Positions 1 to 64,000 of a DNA stretch of 64,000 nt are shown piece by piece. Under the pieces are notes generated by a model, which ran no database searches, was not told the DNA's origin, and saw only the letters and a list, made by a program, of their open reading frames with translations. The stretch covers positions 60,004,962-60,068,961 of the forward strand of contig OX031062.1 of assembly GCA_943736015.1 (NCBI GenBank), read 5' to 3'. The position numbers and the translations under genes are program-made. How positions within the stretch are numbered: the stretch's first letter is position 1; each line of letters begins with the position of its first letter. This DNA comes from Tridacna crocea. Lineage: Eukaryota > Mollusca > Bivalvia > Cardiida > Cardiidae.

Positions 1-387
1 CTCCACAACAAATTGCAGCAGGGTCACGGAAATGGCTAATGCACAATTTCATGCACCTGATATACCTGAAAAGAGTATTTCGCCGTACAAATAAAAATAT
101 TGTGTTTAAGGACAGTCCAACAGACGGACAGACATCCATGGCGATTCTGGTATATCCCCCTTTACTTCGTTGCGAGGGGGGGAGGGGGGTATAATAAACA
201 ATAAGATCTTTTTTATATGAAAATAAGTGATCTTTTACATGCGCAAAAAGACATAAACATTGCACAGATTAAAACATCTATCAATTTTCTAAAAACAGAA
301 ATCACAAATACCCATAATCACCAATAAAAAATACCCCTATTATCACATTCTTAACTTTCCATCATGGTCCAATCTTAAAGACAACTT
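1..387. repeat. Unannotated left edge with an interspersed-repeat tail
   Basis: Bases 118-190 (CAGACGGACAGAC, then a TATATCCCCC...GGGGGGG segment) look like the 3' tail common on molluscan interspersed repeats. The rest is AT-rich with nothing further recognised. Confidence 0.4.
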
Positions 388-612
388 AATTTATTACCAA
401 AAACAAAATTTAAGGTTTGTCCATATTGAAAGCATTTGCAGATAACAAAAAAAAAGTGACTGAAAATTTGAAATTTGTTTTATGAAGGGTAGAAAACATT
501 GTGGGAAAAGGAGAAAATGCTGGTTACCAGCATTTTCTCCTTTTCTCACAATGTTTTCTCTAGGCTTCTTTCTCGGGGATGTCAAAAGTAGGAATTGTGT
601 GGTAATGGGTTA
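388..612 (-). mobile_element. TTAA palindrome MITE, single copy
   Basis: Full copy with a degenerate left end; palindrome around 484-555, then CTTCTTTCTCGGGG and GTGTGGTAATGGGTTA. Confidence 0.8.
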
Positions 613-785
613 TCTGGTTGACAAAAAATATCTTTTTAAAGTGGCTGTCAAACACTTGACCCTTCATCACATAATCAGGAGCTTTAACCATCCTGACCGA
701 GAAGATATGAGAAAACATAGCAGGAAAAGTAAAACATGCCAGTTACCACAATTTTCTCTACCCTATCAAAGACACATTCCATCAT

Positions 786-1260
786 TTAACTCTTTACCAA
801 ACGACAAAATTTTAGACCAGTTCAAAATGAAAGAAGTTGCAATCGACAACATAAAAATTTGGAATTTGTTTCCATCAGAGCAGAAAACATTGCGAGAAAA
901 GGAGAAAATGGTTATCAGCATGTTCTCCTTTTCCAACAATGTTTTCAAGAGGCCTCTTTCTCAGGGTCATCAAAAGTAGGGATTGTGTGGTATAGAATTA
1001 AGTCACATTTAAATTGTCTGCTGCAAATGCCTTCAATTTGGACCAGTCTAAGGATTATCTCTTTTGGTAAAGAGTTAACTTAGTACCAAACAATCTGGAC
1101 TTTTGATGATCCTGAGAAAAATGACTTGTGAAAAACAATGTGATTAAAGGAGAAAATGCTGGTTATCAGCAGTTTCTCCTTTTCCCACAATGTTTTCTAC
1201 CCTGCTGGCAGCATATTTCCATTTTTGAGTTATGTTTAATTTGTCTAATGCAAATGCAAG
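786..1260. mobile_element. Three TTAA MITE copies, two truncated
   Basis: 786-1001 is a minus copy with a worn palindrome. 1002-1078 is only the right third of a plus copy. 1075-1260 is a plus copy that loses its right end. Confidence 0.75.
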
Positions 1261-1331
1261 TGAAATGGTATGAAAGATAGAAAATACTGGTAACTTTCAT
1301 CTTCCCTTCCTTTCCTCAGGGTTGTTAACTC

Positions 1332-1560
1332 TTAACCCTTTACCCCATAAGGCATTTCTATGGTATCTCTAATTGACCCTAAATAACAGCAAGGATGAAC
1401 CTGTTTCTTATGTGTATATGACACCTTTTGATAGCATAGAAAACATTGTGGCAAAAGGTGAAATTGCTCGTGACGAGCAATTTCACCTTTTGCCACAAGG
1501 TTTTCCAAAGGCTCCTACAAGCAATGCGTAGAAATGAGTATCTATGGAGTAAAGGGTTAA
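1332..1560. mobile_element. TTAA MITE, subfamily B (CTCGTGACGAG centre)
   Basis: TTAA at both ends and the usual CCCTTTACC terminus, but different flanks (GGCATTTCTATGG on the left, GAGTATCTATGGAG on the right). The palindrome has arms GGCAAAAGGTGAAATTGCTC. Near-identical to 51689-51906; a third copy at 61558-61753 is inverted. Confidence 0.85.
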
Positions 1561-1890
1561 CCAAACGACTGGTCCAAAAAATAAATGCGACTCCAAAAAC
1601 TGAAATTTGCTTTGGGAAGGCTATAAAACACGTGGGAATAAGGAGAAAACTCTGGTTAACAGCATTTTTTCTTTTTCCCACAATGTTTTCAAAAGGGTAT
1701 TTCCTCATGGTCGTAAAAAGAAAGAATTGGGAGATAAAGGGTTAAAACTTGGGATTGTCTGATAAAGATTTACAGATAAATCATATGCATTAAAGACCTT
1801 GAGGAAAAGCTTTTGAAACTACTGTGAGAAAAGGAGAAGATGCAGATACTAGTGACAAACATTTTCACTTTTTCCAGCTGTATATCTTTT
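1557..1890. mobile_element. TTAA MITE sharing TTAA with subfamily B, plus remnant
   Basis: 1557-1745 is a minus copy whose left arm has lost the segment after the terminus. 1745-1890 is a very worn palindrome remnant. Confidence 0.6.
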
Positions 1891-1910
1891 CGTGTCAACC
1901 ATGAGTTCTA

Positions 1911-2363
1911 TTAACCCTTTACCACCTGACAAGATTTTAGACCTGTCGGAATTGAAAGCATTTGCTGATGACAGTTTCAATGTGGCTCATATGAAAAGAG
2001 TTTTCTTTGACAGGCTAGTAAACATTGTGGGAAAAGGAGAAAATCCTGGTGACCAGCATTTTCTCCTTTTCCCACAATGTTTTCAAAAGCCTCCTCTTTC
2101 TGGGGTGTTCAAAGTTGTCATTGTGTGGTAAAGGGTTAACCCTTTACCACACGAGAAAATTTTAGACTGGGCCAAATTGAAAGCATTTGCAGCAGACAAA
2201 ATAAAGGTGACTGAAAAATTGAAATTTGTTCTGGGAGGGTAGAAAACACTATGGGAAAAGGAGAAAATGCCAGTTACCAGCATTTTCTCCTTTTCCCACA
2301 GTGTTTTCAAAAGGCTTCTTTCTCAGGGGTGTCAAAAGTAGTGATTGTGTGGTAATGGGTTAA
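1911..2363 (-). mobile_element. Two TTAA MITEs sharing one TTAA
   Basis: 1911-2139 belongs to a subfamily with GCATTTGCTGATGACAGT in the left arm and GTTGTCATTGTGTGG on the right. 2136-2363 is the common type. The junction reads GGTAAAGGGTTAACCCTTTA, with a single TTAA serving both. Confidence 0.9.
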
Positions 2364-2688
2364 ATGCGCATCATTTGTATCGTTGTTTGCAAATGCTGTT
2401 GTTTTGGGCAAGACATAAATCTTATCGACTGATACAGACTTAAACCAAAATTATGTAAATTTTCTACTCCCTTCCCCATACTACATTTCAAAATCCAGCA
2501 CCTAGAAGATCTAAAAAGTTTCACATATTACTATACTAATATAAAGTATCAAAATTAAAGGGAAAAGGCTTGATTGAAATAGGAAAATAGAGTCCACAGT
2601 TTGTGCTGTCCACAAAAGGTCTGTGCAGTCTGATCTTGATCTACGCTGTCCACTAAAGGTCTTTCAGTCACTCCTAGCAGTCGAGGGG
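2364..2688. repeat. Remnant of the GATC-hairpin repeat
   Basis: 2585-2690 has GTGCAGTCTGATCTTGATCTA and GCTGTCCAC repeats related to the hairpin at 16324-16444. The rest is unassigned. Confidence 0.45.
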
Positions 2689-2917
2689 TTAACTCTTTAC
2701 CAAACAACAAAATTTTGGACTAGTCCAAATTGAAAGCATTTGCAGATGAAAAAATAAATTTTAACTCAAAAATTGAAATTCAATTTGGGAAGGGTAGAAA
2801 ACATTGTGGGAAAAGGAGAAAATGCTGTTACCAGCATTTTCTCCTTTTCGGACAATGTTTTCAAACGCTTTCTTTCTCAGGGTCGTTAAAAGTCGGGATT
2901 GTGTGGGAATGAGTTAA
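2689..2917 (-). mobile_element. TTAA palindrome MITE
   Basis: Complete copy; the right palindrome arm has CCTTTTCGGACAATG where the left has TTGTGGG. Confidence 0.88.
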
Positions 2918-3080
2918 CAGACTGATGGACAAGTAACTAATTCCAGTAAGCAACCAAACCTCTGTTGAAGGGGTATTAGATCAATAGAACTATGTAACAA
3001 TGTAAGCAACAAGTAGATTTTTTAAGTAACTAAAACAATTGGTCTCATAAAAGAATAACAGATAGATGGACACTAAAAAA

Positions 3081-3145
3081 AATGCCAAGAGGGCCATAAT
3101 GGCCCTGTATTGCTCCACAGACTAATAAGAACAAATCATATGAGC
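3081..3145 (+). repeat. 5' end fragment of the GGGCCATGATGGCCC repeat
   Basis: AAGAGGGCCATAATGGCCCTGTATTGCTC matches the first 60 bases of the copy at 41516-42296. Confidence 0.65.
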
Positions 3146-3156
3146 CTTGCTTGGGC

Positions 3157-3610
3157 TTAACCCTTTCCCAAACCACAAACTTTTGGACTAGACCAAATTG
3201 AAAGCATTTGCAGACGACAATTCAACTCTTGCTGAAAAGATGATTTCTGTCGATGATAGGGTAAAAAACATTGTGGGAAAAGGAGAAAATGCTGGTTACC
3301 AGCATTTTCTCCTTTTCCCACAATGTTTTCAAAAGGCGACAATTCTAGACCCGTAAAAACCAGGGATTGTTTGGGAAAGGGTTAACCCATTACCACACAA
3401 TCCCTACTTTTGACGCCCCTGAGAAACAAGCCTTTTGAAAACACTGAGGGAAAAGGAGAATATGCTGGTAACAAGCATTTTCTCCTTTTCCCACAGTGTT
3501 TTCTACCCTTACCGGAACAAATTTTTATTTTTGAGTCACCTTTATTATGTCATCTGCGAATGCTTTCAATTTGGACCAGTCTAAAATTTTCTCGTGTTGT
3601 AAAGAGTTAA
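3157..3610. mobile_element. Two TTAA MITEs in opposite orientation sharing TTAA
   Basis: 3157-3385 (minus) is the CCCAAAC-ended subfamily with GACAATTCAACTCTTGCTG in its left arm, like 15391-15616. 3382-3610 is a common plus copy. Confidence 0.9.
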
Positions 3611-3707
3611 TGCATCTGTGAAAAGTATTGGTTCAGTTCACTCTGCACAGTCGTATCTCAAGGTTAGGAACTAGAAAATCTACAAAGTTTTCACTACACA
3701 AGCTGAT

Positions 3708-4316
3708 TTAACTCATTACCAAAACGACAATATTTAAGGCTTGTCCAAATTGAAAGCATTTGCAGACCGCAAAATAAAAGTGACTGGGAATTTGAAATTT
3801 GTTTTGTGAAGGGTAGAAAACGTTGTGGGAAAAGGAGAAAATGCTGGTTACCAGCATTTTCTCCTTTTCCAACAATGTTTTCTAAAGGCTTCTTTCTCAG
3901 GGGCGTCAAAAATAGGGATTGTGTGGTAATGGGTTAAGGCTTGTCCAAATTGAAAGCATTTGCAGACGACAAAATAAAAGTGACTGGGAAATGTGAAATT
4001 TGTTTTGTGAAGGGTAGAAAACATTGTGGGAAAAGCTAAAGGCTTCTTTTTCAGGGGCGTCAAAAGTAGGGATTGTGTGGTAATGGGTTAACTCATTACC
4101 AAACGACAATATTTAAGGCTTGTCCAAATTGAAAGCATTTGCAGACAGCAAAATAAAAGTGACTGGAATTTTGAAATGTGTTTTGTAAAGGGTAGAAAAC
4201 ATTGTGGGAAAAGAAGAAAATGCTGGTTACCAGCATTTTCTCCTTTTCCTACAGTGTTTTCAAAAGGCTTCTTTCTCAGGGGCGTCAAAAGTAGGGATTG
4301 TGTGGTAATGGGTTAA
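3708..4316 (-). mobile_element. Chain of three TTAA MITEs, the middle one reduced
   Basis: 3708-3937, 3934-4091 and 4088-4316 all point the same way. The middle unit begins at GGCTTGTCC without its terminus and lacks the right palindrome arm, so it looks like a partial tandem duplicate of its neighbours. Confidence 0.88.
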
Positions 4317-5165
4317 AAGTTGTGACCTCTGGGGTAGGTCCAATTATGACCTCAAGGCTACAACTGGGACAATCTTGGTAAAGGTCAATCAAAAAAATAT
4401 ACATGCATATACAAACTTTGGTATCACTGGGTCTTCTGGTTAGGAATGAGAATATTTTAAATGATTTCACTATACTGGCTCATGTAAAATTGGTTACTGC
4501 CAGGGTGGGGTCACTTTTGACCCAAGGGCTATTACTTGGGCTATTTTCTTTGGAGAGACCCACTAGATAAATTTGGTGGCCCTAGGCCCTATGGTTAGGA
4601 ACTAGAAGATTTTCAAAGTTGTCCCAATGTCCTAATGTACGCTCGCGTAAAGCTTGTTATTCCCTGGACTAAGCCAAGGAAGCTCCAAGCCAAATTTGGT
4701 GACCCTATCCTTTACAGTTAGGAACAAGGAGATTTTTAGAGTCTTCTCAGGCAAAACTTGTGCCCTTGGGGTGGAGGCAACTTTAACCCCAAAGCCATAA
4801 TTTCATATTACATGTATTAATATTTTAATGAGCTTACCCTTTCCAAAAGTTTGGTAAGGGTTATTGGATGAAGCTAAATGCCAAATTTGGTTACCCTAGG
4901 CCTTATGGTTTTGGACAAGAAAACATTTAAAGATTTTCAAAATATTTGGTTTTGATGCCATGGCAACCTGAGTTTTAATTGAAATCAAATTCCTTAAAAA
5001 AAGAAATTTGAGGAGTGTCATGGCAAGATCATTTCTCTGAAGTTTTATCAAAATTGGATGGATGGTTTCAGAGAGAAAGATGTTTGAAAAAAAGTTTATA
5101 TTCTAATATCTGCACAAACAGACGGAAGCACAATGGACAGCAGGCCATGACAAAAAGCTAAAAAT
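4317..5165 (+). repeat. Degraded copy of the long molluscan interspersed repeat
   Basis: It contains the recurring blocks of the family: TGTGACCTCTGGGG, CCAAATTTGGT...CCTATGGTT, GCCATGGCAACC, TCATTTCTCTGAAGTTTTATC, TTGGATGGATGGTTTC and a 3' end GGCCATGACAAAAAGCTAA. Compare 41516-42296 and 59303-60179. It is too diverged to read a coding frame. Confidence 0.7.
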
Positions 5166-5283
5166 AAATTGCTCAATTTCAGTATTTATTTCATTGGTTA
5201 CAATACATGGATCATGCTTTCTCTAGTAAACAAATTCATAAAACTAATCTGAATTGAAAGCCTTCAAAGACAAGTTAACTCAG

Positions 5284-5886
5284 TTAACTCATTACCAAAT
5301 GACAATATTTTAGGCTTGTCCGTATCGAAAGCATTTGCAGACAACAAAATGAAAGTGACTGAACATTTAAAATTTGTTTTGTGAAGGGTAGAAAAAACTC
5401 CTAAAAAAGAAGAAAATGCTGGTTACCATGCTTTTTAAAGGCTTCTTTCTCAGGATCGTCAAAAGTAGGGATTGTGTGGTAATGGGTTAAATGTTGCTAA
5501 AACAAGGATCGTCTCTACAACTTGTGGGGAGAGGAAAAAATGCTGTCTTCCTGCTTTTTCTCCTTTTCCAATATTTTGTTTTTCAATTGTTGTTTTCTTT
5601 TGATCCACAAATAGGTTTATTTAGTAAAGGGTTAATACTGTTAAAATTGAGCAGAACAAAGTTAACTCATTACCAAATGACAAAATTTTAGGTTTGTCCT
5701 AATCAAAAGCATTTGCAGACAACTAAATGAAAATGAAAATTTATAATTAGGTTTGTGAAGGGTAAAAAAAATTGTGGAAAAAGGAGAAAATGCTGGTAAC
5801 CAGCATTTTCTCCTTTTCCCACAATGTTTTCTAAAGGCTTCTTTCTCTGGGTCATCAAAAGTATGGATTGTGTGGTAATGAGTTAA
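5284..5886. mobile_element. Three TTAA MITE copies, two damaged
   Basis: 5284-5490 (minus) has lost one palindrome arm. 5487-5635 is a worn unit on the same TTAA. 5662-5886 (minus) is complete. Confidence 0.8.
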
Positions 5887-6118
5887 ATATGGAATATCAT
5901 GTTGTTTCCAGCTGCATGAAAAATATGACATTAAATTTTCTTAATCAGCAAGATGTAAACACAAGCACCAGGAAAGTAACTACAAAACAGTATTCCTTTT
6001 ATTACAAATTATATCTTTTCAAAAACAAAAAACATGAAATTAATTGCAGTTTTATCTGAAAATATTTTAAAAAAGATAAATATCTGGTTTGGTGTGTAAT
6101 AACTTCTTCTTTCATGAG

Positions 6119-6387
6119 CTAACCCTTTTCAAGCAATCCCTGGTTTTAGGTCCAAATTGAAAGCATTTGCAGATGACAAAATAAAAGTGACTGAAAATTT
6201 GAAATTTGTTCTGTGAAGGGTAGAAAACATCATGAGAAAAGGAGAAAATTCTGGCATTTTCTCCTTTTCCAAGAACGTTTTCAACCCTCCCAAAACAAAT
6301 TTTATTTTTTGAGTCAAGTTACTTTTGTTGTCTGCAAATGCTTTCAATTTGGACCAGTCTAAAATTTCGTTGTTTGGTAAAAGTTAA
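6119..6387. mobile_element. Symmetric TTAA MITE with the same arm on both sides
   Basis: GCATTTGCAGATGAC lies to the left and GTCTGCAAATGC to the right of the palindrome, and GAAGGGTAGAAAAC mirrors GTTTTCAACCCTCCC. Ordinary copies carry this arm on one side only. Confidence 0.75.
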
Positions 6388-7100
6388 ATATTCTAACTTT
6401 TTGACAAATCAAATTGTATTCCATTCACAGATTATCTGATAATGCCATATTTTGGACCATATTTGATACTATATAGATACTGACCTTTTTCCTGTCATGT
6501 CTGATTTTATCTGAATGTAGCACATGTATTTGTGCAAGGTATGTAATAAAGGTGATTGGGGAAAAAAATAACTGGAGAAAAATCACAGAAAAAAGTCACA
6601 GAAAAGAAGTCACAGAGAAAAAGTCACAGGAAAAATTTTTTAAAAATAGTTTCATGCCTCTCAGGTTGGCCTGTCTTTTTTTCCTTGGTCTGTCTGTCGG
6701 TCTAAAAGAAGAAAATTCTAGTTACTGACAAGTTTTCCTTTTGCTCCAATGTTTTTTACACTATCTGATACAGATTGCATGTTTACAGTTATTAGAACAT
6801 CTAAGTAATACACAAGAACTGGTGGCATGATCAAGATCATCAAATTAGGTTTCAAGTCATTTTAGGGGTATTTTTTTCTTTTTTATTTATCTCGAACGTC
6901 TTCAAAAAGTATCAAAATATACTAGTATGTCCTTTTTTAATTTGACCTTTCTTCCTGTGACTTTTTTCCCTACCTAAAATTGTGACCTTTTCTGCAACTG
7001 TTTTGCCTTCATTTGAAATAAAAAGATTCATCACTCCAATTTTCTATGTAAAATACAAAAAGATTAAGCTATGTGGAGACACGTCTTACACCTACACTCC
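6388..7100. repeat. Unassigned stretch with a GTCACAG tandem array
   Basis: 6573-6637 repeats GTCACAGAAAAA about four times with drift; an inverted trace (CTGTGACTTTTTTCCC) lies at 6953-6972. Nothing else recognised. Confidence 0.55.
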
Positions 7101-8749
7101 TTAACTCAACCACACGACAATATTTTAGGCTTGTCCAAATTAAAAGCATTTGCAGACGACAATAAAAGTGACTAAAAATTTGAAATTTGTTTTGTAAATG
7201 GTAGAAAACATTGTGGGAAAAGAAGAAAATGCTGGTTACCAGAATACCAGCATTTTTTCCTTTTCCCACAAGGTTTTCTATAGGCTTCTTTCTCAGGGTC
7301 GTCAAAAGTAGGGATTGAGTGGTAATGGGTTAACTCTGGTCCAGAGGAGAAATTTTAGGCTGGGGCAAACTGAAATTATCTGTAGACGACACACTCACTG
7401 TGGCTAATCTATAGACAACACACTAACTGTGTCTAATCTATAGACAACACGCTCACTGTGGCTAATCTGTAGACAACACACTCACTGTGGCTAATCTGTA
7501 GACAACACACTCACTGTGGCTAAAATGATGCAAATTGTCCTTTTACTCTTTACCATACAATCCCAACTTTTACTGACATGAAGTGAAAACATAGAGGGAA
7601 AAAGACAAAATGCTGGTAACCAGCATTTTCTACTTTTACCAAATGATTTCTACCCTTATAAAAATTGAAGTCATCGCTTGAGCCCAAATGAATCTGTAAA
7701 GGCTTTCAATTTGCACCAATCAAATATTTTGTTACTTGGCAAAGAGTTAAAGACTAGCAAATATTGTAGACAAAGCAGAAAACACTGGCAACCAGCATCT
7801 ACTCCTTTTCCCCTAATGCTTTCTAAGGCCTTTTGGCACAGGGTTGTTTGGGTTAATGGGTTAAAATCTTTTACCACTGGACAAGATATGAGATGTGTCC
7901 ACATTGAAAACAGTTGTCCACAATAGAGAGAGTACGGCTCAAATAAATGAATGTGTCCGTGGAATGGCAGAAAATAGGGTGCAAAAAGGAAAAAAAAATC
8001 CTTTCCTTTCCCCACCACATTCTCCAAGGGCGGTAACTACAATGATTGCAATGATTACTATAATAATGATTGTTTAACCCTTTCCCAAACGACAAATTAT
8101 GGACTCTTCCAAACTGAAAGAGTTTGCAGACGACAATTTCAGATTTTGAGAAAATGGCAGAAAGTTCTCATAAAGGGTAGAAAACACTGTGGGAAAAGGA
8201 GAAATTGCTCGTTACGAGCAATTTCTCCTTTTCCCACAGTGTTTTCAGAAGACTTTTACTGCAGACATGTAAAAACCAGGGCTTGTTTGGGAAAGGGTTA
8301 ACTCTTTAAAACACAATTCCAACATTTAATGACCCAGGGAAAGAAGCCTATAGAAAATTTGTGGGAAAAGGAGAAAATGCTGGTAACCAGCATTTTCTCC
8401 TTTTCCCACAATATTTTCAACCCTATCAAACCCAGAAATCATCATACTACCGAAATTTTTAATTTTTCGCCTGCAGATGCTTTGAATTTGGTCCAGTCCA
8501 AAAGTCCATTGTTTGGTAAAGAGTTAACTCTTTACCAAAGACAAAATTCTAGACTTGTCTCAATTAAAAGCATTTGTAGACGACAGAATAAACATGACTC
8601 AAAAATTGAAATTGACTTCAGCAGAGTAGAAAACATTGTTGCAAAAGGAGAAAATGCCGGTAACCAGCATTTTTCTTTTTCCTACAATGTTTTCAGAAGG
8701 CTTCTTTCTCTGGGTCTTAAAAACCAGGGATTGTTTGGTAAAGAGTTCA
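7101..8749. mobile_element. Chain of eight TTAA MITEs end to end
   Basis: Units: 7101-7333, 7330-7545, 7542-7750, 7747-7864, 7861-8077, 8074-8301, 8298-8527, 8524-8749. Neighbours share a TTAA or a one-off variant. 8074-8301 is subfamily C, with centre GCTCGTTACGAGC and arms ending GGAGAAATTGC. The others are common type, and 7747-8077 is badly worn. Confidence 0.82.
7378..7522. repeat. 29-bp minisatellite, five units, inside a MITE
   Basis: The unit TCTGTAGACAACACACTCAC + TGTGGCTAA occurs five times in a row. It matches the MITE left-arm segment GCAGACGACAATTTCAATGTGGCT, so it arose by tandem expansion of element sequence. Confidence 0.88.
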
Positions 8750-9030
8750 TAAAGGGTAAATCTCTAAAAACTTTCATGCTGGTATTCAGAAAATATGTGT
8801 CTATGAGACAGTTCTCACAAGTGCCAACAATACAGGTTTCTTTTACTCTGCAACACAACTCAATACGTGTATACACAACCTACAGTATGTTGTGGATACT
8901 TTACACAGGCTATTAATGCTGTAAAAACTTTCTTTTAGAACATAATTACATAAAATTACTTTGCTAGGACAATTCTATGCAGTATCAACAATACATGATC
9001 TAGACATAAACATACATAATATCATATTAT

Positions 9031-9259
9031 TTTCACCCATTACCACATGATCCCTACTTTCGACGACCCTGAGAAAGAAGCCTTTAGAAAACATTGTGGA
9101 AAAAGGAGAAAATGCTGGTAACCAGCATTTTCTCCTTTTCCCACAATGTTTTCTACCCTTCACAAAACAAATTTTAAATTTTCAGTCACTTTTATTTTTT
9201 CGTCTGCAATTGCTTTCAATTTGGACAAGTTCTAAATATTATCGTTTGGTAAAAGGTAA
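9031..9259 (+). mobile_element. TTAA palindrome MITE, worn ends
   Basis: Complete interior; the ends read TTTCACCCATTACCA and TTGGTAAAAGGTAA, so TTAA is lost on both sides. Confidence 0.8.
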
Positions 9260-9326
9260 TAGAGCAATCACCATAATTATTACCTAGCTTCAAAAATACC
9301 CTATCTTCACTGAACAATCATGAGTT

Positions 9327-9917
9327 TTAACTCTTTCCCAAACAAGCCCTGGTTTTTATCTGTATGCAGTACAAGTCTTTAGAAAACACTGTGGGAAAAG
9401 GAGAAATTGCTCGTAATGAGCAATTTCTCCTTTTCCAGCAGTGTTTTCTAGCCCATCAGAAAACTTTCTGCCATTCTCATCAAATTCAAAATTGTCATCT
9501 GCAAACACTGAGTTTAGGACAGTCTAAAATTTGTCATTTGGGAAAGGGTTAAAGAACCCAGAGAAAAAAGCTCTTGAAAACTTTGTAGGAAAAGGAAAAT
9601 TCCTGGAGACATGAATTTTCTTTTTCCACATTGTTTTATACCCTATCAAAAAATACAATCACTTCACTAAATCTTGACCAAATTAACAAGTTTGTGTTGA
9701 AATCGATTTAACCCATTACCACACAATCCTGTTTAATGACCCTAATAAAAGAAGCCTTTTGAAAGAAAACATTGTGGCAAAAGGAGAAAATGCTTTTTCC
9801 ACAACATTTTCTACCCTTCTCAAATAAAATTTCAATTTTTGATCCACATTTACTTTTTCGCCTGCTAATGCTTTCTATTTGGACAAGTCCAAAATTTTGT
9901 CGTTAGGCAAAGAGTTA
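9327..9917 (+). mobile_element. Chain of three TTAA MITEs
   Basis: 9327-9552 is subfamily C with centre CTCGTAATGAG. 9549-9711 is worn. 9708-9917 is common type with a shortened palindrome. Confidence 0.78.
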
Positions 9918-10034
9918 ATATCTCCAAAGGTATGAATGATGCATACTTTGAAAATGTTAACTCTGCTTTCAATATTTTAGCTTAGCCTTTATCAAGAAAT
10001 CAAACACCAAATTTGGTTATCTCTTGATAAAATT

Positions 10035-10238
10035 TTAACCCTATACCAGACAACAAAAATTTAGTCCTGTCCAAACTGAAAACATTTGCAGACGACAATT
10101 TCAATGTAGCTCAAATAGTGTTACTGTTTATTGATAGGGTAAAATACTAGTTACCAGCATTTCCTCCTTTTGCCACAATGTTTTTGAAAGGCCTCTTTAC
10201 AAGGGTCATCGAAAGTTGTCATTGTGTGGGAAAGGGTA
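10035..10238 (-). mobile_element. TTAA MITE with left palindrome arm deleted
   Basis: The flanks are intact but the sequence jumps from GATAGGGTAAAATA to CTAGTTACCAGC, removing most of one arm. Confidence 0.75.
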
Positions 10239-10331
10239 AGGCTGAAATATGGAAAACTGACGTAACATTTTCAATTTGTACACAATTATAGACTTGTCCA
10301 AACTACAAGTATTTTCATACAAATTACTGGA

Positions 10332-10698
10332 TTAACCCATTACCACACAATCCCTACTTTTGACAACCCTGAGAAAGAAGCCTTTAGAAAACATGGTGGG
10401 AAAAGGAGAAAATGCTGGTGACCAGCATTTTCTCCTTTTCCCACAATGTTTTCTACCCTTCACAAAACAAAATTTCAAATTTTCAATCACTTTTATTTTG
10501 TTGTCTGCAAATGCTTTCAATTTTGACCAGTCTAAAATACTGTCATTCGGTAATGGGTTAAAACTTATATAAAGGATTAATTTTTGTTATTGAACAGCAA
10601 TGTGGGAAAACGAAAAAGGAGCTGGTTACCAGCATTTTCTCCTTGCAAGACCCTTATATTTCAGCATTGCTAAAATTGGGATTGTTTTGTAAAAATTA
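10332..10698. mobile_element. TTAA MITE (plus) and a worn neighbour
   Basis: 10332-10561 is complete with centre CTGGTGACCAG. 10558-10698 keeps only palindrome traces and GGGATTGTTTTGTAA. Confidence 0.75.
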
Positions 10699-10743
10699 TC
10701 AGAGACAACGAGAAAGGAGAGAAATTATTCATGTGTCTGTGCA

Positions 10744-11066
10744 TTAACTCATTACCAAACGTCAAAATTTTAGGTTTGTCCAGATCGAAAGCACTTGTAG
10801 ACGACAAAATAAAAGTGAATGAAACTTTGAAATTTGTTTTAGGAAGGGTGGAAAACATTGTGGGAAAAGGAGAAAATGCTGGTTACCAGCATTTTCTCCT
10901 TTTCCTGCAATGTTTTCTAACAGCTAAAATTGCCAACAGCCATATTCTCCTTTTCCAACAATGTTTTTCTACCCTTTCAGAAAGACAATTCACATCTTAT
11001 GGTACATCTTATCAGTTGTCTTCAAATGCTTTCATCTTGGACAAATCCATAAAATGGTGTGGATAA
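10744..11066. mobile_element. Hybrid of two broken TTAA MITEs
   Basis: A minus copy (10744-10925) is intact through its palindrome, then gives way to the right half of a plus copy (10940-11066, TTCTCCTTTTCCAACAATG...AAATGCTTTCATCTTGGAC). Confidence 0.7.
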
Positions 11067-11558
11067 AGAACAAAGTACATTTTGGTAAAACATTTATAGT
11101 TTCTGGTAAGGCATCCTTGGAACCCAGGTTTATGCATTACTATTATACATTACTCTATTATTACATTACTCTATTATTACATTACTCTCCATGCATTACC
11201 CCTGGGAAAATTGACTAGCAAATCTTCCTTTCCTATAAATATTCATATGGTCGGAAAGTACCCTAATAACCAATCGAAAAGATCGATAACATATTCATTC
11301 TCTCTTGTTGGGAGGGCAATTTCATTTTGTCAGTTACTAAAAATAGAAATGATGGCATATTTGTGATAAAAATGGTTTAAATTTTCTCAGAGAAAAACTG
11401 AGATTACCAATCAAAATGCTTCATGAATAATTCGTGAGAATGAGAAAATGTCAGCCAAATAACCCAGGGTCAATTACAGCATGAATCGAAACTGGGCCAA
11501 CGAGGATGCTGATAAGGTGACCTTTGAAAATTAAACTAAATACATGATGAACAGACGA
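11067..11558. other. Intergenic-like stretch with a 16-bp tandem array
   Basis: 11145-11188 repeats TACATTACTCTATTAT nearly three times. 11190-11558 shows no gene or recognised repeat. Confidence 0.55.
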
Positions 11559-11788
11559 TTAACTCTTTTCCAAATGACAAAATTTTAGACTTGTCCAAAT
11601 TGAAAGCAATTACAGACAGAGATATGAATGTGAGTGAAAAAATTAAAATTTGTTTGGGAAGGGTATAAAAGCATTATGAGAGAAGGAAAAAATGCTGGCA
11701 ACCAGCATTTTCTCCTTTTCCCACAATGTCTTCAAAAGGCTTTATTTGAAGGGTCGTTAAAAGTCAGGATTGTGTGGTAAAGGGTTAA
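11559..11788 (-). mobile_element. TTAA palindrome MITE
   Basis: Complete copy with scattered changes in the left palindrome arm (GCATTATGAGAGAAGG). Confidence 0.85.
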
Positions 11789-11946
11789 TTTATCTTGAGC
11801 ACCATTAGTGATACAGTTAGAGAAAGATGTAATAAAAATTTGGGCAAATAACAGCGTAAAACAAGGATTTCAGAATTATTGTGTATAGCCTATCAGGACA
11901 GTGGTTTTCCATGATACCAATACTGTTCCAACTTTTTTTTAAAAAT

Positions 11947-12428
11947 TTTACTCTTTACAAGATGACAATTTTTTAGACTGGGTCAAATTGAAAGCATTTG
12001 CAGACGACAAAATAAATGTGACTGAAAAAATTAAACTTGGGTTGGGAAGGGTAGAAAACATTGTAGAAAAAAGGAGAAAATGCTGGTTACCAGCATTTTC
12101 TCCTTTTCCCACAATGTTTTCAAAGGGCTTCCTTCACAGGGTTGTTAAGTTGGGATTGTAAGGTAAAGAGTTAAAAGGTGATAAAGTTTATGATTGGTTT
12201 AACCCATTACCACACAATCATTACTTTTGATGACCCTGAGAAAAGAAGCCTTCAGAAAACATCATGGGAAAAGGAGAAAATGCTGGTAACCAGCATTTTC
12301 TCCTTTTCCTACAATGTTTTCTACCCTTCACAAAACATATTCAAAATTTTCAGTCACTTTCATTTTGTCATCTGCAAATGCTTTTGATTTGGACAAGCCT
12401 AAAATATTGTCGTTTGGTACAGAGTTAA
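11947..12428. mobile_element. Two TTAA MITEs facing each other
   Basis: 11947-12174 (minus) and 12199-12428 (plus) are separated by 24 bp. The second ends about 110 bp downstream of the transporter stop codon and could fall within its 3' UTR. Confidence 0.85.
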
Positions 12429-12535
12429 CACAGGACCCACACTTTTTTCCTGTTGACTTCATTCTTTGATAAATTTTTGGTAATTTTAAAACAGAAGGCA
12501 ATTAAAGATAAAAAGCTTCTTTTCCACCCTTTCAG

Positions 12536-13186
12536 CTATACTTTTCCGTTGGGCAATTCTGTAGTTTGTGCGTTCTTTTCAGGTACAAATCTTCCATATA
12601 AATATGTTGCTAATATAACTAAGGAAGCACCTATACAAAACTGCACAGATAAAATAAAGTTCAACCAAATTATAGATACCACACAAGAAATGATAATTGA
12701 TGCCGACGTTGCAAACCCTTTCAAAATGTTATCTGCATATTTTACAACTAGCGCTACTATCAGTCCACCACATGACTGTAAAATTATCACAAACCACACC
12801 CAAGTATCATATCCGTAAAAAAATCCCTTTTCCCAGACTTCATTTCCTTCTGTTATTTCCATGGTAACCAGACCAACTATTGCCCCAATAGCACCAAGCT
12901 GAACATTACGTAACCACACTGACTGTTTAGTTCCTTTTAGGATTTTTTCAAAATAAACACCAGCGAATCCTGACATGGCACAAGCAGTCACAACAGCCGT
13001 GAGGCCTATAAATGGATTCTGACCGGTGGAAACTTTGGCTTTGCCGATGTTTTCTGGCTGTGTCTGTACGATTGATACACCAGCAAACAGGACTAATAAA
13101 GCAAGCCACTGTATCTTGGATAAATGTTTCTGTAACATGATTACGGACAGTAGGGCCGTTGTGAGGATTTTCAGCTGATACGTCAC
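12536..13186 (-). CDS. SLC35A2: SLC35A2-like exon 4 (helices 4-10, C-terminus, stop)
   Basis: A polypyrimidine tract and CAG end at 13187; 216 codons and TAG (12538-12536) follow. This one exon carries two thirds of the protein: helix 4 (TTALLSVIML), helix 5 (LALLVLFAGVSIVQ), helix 6 with GFAGVYFEKILKG, helix 7 after SVWLRNVQLG, helix 8 (WVWFVIILQSCGGLIVALVV), helix 9 with KYADNILKGFATS and helix 10 (GASLVILATYLYG). The tail (VPEKNAQTTELPNGKV) is short and hydrophilic. It has no dilysine ER signal at the extreme C-terminus, consistent with Golgi residence. No clear polyadenylation signal was found within about 100 bp downstream; a MITE begins there at 12428. Confidence 0.95.
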   Translation of the reverse strand: MTYQLKILTTALLSVIMLQKHLSKIQWLALLVLFAGVSIVQTQPENIGKAKVSTGQNPFIGLTAVVTACAMSGFAGVYFEKILKGTKQSVWLRNVQLGAIGAIVGLVTMEITEGNEVWEKGFFYGYDTWVWFVIILQSCGGLIVALVVKYADNILKGFATSASIIISCVVSIIWLNFILSVQFCIGASLVILATYLYGRFVPEKNAQTTELPNGKV

Positions 13187-16100
13187 CTGAAAAAAAAAAA
13201 GATAAAACATTGGTTCATTTTTCTAGGCCTTCATCTATTAACTCTTTCCCAAACGACTAAATTATGGACTAGTCGAAATTGAAAGCATTTGCAGAAGGCA
13301 ATATAACTGCGAATCAAAAACTGAAATTTGATTTAGAAAGGGTAGAAAACATTGCGGGAAAAGGAGAAAATGCTGGTTACCAGCATTTTTGCCTTTTCCC
13401 ACAATGTTTTCAAAGGCTTTCCTTCTTAAGGTCGTCAAAAGTCGGGATTGTGTGGTAAAGGGCTAATCTCAACACTTCCTAATGAAAAGGGCCTCTGAAA
13501 CACTGACTCAAAAAATGAAACTCAAATATATACGAATTGTAGAAAACATTGTGGGAAAAAGAGAACAAGCTGGTTACCGTTTTCTACAATGTTTGCTACC
13601 CTTTCAAAAACAAATTTCAATTTTTCAGTTGCCTTAATTTTGTCATCTGCTAAGGCTTTCAATTTGGAACAGTCTAACATTTTGCCATTTGGTAAACGAT
13701 TAAACCATATGCAGATGACATTTAAGTCACAATCTCGACTTTTAACGACCCAAAAGAAAAGAAGTCTTTGGAAAACACTGTGGGAAAAGGATTAAATGCT
13801 GGTAATCAGCATTTTCTCCTTTTCCCTCAGTGTTTCCACTCTATCAAAGAGAGAAATCATCATTTCATCAATGTTTAATTTGTCGTCTGCAAATGCTTTC
13901 AATTGGTTACATCCCAAATTTGTAGTTTGGTAAAGGGTTAATAGGGCTCAAATGATGAAAATTGTCTCTGGAAGGGTTGAAATATTGGTAACCATCATTT
14001 TCTCCTTGTCTCACAATGTTTTCAAAATCTGCCTTCCTATAGGTTCTCAAGACACAGGTTTGTATGGTAAAGGTTTAACTCTACCACACAATCCTGAGTT
14101 TTGACAACTCTACAGATAAAGCCATTTGAAAATACTGAGGGAAAAGGAGAAAATGCTGGCTACCAGCATTTTCTCCTATTCTCACAAAGTTTTCTTCCCA
14201 ATCAAAAACTAAATCCAACCATTTGGAGTTGGACACAGCTAATTTTTCATCTGCATATCCTTTCAAATTTGAGTCTAAAATTTTGTCGTGTGGTACATTC
14301 GAGATCAGACTGCACATTCTGTGCAGATTGATCTAGATATAGTCTGCCCAAAATGCCGCTGGTGTTGTCTATAGTATGGAAAAAGTTAACCCATTACCAC
14401 ACAATCCCTTTTGACGACCCTGAGAAAGAAGCCCTTTGAAAACATTGTGGGAAAAGGAGAAAATGCTGGTTACCAGCATTTTCTCCTTTTCCCACCATGT
14501 TTTCTACCCTTAACAAAACAAATTTTCAGTCTGCGAATACTTTCGATTTGGACAAACCTAAAATTTTGTCGTCTGGTAACGAGTTTGCAAACAATTCTAT
14601 GTTTTTACAATCTTTAGGGAGGACGTCTTTTGAAACAATGTGGGAAAATGAGAAAAATCCTAATAATATGGGTAATCTCTGATATCCAGTATAGTATTCT
14701 TTTCCCACAATATTTCATACTTTTTGAAAGACTAGTCCAATCATTTTGATGCAATATTTTGTTGTTTCTTTGCAACTGCTTTCAATTCAGGCAAGTTTAA
14801 AATCTTGTCATTTGAGTAAGAGTAACTGCATATTGATATGCAAATTATTCAAACCAGCGTGTGATTTCTGGGTTTTAAATATAAACACCCATTTTGAATT
14901 TCAAAAGTCTTTCAACTTAAGGGATTTCACACCCTGTAGTTTGCAGTAGATATTAGACCTTTATCCCATAATGCAAAGTTGAATCGATCCCGAGGAAAGC
15001 AGGTTTTGAAAACATTTGAAAAGAGGAGCAAATACTAGTAACATGAATTTTCTCTTTTCCCCAGAATGTTTTCTTGATTTAAAGTAACTTCAATCATTTT
15101 GTTGCCTGCAAAATGCTTTCATTTGGACAGGTCAAATATTTTGTCTTCTGGTACAGATGTTAGCCCTTTAACCCTTTCCCAAACGACAAAGTTTGGACAC
15201 TTCAAACCGAAAGAGTTTGAAGACGACAATTTTAGATTTTGAGAAAATGGCAGAAAATTCTCAAAGAGGGTAAAAAACACTGTGGGAAAAGGAGAAATTG
15301 CTCGTTAAGAGCAATTTCTCCTTTTCCCACTTTGTTTTCAAAAGACTTTCACTGCAGGCATGTAAAAACCAGGGCTTGTTTAGGAAAGGGTTAACAAACA
15401 ATCTCGACAAACTTTTGGACTAAACCAAATTGAAAGCATTTGCAGACGACAATTCAACTCTTGCTGAAAAGATGATTTCTGTCTATGATAGGATAGAAAA
15501 CATTGAGGGAAAAGGAGAATATGCTGGTTACCAGCATTTTCTCCTTTTCCCACAATGTTTTCAAAAGGCTACTATTCCTAACCTGTAAGAACCAGGGATT
15601 GTTTGGGAAAGGTTTAAATTACCACACAGTCCCTACTTTTGACGACCGTGAGAAAGAAGCCTTTAGAAATACATTGTGGGAAAAGGAGAAAATGCTGGTA
15701 ACCAGCAGTTTCTCCTTTTTTCCCCACAATGCTTTTCCCCCAAGTCACAGACAAATTCCATTAATTGGGCAAAGTTTGAAAAGGTGTGTGTCACTGTGTT
15801 GATATATTTTCGATTCGGACCAGGGAACAGTTTTATAGTCTGGTAAAGAGTAAAGATAGAAAGTATCAAAAACTGCATTCACGTTCAATAACAATGAGTT
15901 GAACTTGTATATCCCTGAAATAAATACAAGAGGATCATGGTTATTGTACATAAAAACCATCGATCACCTGAGCTAAAATTGAAGAAAAATCTGATTGCAC
16001 TTTAACTCTTTACCAAACGACAAATTTTTGGACTGGTCGAAATTGAAAGCATTAGCAGATGACAAAATTAAAGTGACTCAAAATTGAAATTTGTTTTGGG

Positions 16101-19100
16101 ACGGGAAGAAAACATTGTGGGAAAAGGAGAAAATGCTGGTTACCAGCATTTTCTCCTTTTCCCACAGTGTTTTCTAATGCTTTCCTTCTCAAGATCGATA
16201 AAAGTCGGGATTGTGTGGTAAAGAGTTAGACATTTGACACAAGGAAGTTAATGTGAACAGCCTAATTACAGACTGTCAGGTTGTCTACCTTTTCAATGCC
16301 ATGGTGGAAAAGAAGCACATTTCTTAACCCTTAGACTGCAAAGCATGACTCACTGACCTTTTGCGGACAGTGTAGATCAAGATCAGACTGCACAGAACGT
16401 GCAGTCTGATCTTTGATCTACACCGTCCGATAAAGAGATATTAATCCTCAAAACGTAACTTGAAATAACAGTATTATAATCCCTACTTTTGATGCCCCTG
16501 AGAAAGAAACCTTTTGAAAACACTATGGGAAAAGGAGAAAATGCTGGTAACCAGCATTTTCTCCTTTTCCCATAGTGTTTTCTACCCTTCCTAGAACAAA
16601 TTTATTTTTTTTAGTTACCTTTATTTTGTTGTCTGCAAATGCTTTCAATTTGGACCAGTCTAAAATTTTCTCGTGTGGTAAAGAGTTAATATCGAATTGA
16701 AAATTAAATTTTAGTTCATTAGCAGGATAAGGGTTAATTGCATAGATCAAGATCAGATTGAAGAGAATATGCAGTCTTGTCTTTGATCTATACTGCCTAT
16801 CTGTTTAGTCAAGCCTTTAGAATAATTATCTTTCCAAGCTACAGAAATGGCAATCTTGAACAATTTGATAGCATCAGCAGAAGGTAAATCAAATACATGC
16901 ATTGCTCAAGCAATGGTATTTGTATGTTTCGAAAAAAATTGTGGTAAAATACGAAAATGTTGGCTACAAGCATTTCCTCCTTTCCCGAAGGGTCTCCTCC
17001 TAAGGATCTTCAAGACCTCAGGATTATGATGTCAAGGGTTAAAAATTAATAAGAGGGTCATGAAAGCCCTGAATTGCTCACCTAAACCTTTGTATCTTTG
17101 AGAAAATAACAATTTCATTCACAAGCGAAGTTTGTATATAATATTGAAGTTTAAGGCTGTTTTACCAGCTTAGGTCACATCATGGCGGTCAGTGCATCAT
17201 CAGTGCATTTTCTTCCTGGCTTTCTCACACCAGTACTGACAAAATTTCCTTTCCAAGCCACTGACTGCTTTTCTTGCATGCATCACAGGTGTGAACAGAG
17301 AAGCCATCATGCTGTCCATTTCTTTGAAAGATATTCTAAGTTTTAACAAAATTAACCTCGAAATTGCACGACATGTACTTGCACCGTAACCCTTTACCAC
17401 ACAATCCCAACTTTTAATGACCCTGAGAAGGAAGTCTTTAGAAAATATTGTTGGAAAAGGAGAAAATGCTGGTAACCAGCATTTTCTCCTTTTCCGACAA
17501 TGTTTTCTACTCTTCCCAAAACATGTTTTATTTTCTGAGATATGTTTAACTCATTACCAAACGACAAAATTTTAGACTGGTCCAAATTGAAAGCATTTGC
17601 AGACGACAAAATAAATCTGTATCAAAAATACAAAATCCATTTGGGAAGGGTAGAAAACATGGTAGGAAAAGGAGAAAATGCTGGTTACCAGCATTTTCTC
17701 CTTTTCCCACAATGTTTTCCAAAGCCTTATTTCTCAGGATCGTTAAAAGTCGGGATTTTGCGGTAAAGAGTTAATTTGGTGTCTGCAGATGCTTTCAATT
17801 GGACAAGTCTAAAATTCTGTCGTTTGGTAAAATGTTAGCTCTTTACCACAGAAGCACTTGCAGACTGCCAATCTAATGTAGCTTGAAAGGTGACTTAACT
17901 CTTTACCAAACAACAAAATTTAGACTGGTCCAAATTGAAAACATTTGAAGACGACAAAATAAAAGTGACAGAAAATTTGAAATTTGTTTAGTGAAGGGTA
18001 GAAAACATTGTGGGAAAAGGAGAAAATGCTGACCAGCATTTTCTTCTTTTCCCACAATGTTTTCTAAAGCCTTCTTTTTCAGGGTCATCAAAAAGTAGGG
18101 ATTGTGCGGTAATGAGTTAAGTTGTAGAAAACATTGCTGGAAAACATGAAAGTACTGGTTACTAGTATTTTCTCCTTTGCTCAAAATGTTTGCTAAAGCT
18201 TTCAAAAGAACTGCAATAGTTTACTCTTTTTCAAACGACACAAATTGAGACTTCTACAATGTCTTCAAAAGTTTTCAACACCAGAGTTAAAACCACATGC
18301 TACAAGTTAAAACAGGAATTATTTTCTTTAACACAATGTGACCTAATCTTTGAACAGCTGTACAAGATTAACTGTGTACTAAATTGATCCCAGGGTTTTA
18401 ACAACCCCAAACAAATCTTCCCAAGGCGGCAAATATACACTGAAAGGGCTAGTTAGTGAAACCGCTTAAAATCTAGAAAGCCTGTGTAATGCAGAGCAAT
18501 GACCCTCCCCCACAAAATGATCCATGGGTAATTTCTCTACGTAAACAAATGACACATGGGTCATTTCTCTACATAGAGGAATCACCCGAGTCATTTTTCT
18601 ACTTAAAATAATGACCCGGGTCACTACGTAGAATAATGACCCAGGTCATTCCTCTATGTAGTGAAATGACTTCTGGGGTCATTTCTCTACGTAGAATAAT
18701 GACCTGGGTCATTTTGTAGGGGAGGGTCATTTCCCTGCATTACACCTGCATATACCCATATTCTAAAAGTCACATGCACAACTACATGTACATAGATTCA
18801 TTATGGTAAGTCAGAACTTATTCCAATGAAAACTATAGGAGTTGTACACACAAGAAATTGCTAACGGACAGACAGGTGGTCGCAAGAACAACTTTGAGGA
18901 AAAAACCCTTTGAAACTTTACAGGAAAATGAGAAAATGGTGGAAACCAGCATTTTCTTTTTATCACATTAGGTTTTCTATACTTTTGCAGACAAATACCA
19001 TTACTGCCAGCTTCACTTGATAAAGTTGACTGCAAAACTTTTCAATTTGGACTACTATAAAATTTTGCTGTTTGGTAATGAGATAGGACAGTTGTACTGT

Positions 19101-22100
19101 CCCCAAAGTCGATGTTACTTTTCGATTGGTCGCCTCTGGATACAGAGTTAATCAAGACAAAATCAGTTGAAAGCTCCGCACAGATTTTGTACACAAGTTT
19201 AAACTCTTACAATTTCGCAGCTAGAGCACAAAACAAGGATTTAAACATGCAAGTTGCTTGCATATTTATTAACCCTTCGTTTGAAATAAAATATTTTCTA
19301 TTTTAGGGCTGAACATAGAGAAAACCATGAATTTCATCTGTTACTCCAGTTGTTTACGTTCCCGGAGACTGACAAAATGGCCACCAAGCACGATAAATTG
19401 CGTTAGTGTTTTTTCCAAGATTTACATCCTTCAAACGACTTCTACAAGCTCTTTATGGAATGAAAGGTTTATTTATTTGTCTTTGGTCATGTTTGTTACT
19501 AAAAGTCAGTTGCATATCGCTGCAATACAGATTAAATTGACCAAACAGAAGGTCGGTACAGTGCCCTATCTTTGCTACTGGAAAATTTGTGATGGACTTG
19601 AGACGATACGGTGCACAATTAATGTTAAAATATGAAAAAAATCACTGTGTCGTCTCATTATTGAGACTAGGTAATGAGACAACCTTAACCACTCAATCCA
19701 GAGTTAACTCACTATCAAAATGACAAAATTTTAGATTTGTCCAAACTGAAAGCATTTGTAGACAACAAAATAAAAGTGACTGAAATTTGAAATCTGTTTT
19801 GTGAAGGGTTGAAAAATTGTGGGAAAAAGAGAAAATGCTGGTTACCAGCCAGCATTTTCTCCTTTTCCCACGTTTTCTACAGGCTTCTTTCTCAGTCGTC
19901 AAAAGTAAGGATTGTGTGTAGTAATGGGTTATACTCCTTCAAAATGGAAGCAATTGCAAACAAATTAAATGTAGTTCAAACGTTAGGAACAATTTTTTAA
20001 GTGCAGAAAAAGTGATAGCAAAAGGAGAAATTACTAATTACCAGCATTAACCCTTCACCACATGGGAAAATTTTAGACCTATCCAAATTGAAAGCATTTG
20101 CAGACGACAATTTCAAAGTGGCTCAAATGGTGCAATTTTGCTTTGGTAGGGTAGAAAACTTTGTGGGAAAAGGAAAAAATGCTGGTTACCAGCATTTTCT
20201 CCTTTTCCCAGAATGTTTTCAAAAGCTTTCTTCTCAAAAGGCCTTAAAAGGTTTCATTGAGTGGTAATGGGTTAGGAGAAATCACTAATTACCAGCTTTA
20301 ATGAGAAATTTCAAATTACCAGCATTTTCAACAATGTTCTCAAAAGCTTTACCAGGACATTATCTCCCGCTAGATGGCATTCTATAAATACTCATCTATC
20401 TGATATGGGCATCCTGGGTACAGAACCGAACCACTTTCCTACGCGACAACCGTTACTTTGAATTTAAAACTAAAATAAACGTTTACTCAGTAAAACGCTA
20501 CCTTGTGCTATTCACTCAGCTATTGTCAGCAGTTTAGAGAAATCTGGAGCTAAAGCAGGTCTCATTTCTCCTCAAACGTATTGATCAAAGCTATTTTCTA
20601 CATTGCTACTTTATAGAGCGTAATATAACAGTCAGCCCGCTTCCGGGCTTGTGATGTGTCATATAAGACAGTCGAATCTTCGAAGAATATGACATGCGCA
20701 GACGTTTACCAGGGTTGTTAGCAGTTTGGATGATGGTATGTGGTAAAGGGCTAACTCTTTCGAGACATATAGCTTTCACATTATGGTCACATGTAATTAA
20801 TCAAAAGAACAAATCTGCATAGAAAATGCTACTTTGAGAAACAGCTTGTATTGTAACAGATGGTCAAAGAAATTCAAACCCTAATATCAGGTAAATGTAG
20901 ATCACTTCAATGCACCCAGATATAGTATCATTTGAAGCAAGAGAGCCATTGGCCCTTAAGTGCTCATCCAGTTAAAGTGATCTGGGATTCACTGACTTAA
21001 CTCTTTACCAAACAAGCCCTGATTTTCATGACCCTTAGATAACAGCCTTTTAAAGAACATTGTTGGAAAAGGAGAAAATGCTGGTAACCAGCATTTTCTC
21101 CTTTTCCCACAATGTTTTCTACCCTGTTGGAAACAAATTTTAATTTTTGAGTTACATTTACTTTGTTGTCTGCCAGTGCTTTCAATTTGGACCAGACTAA
21201 TATTTTGTCGTTTGGTAAAGAGTTAAGGACTGAAAATGTTTTCTCCAGAGTGCACACAAGGCAACACTTTTTCCAGCGATATACTTTTTATTTTTCTCGG
21301 ATTTATTCCATGACCTACTTTCTAACAAGAGCATTTTATAACTCATCCAAGCAGACATCATGTAACCAGCAATTTCTCCTTTTCCAACAATGTTTTTCAC
21401 CGGTTGAAAGAAAAATTTCAGGTGTAGGGCAATTTTTTTTAACCCATTACCAGACCACAGTATTTTAGACTGGTCCAAATTGAAAGCATCAGTTCTGTAG
21501 ATGACAAAATAAAAGTGACTGAAAATTTGAAATTTGTTTTGTGAAGGGTAGAAAACTGTGTGAGAAAAGTTGAAAATGCTGGTCACCAGCATTTTCTCCT
21601 TTTCCTACAGTGTGTTCAAAAGGCTTCTTTCTCAGAAGCGTCAAAAGAAGGGATTATGTGGTAATGGGTTAAATGGTAAGTCTGCAAATGCTTTCAGTTT
21701 GGGCGAGTCTAAACTAATGTCATTTGGTAAGGAGTTAATATCTTTCATGATGATTGATAACAAAAGAAATATGAGGAATATCCAAGTTTTTACAAAACAA
21801 CAAAGATGCAGAAGGCCAATGACCAAGCTGCACAATGCTTTGACAATTTCCTTGAAAAACAGCCAAGCTAAAAAAAAAGAATGCATAAAATTACCTGGAA
21901 TGTTGCAGCATCAAGGTTGGAGACAGCGACTATGATGAGAATATTTTGTAATGTGTAGACTAATGATGGAACAGATATTTTCAAACAATCCCACGGCTGT
22001 TTGATGATGTTGTCATATAGGTGGTGTATCCATGCCATAACCCCACCCTCCTGAAATATAAAAGGGCCATACACTGTGAAAAAAAGGCTTAACTCCTTAA

Positions 22101-25100
22101 CCCATTACCACACAATCCCTACTGTTGACGCCCCTGACAAAGAAGCCTTTTGAAAACACTGTGGGAAAAGGAGAAAATGCTGGTAACCAGCATTTTCTCC
22201 ATTTCCCACAGTTTTTTCTACCCTTCCCAGAACAAATTTCACTTTTTCAGTCACCTTCATTTTGTCGCCTGCAAATGCTTTCAATTCGGAGCAGTTTAAA
22301 ATTTTCTTGTGTGGTAAAGAGTTAACAAGCGACAAAACTTTGGTCTAGTCCAAATTGAAAGCATTTGCAGACGACAATGTAAGTATAGCTCAAAAGTTGA
22401 AATTTGTCTTGGGAAGGGTAGAAAATATTGAGGGAAAAAGGAGAAAATGCTGGTTACCAGCATTTTCTCCTTTTCCTACGATGTTTTCTAAAGGCTTCTT
22501 TCTTAGGCTCGTTAAAAGTCAGGATTGTGTGGTAAAGAGTTAACAAGCGCCAAAACTTTGGGCTGGTCCAAATTGAAAGCATTTGCAGACGACAAAATAA
22601 AAGTGACTCAAAAATTGAAATTTGATGTTGGAAGGGTAGAAAACATTGTAGGAAAGGAGAAAATGCTGGTTACCAGCATTTTCTCCTTTTCCTACAATGC
22701 TTTCAAAAGCTTTCTTTCACAGGGTTGTTAAAAGTCGAGACTGTGTTAAAGCTCAGGCCTCTGAAATTCCATTGGTCTGTTACAGGATAAAGAACGTTTC
22801 ATTGGTCTATTAACTCTTTACCACACGAGAAAAATTTTTACTGGTCCATATTGAAAGCATTTGCAGACGACAAAATAAAGGTGACTGAAAAATTGAAATT
22901 TGTTCTGGGAAGGGTAGAAAACACTGTTGGAAAAGGAGAAAATGCTGGTTACCAGCATTTTCTCCTTTTCCCACAGTGTTTTCAAAAGGCTTCGTTCTCA
23001 GGGGCGTCAAAAGTAAGGGATTGTGTGGTAATGGGTTAAGGGATTAAAGGTGGGTATTTAGAATTTTCACATCACACCAAATCAAAAAATATATATATAT
23101 ATCACTGAAATTTATATGAAAACTATATAAATCATCAATCATAAAATTACAAAAAAAAATTTTTTTGATGGTATTCCCTTAAAAGGCTACATAGTCTTAC
23201 GAACGAAGTCCGTAACAAAGAAACAAATGAATAAATGCATGGCAGAAATAAGGATCGGAGCGGGATTCGAACTCCGAACTCCCGGACGCAAAGCCAATAC
23301 CCTAACCACTGAGCCAAAGAGATATCTCTCTGACGCAGTAGCCAGGTATTGTATTTAAATCGGGAGTACGCCATGCAGGAAGGAGTGGTCTCCCGTAACA
23401 CACCCCCTCTTAAAGTCATCATTTATTGATGACTCAAAGCCTTATTAGGCAGGAAGTCCGATTTTGGACAACAAATGGGATTAAATGGCTCAATGGCCAA
23501 TCCCGGACGAGCCCCCATCTTACGAACGAAGTCCGTAACAAAGAAACAAATGAATAAATGCATGGCAGAAATAAGGATCGGAGCGGGATTCGAACTCCGA
23601 ACTCCCGGACGCAAAGCCAATACCCTAACCACTGAGCCAAAGAGATATCTCTCTGACGCAGTAGCCAGGTATTGTATTTAAATCGGGAGTACGCCATGCA
23701 GGAAGGAGTGGTCTCCCGTAACAATAGCCTCTTAAAGGTGGGTATTTAGAATTTTCACATCACACCAAATAAAAAAATATATATATCACTGAAATTTATA
23801 TGAAAAAACAATATAAATCATCAATAATTAAGAATTATAAAATTACAAAAAGAAAAAATATTGATGGTATTCCCTTAAAAGGCTACGTAGCCTTTTAAGC
23901 TATTTTTAGATTTCGCGCCAAAAATAAAAAAAGCATTGTGGGAATGTTAAGTGACTTGCACATGACTAATGACTTAATGGCTTAAATTCCATTACACAAC
24001 AAACATGTAATTATTTTTCATAATATCTTCCTCAGACGCTATGTTTGAAGCTTCGTTTGTATATTTCTGGTATGTATAGGAGCGAGTTGCTCATGCAAAA
24101 ATAGAATGTGTTTCCCGTCGGTGTCGATCCGGGTTGTAGTAAATCTCTAATTTCTCGTGTTGTCGGATGGTTTTTGACTACTGGGGTTTTACGAATGACA
24201 ATTATGAGGCTTTGGGAGTATAAGGATGATATTTTTGTAAATTTTTTGTCCCAAATTTCTGAAGGGCCACCTTTAAGCTATTTTTAGATTTCGTGTCAAA
24301 AATTTAAAAAAGCATTGTGGGAATGTTAAGTGACTGGCACGTGACTAATGACATTTAAATTCCATTACATAACAAACATGTAATTATTTTTCATAATATC
24401 TACCTCCGACGTTATGTTTGAAGCTTCGTCTGTGTATTTCCGGTATGTATATGAGCGAGTTGCTCATGTAAAAATAGAACATGTTTCCCGTCGATGTCGA
24501 CCTGGGCCGTAGTAAATCTCTAAACTCTCTTGTTGTCAGATGGTTTTCGACTACTGGGGTTTTATGAATGATAATTATAAGGCTTTGGGAGTATAAGGAT
24601 GATTTTTTTTTATTTTTGTAAAATTTTCGTCCCAAATTCTGAAAGGCCAACTTTAAAGAAGATTTTTTTTAATCAGACAGTGTTACTATAAATAGTACAT
24701 TGGTGATTCCCTCTTTATCTTATTGCACACCTTGTCTTATTATAAACAATAAAGAGGGAATCAATGCAATGCACCAATATGCTTTCATAAGTGTTAAGAT
24801 CGACCAAGGAAAATTTTATTATTCTGGGATGGATCAATGGAAATTCAAAGGCCTGTGGTTAAATAGTTAACGCATCTGCAAAAATCATCAACCCAGCACA
24901 TCCTGCTGAGTCTGTGCAGGTTGACCTTGGGTGAAACTTTTTGGACCTACTTATGAAAATGTTTTCAAATGTCTTTTTTATCTATGTAATAAAACAATCC
25001 AGCCAAGTATTATGAAATCAATCAATTAACATAGAAATTACTATGACCCCAAGGTCTTTTTATGACAATTTCATCATTTGATCTGCAAGATTGACTTTGA

Positions 25101-28100
25101 CCTTGGACCTACCTGGACAAATCTTTCAAATAGCACTTGAACTTGTCAGGGAGCGTAATACGATAGGTGAGTGCAACACTATTTTAAGTACCTATGCATT
25201 GTACAGACACTTAGAATAGTGTTGCACTCACCTATTGATATTATAGTGCTATGTTATTTTAAACTTTATTTACTAAGTAAAATTTTTAGATCGGACAAGC
25301 TGTATTAATTTTATGACAATTTTATCATTAGGCCTTCAAATGTGACCTTGAACTCCCTAAATGATGTTTCAGCTGGCACTTTTACCCATAAAAGGAAACA
25401 AGTTTGCCAACGTTTTCTGAAATGGATCAATCAATGAAAAAGCTATGGCCCAGGACAGATGTATACACATGCTCGTCAATGCACACAATCACCACGCCAT
25501 TCCCAATTTGTTGTCTGCAATAATTAACCCTTTACCAGATGACAAAATTTTAGTCCCATCCAAATTGAAAGCATTTGTAGACGACAATTTCAATGTGGGT
25601 CAAATGGTGCAGTTGCTAGTTGATAGGGTAGAAAACATTGAGGTTAACAGCAATTTCTCCTTTTCCCACAATGTTTTCAAAAGTCTTCTTTCCAAGGTCG
25701 TCAAAAGTCGTCATTGTGTAGTAAAGCATTAATGGTTCATTTTGAACCAGTCTGAAATTTTGTCCTCTGGTAATCCCCCATCACACCACATTAATTTTGT
25801 TCTCACTCCATTCCAGAAATGTTTTGTCAAACAGACTTAAACTGTGTTTGGACAGAGTGGACATATAAGCAACCTTTTACAATCTGTTTACGGACTTCAT
25901 GGACAGAATGGCATGGTACCCCAAAACTTTGAGCCTGCTCGAAATATTTTGCCGTCCATCCCGTCCTGTAATTATAGATGGAGTGACAACGTACCCAGAA
26001 CAAGATAGACCTTCAACAAATGGAACTGCCGTACTTCGTTCCCAATAAAGACATGGTACAGTCCGGCATCAATTGGCAGTGCTTTTGTATTTTACTGAAC
26101 GATATTACGCGCCTTGTCCCGACTGCAGCCTGTTTTACTATTTTGTTGACATGGTAACAACAGGTTTGGTAAGACAAAACCTTCAGGCATTATCAGGCCA
26201 AAGTAACGCATTCTTACCCAACCCCAATCTGTTTTCCATTTTTGACAGAAAGGGATAAAACGTTCTGAGAACTAGTTTGGTGTGATGGGGGCTTAACCCA
26301 TTACCACACAATCCCTACTTTTGACGCCCCTAAGAAAGAAGCCTTTTGAAAACACTGTGGGAAAAAGAGAAAATGCTGGTAACCAGCATTTTCTCCTTTT
26401 CCCACAGTGTTTTCTACCCTTCCCATAATAAGTTTCAATTTTTCAGTCACCTTTATTTTGTCGTCTGCAAATGCTTTCAATTTGGACCAGTCTAAAATTT
26501 TCTCGTGTGGTAAAGAGTTAACCCTTTACCATACGACAAAATTTTAGACTGGCCCAAATTGAAAGCACTTGCAGATGACAAAATGAACGTTACTCAAAAA
26601 TTGAAATTTGTTTCTAGCAGAGTAGAAAACATTGTGGGAAAAGGAGAAAATGCTGGTTACCAGCATTTTCTCCTTTTCTCACAATGTTTTCAAAAGGCTT
26701 CTATTTCTGGGTCATAAAAACCAGGTATTATTTTGTAAAGGGTTAAAGAGTAAACATATTCTACAAGCGGGGATCCAGATATCTTTCTCAGGGGGGGTCC
26801 CACCGAAAATGCACTTGCTTATAATATGGTACTTTGATTTCCGGATTTCAGTGGATGTAGGCCTAAGCCATTTACAAGAAAAGTCAAGGTTTCCAGTTCT
26901 AACCATGAGGAGGGATCCACATTTAGTACCTTTTTTACAAAATTTTATGACTGTATTTTACATAAATGCTGTGCAATATCGAACCAGTACCATTTCACGA
27001 ATCCGATAACCACATTTTTGCCAAAATTCCAGGGGAGGCCGGACCCCCGGTCCCCCCCTCTGGATCCGGCTTTGTTCTAGTCATATGAAGGTAGAAGCTT
27101 AATCATTCAGATATATTTACTGGGTTTCACCAGTGTTGGATATGACTGAAATTCTGTTGCTTTTTCGGGGTGAAAATACCAAAAATATGGTTTAGTAGCC
27201 AAGCCTTACAAGTTTCCACATTCATATACTAAGATGTTAGATACAGGCATTATTAGCAACTTGCTGGTTTATAACAGAGCCTGTCTGTCAGCCAGGTAAG
27301 TCAAGTCAGTCCTTTAACTCTTTACCACACACTCCAGACTTTTAACGACTCTGAGAAAGAAAGCCTTTGAAAACATGGTAGGAAAAGGAGAAAATGCTGG
27401 TAACCTTTCACAAAACAAATTTTAAATTTTCAATCACTTTTATTTTGTCGTCTGCAAATCCTTTCTAATTGGACAATCCTAAAATTTTGTCGTTTGGTAA
27501 AGACTTAATCAGTACATCTGTCAGTCAACCAATTAATCAAGTACCTGATACAAGATGATGATCATGCTGACTAGACATTTGATGGATTCCTGGATGATGA
27601 CTGCAGTAGTTGCCAAAAACTTGTCCCCTCCTCGTGTCCGGACATGCCGCATCGACAAAATGTATGCTGCATTCTGTGCCGTCAATAAAACTAGGCTGAG
27701 GTATTTCAGTTGAAACCCTGAAATAGACAGAAAAAATCCTTTTATATGCATTAACATTGTAAAATTTATGATAAACATTGCAAAAAATAGAATACTGAGC
27801 CTTAGTTGCATAAGCTACAAGTGTTTCTTGATAGCTTGAACCTTTACCAAATGATTCCATGTTTTTGAGACCTTGTGAAAAAGTGCTTTTGAAAATATAT
27901 TGGGAAAATGAAAAAATGCTAGTGACCAGCGCTTTCTACTTGTCCCACAATGCCTGAGTTACTTAAGTTACATTGAATTTGAAGTCCACCAATGCATTCA
28001 AATAATCTTGTTCAATGGTAAAGAGTTACTTTTCTACCCTCATACTTCCTGCTTTTTCTTCTTTCTCATGTAACAAGCTAAAAGATTTTAGAATGGTCAT

Positions 28101-31100
28101 ACTGTGAAGGCATTTTCAGATGAATATCAAATATGTCTACAATATTTTTTGTCGCTAACAGAGTAGGAAACATTCCACGAGCCCTCTCCATCTAGGAACA
28201 TTTGTGTTGTCTAATGAAAGGTTGAGTATTTAATGGCTATCTGTAGTTTTACAAGGACATTTTTACTGCTTTCGTATCGCAAATCTGCCTAATGTATTGA
28301 CGGCAACCAAATACATCATGTGTAACAACACGTGCACTCATTTTTAGTTTTGAATAGCTGGTCTGTAATTTGTTATTGATCACTTTGACTTGAACCATCT
28401 GATTCTGTCATACAGGCATGCACTCCACTCATTCTACTTTCTGTTTCATCTAATACAATCCAAACTCTTTGTGTAGATTTTGTCAATACAGTGTAGATCT
28501 ACACAGTCCTACACATGCAACATTGTTGTCTTCACATGTCATATTCTTCGAAGATTTGACCTGTCTTATATGACATATCACTCTCGCCACTATCCGGGAG
28601 ACTGTACTAGTAAGCGCTATAAAGTAGCAATGGAGAAAATGGCTTTTATCAATATGTTTGAGGAAAAAGTAGGCCTGTTTTAGCTCCAGATTTCTCTATT
28701 TAACCTGCTGATCATAGCTGAGTGTATCGCACTAGGTAGCGTTTTATTGAGTGTACATTTACTGTAGTTTGAAATTCGAAGTAAAGGTTGTCGCTTAGAA
28801 ATGTGGTCCTTTCCTGTATACCCAGGATGCCCAAATTAGATAGATGAGTATTTGTAAAATGCCATCTAGTGAGAGATAATGCATGCAACATACTTTCCTA
28901 AATCTTATACCAGGAGAAAACTACATCAGATTAATGGATCCAATTGCTATTCCTAATTAACTCTTTACCTAAAATAATAGGCTAGCCAGAATAATTAATG
29001 CTTTAGTAACAAGATAATAACCCTTTACCGCATGACAAGATTTTAGACCTGTTGGAATTGAAAGCCTTTGCTGATGACAGTTTCAATGTGGCTCACATGA
29101 AATGATTTTTCTTTGAAAGGGAAGAAAACATTGTGGGAAAAGGAGAAAATGCTGGTTACCAGCATTTTCTCCTTTTCCCACAATGTTTTCAAAAGCTTTT
29201 TCTTTTAGTAGTGTTAAAAGTCGTCATTGTGTGGTAAAGGGTTAAATTAGACTAGCCAGAATTGGAAGCATTTGCAGATGACAAAATTAATAAGACTCGG
29301 AAATTGAAATTTGTTTTGGGAAATTTGTGTGAAATGGAGGAAATGCTGGAAACCAGCATTTTCTCCTTTTCCCACAATGTTTTCAGAAGGCTTCTTTCTC
29401 TGGGTCCTGAGAATCAGAGATTGTTTGGGAACAGGCTAAGTTAGTAATAAAATAATTACTGATCCTGCATGTCTGGCTTAATAGAACAGCTACTTTCCTT
29501 GCCTATGCTAACTTTACTAATTACACATATGTACATGTACAGTATTACATGTAATGGACATTTTATTTTTCGTTCACAGGGCTCTGCACATGAAATTGTG
29601 CTGAAGGAAGACTTGGAAAATTAAACGAGACTTACTAGTAAGTTGAAGTTGGATCTTAATTTGCCAAAGCACAAAATCAGCTTGAGGAGCTCATGTGCCC
29701 ACCTATTTTACCTACCCTTTGTGAAAATTGGATAAATGAAAATAAATACATGGTAACACAATTTTTTAAAAGTGTTAAGGTCAATTTCTTATGTTTAATG
29801 GGTGTTATTAAAATACATGTATACCGTTAATAAATTCAGTGTATAAAGTGTGAATTGATTCCCTGGGAAAAAAAAGTTCAAATCACAAGTTGAAAATTTA
29901 TTCCCTGGATACAACATACATCTCTTGCAAGAGTATACATCATGGTGACCATGTACTTTGGAGAATTGAAATCCAATTTCAACTTACAGCTAATACTGTC
30001 CCACAAATCTGCTATTTCAGGACTTTGAGTACTTGTTGGCTTCAAATTTGTTTCAGAAGGCAGATGATCCATTACAAAAATAAACAGTAAAAAGTGCACT
30101 TTTTTAAAGGTTTATCCTGTACTTCCCAAACCATAAAAATTCATATCAACATGATATTTTGAACTAAAGAATCAACTTCCAGTGATTTTGATTTGAAAAT
30201 ATGAATACTTCTTCAATAAACCCCATGACTGTTATAGGTAATGAGTACCCACAACACAGGATTTGGAAGAGAAATAACGGATTTAGAATACCATCACTCC
30301 CTTTTATCTGGAGCTCTGAACTTCAGAGGAAATGAAATGGGTGGGTGGAGGGGGCGGACCCAATTTCAAATGGTCATTATTTGATAATATCTTTAAAAAT
30401 GATCAATTTGTGTATATTACAATTAATACATCAACATTTTACGACTTTTTTCATTTAACCCCTTACCACATAATCCCTACTTTTGATGACCCTGAGAAAG
30501 AAGCCTTTAGAAAACATTGTGGGAAAAGAAAATAATGCTGTTAACCAGCATTTTCTCCTTTTCCCAAAATGTTTTCTACCCTTCATAAAACAAATTTCAA
30601 ATTTTCAGTCACTTTCATTTCCTTGTCAGCAAATGCTTCCAATATTGATCTATAAATTTGTTGTTTGATAATGAGTTAAAGCTGTGTACATTGTACATTG
30701 CATACAATTTGCCATTGAAAGTGGAATTGCTCATGTTGTATCACGTTGAAGCAGAGAAGGGGGAAGGACTCCAAGGATTTGCTTGATGTGTTAGATTTTT
30801 TAAACAACACCCGATAAAAACGTTATTGACGAGCAAACAAATTTTTTACCCTGCTTCAAACCAAATTCCAATCGATCATGTATTAACGGAATTATTGAAG
30901 ATTTTCTTACCAGAAGTGGGGAAATTTCTTCAAATGTCGGGTCATTCTTTTTGTTGTTGTGTCACGTGATTCCCCGCCGTGTTGTATATTAATTTGGACT
31001 GTAAAATGTCTGTAAGCCCTTTACCAAACATTCCTGATCTTTAAGACCCAGATGAAGAAGCCTTCAAAAACATTGTAGGTAAAGAAGAAAATGCTGGTAA

Positions 31101-34100
31101 CCAGCATTTTCTCCTTTTCCCACAAAGTTTTCTACTCTTCCCAAATCAAATTTTAATTTTTGATTCACATTTATTTTGTGGTCTGCAAATGCTTTCAATT
31201 CTGACAAGTCCTCAATATTGTCGATTGGTAAAGAACTGAGTTTACTTGGGCTTCTATTTTATACTATTTTCCAAGTAAAAAAAAATTTAGATTTTTCAAA
31301 ATTAAAAAGTAATTTGTAGACGACAATTTGAAAGTGCCTCAAATGCTTTGACTTGTCTTAGAAAGGGTAGAAAAATGGGCAGAAAAAGCTCCTGATTACC
31401 AAATTTTCTTCTTTTTCAACAGTACTTTCGAAAGCCCTTTACTAACATGTACTAAACTCTTTATCAAAAGACAAAATTTTAGACAGGTCCAAATTGGAAG
31501 TACATGCAGATCAGGGTAGAAAACATTGTGGGTAAAGGAGAAAAATGCTGGTTACCAATGTTTTCAAAAGGTCTCTATCTCTGGGCTGTGAAAAAACAAG
31601 AGATTGTTTCGTAAAGTCTTAAAAGTTTAAAACACTGGATGGGTGGTTTCAGAAAAAGCTGAAAAGGCCTGGAATAATACATCTTCATCCTTTAGAAATA
31701 AATATGTATCCTCTTCGTAGGGGACCAGGCGTTTCTATAATAAGATGAAAAGCAGCTCTCTTTTTACTTAATAATGATATTTATATGCCATGAATAGAAA
31801 TGTAGAGAGCCATTTTAACCTATAATAGACTGTCTTTGAAAGAAACTTCTCATGCATGAATTTTGTAAAAATTCTTGACTCCCTTTCCTTTCACATAGGT
31901 AAAAGATATGTGACCCATCACGCAAAAAGGGACCATCTGGGAACTCCGTACATCAATTACATGAAAACAGGTCAACCATATTGCAGGTCAGTTTAAGCTA
32001 ATAATTAAAAACCGATTGTATAACAAGATACATATCATTAATGCCAAAAGTGTCAACCCTGGTCAAGCCTGCACAATTTGCGCAGTCTGACCAGGGTTGA
32101 CACTTTTCGCAGTTCTCCGAAGGTCCCTTTTTGCGTGATGGGTCACATATATTTTCACATAATAGGAGCTAATAAATTCAAACTGTGAAATTCATCCTAA
32201 TTTCAGATGCCAAAATAATTAGAGAATGCCTTAAGTCACAGAGATTTATTTTTTTTTTAGATTTCACAATGTGAATATAAGTAACTGCCTCAATGTCTAC
32301 AACGTTCATATTTGAAAAAAAAAACAGCATGGAACTCAACAAATTGTTGAAATTATTTAAGTTTTCCAGGCTTACCTGGGCACTTAATGTTTTGTTCTGG
32401 ACACCAGAGATCTGTTGAGATTCTGGCCAAGGTCTGCCACAATTTTCATTGCAGTCTCTGAAGATTTTTCAAGCTATTTCAAGCTGGGGGGGGGGATTCT
32501 GACCCCCCTTCAAATGGAAAAAAAAAAGGCAAACAGGGTTATTAGAACATAAAACTGCAGATTGTGTGGTAAAGACCTTGTCTGGGCATGTCATAGTCTG
32601 TAGATTTGACCGGTCTGCTATGATGCATCACCTCGTTCCCCCCCCCCCTCCCCCCCCCCCCCCCCCCCATACAATTTATATGATCTGCAATTGGGTTTTG
32701 TATCCTTCTGTTCAAACCCATCATGCCATTAATTTCTATTAACCCTTTACCAGATAACAAAATTTTAGCCTTGTCCAAATTAAAAGCATTTGCAGACGAC
32801 ATATTGAATCTGGCTAAACCGATGCAAATTTTCTTTGATATGGTAGAAAACATTGTGGGAAAAGGAGAAAATGCTGGGTACCAGCATTTTCTCCTTTTCC
32901 CACAATGTTTTCAAAAGGACGGTTGTCCAGGGTTGTTAAAAGTCGGCATTGTGTGGTAAAGGGTTAAGCTCAGTTTTACATTTCATGTACCTAATTTGGG
33001 AAAGGTTGTCACATGTTGACTAGGATTTGGGTATTAAACCTTCACCAAATGGCAAAATTGTAGACTGGTCTAAATTGAAAGCACTTGCAGTCGACACAAT
33101 GAACATAAGTCAAAAATTGAAATTTGGTCCCAGCAGGGTAGAAAACATTGTGGGAAAAGGAGAAAATGCTGGTTACCAGCATTTTCTCCTTTTCCCACAG
33201 TGTTTTCAAAAGGCCTCTACCTCAGGGTAGTAAAAACCAGGGATTGTTTGGTAAAGAGTTAAAAGATGGCATAGGTCATCCATTCTCTATAGAGAATCAA
33301 ATAAACCCTTTACCAAACAATCCCTGGTTTTTACGACCCTGACATACAAGTCTTTTAAAAACATTGTGGGAAAAGGAGAAAATGCTAGTTACCAGCATTT
33401 TCTCCTTTTCCCACAATGTTTTCTATCCTGCTGGAAACAAATTTCAATTTTTGAGTTAAGTTTATTTTGTTGTCTGCAAGTGCTTTCAATTTGGACCAGT
33501 CTAAAATTTTGTCGTTTGGTAAATAGTTAAAGGTGAAACAAGCTATGCATCCCCGAGATCTATGCTGCTGCATTAGCACTTTACCACATGGCAAAATTTG
33601 AAACTTTCTGATATTGAAGGAATTTATATGTACATGTGTATCTATATTTCAAATGTTTTCCAGCTGATAGTATTTGTCCATTATTAGGAGGAAACCATTG
33701 TGGGAAAGGAAGAAAATGCTGGTTACCAGCATTTTTCTCCTTTTCCAACAATGTTTTCAAAACCTTTCTTTTTCAGGGTCATTAAAAGGGGGGGAAGTCA
33801 GGATTGTGTGGTAAAGGATTAAGGTATGAATTTGTAGTTTTACATCTATATTGTTATGGTAATGGTTATGGTTACCTGCTGTCAGCAGCAACAAGGAACA
33901 GAACTCGGCAGGACAAAAGAGTCTCATGAGAAGGCCAGATATGGAAGGCATCTCACTCAGGGTCCTTTCCATGAGACCATGATGAAGTGTTAATCAAAGG
34001 AAACTACTGGAACAATATTCTAAGCTTCCTCAAAACTTACGAAGGCATGAAATAGTGAAATTGACCATTCTGTAAACGTGAGATTGGCACCCCTCTTTGT

Positions 34101-37100
34101 AATGCTCTACCATAGTTGTCAAGCCTGTCAAGTTAACCAGAAATTGTGTCAAGACTTTTTTGTTTACATAACACCCAATGCTGCATTTTCATTGGCCAAT
34201 AAGAATTTGGTAGACCTGCCAATCAAAATCGGCAGAAAGGTCAATTGATGGAACTCATGAGTTTCAATAGTTCACTGACATCAGCGATGATGGACCGTCA
34301 CGGTCTAATACGATGCCTTAGGACCTGCTAAATTTCTCTGCATTCTACAACAACTTCTACATTCTTTCTTCTTCTCTTATTTATTATCATAATAATAATT
34401 CAAAAAAATTCTGACAAAATCTTTTACTGTCAAAACTTTTTTCACAACCCTTATGGTCATCCTGGACCTGGACCTGTATTCACCAACCATTCTTGAGAAT
34501 CTTCTTGGTCTTATTCTCCAAGGTTTTCTACATTTGTAAGTAACACAACTTCTAATTGGCTAATCAGAAGTTGTGTTACTTACAAAATGGTTGCAGAATA
34601 CCAGCCCAGGTTGTGTCTTGAGCTTGACCATGAAAGGAGACAGATAACACTACTGTAAACTGCCTTTTCAATTATTCAGTTTCATTATCAAATTACCCCA
34701 TAAAACATGAGAGCACTGAAAAAAAAAGAGAAGACAAATATTGTATATCTGATATTGAGCATCAGTACTATTGATACAAGAATGATATTATGTTCAGAGC
34801 TTTTTCACCAATTGTTGCTGTCTAAGCCTGGTTTTGCTGGTTCAAATCCCATGCCCAGCAATTTTCATTTCAAAGATTGATGATCAGTCATATGGACAGA
34901 ATTCTTTCCTCTCTCATCATTGTTTTGCGAAGGTTATGTGGGAATTTCCTAAAAGCTGGCTGTGGTTTGAAATGTACATTCATACTGCTTAACCCATTAC
35001 CAAACAACAATATTTAGACTGGTCCAAATTGAAGGTATTTGCAGACGACAAAATAAAAGTGACTGAAAATTTGAAATTTGTTTTGTGAAGGGTAGAAAAC
35101 ATTGTGGGAAAACGAGAAAATGCTGGTTACCAGCATTTTCTCCTTTTCCCACAATGTTTTCTAAAGGCTTCTTTCTCAGGGGCGTCAAATAAGTAGGAAT
35201 TGTGTGGTAATGGGTTAATGCTTTTCCAAATGACTCCTTTCCCAAATGACAAAATTTTAGTCCTGTCCAACGTGAAAGTATTTGCAGACCACAAAATAAA
35301 TGTGACTCCAATTTCAAAAACTGTTTTGGGAAGTGTAGAAAAGATTGTTGGAAAAGGAGAAAATGTTGGTTACCAGCATTTTCTCCTTTTCCCAAAGTGT
35401 TTTCAAAAGGATTTTAGAGTTTTTTAGAGTCTTTAAAAGTCCGGTTTGCGTGGTGAGGGTTAACTTTTTACCACACAAATAGGGTCCTGTGTGGCTCAGT
35501 GGTAAAGTGCAGGACTCGTGATCTGGAGGTCCCGGGTTCGAGCCTCATTGGTTCCACTGGGTTTTTTCACAGGAGTGTCCTTGGGCAAGACACTTCAGAG
35601 CCTATCCTAGTACTGGTGAAACCCAGGATACATAAATATGTGAACTGTCGCCGTGATATGACTAAAATAAAGTTGAAAGCGGCGTAAAACACCATTTGAC
35701 CAACAAACCAACCACACAAAAAACAACAGCTTTGCAAAGAGGCTCGTATAATGCTGGAAGGGGCTTGTAAACCAATAGCCACACTGGAAATTGGTTATTT
35801 CAGAAATCAAGGGTAGATAACTCTATAAATCCTCAAGATATCCAAATGAAAAGAGTCACATGCACAACTAGACATCATGTAGATTAAAGGTGGTAAATTT
35901 CCAAGTAATTCCGATAGAAACTGCAGGAGGAGTTGTGCACACAGGAAATTGCTAACAGACAGACGGACTGAGGAACAGACAATAGCTCGTCAATAGTCAG
36001 GATTGTATGGTAAGGGGTTAGAGTCTGATCTTTCCCTAACACCCGTCAATAGCTCGTCAATAGCTCGCAGCTAATGGCCAGTTGTGGTTTAACCCTTTAC
36101 CAGACGACAAAATTTTAGCCTTGTCCAAATTGGAAGCATTTGCAGACGACAATGTCAGTGTGACTCAAATTGTGTAATTTTTCTTTGATAGAGTAGAAAA
36201 CATTGTGGGAAAAGGAGAAAATGCTGGTTACCAGCATTTTCTTCTTTTCCCACAATGTTTTCAAAGGGCTTCTTTTCCTTGAGTGTCAAAAGTCGTCATT
36301 GTGTGGTAAAAGGTTAACAGTTCACTGGCCAAAAATTTTAGAATCCTTCATAATGAAAACTTATGCAGATAACAAAATGTGGCTGTTATCATACCACTTG
36401 AATTTTACAGGGTAACGAAAACATTGTAGAAACAGGAGAAATTGCTGGTTTCTCACTACTTTCTTATTTTACCTTTCTGTTTCCAAACATGTCACTCGAT
36501 CATTAACTCTTTACCAAAGGAAATTTATAGACTGGTCCAAATTGAAAGCATTTGCAGACGACAAAATAAATGTGACTGAAAAATAGAAATCTGTTTTGGA
36601 AAGGGTAGTAAACATTGTGGGAAAAAGGAGGAAATGACAGTTACCAGCATTTTCTCCTTTTTCCCACAATGTTTTCAAAAAGGCTTCTTCCTCAGGGTTG
36701 TCAAAAGTAGGGATTGTGTGGTACTGGGATAAACCATCAGTTTGTTTTAATGAGGGGAAAGAGTAAGATCAACCCAATGACCTCGTTTTTTGGAGTGAGG
36801 GAGGGCATAACAATTATTTTTTGTAGGATTTTGTTATAATGACCAAGTCTCACACCCAATCCATTTGAAAATACTGTTCACACCCTAAACCTAAAATCGT
36901 GATGTGAGAAAAAAGGAAAGAGGTGGCCATGATACTAAAAATGAATAACTTAAAATGTTTATTTGCCTCAATTATACAGGTATCCGGGTATCCTTAGTTA
37001 CCTTAATCCTTTACCAAACAGTCCCGACTTTTAACAACCCTGAGAAGGACAGCTTTTGAAAACATTGTGGCAAAAGGAGAAAATGCTGGTTACCAGCATT

Positions 37101-40100
37101 TTCTCCTTTTCCTACAATGTTTTCTATTCTGTTGGAAACAAAATTCAATTTTTGGGTTACATAACATTTGTCGTTTGCAATTGCTTTCAATGTTGACCAG
37201 TCTATAAATTTGTCATTTGGTAAACAGTTGACCATTTACTACACAATCCTAACTTACAATAACCCCTCTGAAAACATTGCAGGAAAAGGAAAAATGCTTG
37301 TAACCAATGTTTTCTTCTTTTTCCACAATAATTCCTATCCTTTGGAAGGCAAATTGCCTAATTCATGTAACATTTAGTTTGTCGTCAGCAGATCTTTCAA
37401 GAAGGGCAAAGCTAAAAGTTTGTTGTCTGATAAAAAGTAAATTAATCCCAACCCTCCAAGCCATGAAAATGGGTGTAATTATGTTTTGTCATACAACTTA
37501 TTTCCTTACCAACCATAGGACTTTTACTTGTCCAAATAAAAAGCATTTGCAGATTAAAATTAAAAGTTAACACTTGTGCTTGTCTTTGAAAGAGTAGAAA
37601 GCGTAGTGGTAAGATAAGAAAATGCTGGTTACTAGCATTTTCTTCTTTTTTATTAACATTGTCAATTATTTTCCACAAAACCCTATGTTATGGGTACTCA
37701 TTAGAATCGTCTCACTGAGACGATCCTAATGAGTAACCACAACATAGGGTTTGGAAGAGAAATAATGGATTTAGAATACCAACACTCCCTCTTATCTGAG
37801 GTTCTGTAATGTCTGTAATCGGTAATTTGCAAATTTTTTGACACAGGTATATATCAATGTATACAGTAACACAGAGAAAATGGTTATGAATAAGAAGATA
37901 AATAAAGTCTCAGTCCAAATGATCAAAAATCCTGTTAATAAAAGAAAAGTAAATGTCATATTTACCATGTAAAATTATTGTGATTATTATCACTTTCATG
38001 TTATGTAAACGTGCAGTTCGTAAAACTTTGTATTTAAAATCTGATAATTTCAAGATTGACAACCATGCTGTCCACCCAAGATCTATATTACAGACACCAC
38101 CATAGTCTAACTTTAAGACCTCGACGCATGTTTTTCATTAGGCCAGGGAATCCCTCTCAAGGGATTCCCTTGCCTATAGGGATCGTAAGCTGCCTATTCA
38201 GACAAAAATGTTGGACGGTGTGTCCACTCTATATCGCTGAGTCCGCCAAAACAACTAGTTTTCCAAGTATATAAAGAGATTATTACACGGTGTGTGAATG
38301 CTTTCCTTTCCTCAAAGCTTTCATCTGCAAAACGCCATGGAATTGCAAGTGTATTACAATCCTTTAATAACTGACGAGTGTGTGTTTTTTATCCTGTTTT
38401 TGTCAATAAAGGCGTAACCTAATGAACTTAGCTTTATCCAGCAGTTGTGTATTCCTACGCGCTATATACGGTTAATATCTATAACGCTCTCTGTTGCACT
38501 CCGGATCATTCACATTCAGGTATGGTGAGATTAACGAATGACGACTCTGCTCGGAGTTGGTCTGTAACGTTGTGTTGACATTTGAACATGTGTGTCACAA
38601 AACGCGTCTCCGCTAAAATGCGATTGTAAATAAAGCAAACTACATATAGAATATTGGCCCGTGTTATGTTTATCACTTTTTCTTATGTATATCGACTAAA
38701 TCTAGGGTACTTCAGCGGAATGCTGGAGAAATCGGCCCCTGGAGAAATCGTCCCCAGACTGCTTGGCCTGTGTTATGTTTATCACTCCGGAGAAATCGTC
38801 CCCTGGAGACGATCTCTTTGGTGAAATCGTCCCCAAATAAAATTTTAGAAAAATCGACCCCAACATCAAATTTCATCCATATCAAGTTGTCTATAAAAAT
38901 ATTTTTGAAATTTCGTTGTCTTTAGCATGTACATTATGTGTATTAGTTACCTTTATTCAAGAGTTATTTGGTAGTTTTGTCATTGTTTATACTGCCTATT
39001 TCACACTGATAGGACGTATTTCACACCTTTTACACCTGTCACAAATAGATTACACCTGTGTGATTCTTAAAAATGTCTTTGATTGACTTTTATTTGAAAC
39101 CAAATAAATGCTTATAATTTTTTTCTGTAGTCGTTCGCTTGTCATTTAATGTACTTTTTTTTTTATCTCTCTCTCTCTACTATTGTCATATGACATACCT
39201 GTGACCAATACCATTTAGCAAGGGCATCAGTGTCTCTGACACACATATTTCTCGTGTTCACTAGGGCTTGAGTGCATCCGAATATTTCCGGTCCATAACT
39301 TCTACAATTGTGGATGGATTTCAAAATAATTTGGCACAATTGACCTCCATCACGGTTAGATATGCAATTTGAAACATCTGTTCAAGTAGGTTTAAGATCA
39401 AGGCCACATTGAAGGCCAATTTTTCGTCCGAACCATAACTCCTACATTTTTGGATAGATTCTGATATAAATTAGCATAATGCATTGTTCTCCATCATGAG
39501 CAGAAGTTCCCTTTGAAACATTTATTCAGGTCCAGGGTCTAGGTCAAGCTTGAGAGTCAAGTGTTCGTGGGCTTGACACAGGTTGTCCTTGGACAATGAT
39601 TATGAATTAGGATTAACGTCTTTTTATATTACCGTAATTTGCGTATATTTTGGGACACCCAAAGAATTGGGACACCATCAAAAATCACGAAAATAATTAT
39701 TTTTCATGACCCAACGATTTGGGACATACTAAAAATTGCAAAGCAAGATCGGTAATTTTTTGTTCCAAAGAATTGGGACAGTGAATATCTTATTTAATTT
39801 TCTTTTTTCAATCCGTTGATAGGCCTACCCTTTGCAAATATTTATTTCTCGTAGTTTTATTTTTACGCTCGTAACGTCGTAAGCATGCTTCCTAACTCTC
39901 CCCATTTCAATGGGAATTACCCGATCCAAGACGAAAAACCCGATCACCTGGTTGTCTAATGTAAACCCCAATCCAAAAAGAAATCCGACGTTACTGTAAA
40001 AAGGGTGTGATAAACTTCTATCCAAGATCCATAACATGTATAACGTGTGTGTACATCAGGTTAACAGAGTTGACACGCGTGTATTTTTACGGTCAATCGA

Positions 40101-43100
40101 GTTTGTTGTTTATAAATAGAAATCTAGGTACACAGTTTTTTACCCAAGGTTTATCGATCGAAGATCGACGAACCAATCAAATTTGAGAACGGTCCGAGCA
40201 GTCAAGAGTGCAGTTAACGTCGATCACCTCGCGTACATGTAAGAAGGTAAAATATGTTGTGAATTTTTTCTACAAACTCAAAATAACGTCTTTAATTGAT
40301 ATCCCAAGATGCAAACAAAAATGAGTGAAAAGTTCATAATCAAGGAAAATCGCGAGCTCTTAGTGCTCAAACTGATCGGTGGAATTCCAATCAGTCTAAA
40401 AATAGACCAACCTGCAAACCTGACATCAATCACATTGCAATATTTCAACGTCGGCAATATTCGATGTGTTAGCGGCGAGTGACTTTCACTTTGACAGACC
40501 GTCGTGTTTGACCATAAGTTTTGGGACAGCTGACAGAATAATTATTTTTTGTTGACCAAAGTATTGGGACACGAAAAAAATTAATTATTTTTTGCTGTCC
40601 CAAAATTTAAGCATATTACGGTATTTAGGTATAAAGTATCGAAGCTCAAGTCACTGTGACTTGTCCGTAAAATAGGCAAGTAAAATAGGAAAACCGAGCT
40701 TAATCGTTTTCCCAAAACAATCCAACATTTTCACGGTATTTTATTGAGAAAATATTTTGGCTAAAAGAGATTTCGCTTGTAACAAGCAATTCCTCACAAT
40801 TTCCCCAAAATCTTACTTTTCAATATACACGAAGAACTACTTTGGATTTTCATCTACAACTTCCTTCAAATATGGCCAGTTCAAAATTTCGTCGACTTGT
40901 GGAAGGTAGAGACAACATAACCAACTGCTGTATCACTCCAGTCTTTATTATTCATTACATTTTACCTTGATATCTATCTTACATGTATTTTCATTGAAAT
41001 CAATAAAAATAAATATGTTCTTGCGTCATAAATGTAAAAAAATAGCGTCATTCAGGACTACAAGACATCACATGTCTCAGAAAATTTAGATAACCAAAGT
41101 TGGTGTTGCACCGATTGAATACGGTTCAATTTTGACTTGGGATTGTTTACAAGCACGACAAATTACTAAGTATTCTAAGCCATTATCAAGCACCGCATAA
41201 CTGTGAGCACATGCCCAGCTCTGGCTTAATTAGTTTCTGGCTGCTGCTTTCTAGTATCATTCCAAAATTTCCTGATAAAACCAAGAATTCCAGGTGCTTA
41301 GTGGAATCTGCTTGTATCCCTGTCCGTCTACCTAGCTGTTTGTATTAATTAAGATTGACCTCATGTGTTGTTTCGTATCCTCAATTTCCTGGCCTTCAGT
41401 ACTATCAGTACTTTGATTTTGACTTTCACATACGTAACCTCCTTGGAAGATGAGCAACTCCTGTATTAAGTTTCAGGGTTGGAGGTCAAACAGCCTTTGA
41501 GTTAGAGCATGGAAACAAAAACAAGAGGGCCATGATGGCCCTGTATCGCTCAACTGGCTTTTTAACCCTTTAGCACACAATTTGAAGAGTTCATGATCCT
41601 GAAAAAGAAGGCTTTTGAAAACAATCAACATTGTCAGGCATGAAATTTATTGGCATGAAAGGTAAAGTTCTAGGAAAAAAACCCAGAATGACAGAATCCT
41701 TACTATGAATTAATCATTCAACTCATGTGAGCATAACTATTAGCATCAACATGAATCTCTCTCCCTGAAAACAGAATATTTTCTATCAAAAGTGTATCAC
41801 TACAGTTTGATAATCAAGGGAGGTAAATAGTAACAAAATTTATGCTTTATAAAAAAGAGTTATCTCCCTCTATTAATGTTATTAGTGACTATATTTTGAA
41901 GCCCATGCTAAACTTGTGATCCCTGGAATGGAGCCAATTTTGACCCCAGGCCTATAAAATGAAGAAACTTGTTAAAAGTCCATTAGATAAAGCTACATGC
42001 CAAATACAGTAGCCCTGGGCCTTGTGGTTTCAGAGAAGAAGATTTATGAAAATGTTATTTTTTTCAGTTTTGTTGCCATGGCAACCAGAGTTTTTGAAGG
42101 TATCAGATTTGTTCAACAAATTCTGAAGAGGACCATGGCAGGATCATTTCTGTCATGAAGTATCATCAAATTTGGATGGGTAGTTTCCGAGAAAATGTTT
42201 GAAATAAAAGTTAACGCACAGATGGACGCACAGAAGGATGCACAACGGACACCGGGCCATGACATAAGCCCACTGGCCTTTGGCCAGTGGAGCTAATAGG
42301 ACATGATTAGCCAGTGTAAACCCCTCTACTTCGGAGATGGAGGTGTAACAACAAGCAGTTATCTCACACAGGATATCACTAAGCTTTCAAAAGAGGTCTC
42401 TGAAAGCACACAAATATATGTGGACTGCAGCAAAAATTGGTTACAAAATGTTTTATCAGAGATAAAAACGCCATTTCATTCTGCTACTTGGCCCTTCTCC
42501 ATAGTTACAAGGTATTTTTATGTACCACACTTTAAATTTACCATAAGAACAGATAAAATTGCATCCCTTAACCCTTTACAAAACAATTCCATGTTTTAAT
42601 GACTATAGAGCTACTGGATAAAGCTTAACCCATTACCACACAATCCCTACTTTTGAGGCCTTTAGAAAACACTGTGGGAAAAGGAGAAAATGCTGGTAAC
42701 CAGCATTTTCTCCTTTTCCCAAAATGTTTTCTAGCCTTCACAAAACAAATTTCAAATTTTCAGTCACTTTTATTTTGTCGTCTGCAAATGCTTTCAGTTT
42801 GGACCAGTCTAAAATATTGTTGTTTGGTAATGAGTTAAGCCTTTTACCACACAACTTAAGTTTTAAAAACCCTGAAGAAGTCTTTTCAAAACATTGTTTG
42901 AAATGGCAAAAAAATGCTGGTAACCAGAAAGCATAATTTGCAGACAAATTTAATGTGACTCAGAAATTGTACTTTGTGCAAGGAAGGTGTCCTTTTCCCA
43001 CAGTATTTTTCAAAAGCCAGTTTTTTCAGGGCTGTGAAAACCAGGGATTACTGGCTCAGGGTTAATACATGTTTTCCATACCTTTACATCAATATTCTTT

Positions 43101-46100
43101 TCAATATTGGTTTTTTTTTTTAAATTGACTGCTACAAATTCGTCTCTAGATGACAAAAATTTCAGTTACAAGGCCACTTTCTTTCTTGTATTGAAATTTT
43201 GCATAATGCTGTCATTACAATGGGTTTCTCCTTGTTTGGAAATTAGGTCACCCATGGTTCACAGCAGATAAGATTCTTTTGTAAAAGTTAAATCATCACT
43301 TGAGGTTTAACTCTTTATCAAATGAAAAAATTTTGGTCTGGTCTAGACTGAATGTGGTGTTGCTGGTAATCAAGGCATTGCATTCCTTCTTTATATATAT
43401 ATATACAGGGGAACTTTTTTTTACATATTTTATATAATTTTATTAAAGAATGTCAAATTCCTGTGATCAGATTGATCCTCAATTTAACGGTATAACAAAT
43501 CCCATTATTTGTGGCACATCCAACTTTTTGTCAGCAAATGCTTTGAATTTGGATGAGTCTAACATTGAGTCACCTGGTATAAAGTGAAAGTAAAGTCTTG
43601 TCTAACCTGATGTAAAATTTTTGTCATTTTATCTAAAGAGCCTCTAGATAAGAATGAATATGTTAAAACTGAACCCTCTACTGGATCATCCCGAGTTTTA
43701 ACCACACTAATACAGACAAAGACTGCCAAAGTTTTGTTGGAAAAGGAGAAAATGCAGTAACCAGCACTTTTTCCTTTTCGAACAATGTTTTCTACCCTTT
43801 CCAAAACAAATTTTGATTTTTTTGACCACCTTTATTATGCCGTCTGCAAATGCTTTCAATTTGGACAAGTTTGAAATTTCGTGGTTTGGTAACGAGTCAA
43901 ACAATTCTCTCATACAGCCTTTTATTCAATTTCAAGCCAAGTAAACCCCTATCACAAACAGTCACATACATATTATAAGAACACTAAAGAACTAGGCTTT
44001 CAAAAATAATGAAAGAAGAGAAAAAGCTGATGACCAGCAATGTTTTTTTCTCCTTCTGCCACAAGGTTTTCTGTCTTTTCAAGGACAGTCCTCAATCAAT
44101 TTGTTATCTGCAAATAGTTTCATTCTGGAAACGAGTCATAAATCTTATCCTTCGGTGAAGAATTAATGTTTTACCAAACATTATCCCAGGTTTTTACAAC
44201 TCTGAGATAGGCAACCAGTTTTTTCTCTTTTTCTAGTATTTTCTCCTTTTCCAATAACATTTTTTACCCTACTGGAAAAAAAAATTTTTTTTGAGTTACT
44301 TTGTCTTCTGCAAGTGTTTTCTATTTGGACTGCTCTAAAATTTTGTTGTTTGCGGTATTAACTTAACTCTTTATAACACAACAAAATGAGAGACTGGTAG
44401 AAATTGGAAGCATTTGCAGACGACAAAATAAAAGTGACTGAAATTTTGAAATTTGTTTTGTGAAGGGTAGCAAACATTGTGGGAAAAGGAGAAAATGCTG
44501 GTGACCAGCATTTTCTCCTTTTCCCACAATGTTTTCTGTCCCATTCTTTCTCAGGGTCGTCGAAAGTAGGGATTGTGTGGTAATGGGTTAATCCATTTGA
44601 TGATGCTCTCTGGATCTAGAATTGAGGGCTTTGAATACTAGTACTAACCAAACACCGAAATTTTAGACTTGTCTGAATTGCAAGCATTTGCAGACCACAA
44701 AATAAATAGACCACAAAAAATGTAATTCATGTTGGGAAGGTTAGAAAACATTGCGGAAAATGAGAAAATATTGGTTATCAGCAATTTCTCTTTTTTTTTG
44801 CCCAACAATGTTTTCAAAAGTCCAATTCTCAGGTTTGTTACTAGTCCAAATTGTTTCCCAGACAACTCTTCATCAGACAACAAAATTTTAAACAAGGCCA
44901 TTTTAGATACAGGAGAAGAGAATAAATCAAATTAATTGAATTAATTAAGCAATGGAATTTATAATAATTTCAGAAAACAAAACATTGTGGTTGAAATTAG
45001 AGTCACTACATTTTCTGGGAAGCAATGATATATACCCTGGCTGCCTGGATATAATTGAAGTACTCATGAAAATGGTGTTAACTTCCTTTCCACGAAAAAT
45101 TCTATACCTAGGGTTTTCACTAGATATGGTACAGTGGTTCTGCCCCCCTTCAAACGGGAAAAAAAAGCAAACAGGATTATTAAAACATTAAAACTGCGGA
45201 TTGTGTGGTAAAGGCGTTGTCTGGGAATGTCATATTCTTTGGAAATTTGACTGTTCGGCTATGATGCATCACCTAGTCCCCACCCATACCTGGGAAAAGT
45301 AACGCTTATACCAAAGCTATTTGCCTATTTACCAAAGCATGTACGGGCTGTTTTAACACATTACCACACGAGAAAATTTTGGACTGGTCCAAATTTAAAG
45401 CATTTGCAGATGACAAAATAAAGGTGACTGAAAAATAGAAATTTGTTCCGGAAAGGGTAGAAAACACTGTGGGAAAAGGAGAAAATGCTGGTAACCAGCA
45501 TTTTCTCCTTTTCCCACAGTGTTTTCAAAAGGTTTCTTTCTCAGGGGCGTCAAAAGTAGGGATTGAGTGGTAATGGGTTAACCCATTTAGACAATCCCTA
45601 CTTTTGATGCCCCTGAGAAAGAAACCTTTTGAAAACACTATGGGAAAAGGAGAAAATGCTGGTAACCAGCATTTTCTCCTTTTCCCAGTGTTTTCTACCC
45701 TTCCCAGAACAAATTTCTATTTTTTAGTCACCTTCATTTTGTTGTCTGCAAATGCTTTCAATTTGGACCTGTCTAAAATTTTCTTGTGTGGTAAAGAGTT
45801 AACCCTTTACTGAACCACAAAATTTGGGATGTGACCAAATTCAAAGCATTTGCAGAAGACAAATTAAACATTGATGAAATGATGATTTCTGTCTTTGAAA
45901 GAGTAGAAAACATTGAGGGAAAAGGAGAAAATGCTGATTACCAGCATTTTCTCCTTTTCCCACAGTGTTTTCCATTAGACTTCTTCTTTAGGATCGTTAA
46001 AAGTCGGGATTGTGTGGTAAATAGCCAATGCAAAGGTTACATGCTAGCCAATCATAGCTGAATGAATCACACTAAGACTAGCATTTTAGTGAGTCAACAT

Positions 46101-49100
46101 AAATCTTAATTCATTTTCAAATTCGGAGTAACGGTTGTTGTTTTGAAAAATTAGTCTGCTTCTGTACCCAAGAATGGCCAAATTAGATAGATTTTATTTG
46201 TAGAATGCCATTTAGCGGGAGATAATGGTGGCAAAGGGTTGACAGGCAAAAAGTGTTATGCACTCCAAGGGTCAAATATTGTAAAACTGTGATAATATTT
46301 ACTTTACAACCACCCATGAATTTATAAAAGGGCGTCTGTTGATTTTCCACAACTTTTTCTCTGTTTCAATAGACATGTCTTGAAGCATCTACTGAAATAT
46401 TTTGATATATTTTCTTAACCCTTTACACAATTCCAACTTTTAATGATCGTGGGATAGAAGGCTTTAGAACACTATGGACAAAGAAAAAAATGCTGATAAC
46501 AAGCATGTACTCCTTTTCTCACATTGTTTACTAACCTATCAACGAGAAATTGCACTATTTGAGCCATATTTAAATTGTTGTCTGCAAATGCTCCCAATTC
46601 GAGTAATAGAGGGTATTTGTTTTTTTCTGTTTAAGATTGAAATTTTTTTCATCGAGTGGACACCATCGGTAGTATTTTCACCAGTGGCGCAGCCATGAGT
46701 GAAAATATTACCGATGGTGTTCACGAGATGAAATAAATTTTGATCTTTCACTGAAAAAAAAAACAAATATTCTATTTATTTCATGCTTTTAACCCTTTCT
46801 GGGAGGAGCTTTATCAAAATCCAGTACAATCCTTTTCCCTCAATCCCCATGACGTACCCCTCCCACATAGCAATGTTATGTCAAGCACGAGAAATGTAAG
46901 GTATATGATGTCATATTTCCCATCTGCTTGTTAGGCACCGGCAATTTACCTTGGCAACAAAAACGTGAAAATCGGTATTTTCACTGGTGGTACCAGTGTA
47001 AGATCGAAAAATATTTTCACTGCTATTTCTTGATATCCCACCGGGAAGCATAAAATAATGGCTAATATTTTGTCTTCCAGTAAAGGGTTAATCTGTAGAC
47101 CACAACATTATTTGTCAATTGTAGGGATGATCTTTCAACCAATAAAAACCCTGCTCAAAGATTGATAGTCATAGATCAACCTATATTTTGTTACATGGTT
47201 TTTGATTGGACAATCTTTTCAATCAAAAACTTTCTGATCCTAATAGATTCTGAAAATGTTTTACCCTTTACCACACTTTCCTTAGTCTTAATGACCCTCA
47301 TAGAGACAAGGTTTTTTAAAATGTTGTAGGGAAAGGAGAAAATGCTGGTAAGCAGCATTTCCCCTTTTAAACTAATCTTTTCTTCCCTATCAGTAAGCCA
47401 GAAACAATCCTTTGAGCTCCATAAAATTAGTCATAATTATGCATAATGTTGCCTACTTGGACAAATCTGAAATTTTACCATCTTTCAAAATTTTCACCGA
47501 AAACGCACTCGTCTTACTATATGATACTTTGATTTCCGGATTTCAGTGGATGTTATAAGTTGTTTACAAGAAAAGTGAACCTTTCAAGTTCTAACCATGA
47601 GGATGTCTCCACATTTAGAACCTTTTTTTTAAATTTATGACTGTATTTTACATAAATGCTGTGCACTATCAAACCAGTACCATTTCACGAATTTGATAAC
47701 CACATTTTTGCCAAAATTCCAGGCTCCCCCTCCCCCGGATCCGCCCATGTTATTATAACAGAACAAAACCTAAAATTAATAAAATCTGTCAAGACCACAG
47801 AACCCCTTTTTCCAGTGACCTTTGCGGAAGACTGCTGTTGGCAACATTGTTTTGAAAAAAGAGAAAATGCCCGTAACCATCCAATCTCCATTTTCCATAA
47901 TGCTGTCTACCCTTTTGAAAACAAAATATCCATAATTTAGCCACATCTACTTTCTTTTCTGTAGATCTAATTGCTTTCAACTGGGAAAATCTTTATCATC
48001 TTCTTAACATTTAAAAAAAAAAAAGGTTTCATGAAATTCAATCACTCCTACTAAGTAAATAATAATGTTTACCTATGTTTAACTCTTAACCAAATGACAA
48101 AATTTTAGACTGGTCCAAATTGAAAGCACTTGCTGACGACAAAATAAACATAGCTCAAAGATTGAAATTTATTTTTAGCAGGATAGAACACACTGTGAGA
48201 AAAGGAGAAAATGCTGTTTACTAGCATTTTCTTTTTTTCTACAATGTTTTCTAAAGGTTTCTATCTCATGGCTGTAAAAACCAGGGATTGTTTGGTAAAG
48301 GGTAAAGGAATGATGAGCCCCATGACCTGGGTTGGAAGTGTTTGCAGACAACACATAATATGTGCTGTGCTGGTTACAAAAATTTCTCCCTTTGAATAAA
48401 AGTTGTTACAAAAAAGGTATTGTTTGGAATAGGGATAATTCAGGTAAAAAGAAAAACGGTAAATAAATAAATGAATAAATATATAGATAAATAAATAAAT
48501 AATCCCTAAACGTTATTTGGTAATTTCCCTACCTTTAAGGTTGTTTCCCCCTCCATCCATGTCTACAAGTAATCAAGTAGAGCTTTAATAATAGCTTCCA
48601 ATATTTAATGTAGCCTCAACACTCACTCCTCTACTGAATATGGTATCAACTTTCATATCCATTTGTTATATACCAAATAAACCAACCAGTGCATAAAAAA
48701 CTACCATCCTCAATTGATAGAGAAAGTTAAAGTGACCGGCAAGAAAATCAAAGCACTGACAGCCCTCACTTTAACTGGTGCAACAATACCAATACTTAAC
48801 TCTTTAACTCATTACCAAACGACAATATTTTAGACTGGTCCAAATTGAAAGCATTTGCAGACGACAAAATAAAAGTGACTGAAAATTTGAAATTTGTTTT
48901 GTGAAGAGTAGAAAACTTTGTGGGAAAAGGAGAAAATGCTGGTTACCAACATTTTCTCCTTTTCCCACAACGTTTTCAAAAGGCATCTATCTCAGGGGCA
49001 TCCAAAGTCAGGATTGTGTGTTAACCCATTACCACACAATCCTGACTTTTATCAACCCTGAGAAAGAAGCCTTTTGAAAACACTGTGGGAAAAGGAGAAA

Positions 49101-52100
49101 ATGCTGCTTACACAGCATTTTCTCCTTTTCCCACAATGTTTTATACCCTTCCCAAAACAAATTTCAATTTTTGAGCCATATTTATTTTGTCATCTGCAAG
49201 TGCTTTCAATTTGGACAAGTCTACAGTTTTGTCACTTGGTAAAGAGTTAACTTCTACCAAAAAATGGCAAAATTTTAGACTTGTCAATATAAAAACCATT
49301 TTGAAGATGACACTCTAAATATAACTTAAATATCTAACTAATTACCAAACGACAAATTTATAGACTGGTCCAAATTGAAAGCATTTGCAGACGACAAAAT
49401 AAATGTTACCAAAAAATTGAAATTTGATTTGGAAAGGGTAGAAAACATTGTGGGAAAAGGAGAAAATGCTGGTTACCAGCATTTTCTCCTTTTCCCACAA
49501 TGTTTTCAGAAGGTTTTTTTCTTAGGGTCGTTAAAAGTCGGGATTGTGTGGTAAAGCGTTATAGTGGGGGGTGGGGGAAGAAAAAGAGATTATCCTTGAC
49601 AGGATAGAAAACGTTGTAGGTTAAAATGGCAACCAGCATTTTCTTTTTTCTCAATGATGTTTTCAGAAGTTTTCTTCATCAAGGTCACCAACACTTGGGA
49701 TAGTTTATTAACCCTTTACCACACAATGACAACTTTTGATGACCCTGAGGTAGAAGCCTTTTGAAAACATTGTGGGAAAAGGAGAAAATTTCAGTAACCA
49801 GCAGTTTCTCCTTTTCCAACAATGTTTTCTACCCTTCCCAATCACATTCCGATCCTTCCCCTGCAAAAAGTAGTTCTTGAGATGAACAATTCACAGTATA
49901 TGTTTTCAGTTCATGAAGAGTTCATGAACTATCCAAGAACTGGTAAAAAAATTTTTGAACTGTCAAGTGGTAGTTCGTGGACTGGTGGTTCATGTGAACC
50001 CCATATTCATGACCTATTACTAACAGTTCATGAATTAGACACTGATATCAGTTCATGAACTGATTGTTCTTGAACAATTCATGAAGTTGCTGTCTTTAAG
50101 AAGTTCAAGGAAGAATTCAATAACTTAACTCTTTACCACATAAGAAAATTTTAGACTGGTCCAAACTGAAAGCATTTGCAGACGACAAAATAAAGGTGAC
50201 TAAAAACAGAAATTTGTTCTGGGAAGGGTAGAAAACACTGTGGGAAAAGGAGAAAATGCTGGTTACCAGCATTTTCTCCTTTTCCCACGGTGTTTTCAAA
50301 AGGCTTCTTTCTCAGGGGCGTCAAAAGTAGGGATTGTGTGGTAATGGGTTAAATATTTAAGGTAGTACCATAATATTATCCTGAAAAAGTTGCTACGTTT
50401 GAAAATGATTATTATCGTACTACTTTGATCATTCTTAGAAGGAAAAAATTGGAAAAAGTTCCACAAACTTTTTCCATTTTTTCCTTCTAAGAATTTTTTA
50501 TAAATCTAGGCCACTCTATTTTCATTACAAAAGGACACAATAATTACCTCCCTTTTCTGAAAAAATAACAAAATATTGACAAATAATTTCAAGCTGGACA
50601 TCAGATGAATTTCTGGTCGGTTAGAAATGTGCAAAAATATTGTAACAGTATAAATCCTTATTTATCAACTTAAAGGAAATTTAATTCCATGTTGCACTAG
50701 AAGTAATTAGATGGTAATACCTTAAACCCACTTTCAGTCATAAAATTTGCAGATATTTATCTATCACATTCTTTAACACTATACAGTTATGTCATGGGTG
50801 CAAGTGCAAATACCCATGTTTCCTGTCATTTTCTCACCAGCACAACACTAATTTCCTTCTAAGCTACTTGCTGCTGCAACCTAACTGAATAAAGGTAACT
50901 GAATGAAGGCTATATGATCCAAGATTTTCTAACATTATAGGAAAATGTCTGAGACACCACAACAGGTTCATGAATTTTGATTCAGAAAAGGTTCAATTAT
51001 AGTTTAGTTTAAACATATTTATTTTACATCGATTGAGAAACAAGTTCTTACAACTTATACTAATCTCTCTGGATTCTGCTTCCTGGAAACTACACCAGTA
51101 CTCGCGCCGAAAGTGTGGGGGCCAATGAAAAATCCCAAAGCTGACACCCGCTCCCGGGTATCGAACTCAGGACCTTTAGGTTATGAGGCCGACGCTCTAC
51201 CTCACGACCACGGACACCACTTATAGTTCAAGACTTACTTCATTAAACTGTTCATGGAACTGTTTATGAGCGGTTATTCATAAACAGTTCATCAACTGTT
51301 CATGAACAGTTCATAGAACCAAAACAAAGGTTCACAAACAAAAATGGTTCATGAACTGGTAATTTGCTGGTCAATGGATTGTTCATGAACTGTAGTTCAG
51401 GAACTGTTCATGAACTCAAGAACTACTTTTAGCAGGAGTTCAGTCACATTTATTATATCGTCTGCAAATTCTTTCGATTTGGACCAGTCGATAAATTGTT
51501 TGGTAAAAAGTTAAAATAATAGTTATCAAATAATCCTCTTAGTCATCTGTAAATGTGGATTTCGACAGGTATTACTCTCAGATGATAATTTAAACCTTTG
51601 TTGACATACACAACACAACAAAACAAACACATAAAAGGTAAGGCAGGTAAAATACATCGCTTCATTACAAAGACAATACAGCGGGTATTTAACCCTTTAC
51701 CCAATAAGGCATTTCTATTGCATCTCTAATTGACCATAAATAAGAGCAAGGATAAAGCCGTATATGACACCTTTTGGTTGTGTAGAAAACATTGTGGCAA
51801 AAGGTGAAATTGCTCGTCACGTGCAATTTCACCTTTTGCCACAATGTTTTCCAAAGGCTCCTACAAGCAATGCGTAGAAATGAGTATCTATGGAGTAAAG
51901 GGTTAAGCTGAAAGGAATACCTGTTTCCACTATAATTATGAAGTCAGTCGACCCTAAAAAGACACTGCTATCGTCTGAGAGTAATACGCATGTTTCTTGT
52001 CTGATAAAGGAGTAAAGTAGAATCAACACTGCTATAATAAAAAGAATCAGCTTTTACATCCTTGTGTTATATATCCTACAAAACATCATACAAAAATATC

Positions 52101-55100
52101 ATAACTGCATTAACTCTTTACCAATTAAAAACAAAATTGTAAACTGGTCCAAATTGAAACCATTTGCAGACGACAAAATAAACATGACTGAAAAATTGAA
52201 ATTTGGTTTGGAAAGGGTAGAAAATATTGTAGGAAAAGGAGAAAATGCTGGTAACAGCATTTTCTCCTTTTCCCACAATGTTTTCAAAAGGCTTCTTACT
52301 TAGGGTCGTTAAAAGCCGGGATTGTGTGGAAAAGTGCTATCTCATTACCAGATGGCAAAATTTTAGACTTGTCCAAATTGAAAGCATTTGCAGACGACAA
52401 AATAAAAGTGACTGAATATTTGAAATTAGTTTTGTGACGGGTAGAAATCATTGTGGGAAAAGGAGAAAATGCTGGTTACCAAAATGCTTCTTACTTAGGG
52501 TCAATAAAAGCCAGGATTGTGTGGTAAAGTGTTAAATAATGCATTGACATGCATGGCAAACAGATTGGGGAAGAAGATCAAAGCGCTCAGAGCTCCAAAT
52601 TTGTTTAATTGGTATAACAAGTGGTTTATAGGAACTTTTTACATTTAATGAATTTTAATGAAAAACGCTGAAAATCATCAGTGATTCTTTTTTATTTGCA
52701 AGCATTTCCCATGCCATTTTCGGTGACCAGTCCCTTTCTCCTTCTCTCACAATGTATACTACCCTTTACAAAAAATTATATATAACAGACTTCTGTTTTT
52801 CTTTTTGGTCTGCAAAAGTAAGGTCTTCAATAATTTGAAGGGTGAAAAAATTTTGCTTTTAAAAAAGATTTAAAACTCTTTTGAATGGAAACAGATTCCC
52901 TTTCGGCAAACTGAGGATTTACAAAATAAGTCCACGGCACATGACAAGATTCTTCCATTTCCACAGAAAATAAAGATATGATGTCAAAAATATGGACAAA
53001 TGAGGATACAAATATCTGACTGGGTAGAAAACATTGTGGGGAAAGGAGAAATTGCTCGTTACGAGCAATTTCTCCTTTTCCCACAAGGTTTTCAAAAGCT
53101 GTCTGTTGTTGATACGTCAAAATGAGTATCTATGGAGTAAAGGGTTAACCAGCACTTGAAAGTTACCCAAGGTAGTGAGATAGTAAATCAATCTCTGTTG
53201 AACAAATATTGACAGATTTACAGCAGCTTTGTACAATCTATTTGATTGAGAGCTCTCTGTACCAAAGAACCTAGACTGGTATTAGTCCCTTAAATAGAGC
53301 ATTTTCATTAAAACAAAATCATCATGTAAAACTGCAAAACAAATACCGGTACTCTGAGTTCTCAATGTTCTGACTGTCCGATTTAAACCCCAATACAACC
53401 AACCTAAATACCAAATATCGAGGTTCAAGGCCAAATGATAATGAAACAAGAGCAGCCAATTGTCGCAAGATATGCCCGTCTCAGTTGCCAATTTGACTTG
53501 AGACTTCAAAGTTCCGTTTCAGACAAGCAAGAAATATAGTACTGTGAAAATGAAGATCAAAGTGGAATTAATCAAAATCTGTGCTAGGTAGAGTTATTGT
53601 TCTTGTGCACTGTACTTGGTAATATTGCAACAAACATGCATACCAAGTTTGAAGTCGTTCTGACTTGAGATGACAGCTATATTCACAGCAAGCACTATAT
53701 GCTATGAACATGACATTCCAAGGGAAATAACTCAAAGACATTATGAGGTAAAGGTACAGTTCTTGTGCACTTCACTTCAAAATATTGCAACAAATAAGCA
53801 CACCAAATTTCAAGTCATTCCTACTGAAGATGACAAAGTTTTGGTCTGGGCAAGCAAGAAATGCTATAAAAATGAAGGTCAAACGGGGATTAACTCAAAA
53901 TTCATGCAATTAAGAGCTATGGTTCTAGTGCACTGCACTCCATAATTTTTCAGCAATCATACATATCAAATTTGAGGATATTCAGCCTGGAGATGACAAG
54001 GTTATACTCCAGACGAGCAGAAAACGCTGTAAAAATGATGATCAAAGGAAAATAACTTATAGACAGTACAAGGTAGTTATGGTGCTTTCACACTGCACTT
54101 TGCATTATTGCAAAAACACAAATGCCAAGTTTAAAGTCATTAGGACTGGAAATGACAAAGTTATGCTCCGGAAAAAGAACTATTCTATAGAACTTTCTAA
54201 TTCAAGGGCAAATAACTCCAGATTACATCAATAATGGAACTCATCTGAGATCTTATAGTCATATATATCTTGACCAAGTTTGGTGCTGATTGGTTGATAT
54301 TTGTAGATACTAGAGCGTCTAGAATGTAAACAAAGTCAAATATTGCATTTTTTCTAATTCAAGGGTTAATAACTCCAGTTGTTCTGGTCCAATTCTACCC
54401 GTAATCAAACTTTATTTTGTCATCTGCAAATGCTTTCAATTTGGACCAGTCTAAAATATTGTCGTTTGGAAATGGGTTAAACTTATTGTACATTCTACAC
54501 CCTCCACATCAGCTTATGAAGGCAGACAGAATGCTTTGATCATGTCATCAAGTATGAATTTTTTAGACACAAGACTGTGACAAGAGTCAGTCAAATTTCA
54601 TTGGACATCACTTATACAATAAAATAACATTTCACACCTTTTGCCTACAAAACTTTTAACCATTTATCAAACAATCATGCCTAGCTGTTATATTAACACC
54701 AGGGAGGAGGCCTTCAGTGCATATAGACAGGGAAAAGAAGAAAATGTTAGTAACCAGCACTTTCTCCTTTCCCCAAAATGTTTTCAGCTCTTTCAAACGA
54801 TATCGTTCTTGCCATATGCGTACTTAACCCATTACCACACAATCCCTACTTTTGACGACCCTGAGAAAGAAGTATGTAGAAAACATTGTGGGAAAAGGAG
54901 AAAATGCTGGTAACCAGCATTTTCTCCTTTTCCCACAATGTTTTCTACCCTACCCAGAAAAAAATTTTGAATTTTCTGTCACTTTTATTTTGTTGTCTGC
55001 AAATGCTTTTGACTTGGACAAACCTAAAATTTTGTCGTTTGGTAATGAGTAACTTTGTCATCTGCAAATGCTTTACTCTTTCCCAGATGACAAAATTTTA

Positions 55101-56210
55101 GACACATCCAAACTAAAAGCAACTGACAAATCATTCCTTTTACCACATGATCTCACATTTAAACAACTGTTGTAAAGAAAACATTGAACTAGTTAGGCAT
55201 ATGGGTAGGTGGGTGGGCAGGTGGGTGGGTGGGTAGGTTGGTAGGTAGGTAGGTTGGTGTGTGGGTGGGTGGGTAGGTGGCTGGATGGGTAGGAAAAAGG
55301 GTGGGTGGGTGTTTGGGTAGGTAGGTAGGTAGGCTGGTGGGTGGGTGGGTAGGTAGGTAGATAGGTAGGTGGATGGATAGGCTTGTAGGTGGATAGGTGG
55401 GCAGGTTGGTGGGTGGATAGATAGATAGGTAGGTAGGTGGGTGGATAGATAGGTAGGTAGGTGGGTGGATAGGTGGGTAAGTAGGTGGGTGAGTAGGTAG
55501 GTAGGTGGATAGGTAGGTAGGTGGGTGGGTGGGAGGGTGGGTGTGTGGGTAGGTAGGTAGGTGGGTGTGTGGGTAGGTAAGATGTCAATAGGTAGGTGTG
55601 TGGCTGGGTAGGTAGGTAGGTGGGTAGGTAGGTAGGTAGGTATGTGGATAGGTGGATATTTGGGTAGGTAGGTGAGTGGGTGGATGGGTGGGTAGGTTGG
55701 TAGGTAGGTTTGTAGGAGGGTAGTTGGGAAGGTGGGTGGGTAGGTGGGAAGGTGGGTGGGTAGGTAGGTAGATAAGTAGGTAGGTAGGTAGGTAGGTGGA
55801 TAGGTGGATGGGTAGGTGGGTGGATAGGTATGTTGGTATGTAGGTGGATAGGTGGGTAAGTAGATGGGTGAGTAGGTAGGTAGGTGGATAGGTAGGTAGT
55901 TAGGTAGGAGGGTGGGTGGGTAGGTAGGTGGGTAGGTGGGTGGATTGGTAGGTGGGTGGCTGGGTAGGTGGGTATGTGGGTAGGTAGGTAGGTGGGTGGG
56001 TGGATAGGTAGTTGGGTAGGTGAGTAGGTGGGTAGATAGGTAAATGGGTGGGTGGGTAGGTAGGTGGGAGGTAAGTAGTTAGGAAGGTATGTGGGTGGGT
56101 AGGTCAGAGGGTGGGTGGCTGGGTTGGTAAGTAGGTAGGTAGGTATTTCACTTGCATATAATAATGTATATCATGTTACAAAAAGTTACATTTACAAATC
56201 AGCAATAGTC

Positions 56211-56246
<36 letters not shown>

Positions 56247-59200
56247 CTTATTTATTTATCATAAGGTAATTATAGGAAGATGTAAGTAAAATAGTATTTA
56301 ACCTGAAGGAGTATGCATACTCACTAGTATCATTTTACAACAGAGAATTTATCAAATTATCAGCTAAACTCCAGTAGCTCAGTCGGTAGTGTGCAGGACT
56401 GGATAACAGGGATCATGGGTTCCATCCCTGGCTAGACCATTAATTTTCTTTCAGGGGATATATGATGATCATACCGACAGAATTGATTCCTCACAGGTGA
56501 TCATTGTCTTGAAGATGGTTCTGTGGCAAAGCAGTGGGTAGCTTGTGCAGAGTACTGGTAAAAGAGGCTCCAGGAAAGCATGGATAGGTCCACTGGCTAC
56601 TGTGGTACAACTAATATGGTATTAACTCATTACCACATGAGAAAATTTTGGACTGGTCCAAATTGAAAGCATTTGCAGATGAAAAAATAAAGGTGACTGA
56701 AAAATAGAATTTTTATCTGGAAAGGATAGAAAACACTGTTGGAAAAGGAGAAAATGCTGGTTACCAGCATTTTCTCCTTTTCCAACAGTGTTTTCAAAAG
56801 GCTTCTTTCTCAGGGGCATCAAAAGTAGGGATTGAGTGGTAATTGGTTAAAATACAATAAATCATACATGTATCATCATTTTTCAGTTTTGTTGCAATGG
56901 CAACCAGAGTTTTTGAAGGAATAAAATTTTTCCAGGATTTCTGAAGAGGACCATGGCAGAATCATTTCTCTGAAGTTTCATCAAAATTGGATGGGTAGTT
57001 TCAGAGAAGATGTTTGAAATAAAATTTAACCCATGCGTGCACGGACGGACGGACGGACGCATGACAGACATCAGGCCATAATGTAAGCCCGCTGGCCTTC
57101 GGCCGGTGGAGCTAAAAACTCTTGAGAAAAGACGAAAATGCTAGTTACTCGCAAATTTTTCCTTAACAAAGTTTTCAAAAGACTTCTCTCACAGGGTCAT
57201 CAAAACTTGGTATTATTTGAAAAAGGTTAAATGTTAACATCAAAGCATTTTGTTAAGTAAGTATTCAGACTGTTTTGCATAAATCTGTTAGAGGCTAGAG
57301 ACCAGATGCAAAAGAAGAGAAGAAAAAAAAAGAGTGGAAAGGTGAAAAATGAAGTAAATTGAAATCTGGTTACGGTTCAAGTCCAAAATATAATCAAAGC
57401 TTCCTTATTCTTATGATAATGTGCAGTTACCTACCCAACAAAATGATGAAATCTATCAACTTCAAAAGATCTTTGCTAAAAAATTGGGGATGAAAGTACT
57501 AATATTTGAAAATAATGCATAAAACGTTAACTAATGGAAAAACAATAAGTCTGACACAACAGTCACCTCATTAGTTTTTAACCCTTTACTGCACAATCCA
57601 GACTTTTAACGACCTGAAAGAGAAGCCTTTTGAAAACACTGCATGAAAAGGAGAAAATGCTGGTAACCAGCATTTTCTCCTTTTCCCACAGTGTCTTTTA
57701 CCCCTCCCAAACCAATTTTTAATTTTTCAGTCGCCTTTATTTTGTCATCTGCAAGTGCTTTCAATTTGGACCAGTTTAAAACTTTCTTGTGTGGTAAAGA
57801 GTTAAATCTTTCCAAAACAAATTCTAACTTTTAACAATCAACCAAAAAAAAAAGAACATCATAAATGCTTGTGGAAAGAGAAAGAAATGCTGGTAAACCA
57901 ACTTCAATAAGCCTGAGAGAGAAGCCTTTTGAAAACATTGTTGGGAAAGGAGAAAATGCTGGTAATCAGCATTTTCTCCTTTTCCAACAATGTTTTCTAC
58001 ACTTCCCAAAACAAATTTTAATTTTTCAGTCACATTTACTTTGTCATCTGAAAATGCTTTCCATTTGGACTTTTCTAGAACTTTGTAGTTTGATAAAGAG
58101 TTAAGCAATTTTCCCTTCGGCCACAATGTTTTCAAAAGTCGTCATCTGGAGAATCAAAAAGATGTCATGTTCAAAGGGTATGGTAGTATTCAAAACCTAA
58201 CCAAATAGTTCAGTTTACCCTGAAATGTTTGTGTATAAATGAAGGGGAAAATCAGACTTGATTTCTTTTCTCATTAATCATAGACCAAAAATCTTGACTT
58301 CAATAGATGTTAATGTTCATAATGTCCATTTAACCCTCTACCACACAAGATTTTAGACCTTTCCAAATTGAATGCATTTGCTGATGAAAGTAATGTTTCA
58401 ATGAGGCTCATAGGAAATTGTTGTTCTTTGACAGGGAAGAAATCATTGTGGGAAATGGAGAAAATGATGGTAATCTGCATTTTCTCCTTTTCCCACAGTA
58501 TTTTTAAAAGCATTCTCTTTCTTGGGTACTAAAAGATGTAATTGTGTTGGAAAGGGTTAAGCCTTTACAATACAAAAAAGAGTGTTGACAACCCTGAAGA
58601 CAAAAGCTTATAAAACATTGAGGGAAATAGAGAAAAATGCTGGTAACCTTCATTTTTTCTCTTTTCCTACAATGTAAACCCCAATCAAAAACAGCAACCC
58701 CATCATTATTTGGGCTAAATTTATTTTGTCATCTGCAAAATGCTAATTACATTAGGTCTAGTCTGCTCTGATTTTAAAAATGGCTCATACATGTATTTTG
58801 TCAGGCTATTGAAATAGTTAGCCACTATATGGATAATCTTTGGCAGAACCAAAGTCATACTCGGAATAAAGTCTATTCTTTAACTCTTCACCATACAATC
58901 CCGACTTTTAACGACCCTGAGAAAGAAAGCGTTTGAAAACATTGTGGGAAAAGGAGAAAATGCTGGTAACCAGCATTTTCTCCTTTTCCCACAATGTTTT
59001 CTATCCTTTCGAATGCCAATTTCATTTTTTGATTCATACTTATTTTGTTGTCTGCAAATGCTTTCAATTTGGACAAGTCCAAAATGCTGTAATTTGGTAA
59101 AGAGTTAATCTGCACTTTTCTATGTTTTAAAAAGTACAGACATACTATGTGGTAGCAGCTTTCCTGGTCTTTGATTTGTGCAGCATGAAGAAATTTGATA

Positions 59201-62200
59201 TTTTACATGACTAAAAGTCTAGCATGATGATTTTTTTAGGCTGTGAGAAGCAGATACAAGCATCAGGAAAGTTACTACAAAATAATACTTGTTGAATTAA
59301 ATACAACAAGAGAGCCATGATGGCACTGTATTGCTCCACTGGGGCACTGTACAATAGTGTATTGCTACACTGGCTAATAAGTACAAACATGATGCAAACC
59401 TAACATTACAGTTCTATGCCAATTGGTTTTGTACTTTTTTCTCTGTAAAGCCCATGTGAAAGTTGTGACCCCTGGTGAGTCCATTTTAGGCCGGTAATAA
59501 TGATTTTGATTTATAGTAATGAGCTATATTTACTTGAATCCTTGTAAAGGTCAACAGGATTAGCCACTAGATTTTGACCTTTTGGTTCCGAATAAGGAGA
59601 TTTTTAAAGTTTTTACTGTAACATGCTATGTAAAACTTGTGACCCCTGGGACAGTGCCAATTCTGACCCCTGGGCTATAACTTGAGGAACCTTAGTAGCG
59701 CCCCAGTAGGTGAAGCCAAATTCCAAATTTGACAGCCATAGGAAAAGTGGTTTAGAATAAAAAAAAATTCACTATTTAATCCTATATAAAACTTGTGACG
59801 TCTAGGACAGGGCCAATTTTGACCCACAACTCTAATTTGAAGAAAGTAAGTAGATGTCCAGCAGATTAAGCTACATACCAAATTTGGTAGCACAAAGCTT
59901 AGGTATGGTTTTGGACATGATTTTCAGAGATATTCAATATCTTTCAGTTTGTTGCCATGGTAACCAGAATTTTTACAGGAATCTTTTTCTTTTCCACTAA
60001 TTCTGAAGAAGACCTCGGAAGGATCATTTCTGTGACATTTGGTCAAAATCTGACTGTTAGTTTCAGAGATGTTTGAAACAAAACAAAAAAAAATAATGCA
60101 AAGACATATCTTTATACTTGAAGGACACAGTGCCATGATACAAGCTTGCTGGCCTATGGCCAGTAGCAGTGGAGATAAAAATGTGCTTACTAAAACAGGT
60201 GCTTGCAAAAACAGATAACAGTACATTTCAACAAACTTGCCTTTAATGGGGTGCAATAAAATTGCTCGCTGAATACAGGTTGTTGTTAACTCATTACCAA
60301 AAAACAAAATTTTAGGTTTGTCCAAATAAAAAGCATTTGTAGACAACAAAATAAAAGTGACTGAAAATTTGAAATGTGTTTTTTGAAGGGGAGAAAACAT
60401 TGTGGGAAAAGGAGAAAATGCTGGTTACAGGCATTTTCGCTTTTTCCCACAATGTTTTCTAAAGGCTTCTTTCTCAGGATTGTTAAAAGTAGGGATTGTG
60501 TTGTAATGGGTTTAACCCTTTACCACACAATCCCGACTTTTAATGACCCTGACAGAGCAGGGTTTGGAAAACCTTGTGGGAAAAGGAGAAAATGCTGGTA
60601 ACCAGCATCTTCCTTGTCCCACAATGTTTTCTACCCTATCAAAGGCAGAAATCATAATTTGAGCAGCATCTTATTTGTGGTCTGCAAGTGCTTTCAAATT
60701 GGACAAGTCTAGAGTTTCGTTGTATAGTAAAGGGTTAAATGCAGCTAGCCACTTAGACAGGTTTTACTGTAATCTCATACAATCTGCCATTGAACAAGGG
60801 TACAAAATAAACTCTAAAGTAGTGCAGAGTGCTAAACAAAGCCACAAGATATTTTCAGTCTAAAAGTATGACATACCTTCAAAGTTGCATTTATCCAGAA
60901 TTAATGAGTCAGCAGAGCAGTCTAGATCTGTGATCACACTACATTTTACTATGCAGTATGATCTTGATCTAAAATGGCTATAAAAGCACCTATACTTGTG
61001 ACAGGCAATCTGAAGGCTATAAATGCAATATTCACGCCTTTCTTTTTATTTCATCTATTTAGAGTCTTCAATGTCTGTTAGTTAAAATCTCATGTTAGAT
61101 CTTAAGAACACCTGAAAAAGATTTTTAGTTAGAAATCAGAGCACACGCATAGACAAAAAGCTTGCAATTCTACTTACTCATTTTTCAGTAGATCAGTAGC
61201 ATATAATATACAATAAAGATCCTGTAAACAACAAGGTAATATTACAATATATATATATAAAAAGATTCCATCATTTTTACTTCCTTCTGAAATTCAGATG
61301 CAGAAAATCCCCAAGCTTTTACGAAACAATCCTATAAACCCATTACCACACAATCCAAACTTTTGACAACCCTGAGAACGAAGCCTTTAGAAAACATTGT
61401 GGGAAAAGGAGAAAATGCTGGTAACCAGCATTTTCTCTTTTTTCCCACGATGTTTTCTAACCTTCACAAAACAATTTTCAGTTACCGTACTTTTATTTTG
61501 TCGTCTGCAAATGCTTTCGATTTGGACAAGCCTAAAATATTGTCGTTTGGTAATGAGTTAACCCTTTACTCCACAGATACTCATTTCTACACATTGCTTG
61601 TAGGAGCCTTTGGAAAACATTGTGGCAAAAGGTGAAATTGTCACAATGTTTTCTATGCTATCAAAAAGTATCATTTACACATAAGAAACGGCTTCATCTT
61701 TGCTGTTATTTAGGGTCAATTAGAGATGCCACAGAAATGCCTTATTGGGTAACTCCTTATAAAACCACAAGAATCAGTTCGCACAAATATAAAGCATTAA
61801 AAATTTTGCACACAACAATTCCAAGTGTGGTTCAAATGATGGATGGAACTTGTCTCTCATTGGGTGGAAAACATTATAGGAGGAGGAGAAAATGCTGGTA
61901 ATCAGCATTCTTGCTTTTCCGACAAAGTTTTCAAAAGGTTTTTAAAAAGGTTGTTAAAACTTTTGTCTCTTTGTTAAAGGGCTGACAAACCTAAAGGAAA
62001 ATGCTGCAGAAAACAATGTTGTTTACAGACAAAAGGTTTGTATAAACCAGCATCATCTCCTCTTCCCATGATGTTTTCTATTTTTCGCATGTTTTCTGAC
62101 CAGTTTAAGACAAATTCTATCATCTGAAACACCTACAATTAATGGTCTTGGAAAGTTTTAGATTTGGACAAGTCTAACAGTTTAAAGTCTGGTAAATGGG

Positions 62201-63935
62201 AAACTGGAGTGGATCTAGGTCACTTTTTGGCATCATTATAGCCAAAGGACATCTAATGTGAACATATAATGTGAAAGAGGGTTTATACATATAAACTGTG
62301 AATGAAATAAATGGTACTATACTTTTATATTTGATTGATTGACTGACTGACAGGTAATAATCCATTACCACACAATCCCGACTTTTGATGACCCTGGGAA
62401 AAGAAGCCTTTTGAAAATATTACGGGAAGAGGAGAAAATGCTGGTAACCAGCATTTTCTCCTATTCACGCAATGTTTTCTACTCTTCCAAAATCAAAAAA
62501 CAATGTTGGATTCAAATTTATTTTGTCGTCTGCAAATGCTTTAGATTTGGACTAGTCAAACATTTTGCCGTTTGGTAAAAAATTAAACCCTGTTTTAACC
62601 CATTACCACACAATCCCTTCTTTAGACACCCCTGAGAAAGAAGCCTTTAGCATTTTCTCCTTTCCCATATTTTCTACCCTTCACAAAACAAACTTCAAAA
62701 TTTCAGTCACTTTTATTTTGTTGTCTGCAAATGCTTTCGATTTGGACAAACCTAAAATATTGTCGTTTGATAATGAGTTAAAGATCATGTCAGTTATCCC
62801 TTTACCACACAATGCCGACTTTTAACAACCCTGGAGAAAAATCCCTTTGAAAACATTGTGGGAAAAGGAGAAAATGCTGGTTACCAGTATTTTCTCCTTT
62901 TCCCACCATGTTTTCTACCCTTCACAAAATAAATTAGTCGCATTGTTAAGCCACATTCAAACTGTCATCTGCAATTACCTTCAATTTGGACAGGTCTAGA
63001 ATTTTGTAGTGTCGAAAAGATTTATACAGTAGCAACCAGTGCATCTGTTATTCCTTATCTTAGGTCACTACTCTGCTTGGATGTATAGGGTTAGGGTACC
63101 AGACTGTACAAAATTCAAATTCCGTTGAGTGCGCATGCCTGACTAACGGAAGTCGCCGTGTTAGTTGTTTACAAATTATGACGGATTTATTTACGTTGGG
63201 AAAAAAGGTAAATTCCCATTGATTTAATTGGTATTTTGCAGCATATTTTGTGTGCTCTTAAAGATTAATCATTTATCTAACGATCCATCCCCATTTTATT
63301 AGCTGTCACTGGAAATTTTGTCGCATAGAGCCGTTCGAAAAGATGCACGTTACAAAATCATAATTTTTCCAGACGTGTTTAATGAAGGTTGGCCTGAAGG
63401 GGTATGCGAAGAACAGTAACAAAAATAGCATCAGAGCAGACACCTTCAGACTGAAGGTAAGCTAGGCTAAAGGAAATCATGATCAATGTTTGTTTCGTGG
63501 GTGATTTTGGGTGGGAAAGGCTGTCTTGTGCAGTCACCGGCAAACAAGACATTGCAGTCCTTGTGTTTATATTACATAGGGGAGATTTTTTTTTTCATAC
63601 TTTACCAATTATATTGGTTATAGAATGTCGAGTTCCTGTGATTTAGGCAAATTTTTGGGCGTTTAAAGGTGGTTTTCAGCGTTTTTCAGCATTGTTTGGT
63701 TAACAGGCGGTTTTCGGTCTTTCTACGGACGTACAATTACAAAGTACCCCCAAATTCGAATGGGCCTTATTTCTTCAATTTCGAAACTGTAATGGGCCGA
63801 TATTGTTATGGGCCGATATGTCTCATGATCTTTTCACCATCATCACACTCCTATAAAGTTATTTTTCTTACCTGAACATCGCTTTGACGATTCAATATCT
63901 GCGATGACAGATGTTTCTTGAGATCTGGAAGACAT
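12536..63935 (-). CDS. SLC35A2: SLC35A2-like Golgi nucleotide-sugar transporter, complete four-exon gene
   Basis: Seen: join on the minus strand of 63935-63872, 27717-27545, 22050-21895 and 13186-12536. Every intron starts GT and ends AG, and phases agree (1, 0, 0), giving 347 codons plus TAG. Known: SLC35A proteins are ten-helix antiporters that carry UDP-galactose, UDP-GlcNAc or CMP-sialic acid into the Golgi lumen in exchange for the nucleotide monophosphate, and usually run about 320-400 residues. Family motifs are intact: VTYQLKILTTAL, GFAGVYFEKILKG, SVWLRNVQLG and KYADNILKGFATS. Short stretches such as TTAVI, VPSLVYTLQN and ATFQ read more like SLC35A2 than SLC35A3 or A1, so UDP-galactose is the favoured substrate (inference); SLC35A3-like is the main alternative. 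Odd: about 50 kb of intron for a 1-kb coding sequence, packed with palindromic MITEs. Confidence 0.93.
13238..14296. mobile_element. Run of five TTAA MITEs
   Basis: 13238-13466 (minus, complete), 13478-13703 (right half plus, left half worn), 13700-13941 (plus), 13938-14078 (minus, shortened) and 14075-14296 (plus). The last four share TTAA junctions. Confidence 0.8.
14386..15163 (+). mobile_element. Three TTAA MITEs, two strongly diverged
   Basis: 14386-14585 is recent, with a short deletion in its right arm. 14600-14827 and 14955-15163 keep only spaced blocks (GAAAACATTTG, CTTTCAATTCAGGC, TTTTGTCTTCTGG). Confidence 0.68.
15168..15853. mobile_element. Chain of three TTAA MITEs from three subfamilies
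   Basis: 15168-15394 is subfamily C (centre CTCGTTAAGAG). 15391-15616 is the CCCAAAC-type with CAACTCTTGCTG. 15613-15853 is common plus with an altered right arm. Confidence 0.82.
16002..16228 (-). mobile_element. TTAA palindrome MITE
   Basis: Complete copy; right end changed to TTAG. Confidence 0.85.
16324..16444. mobile_element. Short TTAA-flanked hairpin repeat (GATC family)
   Basis: TTAA at both ends. The arms GACAGTGTAGATCAAGATCA and its near-complement TGATCTTTGATCTACACCGTC meet at GTGCAGAACGTGCAG-like centre sequence. Relatives lie at 2585-2690, 14300-14345, 16733-16812 and 60915-60975. Confidence 0.72.
16477..16688 (+). mobile_element. TTAA MITE with matched CACTATGGG/CCCATAGTG arms
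   Basis: The left terminus is missing. Both palindrome arms carry the same unusual base (16516-16583). Confidence 0.85.
16733..16812. repeat. Worn GATC-hairpin repeat
   Basis: ATAGATCAAGATCAGATTG and GTCTTTGATCTATACTGCC mirror each other around a drifted centre. Confidence 0.6.
16920..17385. other. MITE remnant, 5' interspersed-repeat fragment, unassigned DNA
   Basis: 16920-17043 is a worn minus MITE. 17050-17085 (AAGAGGGTCATGAAAGCCCTG) is a 5' end of the GGGCC repeat. 17120-17385 holds nothing recognised. Confidence 0.5.
17386..17837 (+). mobile_element. Older TTAA MITE split by a younger copy
   Basis: The left two thirds run 17386-17549 and the right end resumes at 17771 (TTAATTTGGTGTCTGCAGATGC). 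Removing 17550-17774 restores the family reading TATGTTTAATTTG seen at 1230-1243. Confidence 0.92.
17546..17774 (-). mobile_element. Younger TTAA MITE nested in 17386-17837
   Basis: Complete copy bounded by TTAA at 17546-17549 and 17771-17774, which was a single TTAA in the host element. This is direct evidence for TTAA target duplication. Confidence 0.93.
17834..18210 (-). mobile_element. MITE fragment, complete copy and palindrome remnant
   Basis: 17834-17892 is a left-arm fragment. 17895-18120 is a complete minus copy with a slightly shortened palindrome. 18117-18210 is a worn palindrome. Confidence 0.75.
18485..18744. mobile_element. 260-bp TIR element built of ATGACCC/GGGTCAT palindromes
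   Basis: Ends TGTAATGCAG and CTGCATTACA extend as about 35-bp inverted repeats through AATGACCCTCCCC and ACAAAATGA. CCTG flanks both sides (18481-18484, 18745-18748), a possible target duplication. The interior repeats AATGACCYRGGTCATT with CTCTACGTAG spacers about five times. Confidence 0.85.
18768..18885. repeat. Interspersed repeat shared with 35854-35972
   Basis: AGTCACATGCACAACTA, GGAGTTGTACACACA and AAATTGCTAACGGACAGAC recur at 35854-35972 in the same order. Confidence 0.75.
18890..19085 (+). mobile_element. Worn TTAA MITE
   Basis: Palindrome traces AATGAGAAAATGGTGG/CCAGCATTTTC and right-end CTTTTCAATTTGGAC...TTTGGTAATGAG. Confidence 0.6.
19086..19703. other. Unassigned intronic DNA
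   Basis: No recognised repeat or exon. 19652-19680 has a small hairpin (GTCTCATTA/TAATGAGAC). Open frames here have no family resemblance that I can see. Confidence 0.5.
19704..19932 (-). mobile_element. TTAA palindrome MITE
   Basis: Nearly complete; CCAG is duplicated at the palindrome centre and the right end is TTAT. Confidence 0.8.
20047..20274 (-). mobile_element. TTAA MITE nested in a palindrome remnant
   Basis: Complete copy. The flanks on both sides (19995-20046 and 20275-20345) are palindrome pieces GGAGAAATTACTAATTACCAGC and its variants, suggesting insertion into an older, different copy. Confidence 0.78.
20350..20710 (-). repeat. About 360-bp interspersed repeat, inverted relative to 28530-28885
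   Basis: CATTATCTCCCGCTAGATGG, TACTCATCTATCTGAT, GCGACAACCGTTACTTT and TCGAAGAATATGACATG recur in reverse order and complement at 28530-28885, and partly at 46035-46235. Confidence 0.82.
20711..20996. other. Unassigned, with a short interspersed-repeat 5' trace
   Basis: 20938-20975 (GCAAGAGAGCCATTGGCCCTTAA) resembles the start of the GGGCC repeat. The rest is unassigned. Confidence 0.4.
20997..21226 (+). mobile_element. TTAA palindrome MITE
   Basis: Complete, TTAA at both ends. Confidence 0.88.
21358..21738 (+). mobile_element. Older TTAA MITE split by a younger copy
   Basis: The half-palindrome GTAACCAGCAATTTCTCC onward (21358-21442) resumes at 21669 as TTAAATGGTAAGTCTGCAAATGC and ends GGTAAGGAGTTAA at 21738. 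The left half is missing. Confidence 0.85.
21439..21672 (-). mobile_element. Younger TTAA MITE nested in 21358-21738
   Basis: Complete copy bounded by TTAA on both sides. Its right end lies about 220 bp from the edge of transporter exon 3. Confidence 0.9.
21895..22050 (-). CDS. SLC35A2: SLC35A2-like exon 3 (loop and helix 3)
   Basis: Acceptor TATTTCAG ends at 22051 and donor CAG|GTAATT at 21895/21894. It has 52 codons, residues 80-131, phase 0 on both sides. The first 30 residues form an amphipathic loop (EGGVMAWIHHLYDNII...), followed by the conserved VPSLVYTLQN and SNLDAATFQ block of helix 3. ATFQ then joins exon 4 VTYQLK without a gap, as in animal SLC35A proteins. Confidence 0.95.
22097..22749. 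mobile_element. Chain of three TTAA MITEs
   Basis: 22097-22325 (plus), 22322-22543 and 22540-22749 (both minus). Both minus copies start TTAACAAGCGMCAAAACTTTGG, lacking the same part of the terminus, so one was probably copied from the other. The chain starts about 46 bp from the intron-2 acceptor of exon 3. Confidence 0.87.
22810..23039 (-). mobile_element. TTAA palindrome MITE
   Basis: Complete copy of the subfamily ending GGTAATGGGTTAA. Confidence 0.9.
23046..23192. repeat. Repeat flank A, duplicated at 23736-23886
   Basis: AAAGGTGGGTATTTAGAATT through GATGGTATTCCCTTAAAAGG recurs at 23736-23886 with small indels in its AT-rich core. Confidence 0.85.
23195..23400 (-). repeat. 206-bp tRNA-like repeat, copy 1
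   Basis: Identical over its full length to 23518-23723. The minus strand from 23319 to 23251 reads like a tRNA head (GGCTCAGTGGTTAGGG as A box, GAGTTCGAATCCC as B box), so it is probably a SINE or tRNA pseudogene unit. Confidence 0.85.
23518..23723 (-). repeat. 206-bp tRNA-like repeat, copy 2
   Basis: Identical copy in direct orientation, 323 bp downstream of the first. The tRNA-like part lies at 23642-23574 on the minus strand. The 117-bp spacer (23401-23517) is unique here. Confidence 0.85.
23736..23886. repeat. Repeat flank A, second copy
   Basis: Mirrors 23046-23192 in the same orientation, so the two tRNA-like repeats are bracketed by matching flanks. Confidence 0.82.
23896..24656. repeat. 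Diverged tandem duplication, about 378-bp unit
   Basis: TAAGCTATTTTTAGATTTCG starts both units (23896 and 24274). They share AAAGCATTGTGGGAATGTTAAG, AACAAACATGTAATTATTTT, GAGCGAGTTGCTCATG and CTACTGGGGTTTTA with about 5-10% differences. Confidence 0.88.
24694..24778. repeat. Inverted repeat GATTCCCTCTTTAT
   Basis: GATTCCCTCTTTAT at 24705-24718 faces ATAAAGAGGGAATC at 24749-24762, with outer ATTGGTG/CACCAAT. Confidence 0.7.
25145..25250. mobile_element. Small hairpin element
   Basis: ATAGGTGAGTGCAACACTATT and AATAGTGTTGCACTCACCTAT face each other across about 35 bp. The surrounding 25000-25440 is a drifted repeat rich in TGACCTTG-type blocks. Confidence 0.65.
25524..25732 (-). mobile_element. 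TTAA MITE lacking one palindrome arm, nested
   Basis: The left arm is missing between GAAAACATTGAGG and GCAATTTCTCC. Flanks TTTGTTGTCTGCAATAA (left) and TTTTGAACCAGTCTGAAATT (right) belong to an older plus copy (about 25503-25774) split at TTAA. Confidence 0.8.
25775..26291. mobile_element. 517-bp element with 14-bp perfect TIRs
   Basis: CCCCCATCACACCA at the left end and TGGTGTGATGGGGG at the right. No clear target duplication and no transposase frame. The interior contains a GGACAGAATGG-type block and is otherwise unique here. Confidence 0.72.
26293..26746. mobile_element. Two TTAA MITEs in opposite orientation sharing TTAA
   Basis: 26293-26521 (plus) has matched CACTGTGGG/CCCACAGTG arms. 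26518-26746 (minus) ends in a TTTTGTAAAGGGTTAA variant. Confidence 0.9.
26768..27068. repeat. About 300-bp interspersed repeat shared with 47497-47745
   Basis: Ends GGGGATCCAGATATC and CTCTGGATCCGG. The interior TTTGATTTCCGGATTTCAGT, TTCTAACCATGAGGA and CAGTACCATTTCACGAAT is shared with 47497-47745. Confidence 0.82.
27314..27508 (+). mobile_element. TTAA MITE with right palindrome arm deleted
   Basis: The sequence goes from ATGCTGGTAACC straight to TTTCACAAAAC. It sits about 40 bp from the donor of transporter exon 2. Confidence 0.85.
27545..27717 (-). CDS. SLC35A2: SLC35A2-like exon 2 (membrane helices 1-2)
   Basis: Acceptor TATTTCAG ends at 27718 and donor CAG|GTACTT lies at 27545/27544. 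The 173 nt give two bases of a split Gly codon plus 57 codons, residues 22-79. Helix 1 is around residues 24-44 (KYLSLVLLTAQNAAYILSM) and helix 2 around 60-77 (ATTAVII...MIIILY), with a basic loop RHVRTRGGDK between them. The QNA, R-x-x-RT and GDxFxATTAV pattern is the usual N-terminal signature of UDP-galactose-type SLC35A carriers. It ends in phase 0. Confidence 0.93.
27838..28170. mobile_element. Two worn TTAA MITEs
   Basis: 27838-28027 is a plus copy with drifted palindrome. 28026-28170 is a trace of a minus copy. Nothing is recognised from 28171 to 28470. Confidence 0.55.
28530..28885 (+). repeat. About 360-bp interspersed repeat
   Basis: ATGTCATATTCTTCGAAGAT through ATGCCATCTAGTGAGAGATAA; inverted partner of 20350-20710. 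Confidence 0.82.
29017..29438 (-). mobile_element. Two TTAA MITEs, one of the TGCTGATGACAG subfamily
   Basis: 29017-29245 resembles 1911-2139. 29242-29438 is shortened in its left palindrome arm. A left-end scrap of another copy lies at 28955-29015. Confidence 0.82.
29439..30454. other. Unassigned intronic DNA with a repeat trace
   Basis: 30238-30315 (AATGAGTACCCACAACACAGG, ATTTAGAATACCATCACTCCC) matches 37728-37800. A spliceable end at 29580-29624 is discussed as a finding. Otherwise nothing recognised. Confidence 0.5.
30455..30679 (+). mobile_element. TTAA palindrome MITE
   Basis: Complete; left palindrome arm shortened to GGGAAAAGAAAATAATGC. Confidence 0.82.
30680..31011. other. Unassigned intronic DNA
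   Basis: No exon or recognised repeat. Confidence 0.4.
31012..31622. mobile_element. Three TTAA MITEs, two damaged
   Basis: 31012-31238 (plus) is nearly complete. 31285-31450 is worn. 31453-31622 (minus) has lost most of the right palindrome arm. Confidence 0.7.
31906..32150. mobile_element. 245-bp MITE with 29-bp perfect TIRs
   Basis: ATATGTGACCCATCACGCAA continuing to AAAGGGACC at the left is exactly mirrored at 32122-32150. An inner inverted pair (AAAAGTGTCAACCCTGGTCA and TGACCAGGGTTGACACTTTT) adds a second stem. No coding capacity. Confidence 0.92.
32488..32640. repeat. Interspersed repeat shared with 45138-45282
   Basis: ATTCTGACCCCCCTTCAAA, AACAGGGTTATTAGAACAT, GCATGTCATAGTCTGTAGA and TATGATGCATCACCT recur in order at 45138-45282. 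The tail resembles part of 28530-28600. Confidence 0.78.
32638..32668. repeat. Poly-C tract
   Basis: 31 bases of C interrupted by one T; a G run lies at 32486-32494. Confidence 0.95.
32739..32967 (-). mobile_element. TTAA palindrome MITE
   Basis: Complete, with ATATTGAATCTGGCTAAACC in the left arm and GGACGGTTGTCCAGGG on the right. Confidence 0.88.
33034..33822. mobile_element. Three TTAA MITEs
   Basis: 33034-33262 (minus, AAACCAGGG-type right end), 33301-33530 (plus) and 33573-33822 (minus, longer left arm, with GGGGGGG inserted in its right end). Confidence 0.85.
33823..34467. other. Unassigned intronic DNA
   Basis: No recognised repeat or exon between these MITEs and the next element. 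Confidence 0.4.
34468..34611. mobile_element. 144-bp MITE with inner palindrome
   Basis: The ends GGACCTGTATTCACCAACCAT and ATGGTTGCAGAATACCAGCCC are near-complements. Inside, TTGTAAGTAACACAACTTCT faces AGAAGTTGTGTTACTTACAA. Confidence 0.82.
34816..34950 (+). repeat. Fragment of a tRNA-derived SINE
   Basis: B-box-like GGTTCAAATCCC, then GATGATCAGTCATATGGACAG and AATTCTTTCCTCTC, paralleling 56440-56500. Confidence 0.6.
34989..35462 (-). mobile_element. Two TTAA MITEs in the same orientation
   Basis: 34989-35218 is complete. 35236-35462 lacks its left TTAA and has TTTTAGAGT duplicated in the right flank. Confidence 0.85.
35478..35725 (+). mobile_element. tRNA-derived SINE with V-domain-like centre
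   Basis: The head has A box TGGCTCAGTGG and B box GGTTCGAGCC at tRNA spacing. Then comes TCCTTGGGCAAGACACTTC, the conserved core I know from V-SINEs (including molluscan RUDI), then AAGTTGAAAGCGGCGTAAAA and an A-rich tail. This looks like a full-length element. Confidence 0.85.
35854..35972. repeat. Interspersed repeat shared with 18768-18885
   Basis: Same block order as the first copy, ending ATTGCTAACAGACAGACGG. Confidence 0.75.
36089..36733 (-). mobile_element. Three TTAA MITEs
   Basis: 36089-36317 is complete (GTCGTCATTGTGTGG type). 36314-36504 is worn. 36503-36733 is complete but ends GGGATAAAC. A right-end scrap lies at 35997-36020. Confidence 0.82.
37003..37675. mobile_element. Three TTAA MITEs of decreasing quality
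   Basis: 37003-37230 (plus, CATTGTGGCAAAAGG arm), 37227-37440 (plus, worn) and 37503-37675 (minus, worn). Confidence 0.72.
37681..37749. mobile_element. 69-bp near-perfect palindrome
   Basis: CCCTATGTTATGGGTACTC... is mirrored by ...GAGTAACCACAACATAGGG with about 35-bp arms meeting at CTCACTGAG. Bases 37728-37800 continue as the repeat also seen at 30238-30315. Confidence 0.85.
37810..39240. other. MITE-poor stretch, mostly unassigned
   Basis: A small hairpin GGGAATCCCTCTCAAGGGATTCCC lies at 38146-38169. GGAGAAATCGTCCCC-type units repeat four to five times at 38722-38868, with GTGTTATGTTTATCAC seen twice. No exon recognised. Confidence 0.5.
39285..39590. repeat. Two diverged tandem units of about 142 bp
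   Basis: CCATAACTTCTACA...TGGATGGATTT, CTCCATCA and GAAACAT recur as CCATAACTCCTACA...TGGATAGATTC, CTCCATCA and GAAACAT. Confidence 0.65.
39632..40621. mobile_element. 990-bp TA-flanked TIR element with GGGACA repeats
   Basis: TIRs of about 28 bp start CCGTAATTTGCG and CCGTAATATGCT and share ATTTTGGGACA; TA lies on both sides (39630-39631, 40622-40623). GAATTGGGACA or GATTTGGGACA recurs inside both ends. No transposase frame was found. TA duplication suggests a Tc1/mariner-type parent (inference). Confidence 0.85.
40700..41515. other. Very worn MITE then unassigned DNA
   Basis: 40700-40910 keeps only spaced MITE blocks (CTTAATCGTTTTCCCAAAAC, GCTTGTAACAAGC). 40911-41515 holds nothing recognised. 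Confidence 0.4.
41516..42296 (+). mobile_element. Long molluscan interspersed repeat, complete copy
   Basis: It opens AACAAGAGGGCCATGATGGC (GGGCC stem 41527-41541) and closes with stem CACTGGCCTTTGGCCAGTG (42271-42289), then GAGCTAA. In between are GCCATGGCAACC, TCATTTCTGTCATGAAG and tandem GGACGCACAG. A 3' stem followed by CTAA recalls Helitron ends, but a TC start is absent, so class is uncertain. A TTAA MITE scrap (41561-41640) interrupts it. Confidence 0.78.
42568..43066. mobile_element. TTAA MITE chain
   Basis: 42568-42624 is a left-end fragment. 42625-42838 is a complete plus copy missing part of its left flank. 42835-43066 is worn, with the half-palindromes separated by left-arm sequence. 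Confidence 0.78.
43310..43580. mobile_element. Worn TTAA MITE interrupted by AT-rich repeat
   Basis: The left end (TTTAACTCTTTATCAAATG) and right end (GTCAGCAAATGCTTTG) surround 43395-43500, whose AATGTCAAATTCCTGTGAT also occurs near 63624. Confidence 0.55.
43668..44865. mobile_element. Five TTAA MITEs, mostly worn
   Basis: 43668-43898, 43945-44165 and 44163-44362 (plus, increasingly diverged), 44363-44591 (minus, complete) and 44643-44865 (minus, worn). Confidence 0.72.
44866..45352. repeat. Unassigned DNA and repeat shared with 32488-32640
   Basis: 45138-45282 repeats the block order of 32488-32640 (GTTCTGCCCCCCTTCAAA ... ATGATGCATCACCTAG). 44866-45137 is unassigned. Confidence 0.65.
45353..46025. 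mobile_element. Chain of three TTAA MITEs
   Basis: 45353-45581 (minus, CACTGTGGG/CCCACAGTG), 45578-45802 (plus, CACTATGGG against CCCAGTG) and 45799-46025 (minus, GACAAATTAAACATTGATG left arm). Confidence 0.88.
46035..46235 (+). repeat. Partial copy of the 28530-28885 repeat
   Basis: AATCATAGCTGAATGAATCACACTA through AATGCCATTTAGCGGGAGATAA follows the second half of 28530-28885. Confidence 0.75.
46415..47091 (+). mobile_element. TTAA MITE interrupted by a 459-bp foldback insertion
   Basis: The copy runs to TCCCAATTCGAG, is broken at 46604, and resumes TAATATTTTGTCTTCCAGTA at 47063 to end AAGGGTTAA. TAATA is repeated at the two junctions. Confidence 0.8.
46604..47062. mobile_element. Foldback insertion element
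   Basis: 46609-46685 and 46698-46772 are long inverted arms (AGGGTATTTGTTTTTTTC..., CACCATCGGTAGTATTTTCA...). The remaining 290 bp carry a further CGGTATTTTCACTGGTG. No coding frame of note. Confidence 0.75.
47262..47490 (+). mobile_element. Worn TTAA MITE
   Basis: Left end CCTTTACCACACTTTCC, centre AATGCTGGTAAGCAGCATT; right half drifted. Confidence 0.65.
47497..47745. repeat. Second copy of the 26768-27068 repeat
   Basis: TTTGATTTCCGGATTTCAGT, TTCTAACCATGAGGA and CAGTACCATTTCACGAAT in order, ending CCCCGGATCCG. Confidence 0.82.
47795..48304. mobile_element. Worn and complete TTAA MITEs
   Basis: 47795-48000 is a worn plus copy. 48079-48304 is a near-complete minus copy (AAACCAGGGATTGTTTGG type). 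Confidence 0.7.
48305..48803. repeat. AAAT microsatellite and unassigned DNA
   Basis: 48462-48503 is an imperfect AAAT tract. The remainder is unassigned. Confidence 0.6.
48804..49333. mobile_element. TTAA MITE chain
   Basis: 48804-49024 (minus) and 49021-49250 (plus) share TTAA; 49247-49333 is a left-arm fragment. Confidence 0.88.
49334..49562 (-). mobile_element. TTAA palindrome MITE, reference copy
   Basis: It shows the family plan: terminus ending ATTACCAAACGAC, arm AGACTGGTCC...GCATTTGCAGACGAC, GGTAGAAAAC, palindrome 49441-49507 (arms GAAAACATTGTGGGAAAAGG + AGAAAATGCTGGT around a single T), then GGTCGTTAAAAGTCGGGATT and GTGTGGTAAAG. Arms are perfect over 33 bp. Plus copies have A at the centre, minus copies T. 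No coding capacity. TTAA and CYC ends suggest piggyBac-like mobilisation in trans. Confidence 0.92.
49585..49711 (-). mobile_element. Right-half TTAA MITE fragment
   Basis: Palindrome remnant GAAAACGTTGTAGG...AACCAGCATTTTC and right flank to TTTATTAA. Confidence 0.65.
50125..50352 (-). mobile_element. TTAA MITE inside the 1.58-kb element
   Basis: Complete and well preserved, so younger than or similar in age to the host element. Confidence 0.9.
50431..50494. repeat. 64-bp palindrome
   Basis: ATTCTTAGAAGGAAAAAATT and its mirror meet around CCACA. Confidence 0.85.
51000..51225 (-). mobile_element. tRNA-derived SINE
   Basis: The minus strand from 51217 reads GGTGTCCGTGGTCGTGAGGT, then GAGTTCGATACCC as B box, with CAT in the anticodon-loop position, followed by GGTGTCAGC and a T/A-rich 3' end TAAATATGTTTAAAC. 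Confidence 0.78.
51689..51906. mobile_element. TTAA MITE, subfamily B
   Basis: TTAA at both ends; centre CTCGTCACGTGCAA inside GGCAAAAGGTGAAATTGC arms; flanks match 1332-1560. Confidence 0.87.
52110..52535 (-). mobile_element. Two TTAA MITEs; second lost a palindrome arm
   Basis: 52110-52339 is complete. 52337-52535 stops at ATGCTGGTTACC and jumps to AAAATGCTTCTTACTTAGGG. Confidence 0.85.
52536..53014. other. Mostly unassigned, trace of MITE
   Basis: 52725-52765 (GTGACCAGTCCC...CTCTCACAATGTATACTACCC) is a MITE right-half trace. The rest is unassigned. Confidence 0.4.
53015..53148 (-). mobile_element. TTAA MITE fragment, subfamily B/C hybrid
   Basis: The palindrome centre is GCTCGTTACGAGC with GGAGAAATTGC arms (C type) but the right flank GAGTATCTATGGAGTAAAGG is B type. 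The left half is missing. Confidence 0.75.
53500..54195. repeat. Four diverged tandem units of about 163 bp
   Basis: GCAAG(C/A)A...GCTATAAAAATGA(A/T)G, GTTCTTGTGCACTGCACT, ATTGCAACAAAC and GAGATGACAA recur with starts near 53526, 53688, 53854 and 54017. Confidence 0.8.
54196..54655. other. Unassigned, with MITE right end
   Basis: 54409-54480 is the right third of a plus TTAA MITE. The remainder is unassigned. Confidence 0.5.
54656..55052 (+). mobile_element. Two TTAA MITEs
   Basis: 54656-54800 is truncated and worn. 54824-55052 is complete apart from its final TTAA. Short MITE scraps follow to 55130. Confidence 0.78.
55203..56145. repeat. GGTA/GGTG tetranucleotide satellite
   Basis: 943 bp of GGTA, GGTG and GGAT units in irregular order. 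Its complement reads as Tyr-Leu-Pro-Thr-His-Pro-Pro repeats, an open frame without meaning. GGG runs recur closely on the plus strand. Confidence 0.95.
56215..56244. repeat. GA dinucleotide tract
   Basis: About 15 GA units. Confidence 0.95.
56366..56600 (+). mobile_element. tRNA-derived SINE, drifted
   Basis: A-box-like TAGCTCAGTCGGTAGTGT and B-box-like GGGTTCCATCCC at tRNA spacing, then CAGAATTGATTCCTCACAGG and ATCATTGTC, related to 34816-34950. Confidence 0.72.
56622..56850 (-). mobile_element. TTAA MITE with matched CACTGTTGG/CCAACAGTG arms
   Basis: Complete; both palindrome arms (56729-56794) share a change from GTGGG to GTTGG. Confidence 0.9.
56884..57115 (+). mobile_element. 3' part of the long molluscan interspersed repeat
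   Basis: It starts in TTTTGTTGCAATGGCAACC, has TTGGATGGGTAGTTTCAGAG and GGACGGACGGACGGACGC, and ends with stem GCTGGCCTTCGGCCGG and CTAA. Confidence 0.82.
57116..57577. other. Worn MITE and unassigned DNA
   Basis: 57116-57230 is the palindrome and right flank of a worn minus MITE. 57231-57577 holds nothing recognised. Confidence 0.45.
57578..58104 (+). mobile_element. TTAA MITEs, second with matched TTGTTGG/CCAACAA arms
   Basis: 57578-57805 is complete. 57802-57905 is a worn left end, and 57906-58104 supplies a palindrome with paired TTGTTGG/CCAACAA change and a right end. Confidence 0.82.
58330..58745. mobile_element. Two TTAA MITEs sharing TTAA
   Basis: 58330-58560 (minus) is the TGCTGATGA subfamily. 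58557-58745 (plus) is worn and loses its right end. Confidence 0.75.
58880..59108 (+). mobile_element. TTAA palindrome MITE
   Basis: Complete copy with perfect palindrome arms. Confidence 0.9.
59303..60179 (+). mobile_element. Long molluscan interspersed repeat, near-complete
   Basis: Start CAACAAGAGAGCCATGATGGC, interior TGTGACCCCTGG, CCAAATTTGACAGCC and GCCATGGTAACC, end GCTGGCCTATGGCCAGTAG...GGAGATAA. Confidence 0.8.
60286..60737. mobile_element. Two TTAA MITEs sharing TTAA
   Basis: 60286-60515 (minus) and 60512-60737 (plus, right palindrome arm shortened). Confidence 0.87.
60738..61333. other. Unassigned, with a GATC-hairpin remnant
   Basis: 60915-60975 carries CTAGATCTGTGATCACAC and GCAGTATGATCTTGATCTA. 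The rest is unassigned, with a TA tract near 61246. Confidence 0.45.
61334..62206. mobile_element. Chain of four TTAA MITEs including inverted subfamily B
   Basis: 61334-61561 (plus, good). 61558-61753 is subfamily B inverted, with most of the palindrome centre deleted. 61750-61982 and 61980-62206 are worn. Confidence 0.75.
62356..63024 (+). mobile_element. Three TTAA MITEs
   Basis: 62356-62586 is complete. 62595-62781 has lost the left palindrome arm. 62795-63024 is complete but for its final TTAA. Confidence 0.85.
63178..63207 (+). CDS. Possible first coding exon of an unidentified plus-strand gene
   Basis: ATG at 63178 has A at -3 and is followed by nine codons (MTDLFTLGKK) and the donor AAG|GTAAAT at 63207/63208. 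The 80 bases upstream are unlike any repeat here and contain several CpGs, as a 5' UTR might. I do not recognise the protein. It lies on the opposite strand inside transporter intron 1, about 0.7 kb from its first exon, so the two genes would overlap antisense. The call rests on splice-site logic only. Confidence 0.4.
63373..63456 (+). CDS. Possible second coding exon of the unidentified plus-strand gene
   Basis: Acceptor TTTTTCCAG ends at 63372 and donor AAG|GTAAGC follows 63456. The 84 nt are open in the frame left by the preceding exon (phase 0) and give 28 residues, TCLMKVGLKGYAKNSNKNSI followed by RADTFRLK, rich in Lys and Asn. The 165-bp intron is short. Read-through of the donor would stop at a TAG two codons later. 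No third exon could be identified before the window ends; the only later acceptor-like site (63580) leads into a repeat. Confidence 0.4.
63457..63871. other. Start of transporter intron 1, with a repeat trace
   Basis: 63579-63648 (GGGGAGATTTTTT..., AGAATGTCGAGTTCCTGTGA) resembles 43404-43465. Otherwise unassigned. The boundary GTAAGA lies at 63871-63866 on the minus strand. Confidence 0.5.
63872..63935 (-). CDS. SLC35A2: SLC35A2-like exon 1 (start codon, N-terminal tail)
   Basis: The minus strand has ATG at 63935-63933 with G at -3 and an in-frame TGA upstream at 63980-63978 with no other ATG between, which fixes the start if transcription begins further upstream. It encodes 21 codons (MSSRSQETSV...) plus one base, then the donor CAG|GTAAGA at 63872/63871. 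The peptide is hydrophilic and Ser-rich, as expected for the cytosolic N-terminus before helix 1. It is assigned because its single left-over G completes a Gly codon with exon 2, exactly where the first membrane segment begins. It sits about 36 kb from exon 2, so cDNA support would be welcome. Confidence 0.72.
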
Positions 63936-64000
63936 TGCGAAAAAAATGTTTAAAGTAGGAAAAAGAAAGCAGATCTGTCAAGTTTTCACGATTGTCTTGG

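Follow-up and report, generated by a model that had tools for sequence, protein, structure and literature searches.

A MITE that fills 44% of the 64,000-nt stretch of Tridacna crocea DNA analysed here (the window) carries a 67-bp internal palindrome. Its sequence comparisons leave us evenly poised on the view that this palindrome acts in cis and must be, or nearly always is, symmetric in the copies that multiply. Lineages of the element differ by like changes in both arms, and individual copies decay after insertion through ordinary one-sided mutations.

Results

Judged by its sequence, the element is a very abundant non-autonomous piggyBac-type MITE with TTAA target sites. It is ~229 bp long and has no coding capacity. 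Across 14 arbitrarily placed 10-kb loci it made up a mean of 16% of the DNA, and the 130 matches in these 140 kb extrapolate to an order of magnitude of about a million copies and fragments in the genome. TTAA stood on both sides, as a target duplication, in 122 of 148 copies aligned to both ends, a count that favours intact ends because copies with unaligned ends were omitted. In family B, TTAA adjoined differing outer flanks in 20 copies, with L076 and L082 representing one duplicated site. The ends of families B and C read CCCT, following the terminal motif CC[C/T]T after TTAA, as did those of several family A clusters; the main A consensus deviated (CTCT on the left, CCCA on the right). 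Fold-back elements have long inverted repeats that extend to their ends; read by eye, the consensuses seem to show inverted repetition between the two sides of the core in the short ends only. A likeness of the arms to the MITE's own ends was suggestive only (P from 0.005 to 0.41 in six uncorrected comparisons) and was set aside.

We searched for an autonomous partner. The genome holds 118 DDE_Tnp_1_7 matches, fragments included. Among eight piggyBac loci examined, no transposase element with the ends TTAACYCTTTACCA was found, and the three with both ends located had different end sequences (TTAACCCTTTATATAC). The autonomous elements L026-L028 were rejected as partner on account of their other ends, and no palindrome of arm score 7 or more lay within their end 300 bp. 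The 12-bp sequence TTACACGTGTAA is visible at the ends of L026-L028.

The palindrome (33+1+33, perfect) sits at a fixed place inside the MITE, 107 and 55 bp from its ends, and this core accounted for 68 of the 75 near-palindromes listed in the window. The mirrored letters that the earlier note had claimed for six copies were present in all six. Five of these are perfect palindromes, and the sixth (57931-57997) combines TTGTTGG/CCAACAA with two one-sided mismatches. The A-type copy at 49335-49562 (+ strand; palindrome 49441-49507) has the reference core state. Relative to this, the A-type copy at 45353-45584 (+; 45460-45526) carries C-G in place of T-A at arm position 7, a paired change, and central base A, that at 16477-16689 (−; 16516-16582) has paired changes at 7 and 9, that at 56622-56851 (+; 56729-56795) has them at 7 and 11, and that at 57903-58104 (−), the mismatched sixth, has a pair at 11. 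The B-family copy at 8074-8304 (+; 8180-8246) has paired changes at 7, 25 and 30 and zero one-sided ones. A C-family copy nested in a larger repeat (51689-51906, +; 51785-51851) is paired at 13, 20, 25 and 30 and one-sided at 29, and the palindrome of a second C-family copy (1439-1505, +) has a single one-sided change at 6. Perfect A-type palindromes also lie at 29124-29190 (+) and 58935-59001 (no strand assigned).

Core divergence was 0.05-0.06 per site versus 0.11-0.14 in the unselected right flank, and the core was the less divergent at every relatedness level. Deletions per column were 2.3 times commoner in the core, which was still present in every cluster consensus. Shared deletions gave no contrast between core and flank: copies lacking the core were not numerous enough to establish that they fail to amplify, and no flank deletion was amplified either. 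The B and C sets had fewer mutations in the core (MH odds ratio 0.33), but this was discarded as evidence: matches had been ranked by likeness to a query that is itself palindromic, a procedure biased towards intact cores. Gene conversion or recombination between copies at the palindrome, homogenizing cores across families without selection, would produce a core that differs less than its flanks at all levels, and would also place the C-G state of position 7 on A and B backgrounds alike, as observed. We nevertheless consider it improbable: B and C retain distinct cores, coupling between flank distances is much the same for left-left as for left-right comparisons, so that no core recombination hotspot is evident, and conversion would spread one-sided variants too, of which none is shared in the main family.

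At the level of founders, symmetry was the rule. The consensus cores of six flank clusters, B among them (148 of 200 copies), were all perfect palindromes. Among five consensuses (three A clusters, B and C, the last put together by eye with a tie at position 12 read as G) no arm difference was one-sided; the paired changes numbered 0, 3 or 4, and 3-4 wherever B or C was compared. Identity of the internal flanks among the same consensuses was 43-76% on the left and 44-82% on the right; for C versus main A the left flank (0.43) was no better than shuffled sequence (0.46). The paired changes at this level fell at arm positions 7, 13, 20, 25 and 30, and because only these five changed, conservation of the sequence is hard to separate from its symmetry.

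Paired changes of this kind would also be expected if the palindrome owed its retention to a role as an RNA hairpin, in a structured transcript or a precursor of small RNAs, that helped the element to spread or served the host. The core is predicted to form a 33-bp stem, whose pairing the paired changes conserve. Against this, no Rfam family matched at gathering thresholds in 45000-60000, four of the five founder changes (13, 20, 25 and 30) are A-T/T-A or G-C/C-G swaps for which a G-U intermediate is impossible, and host use leaves conservation across otherwise decaying copies unexplained. We therefore give the RNA reading a low probability, on a par with gene conversion.

Family C may provide an exception to symmetric founders. 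At arm position 12, three of the six C copies, located at separate sites, carry a G>A in the left arm alone; the founder state at this position is therefore tied 3:3, and C may include a lineage with unequal arms. Two of the six C copies have in common a change at a CpG in the right arm. In family B, five of 20 copies have a CpG altered at 31 in the left arm only, and two of the five represent one duplicated site. A set of 39 C-like copies was rejected as independent C insertions, since these copies have largely common sequence outside the TTAA as well and are thus counted as passengers of a larger repeat.

To follow the inheritance of arm variants along flank lineages, we used 200 copies, with only six B and two C copies among them; the two C copies are both position-12 carriers and mutual nearest relatives. 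In the main family, none of 33 one-sided arm variants (each in 6-20 copies) was inherited by flank relatives. Their excess sharing with nearest flank relatives averaged −0.004 (maximum 0.086), compared with a mean of 0.109 for 199 flank variants, 47 of which reached 0.15 or more. A leave-one-column-out version of the test went in the same direction. Paired variants tracked flank lineages in three of six cases (positions 7, 25 and 30); at position 7 the C-G pair clustered by flank (0.81 versus 0.125), and T-G and C-A showed no clustering. The variants named in the earlier note were thus subfamilies in part. Flank relatives share the position-7 change (ACT/AGT in place of ATT/AAT) and the B core (8180), but in this sample not the changes at 9 (16516) and 11 (56729, 57931). 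The absence of one-sided inheritance favours symmetry being needed for spread and lends some support to one of the two mechanisms proposed beforehand, a hairpin on which spread depends; the palindromic founders and inherited pairs point the same way, with the one-sided change in family C as the possible exception.

Among 205 gapless copies, paired arm changes numbered 100 versus 27 expected under independence, in keeping with the excess that had been anticipated, alongside 741 one-sided changes. The same excess had been predicted within young subfamilies and failed to appear there: the 20 B copies had 15 one-sided and 0 paired changes, and copies at a flank distance under 0.06 had 35 and 0. 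Over all copies arm differences are mostly one-sided, which taken literally is the outcome that the earlier note had named as refuting its claim, though most of these changes look like decay after insertion. In an age-matched test, 46 paired changes were observed versus 34.6 ± 5.0 expected (P = 0.02), alongside 780 one-sided ones.

Age alone lifted the expected number of pairs in that test from 18.9 to 34.6, as would be the case if chance and shared mutation hotspots made mirrored positions in the same sequence context mutate alike; CpG sites 30/31 of the B core do mutate in both arms. Some of the private pairs may have this origin. The explanation is largely contradicted at founder level, where it yields neither family consensuses with exclusively paired differences nor inherited paired states alongside non-inherited one-sided ones, and as an account of the whole pattern we regard it as highly improbable.

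The second mechanism proposed beforehand, repeated rewriting of one arm from the other, found some support. Private mirror pairs on unrelated flanks were present in 4 of 38 near-perfect copies with two changes, versus 0.35 expected (P = 4e-4). The five copies with position-11 pairs had unrelated flanks (mean distance 0.37 versus 0.30 background). Genome-wide, 51-mers at position 11 comprised 852 paired, 2045 left-only and 2589 right-only forms, and ~118 pairs (54 to 331) would be expected from a very rough estimate of ~45,000 unchanged 51-mers (from six in 140 kb; hand Poisson range ~16,000 to 98,000). The central base had changed from T to A in 24 of 200 copies, and to C in 7, with no flank clustering. 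Recurrent mirror pairs and central-base flips both fit occasional template switching in a hairpin, for which sections of PMC8604942 give homogenized arms and an inverted spacer as known outcomes on inverted repeats. The lack of paired changes in close copies and young families led us to drop rewriting in situ as the main cause at founder level.

It could still be argued that polymerase template switching in the hairpin homogenizes the arms on its own, with symmetry a mutational by-product that plays no role in spread. The mirror pairs, position-11 recurrence and central flips would all follow, and the shared one-sided change in family C would fit asymmetric copies that jump. However, the rate is low, as the age-matched counts indicate and as the 15 changed pairs in B, none of them paired, bear out; and freely jumping asymmetric copies should pass on one-sided variants as they do flank variants. 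We consider rewriting alone unlikely, though less so than conversion or an RNA role.

Discussion

Each inserted copy decays through ordinary one-sided mutations, and new lineages carry like changes in both arms. In the main family, copies with unequal arms leave no detectable daughters; if symmetry does matter for multiplication, these may be the copies that fail to move. The double state would probably often be reached in one step, by hairpin template switching that copies arm to arm, as the mirror pairs and central-base flips suggest. The likeliest reader of symmetry would be a dimeric piggyBac-type transposase, and the next candidate is DNA cruciform formation itself. piggyBac and piggyBat target TTAA, as does the clam MITE. 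The transposase is favoured because their ends contain palindromes to which, according to PMC11707139, the dimeric transposase binds through its two cysteine-rich domains. Those palindromes are ~14-19 bp long, imperfect in piggyBat and near the ends, whereas that of the clam MITE is 67 bp, perfect and internal. Tentatively, the palindrome could thus serve as a symmetry checkpoint for transposition, its half-sites read equally by a dimeric transposase or extruded as a cruciform, with one-sided mutants nearly sterile and template switching crossing the valley between symmetric states; we rate this full scheme as doubtful, if slightly less so than rewriting alone.

The closest precedent is the CMITEs of Acropora corals, which are ~100 bp long with a 75-base internal region and an estimated ~1600 copies, and whose internal region is proposed in PMC2872659 to be important for transposition. 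According to the same paper, CMITEs resemble the clam MITE in TTAA duplication, CCCT-type ends, a piggyBac link and an internal region better conserved between families than the ends, a comparison made by description, not sequence, as the 75-base sequence is given only in a figure. They differ in that the word 'palindrome' is absent from the CMITE text (PMC2872659), whereas the conserved part of the 229-bp clam MITE is a perfect palindrome, and the clam copies and fragments, extrapolated as above, are several hundred times as numerous. Among open-licence PMC papers, our search turned up the coral CMITEs but no MITE described as having an internal palindrome that covaries. The homogenization proposed here resembles template switching in PMC8604942 and PMC8794818, where the relevant sections have arms becoming identical in one event and spacers inverting. 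The cases described there are yeast coding genes and RNA genes, whereas the process proposed in the clam would affect a mobile repeat in which symmetry also predicts lineage success.

The success of MITEs is usually credited to their ends, and in this element conservation is highest at an internal site that is symmetric. The element accounts for roughly one sixth of the genome as sampled, and its asymmetric variants leave no visible lineage in the main family. Its extrapolated copy number amounts to a natural mutagenesis experiment on the internal positions that a transposon needs, and could reveal how frequently template switching produces double changes that compensate each other, which has long been asked of palindromes and of RNA stems. 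Were the checkpoint reading true, the mechanism that destabilizes palindromes would also supply their fertile variants.

An abundant piggyBac-like MITE with a palindromic core

One repeat fills the window: a MITE about 229 bp long, bounded by TTAA at each end. The 67-bp core, a perfect odd palindrome (33+1+33), lies between 107 bases on the left and 55 on the right. Coverage by this MITE is 44% in the window and averages 16% (range 0 to 32%) over 14 loci at round coordinates. Using a profile made from window copies and then refined, we identified 484 non-redundant hits, counting both copies and fragments, across 346,715 bases (the window, 20 10-kb loci of which 11 were placed at hits and 9 at round coordinates, 5 further round-coordinate loci and 8 piggyBac-gene loci) of a genome of 1.05 Gb in 31 contigs. 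The ends are piggyBac-like: of the 148 copies aligned to both ends, 122 are flanked by TTAA on either side. A genome search (G000) gave 118 matches to piggyBac-type transposases. Some contain long open frames and have the same score in several places, which suggests recent activity of other families. No partner transposase for the MITE was identified among the eight piggyBac loci read.

Lineages differ by paired changes in the arms

Consensus cores were perfectly palindromic in six flank-defined clusters of 4 to 113 copies each (148 of 200 copies), one of which is family B (a copy lies at window 8074..8304). Compared with the main family, A, the core of B differs at arm positions 7, 25 and 30, and that of family C (a copy lies at window 51689..51906) at positions 13, 20, 25 and 30, each consensus difference being present on both arms and complementary. 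The C core equals the A core in place and length, and the C left flank is no more similar to that of A (0.43) than shuffled sequence (0.46). At position 7, A cores were seen with either C-G or T-A, B cores with C-G and C cores with T-A; this position therefore underwent two or more changes, or an exchange.

Symmetric substitutions had been proposed in the earlier note to define the subfamilies, and mirrored arm differences were indeed present in all six copies it named, although one of these also carried two one-sided mismatches. Among 205 gapless cores, 100 changes were paired, compared with 27 predicted by independence; 386 were left-only, 355 right-only and 40 otherwise two-sided. Position 7 accounted for 25 of the paired changes, and positions 13, 20, 25 and 30 for 37. 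Cores with a gap were excluded from these counts; of the 484 in the larger set, 231 were gapless, and 200 of these had enough flank. A permutation that matched copies by age gave 34.6 +/- 5.0 paired changes outside position 7, versus 46 observed (P = 0.02, 217 A-type copies).

Symmetry is lost after insertion

Pairing was almost gone between closely related copies. At flank distances below 0.06 (14 copy pairs), 35 changes were one-sided, none was paired and 1 was otherwise two-sided; at 0.06-0.10 (245 copy pairs), the corresponding counts were 744, 24 (16 at position 7) and 25. The excess of paired changes anticipated within young subfamilies did not appear in B: 20 copies, taken as the top genome matches to window 8070-8310, had 15 changes, all of them one-sided. 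A C-type core inside another repeat had 12 one-sided and no paired changes in 40 copies. This scarcity between close copies and absence from both sets indicate that the arms decay largely independently after insertion.

We scored inheritance by whether a variant also occurs in its carrier's three nearest flank relatives, using 200 copies, nearly all A (6 B, 2 C), from a sample of one genome and a few hundred copies taken partly at hits. Flank variants were inherited (mean excess sharing 0.081, 369 variants, scored column left out). For variants in 6-20 copies, the excess was at least 0.15 in 47/199 flank variants versus 0/33 one-sided arm variants, the flank column itself being kept in for this comparison; one-sided arm variants reached at most 0.086 (P = 4e-6 versus flank variants, Mann-Whitney). 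The test lacked power for variants in 3-5 copies, where flank variants do not cluster either (0.006). Six paired variants had at least 3 copies: those at positions 7, 25 and 30 scored 0.75-0.86, and those at 5, 9 and 11 about zero. At position 7 the double state was inherited and neither single state was.

Possible exceptions came from the smaller families. In six C copies, from which the consensus was put together by eye, a left-only G>A at position 12 occurred in three (L007 1626-1856; L008 4695-4924 and 8233-8370, at different sites of these two fetched loci) and was missing from the other three, so one pair may already have been asymmetric in the founder of C or in that of one of its branches. 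These copies may represent an asymmetric lineage and are the strongest candidate for an exception to the rule of symmetry. Two of the six also had a right-only CpG change at position 36. In B, a left-only CpG change at position 31 was found in 5/20 copies (two at one duplicated site); its presence on two flank backgrounds makes recurrence likely, without proving it.

A probable second process at the palindrome

In A-type copies whose arms are changed at exactly two sites, 4 of 38 were exact mirror pairs, versus 0.35 expected from site-specific frequencies (P = 4e-4). The position-11 pair was carried by five copies with unrelated flanks. Among exact genome-wide 51-mers, this position was changed on both arms in 852, on the left only in 2045 and on the right only in 2589; about 118 pairs would be predicted if unchanged 51-mers number about 45,000, an estimate from 140 kb. 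The central base (model column 141) was T in 166, A in 24, C in 7 and G in 3 of 200 copies. Central A, more than three times commoner than C, was scattered over flank lineages without clustering (P = 0.21), a pattern that flipping of the palindrome about its axis would give. Template switching at inverted repeats is reported to yield arm homogenisation and spacer inversion (PMC8604942). Deletions per column were 2.3 times commoner in the core than in the rest of the element (67 vs 57, P = 4e-6), as expected of a hairpin-prone site.

Other repeats and palindromes

Between window 51573 and ~52000, a larger repeat encloses a C-type MITE; by eye, its two sides resemble an inverted repeat (TACTCTCAGA/TCTGAGAGTA). 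In the 39 best genome matches, sequence outside the TTAA of the MITE is largely common too, so a second repeat family carries this MITE as a passenger. Long palindromes also arise where two such MITEs adjoin at, or almost at, a common TTAA (window 26460-26579 and 60454-60572; L010 ~9803; L018 ~734). Other near-perfect palindromes, unrelated to the MITE core, lie at window 18635-18713, 25163-25235, 34533-34586, 37678-37752 and 46633-46747; several of these recur in loci L009, L012, L019 and L020, and further palindromic families thus exist. Tandem units in steps of 8 and 12 bases occupy window 55150-55900, and a section of this array reads as a proline/threonine-rich open frame. A minus-strand open frame at 12536-13210 resembles an SLC35-type nucleotide-sugar transporter.

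Discussion

Coral CMITEs are likewise TTAA elements tied to piggyBac, with an internal region better conserved than the ends, and a role for it in transposition was proposed by those who described them (PMC2872659). As far as our searches show, the palindrome, the pairing rule among founders and the lack of inheritance of one-sided variants in the main family are new.

Symmetry decays once a copy has inserted, yet almost all the founders seen possess it. The earlier note offered a hairpin needed for spread, or the rewriting of one arm from the other. Most simply, copies multiply when they are symmetric and rarely or never when they are not, with template switching as one source of the double state. 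A pure hairpin seems less likely than a symmetric protein site, since the letters of 28/33 pairs are unchanged despite the turnover of the C-family flanks. Palindromes are reportedly recognised by piggyBac-type transposases through two domains of a dimer (PMC11707139), and the MITE palindrome may be read by a dimeric transposase of this type.
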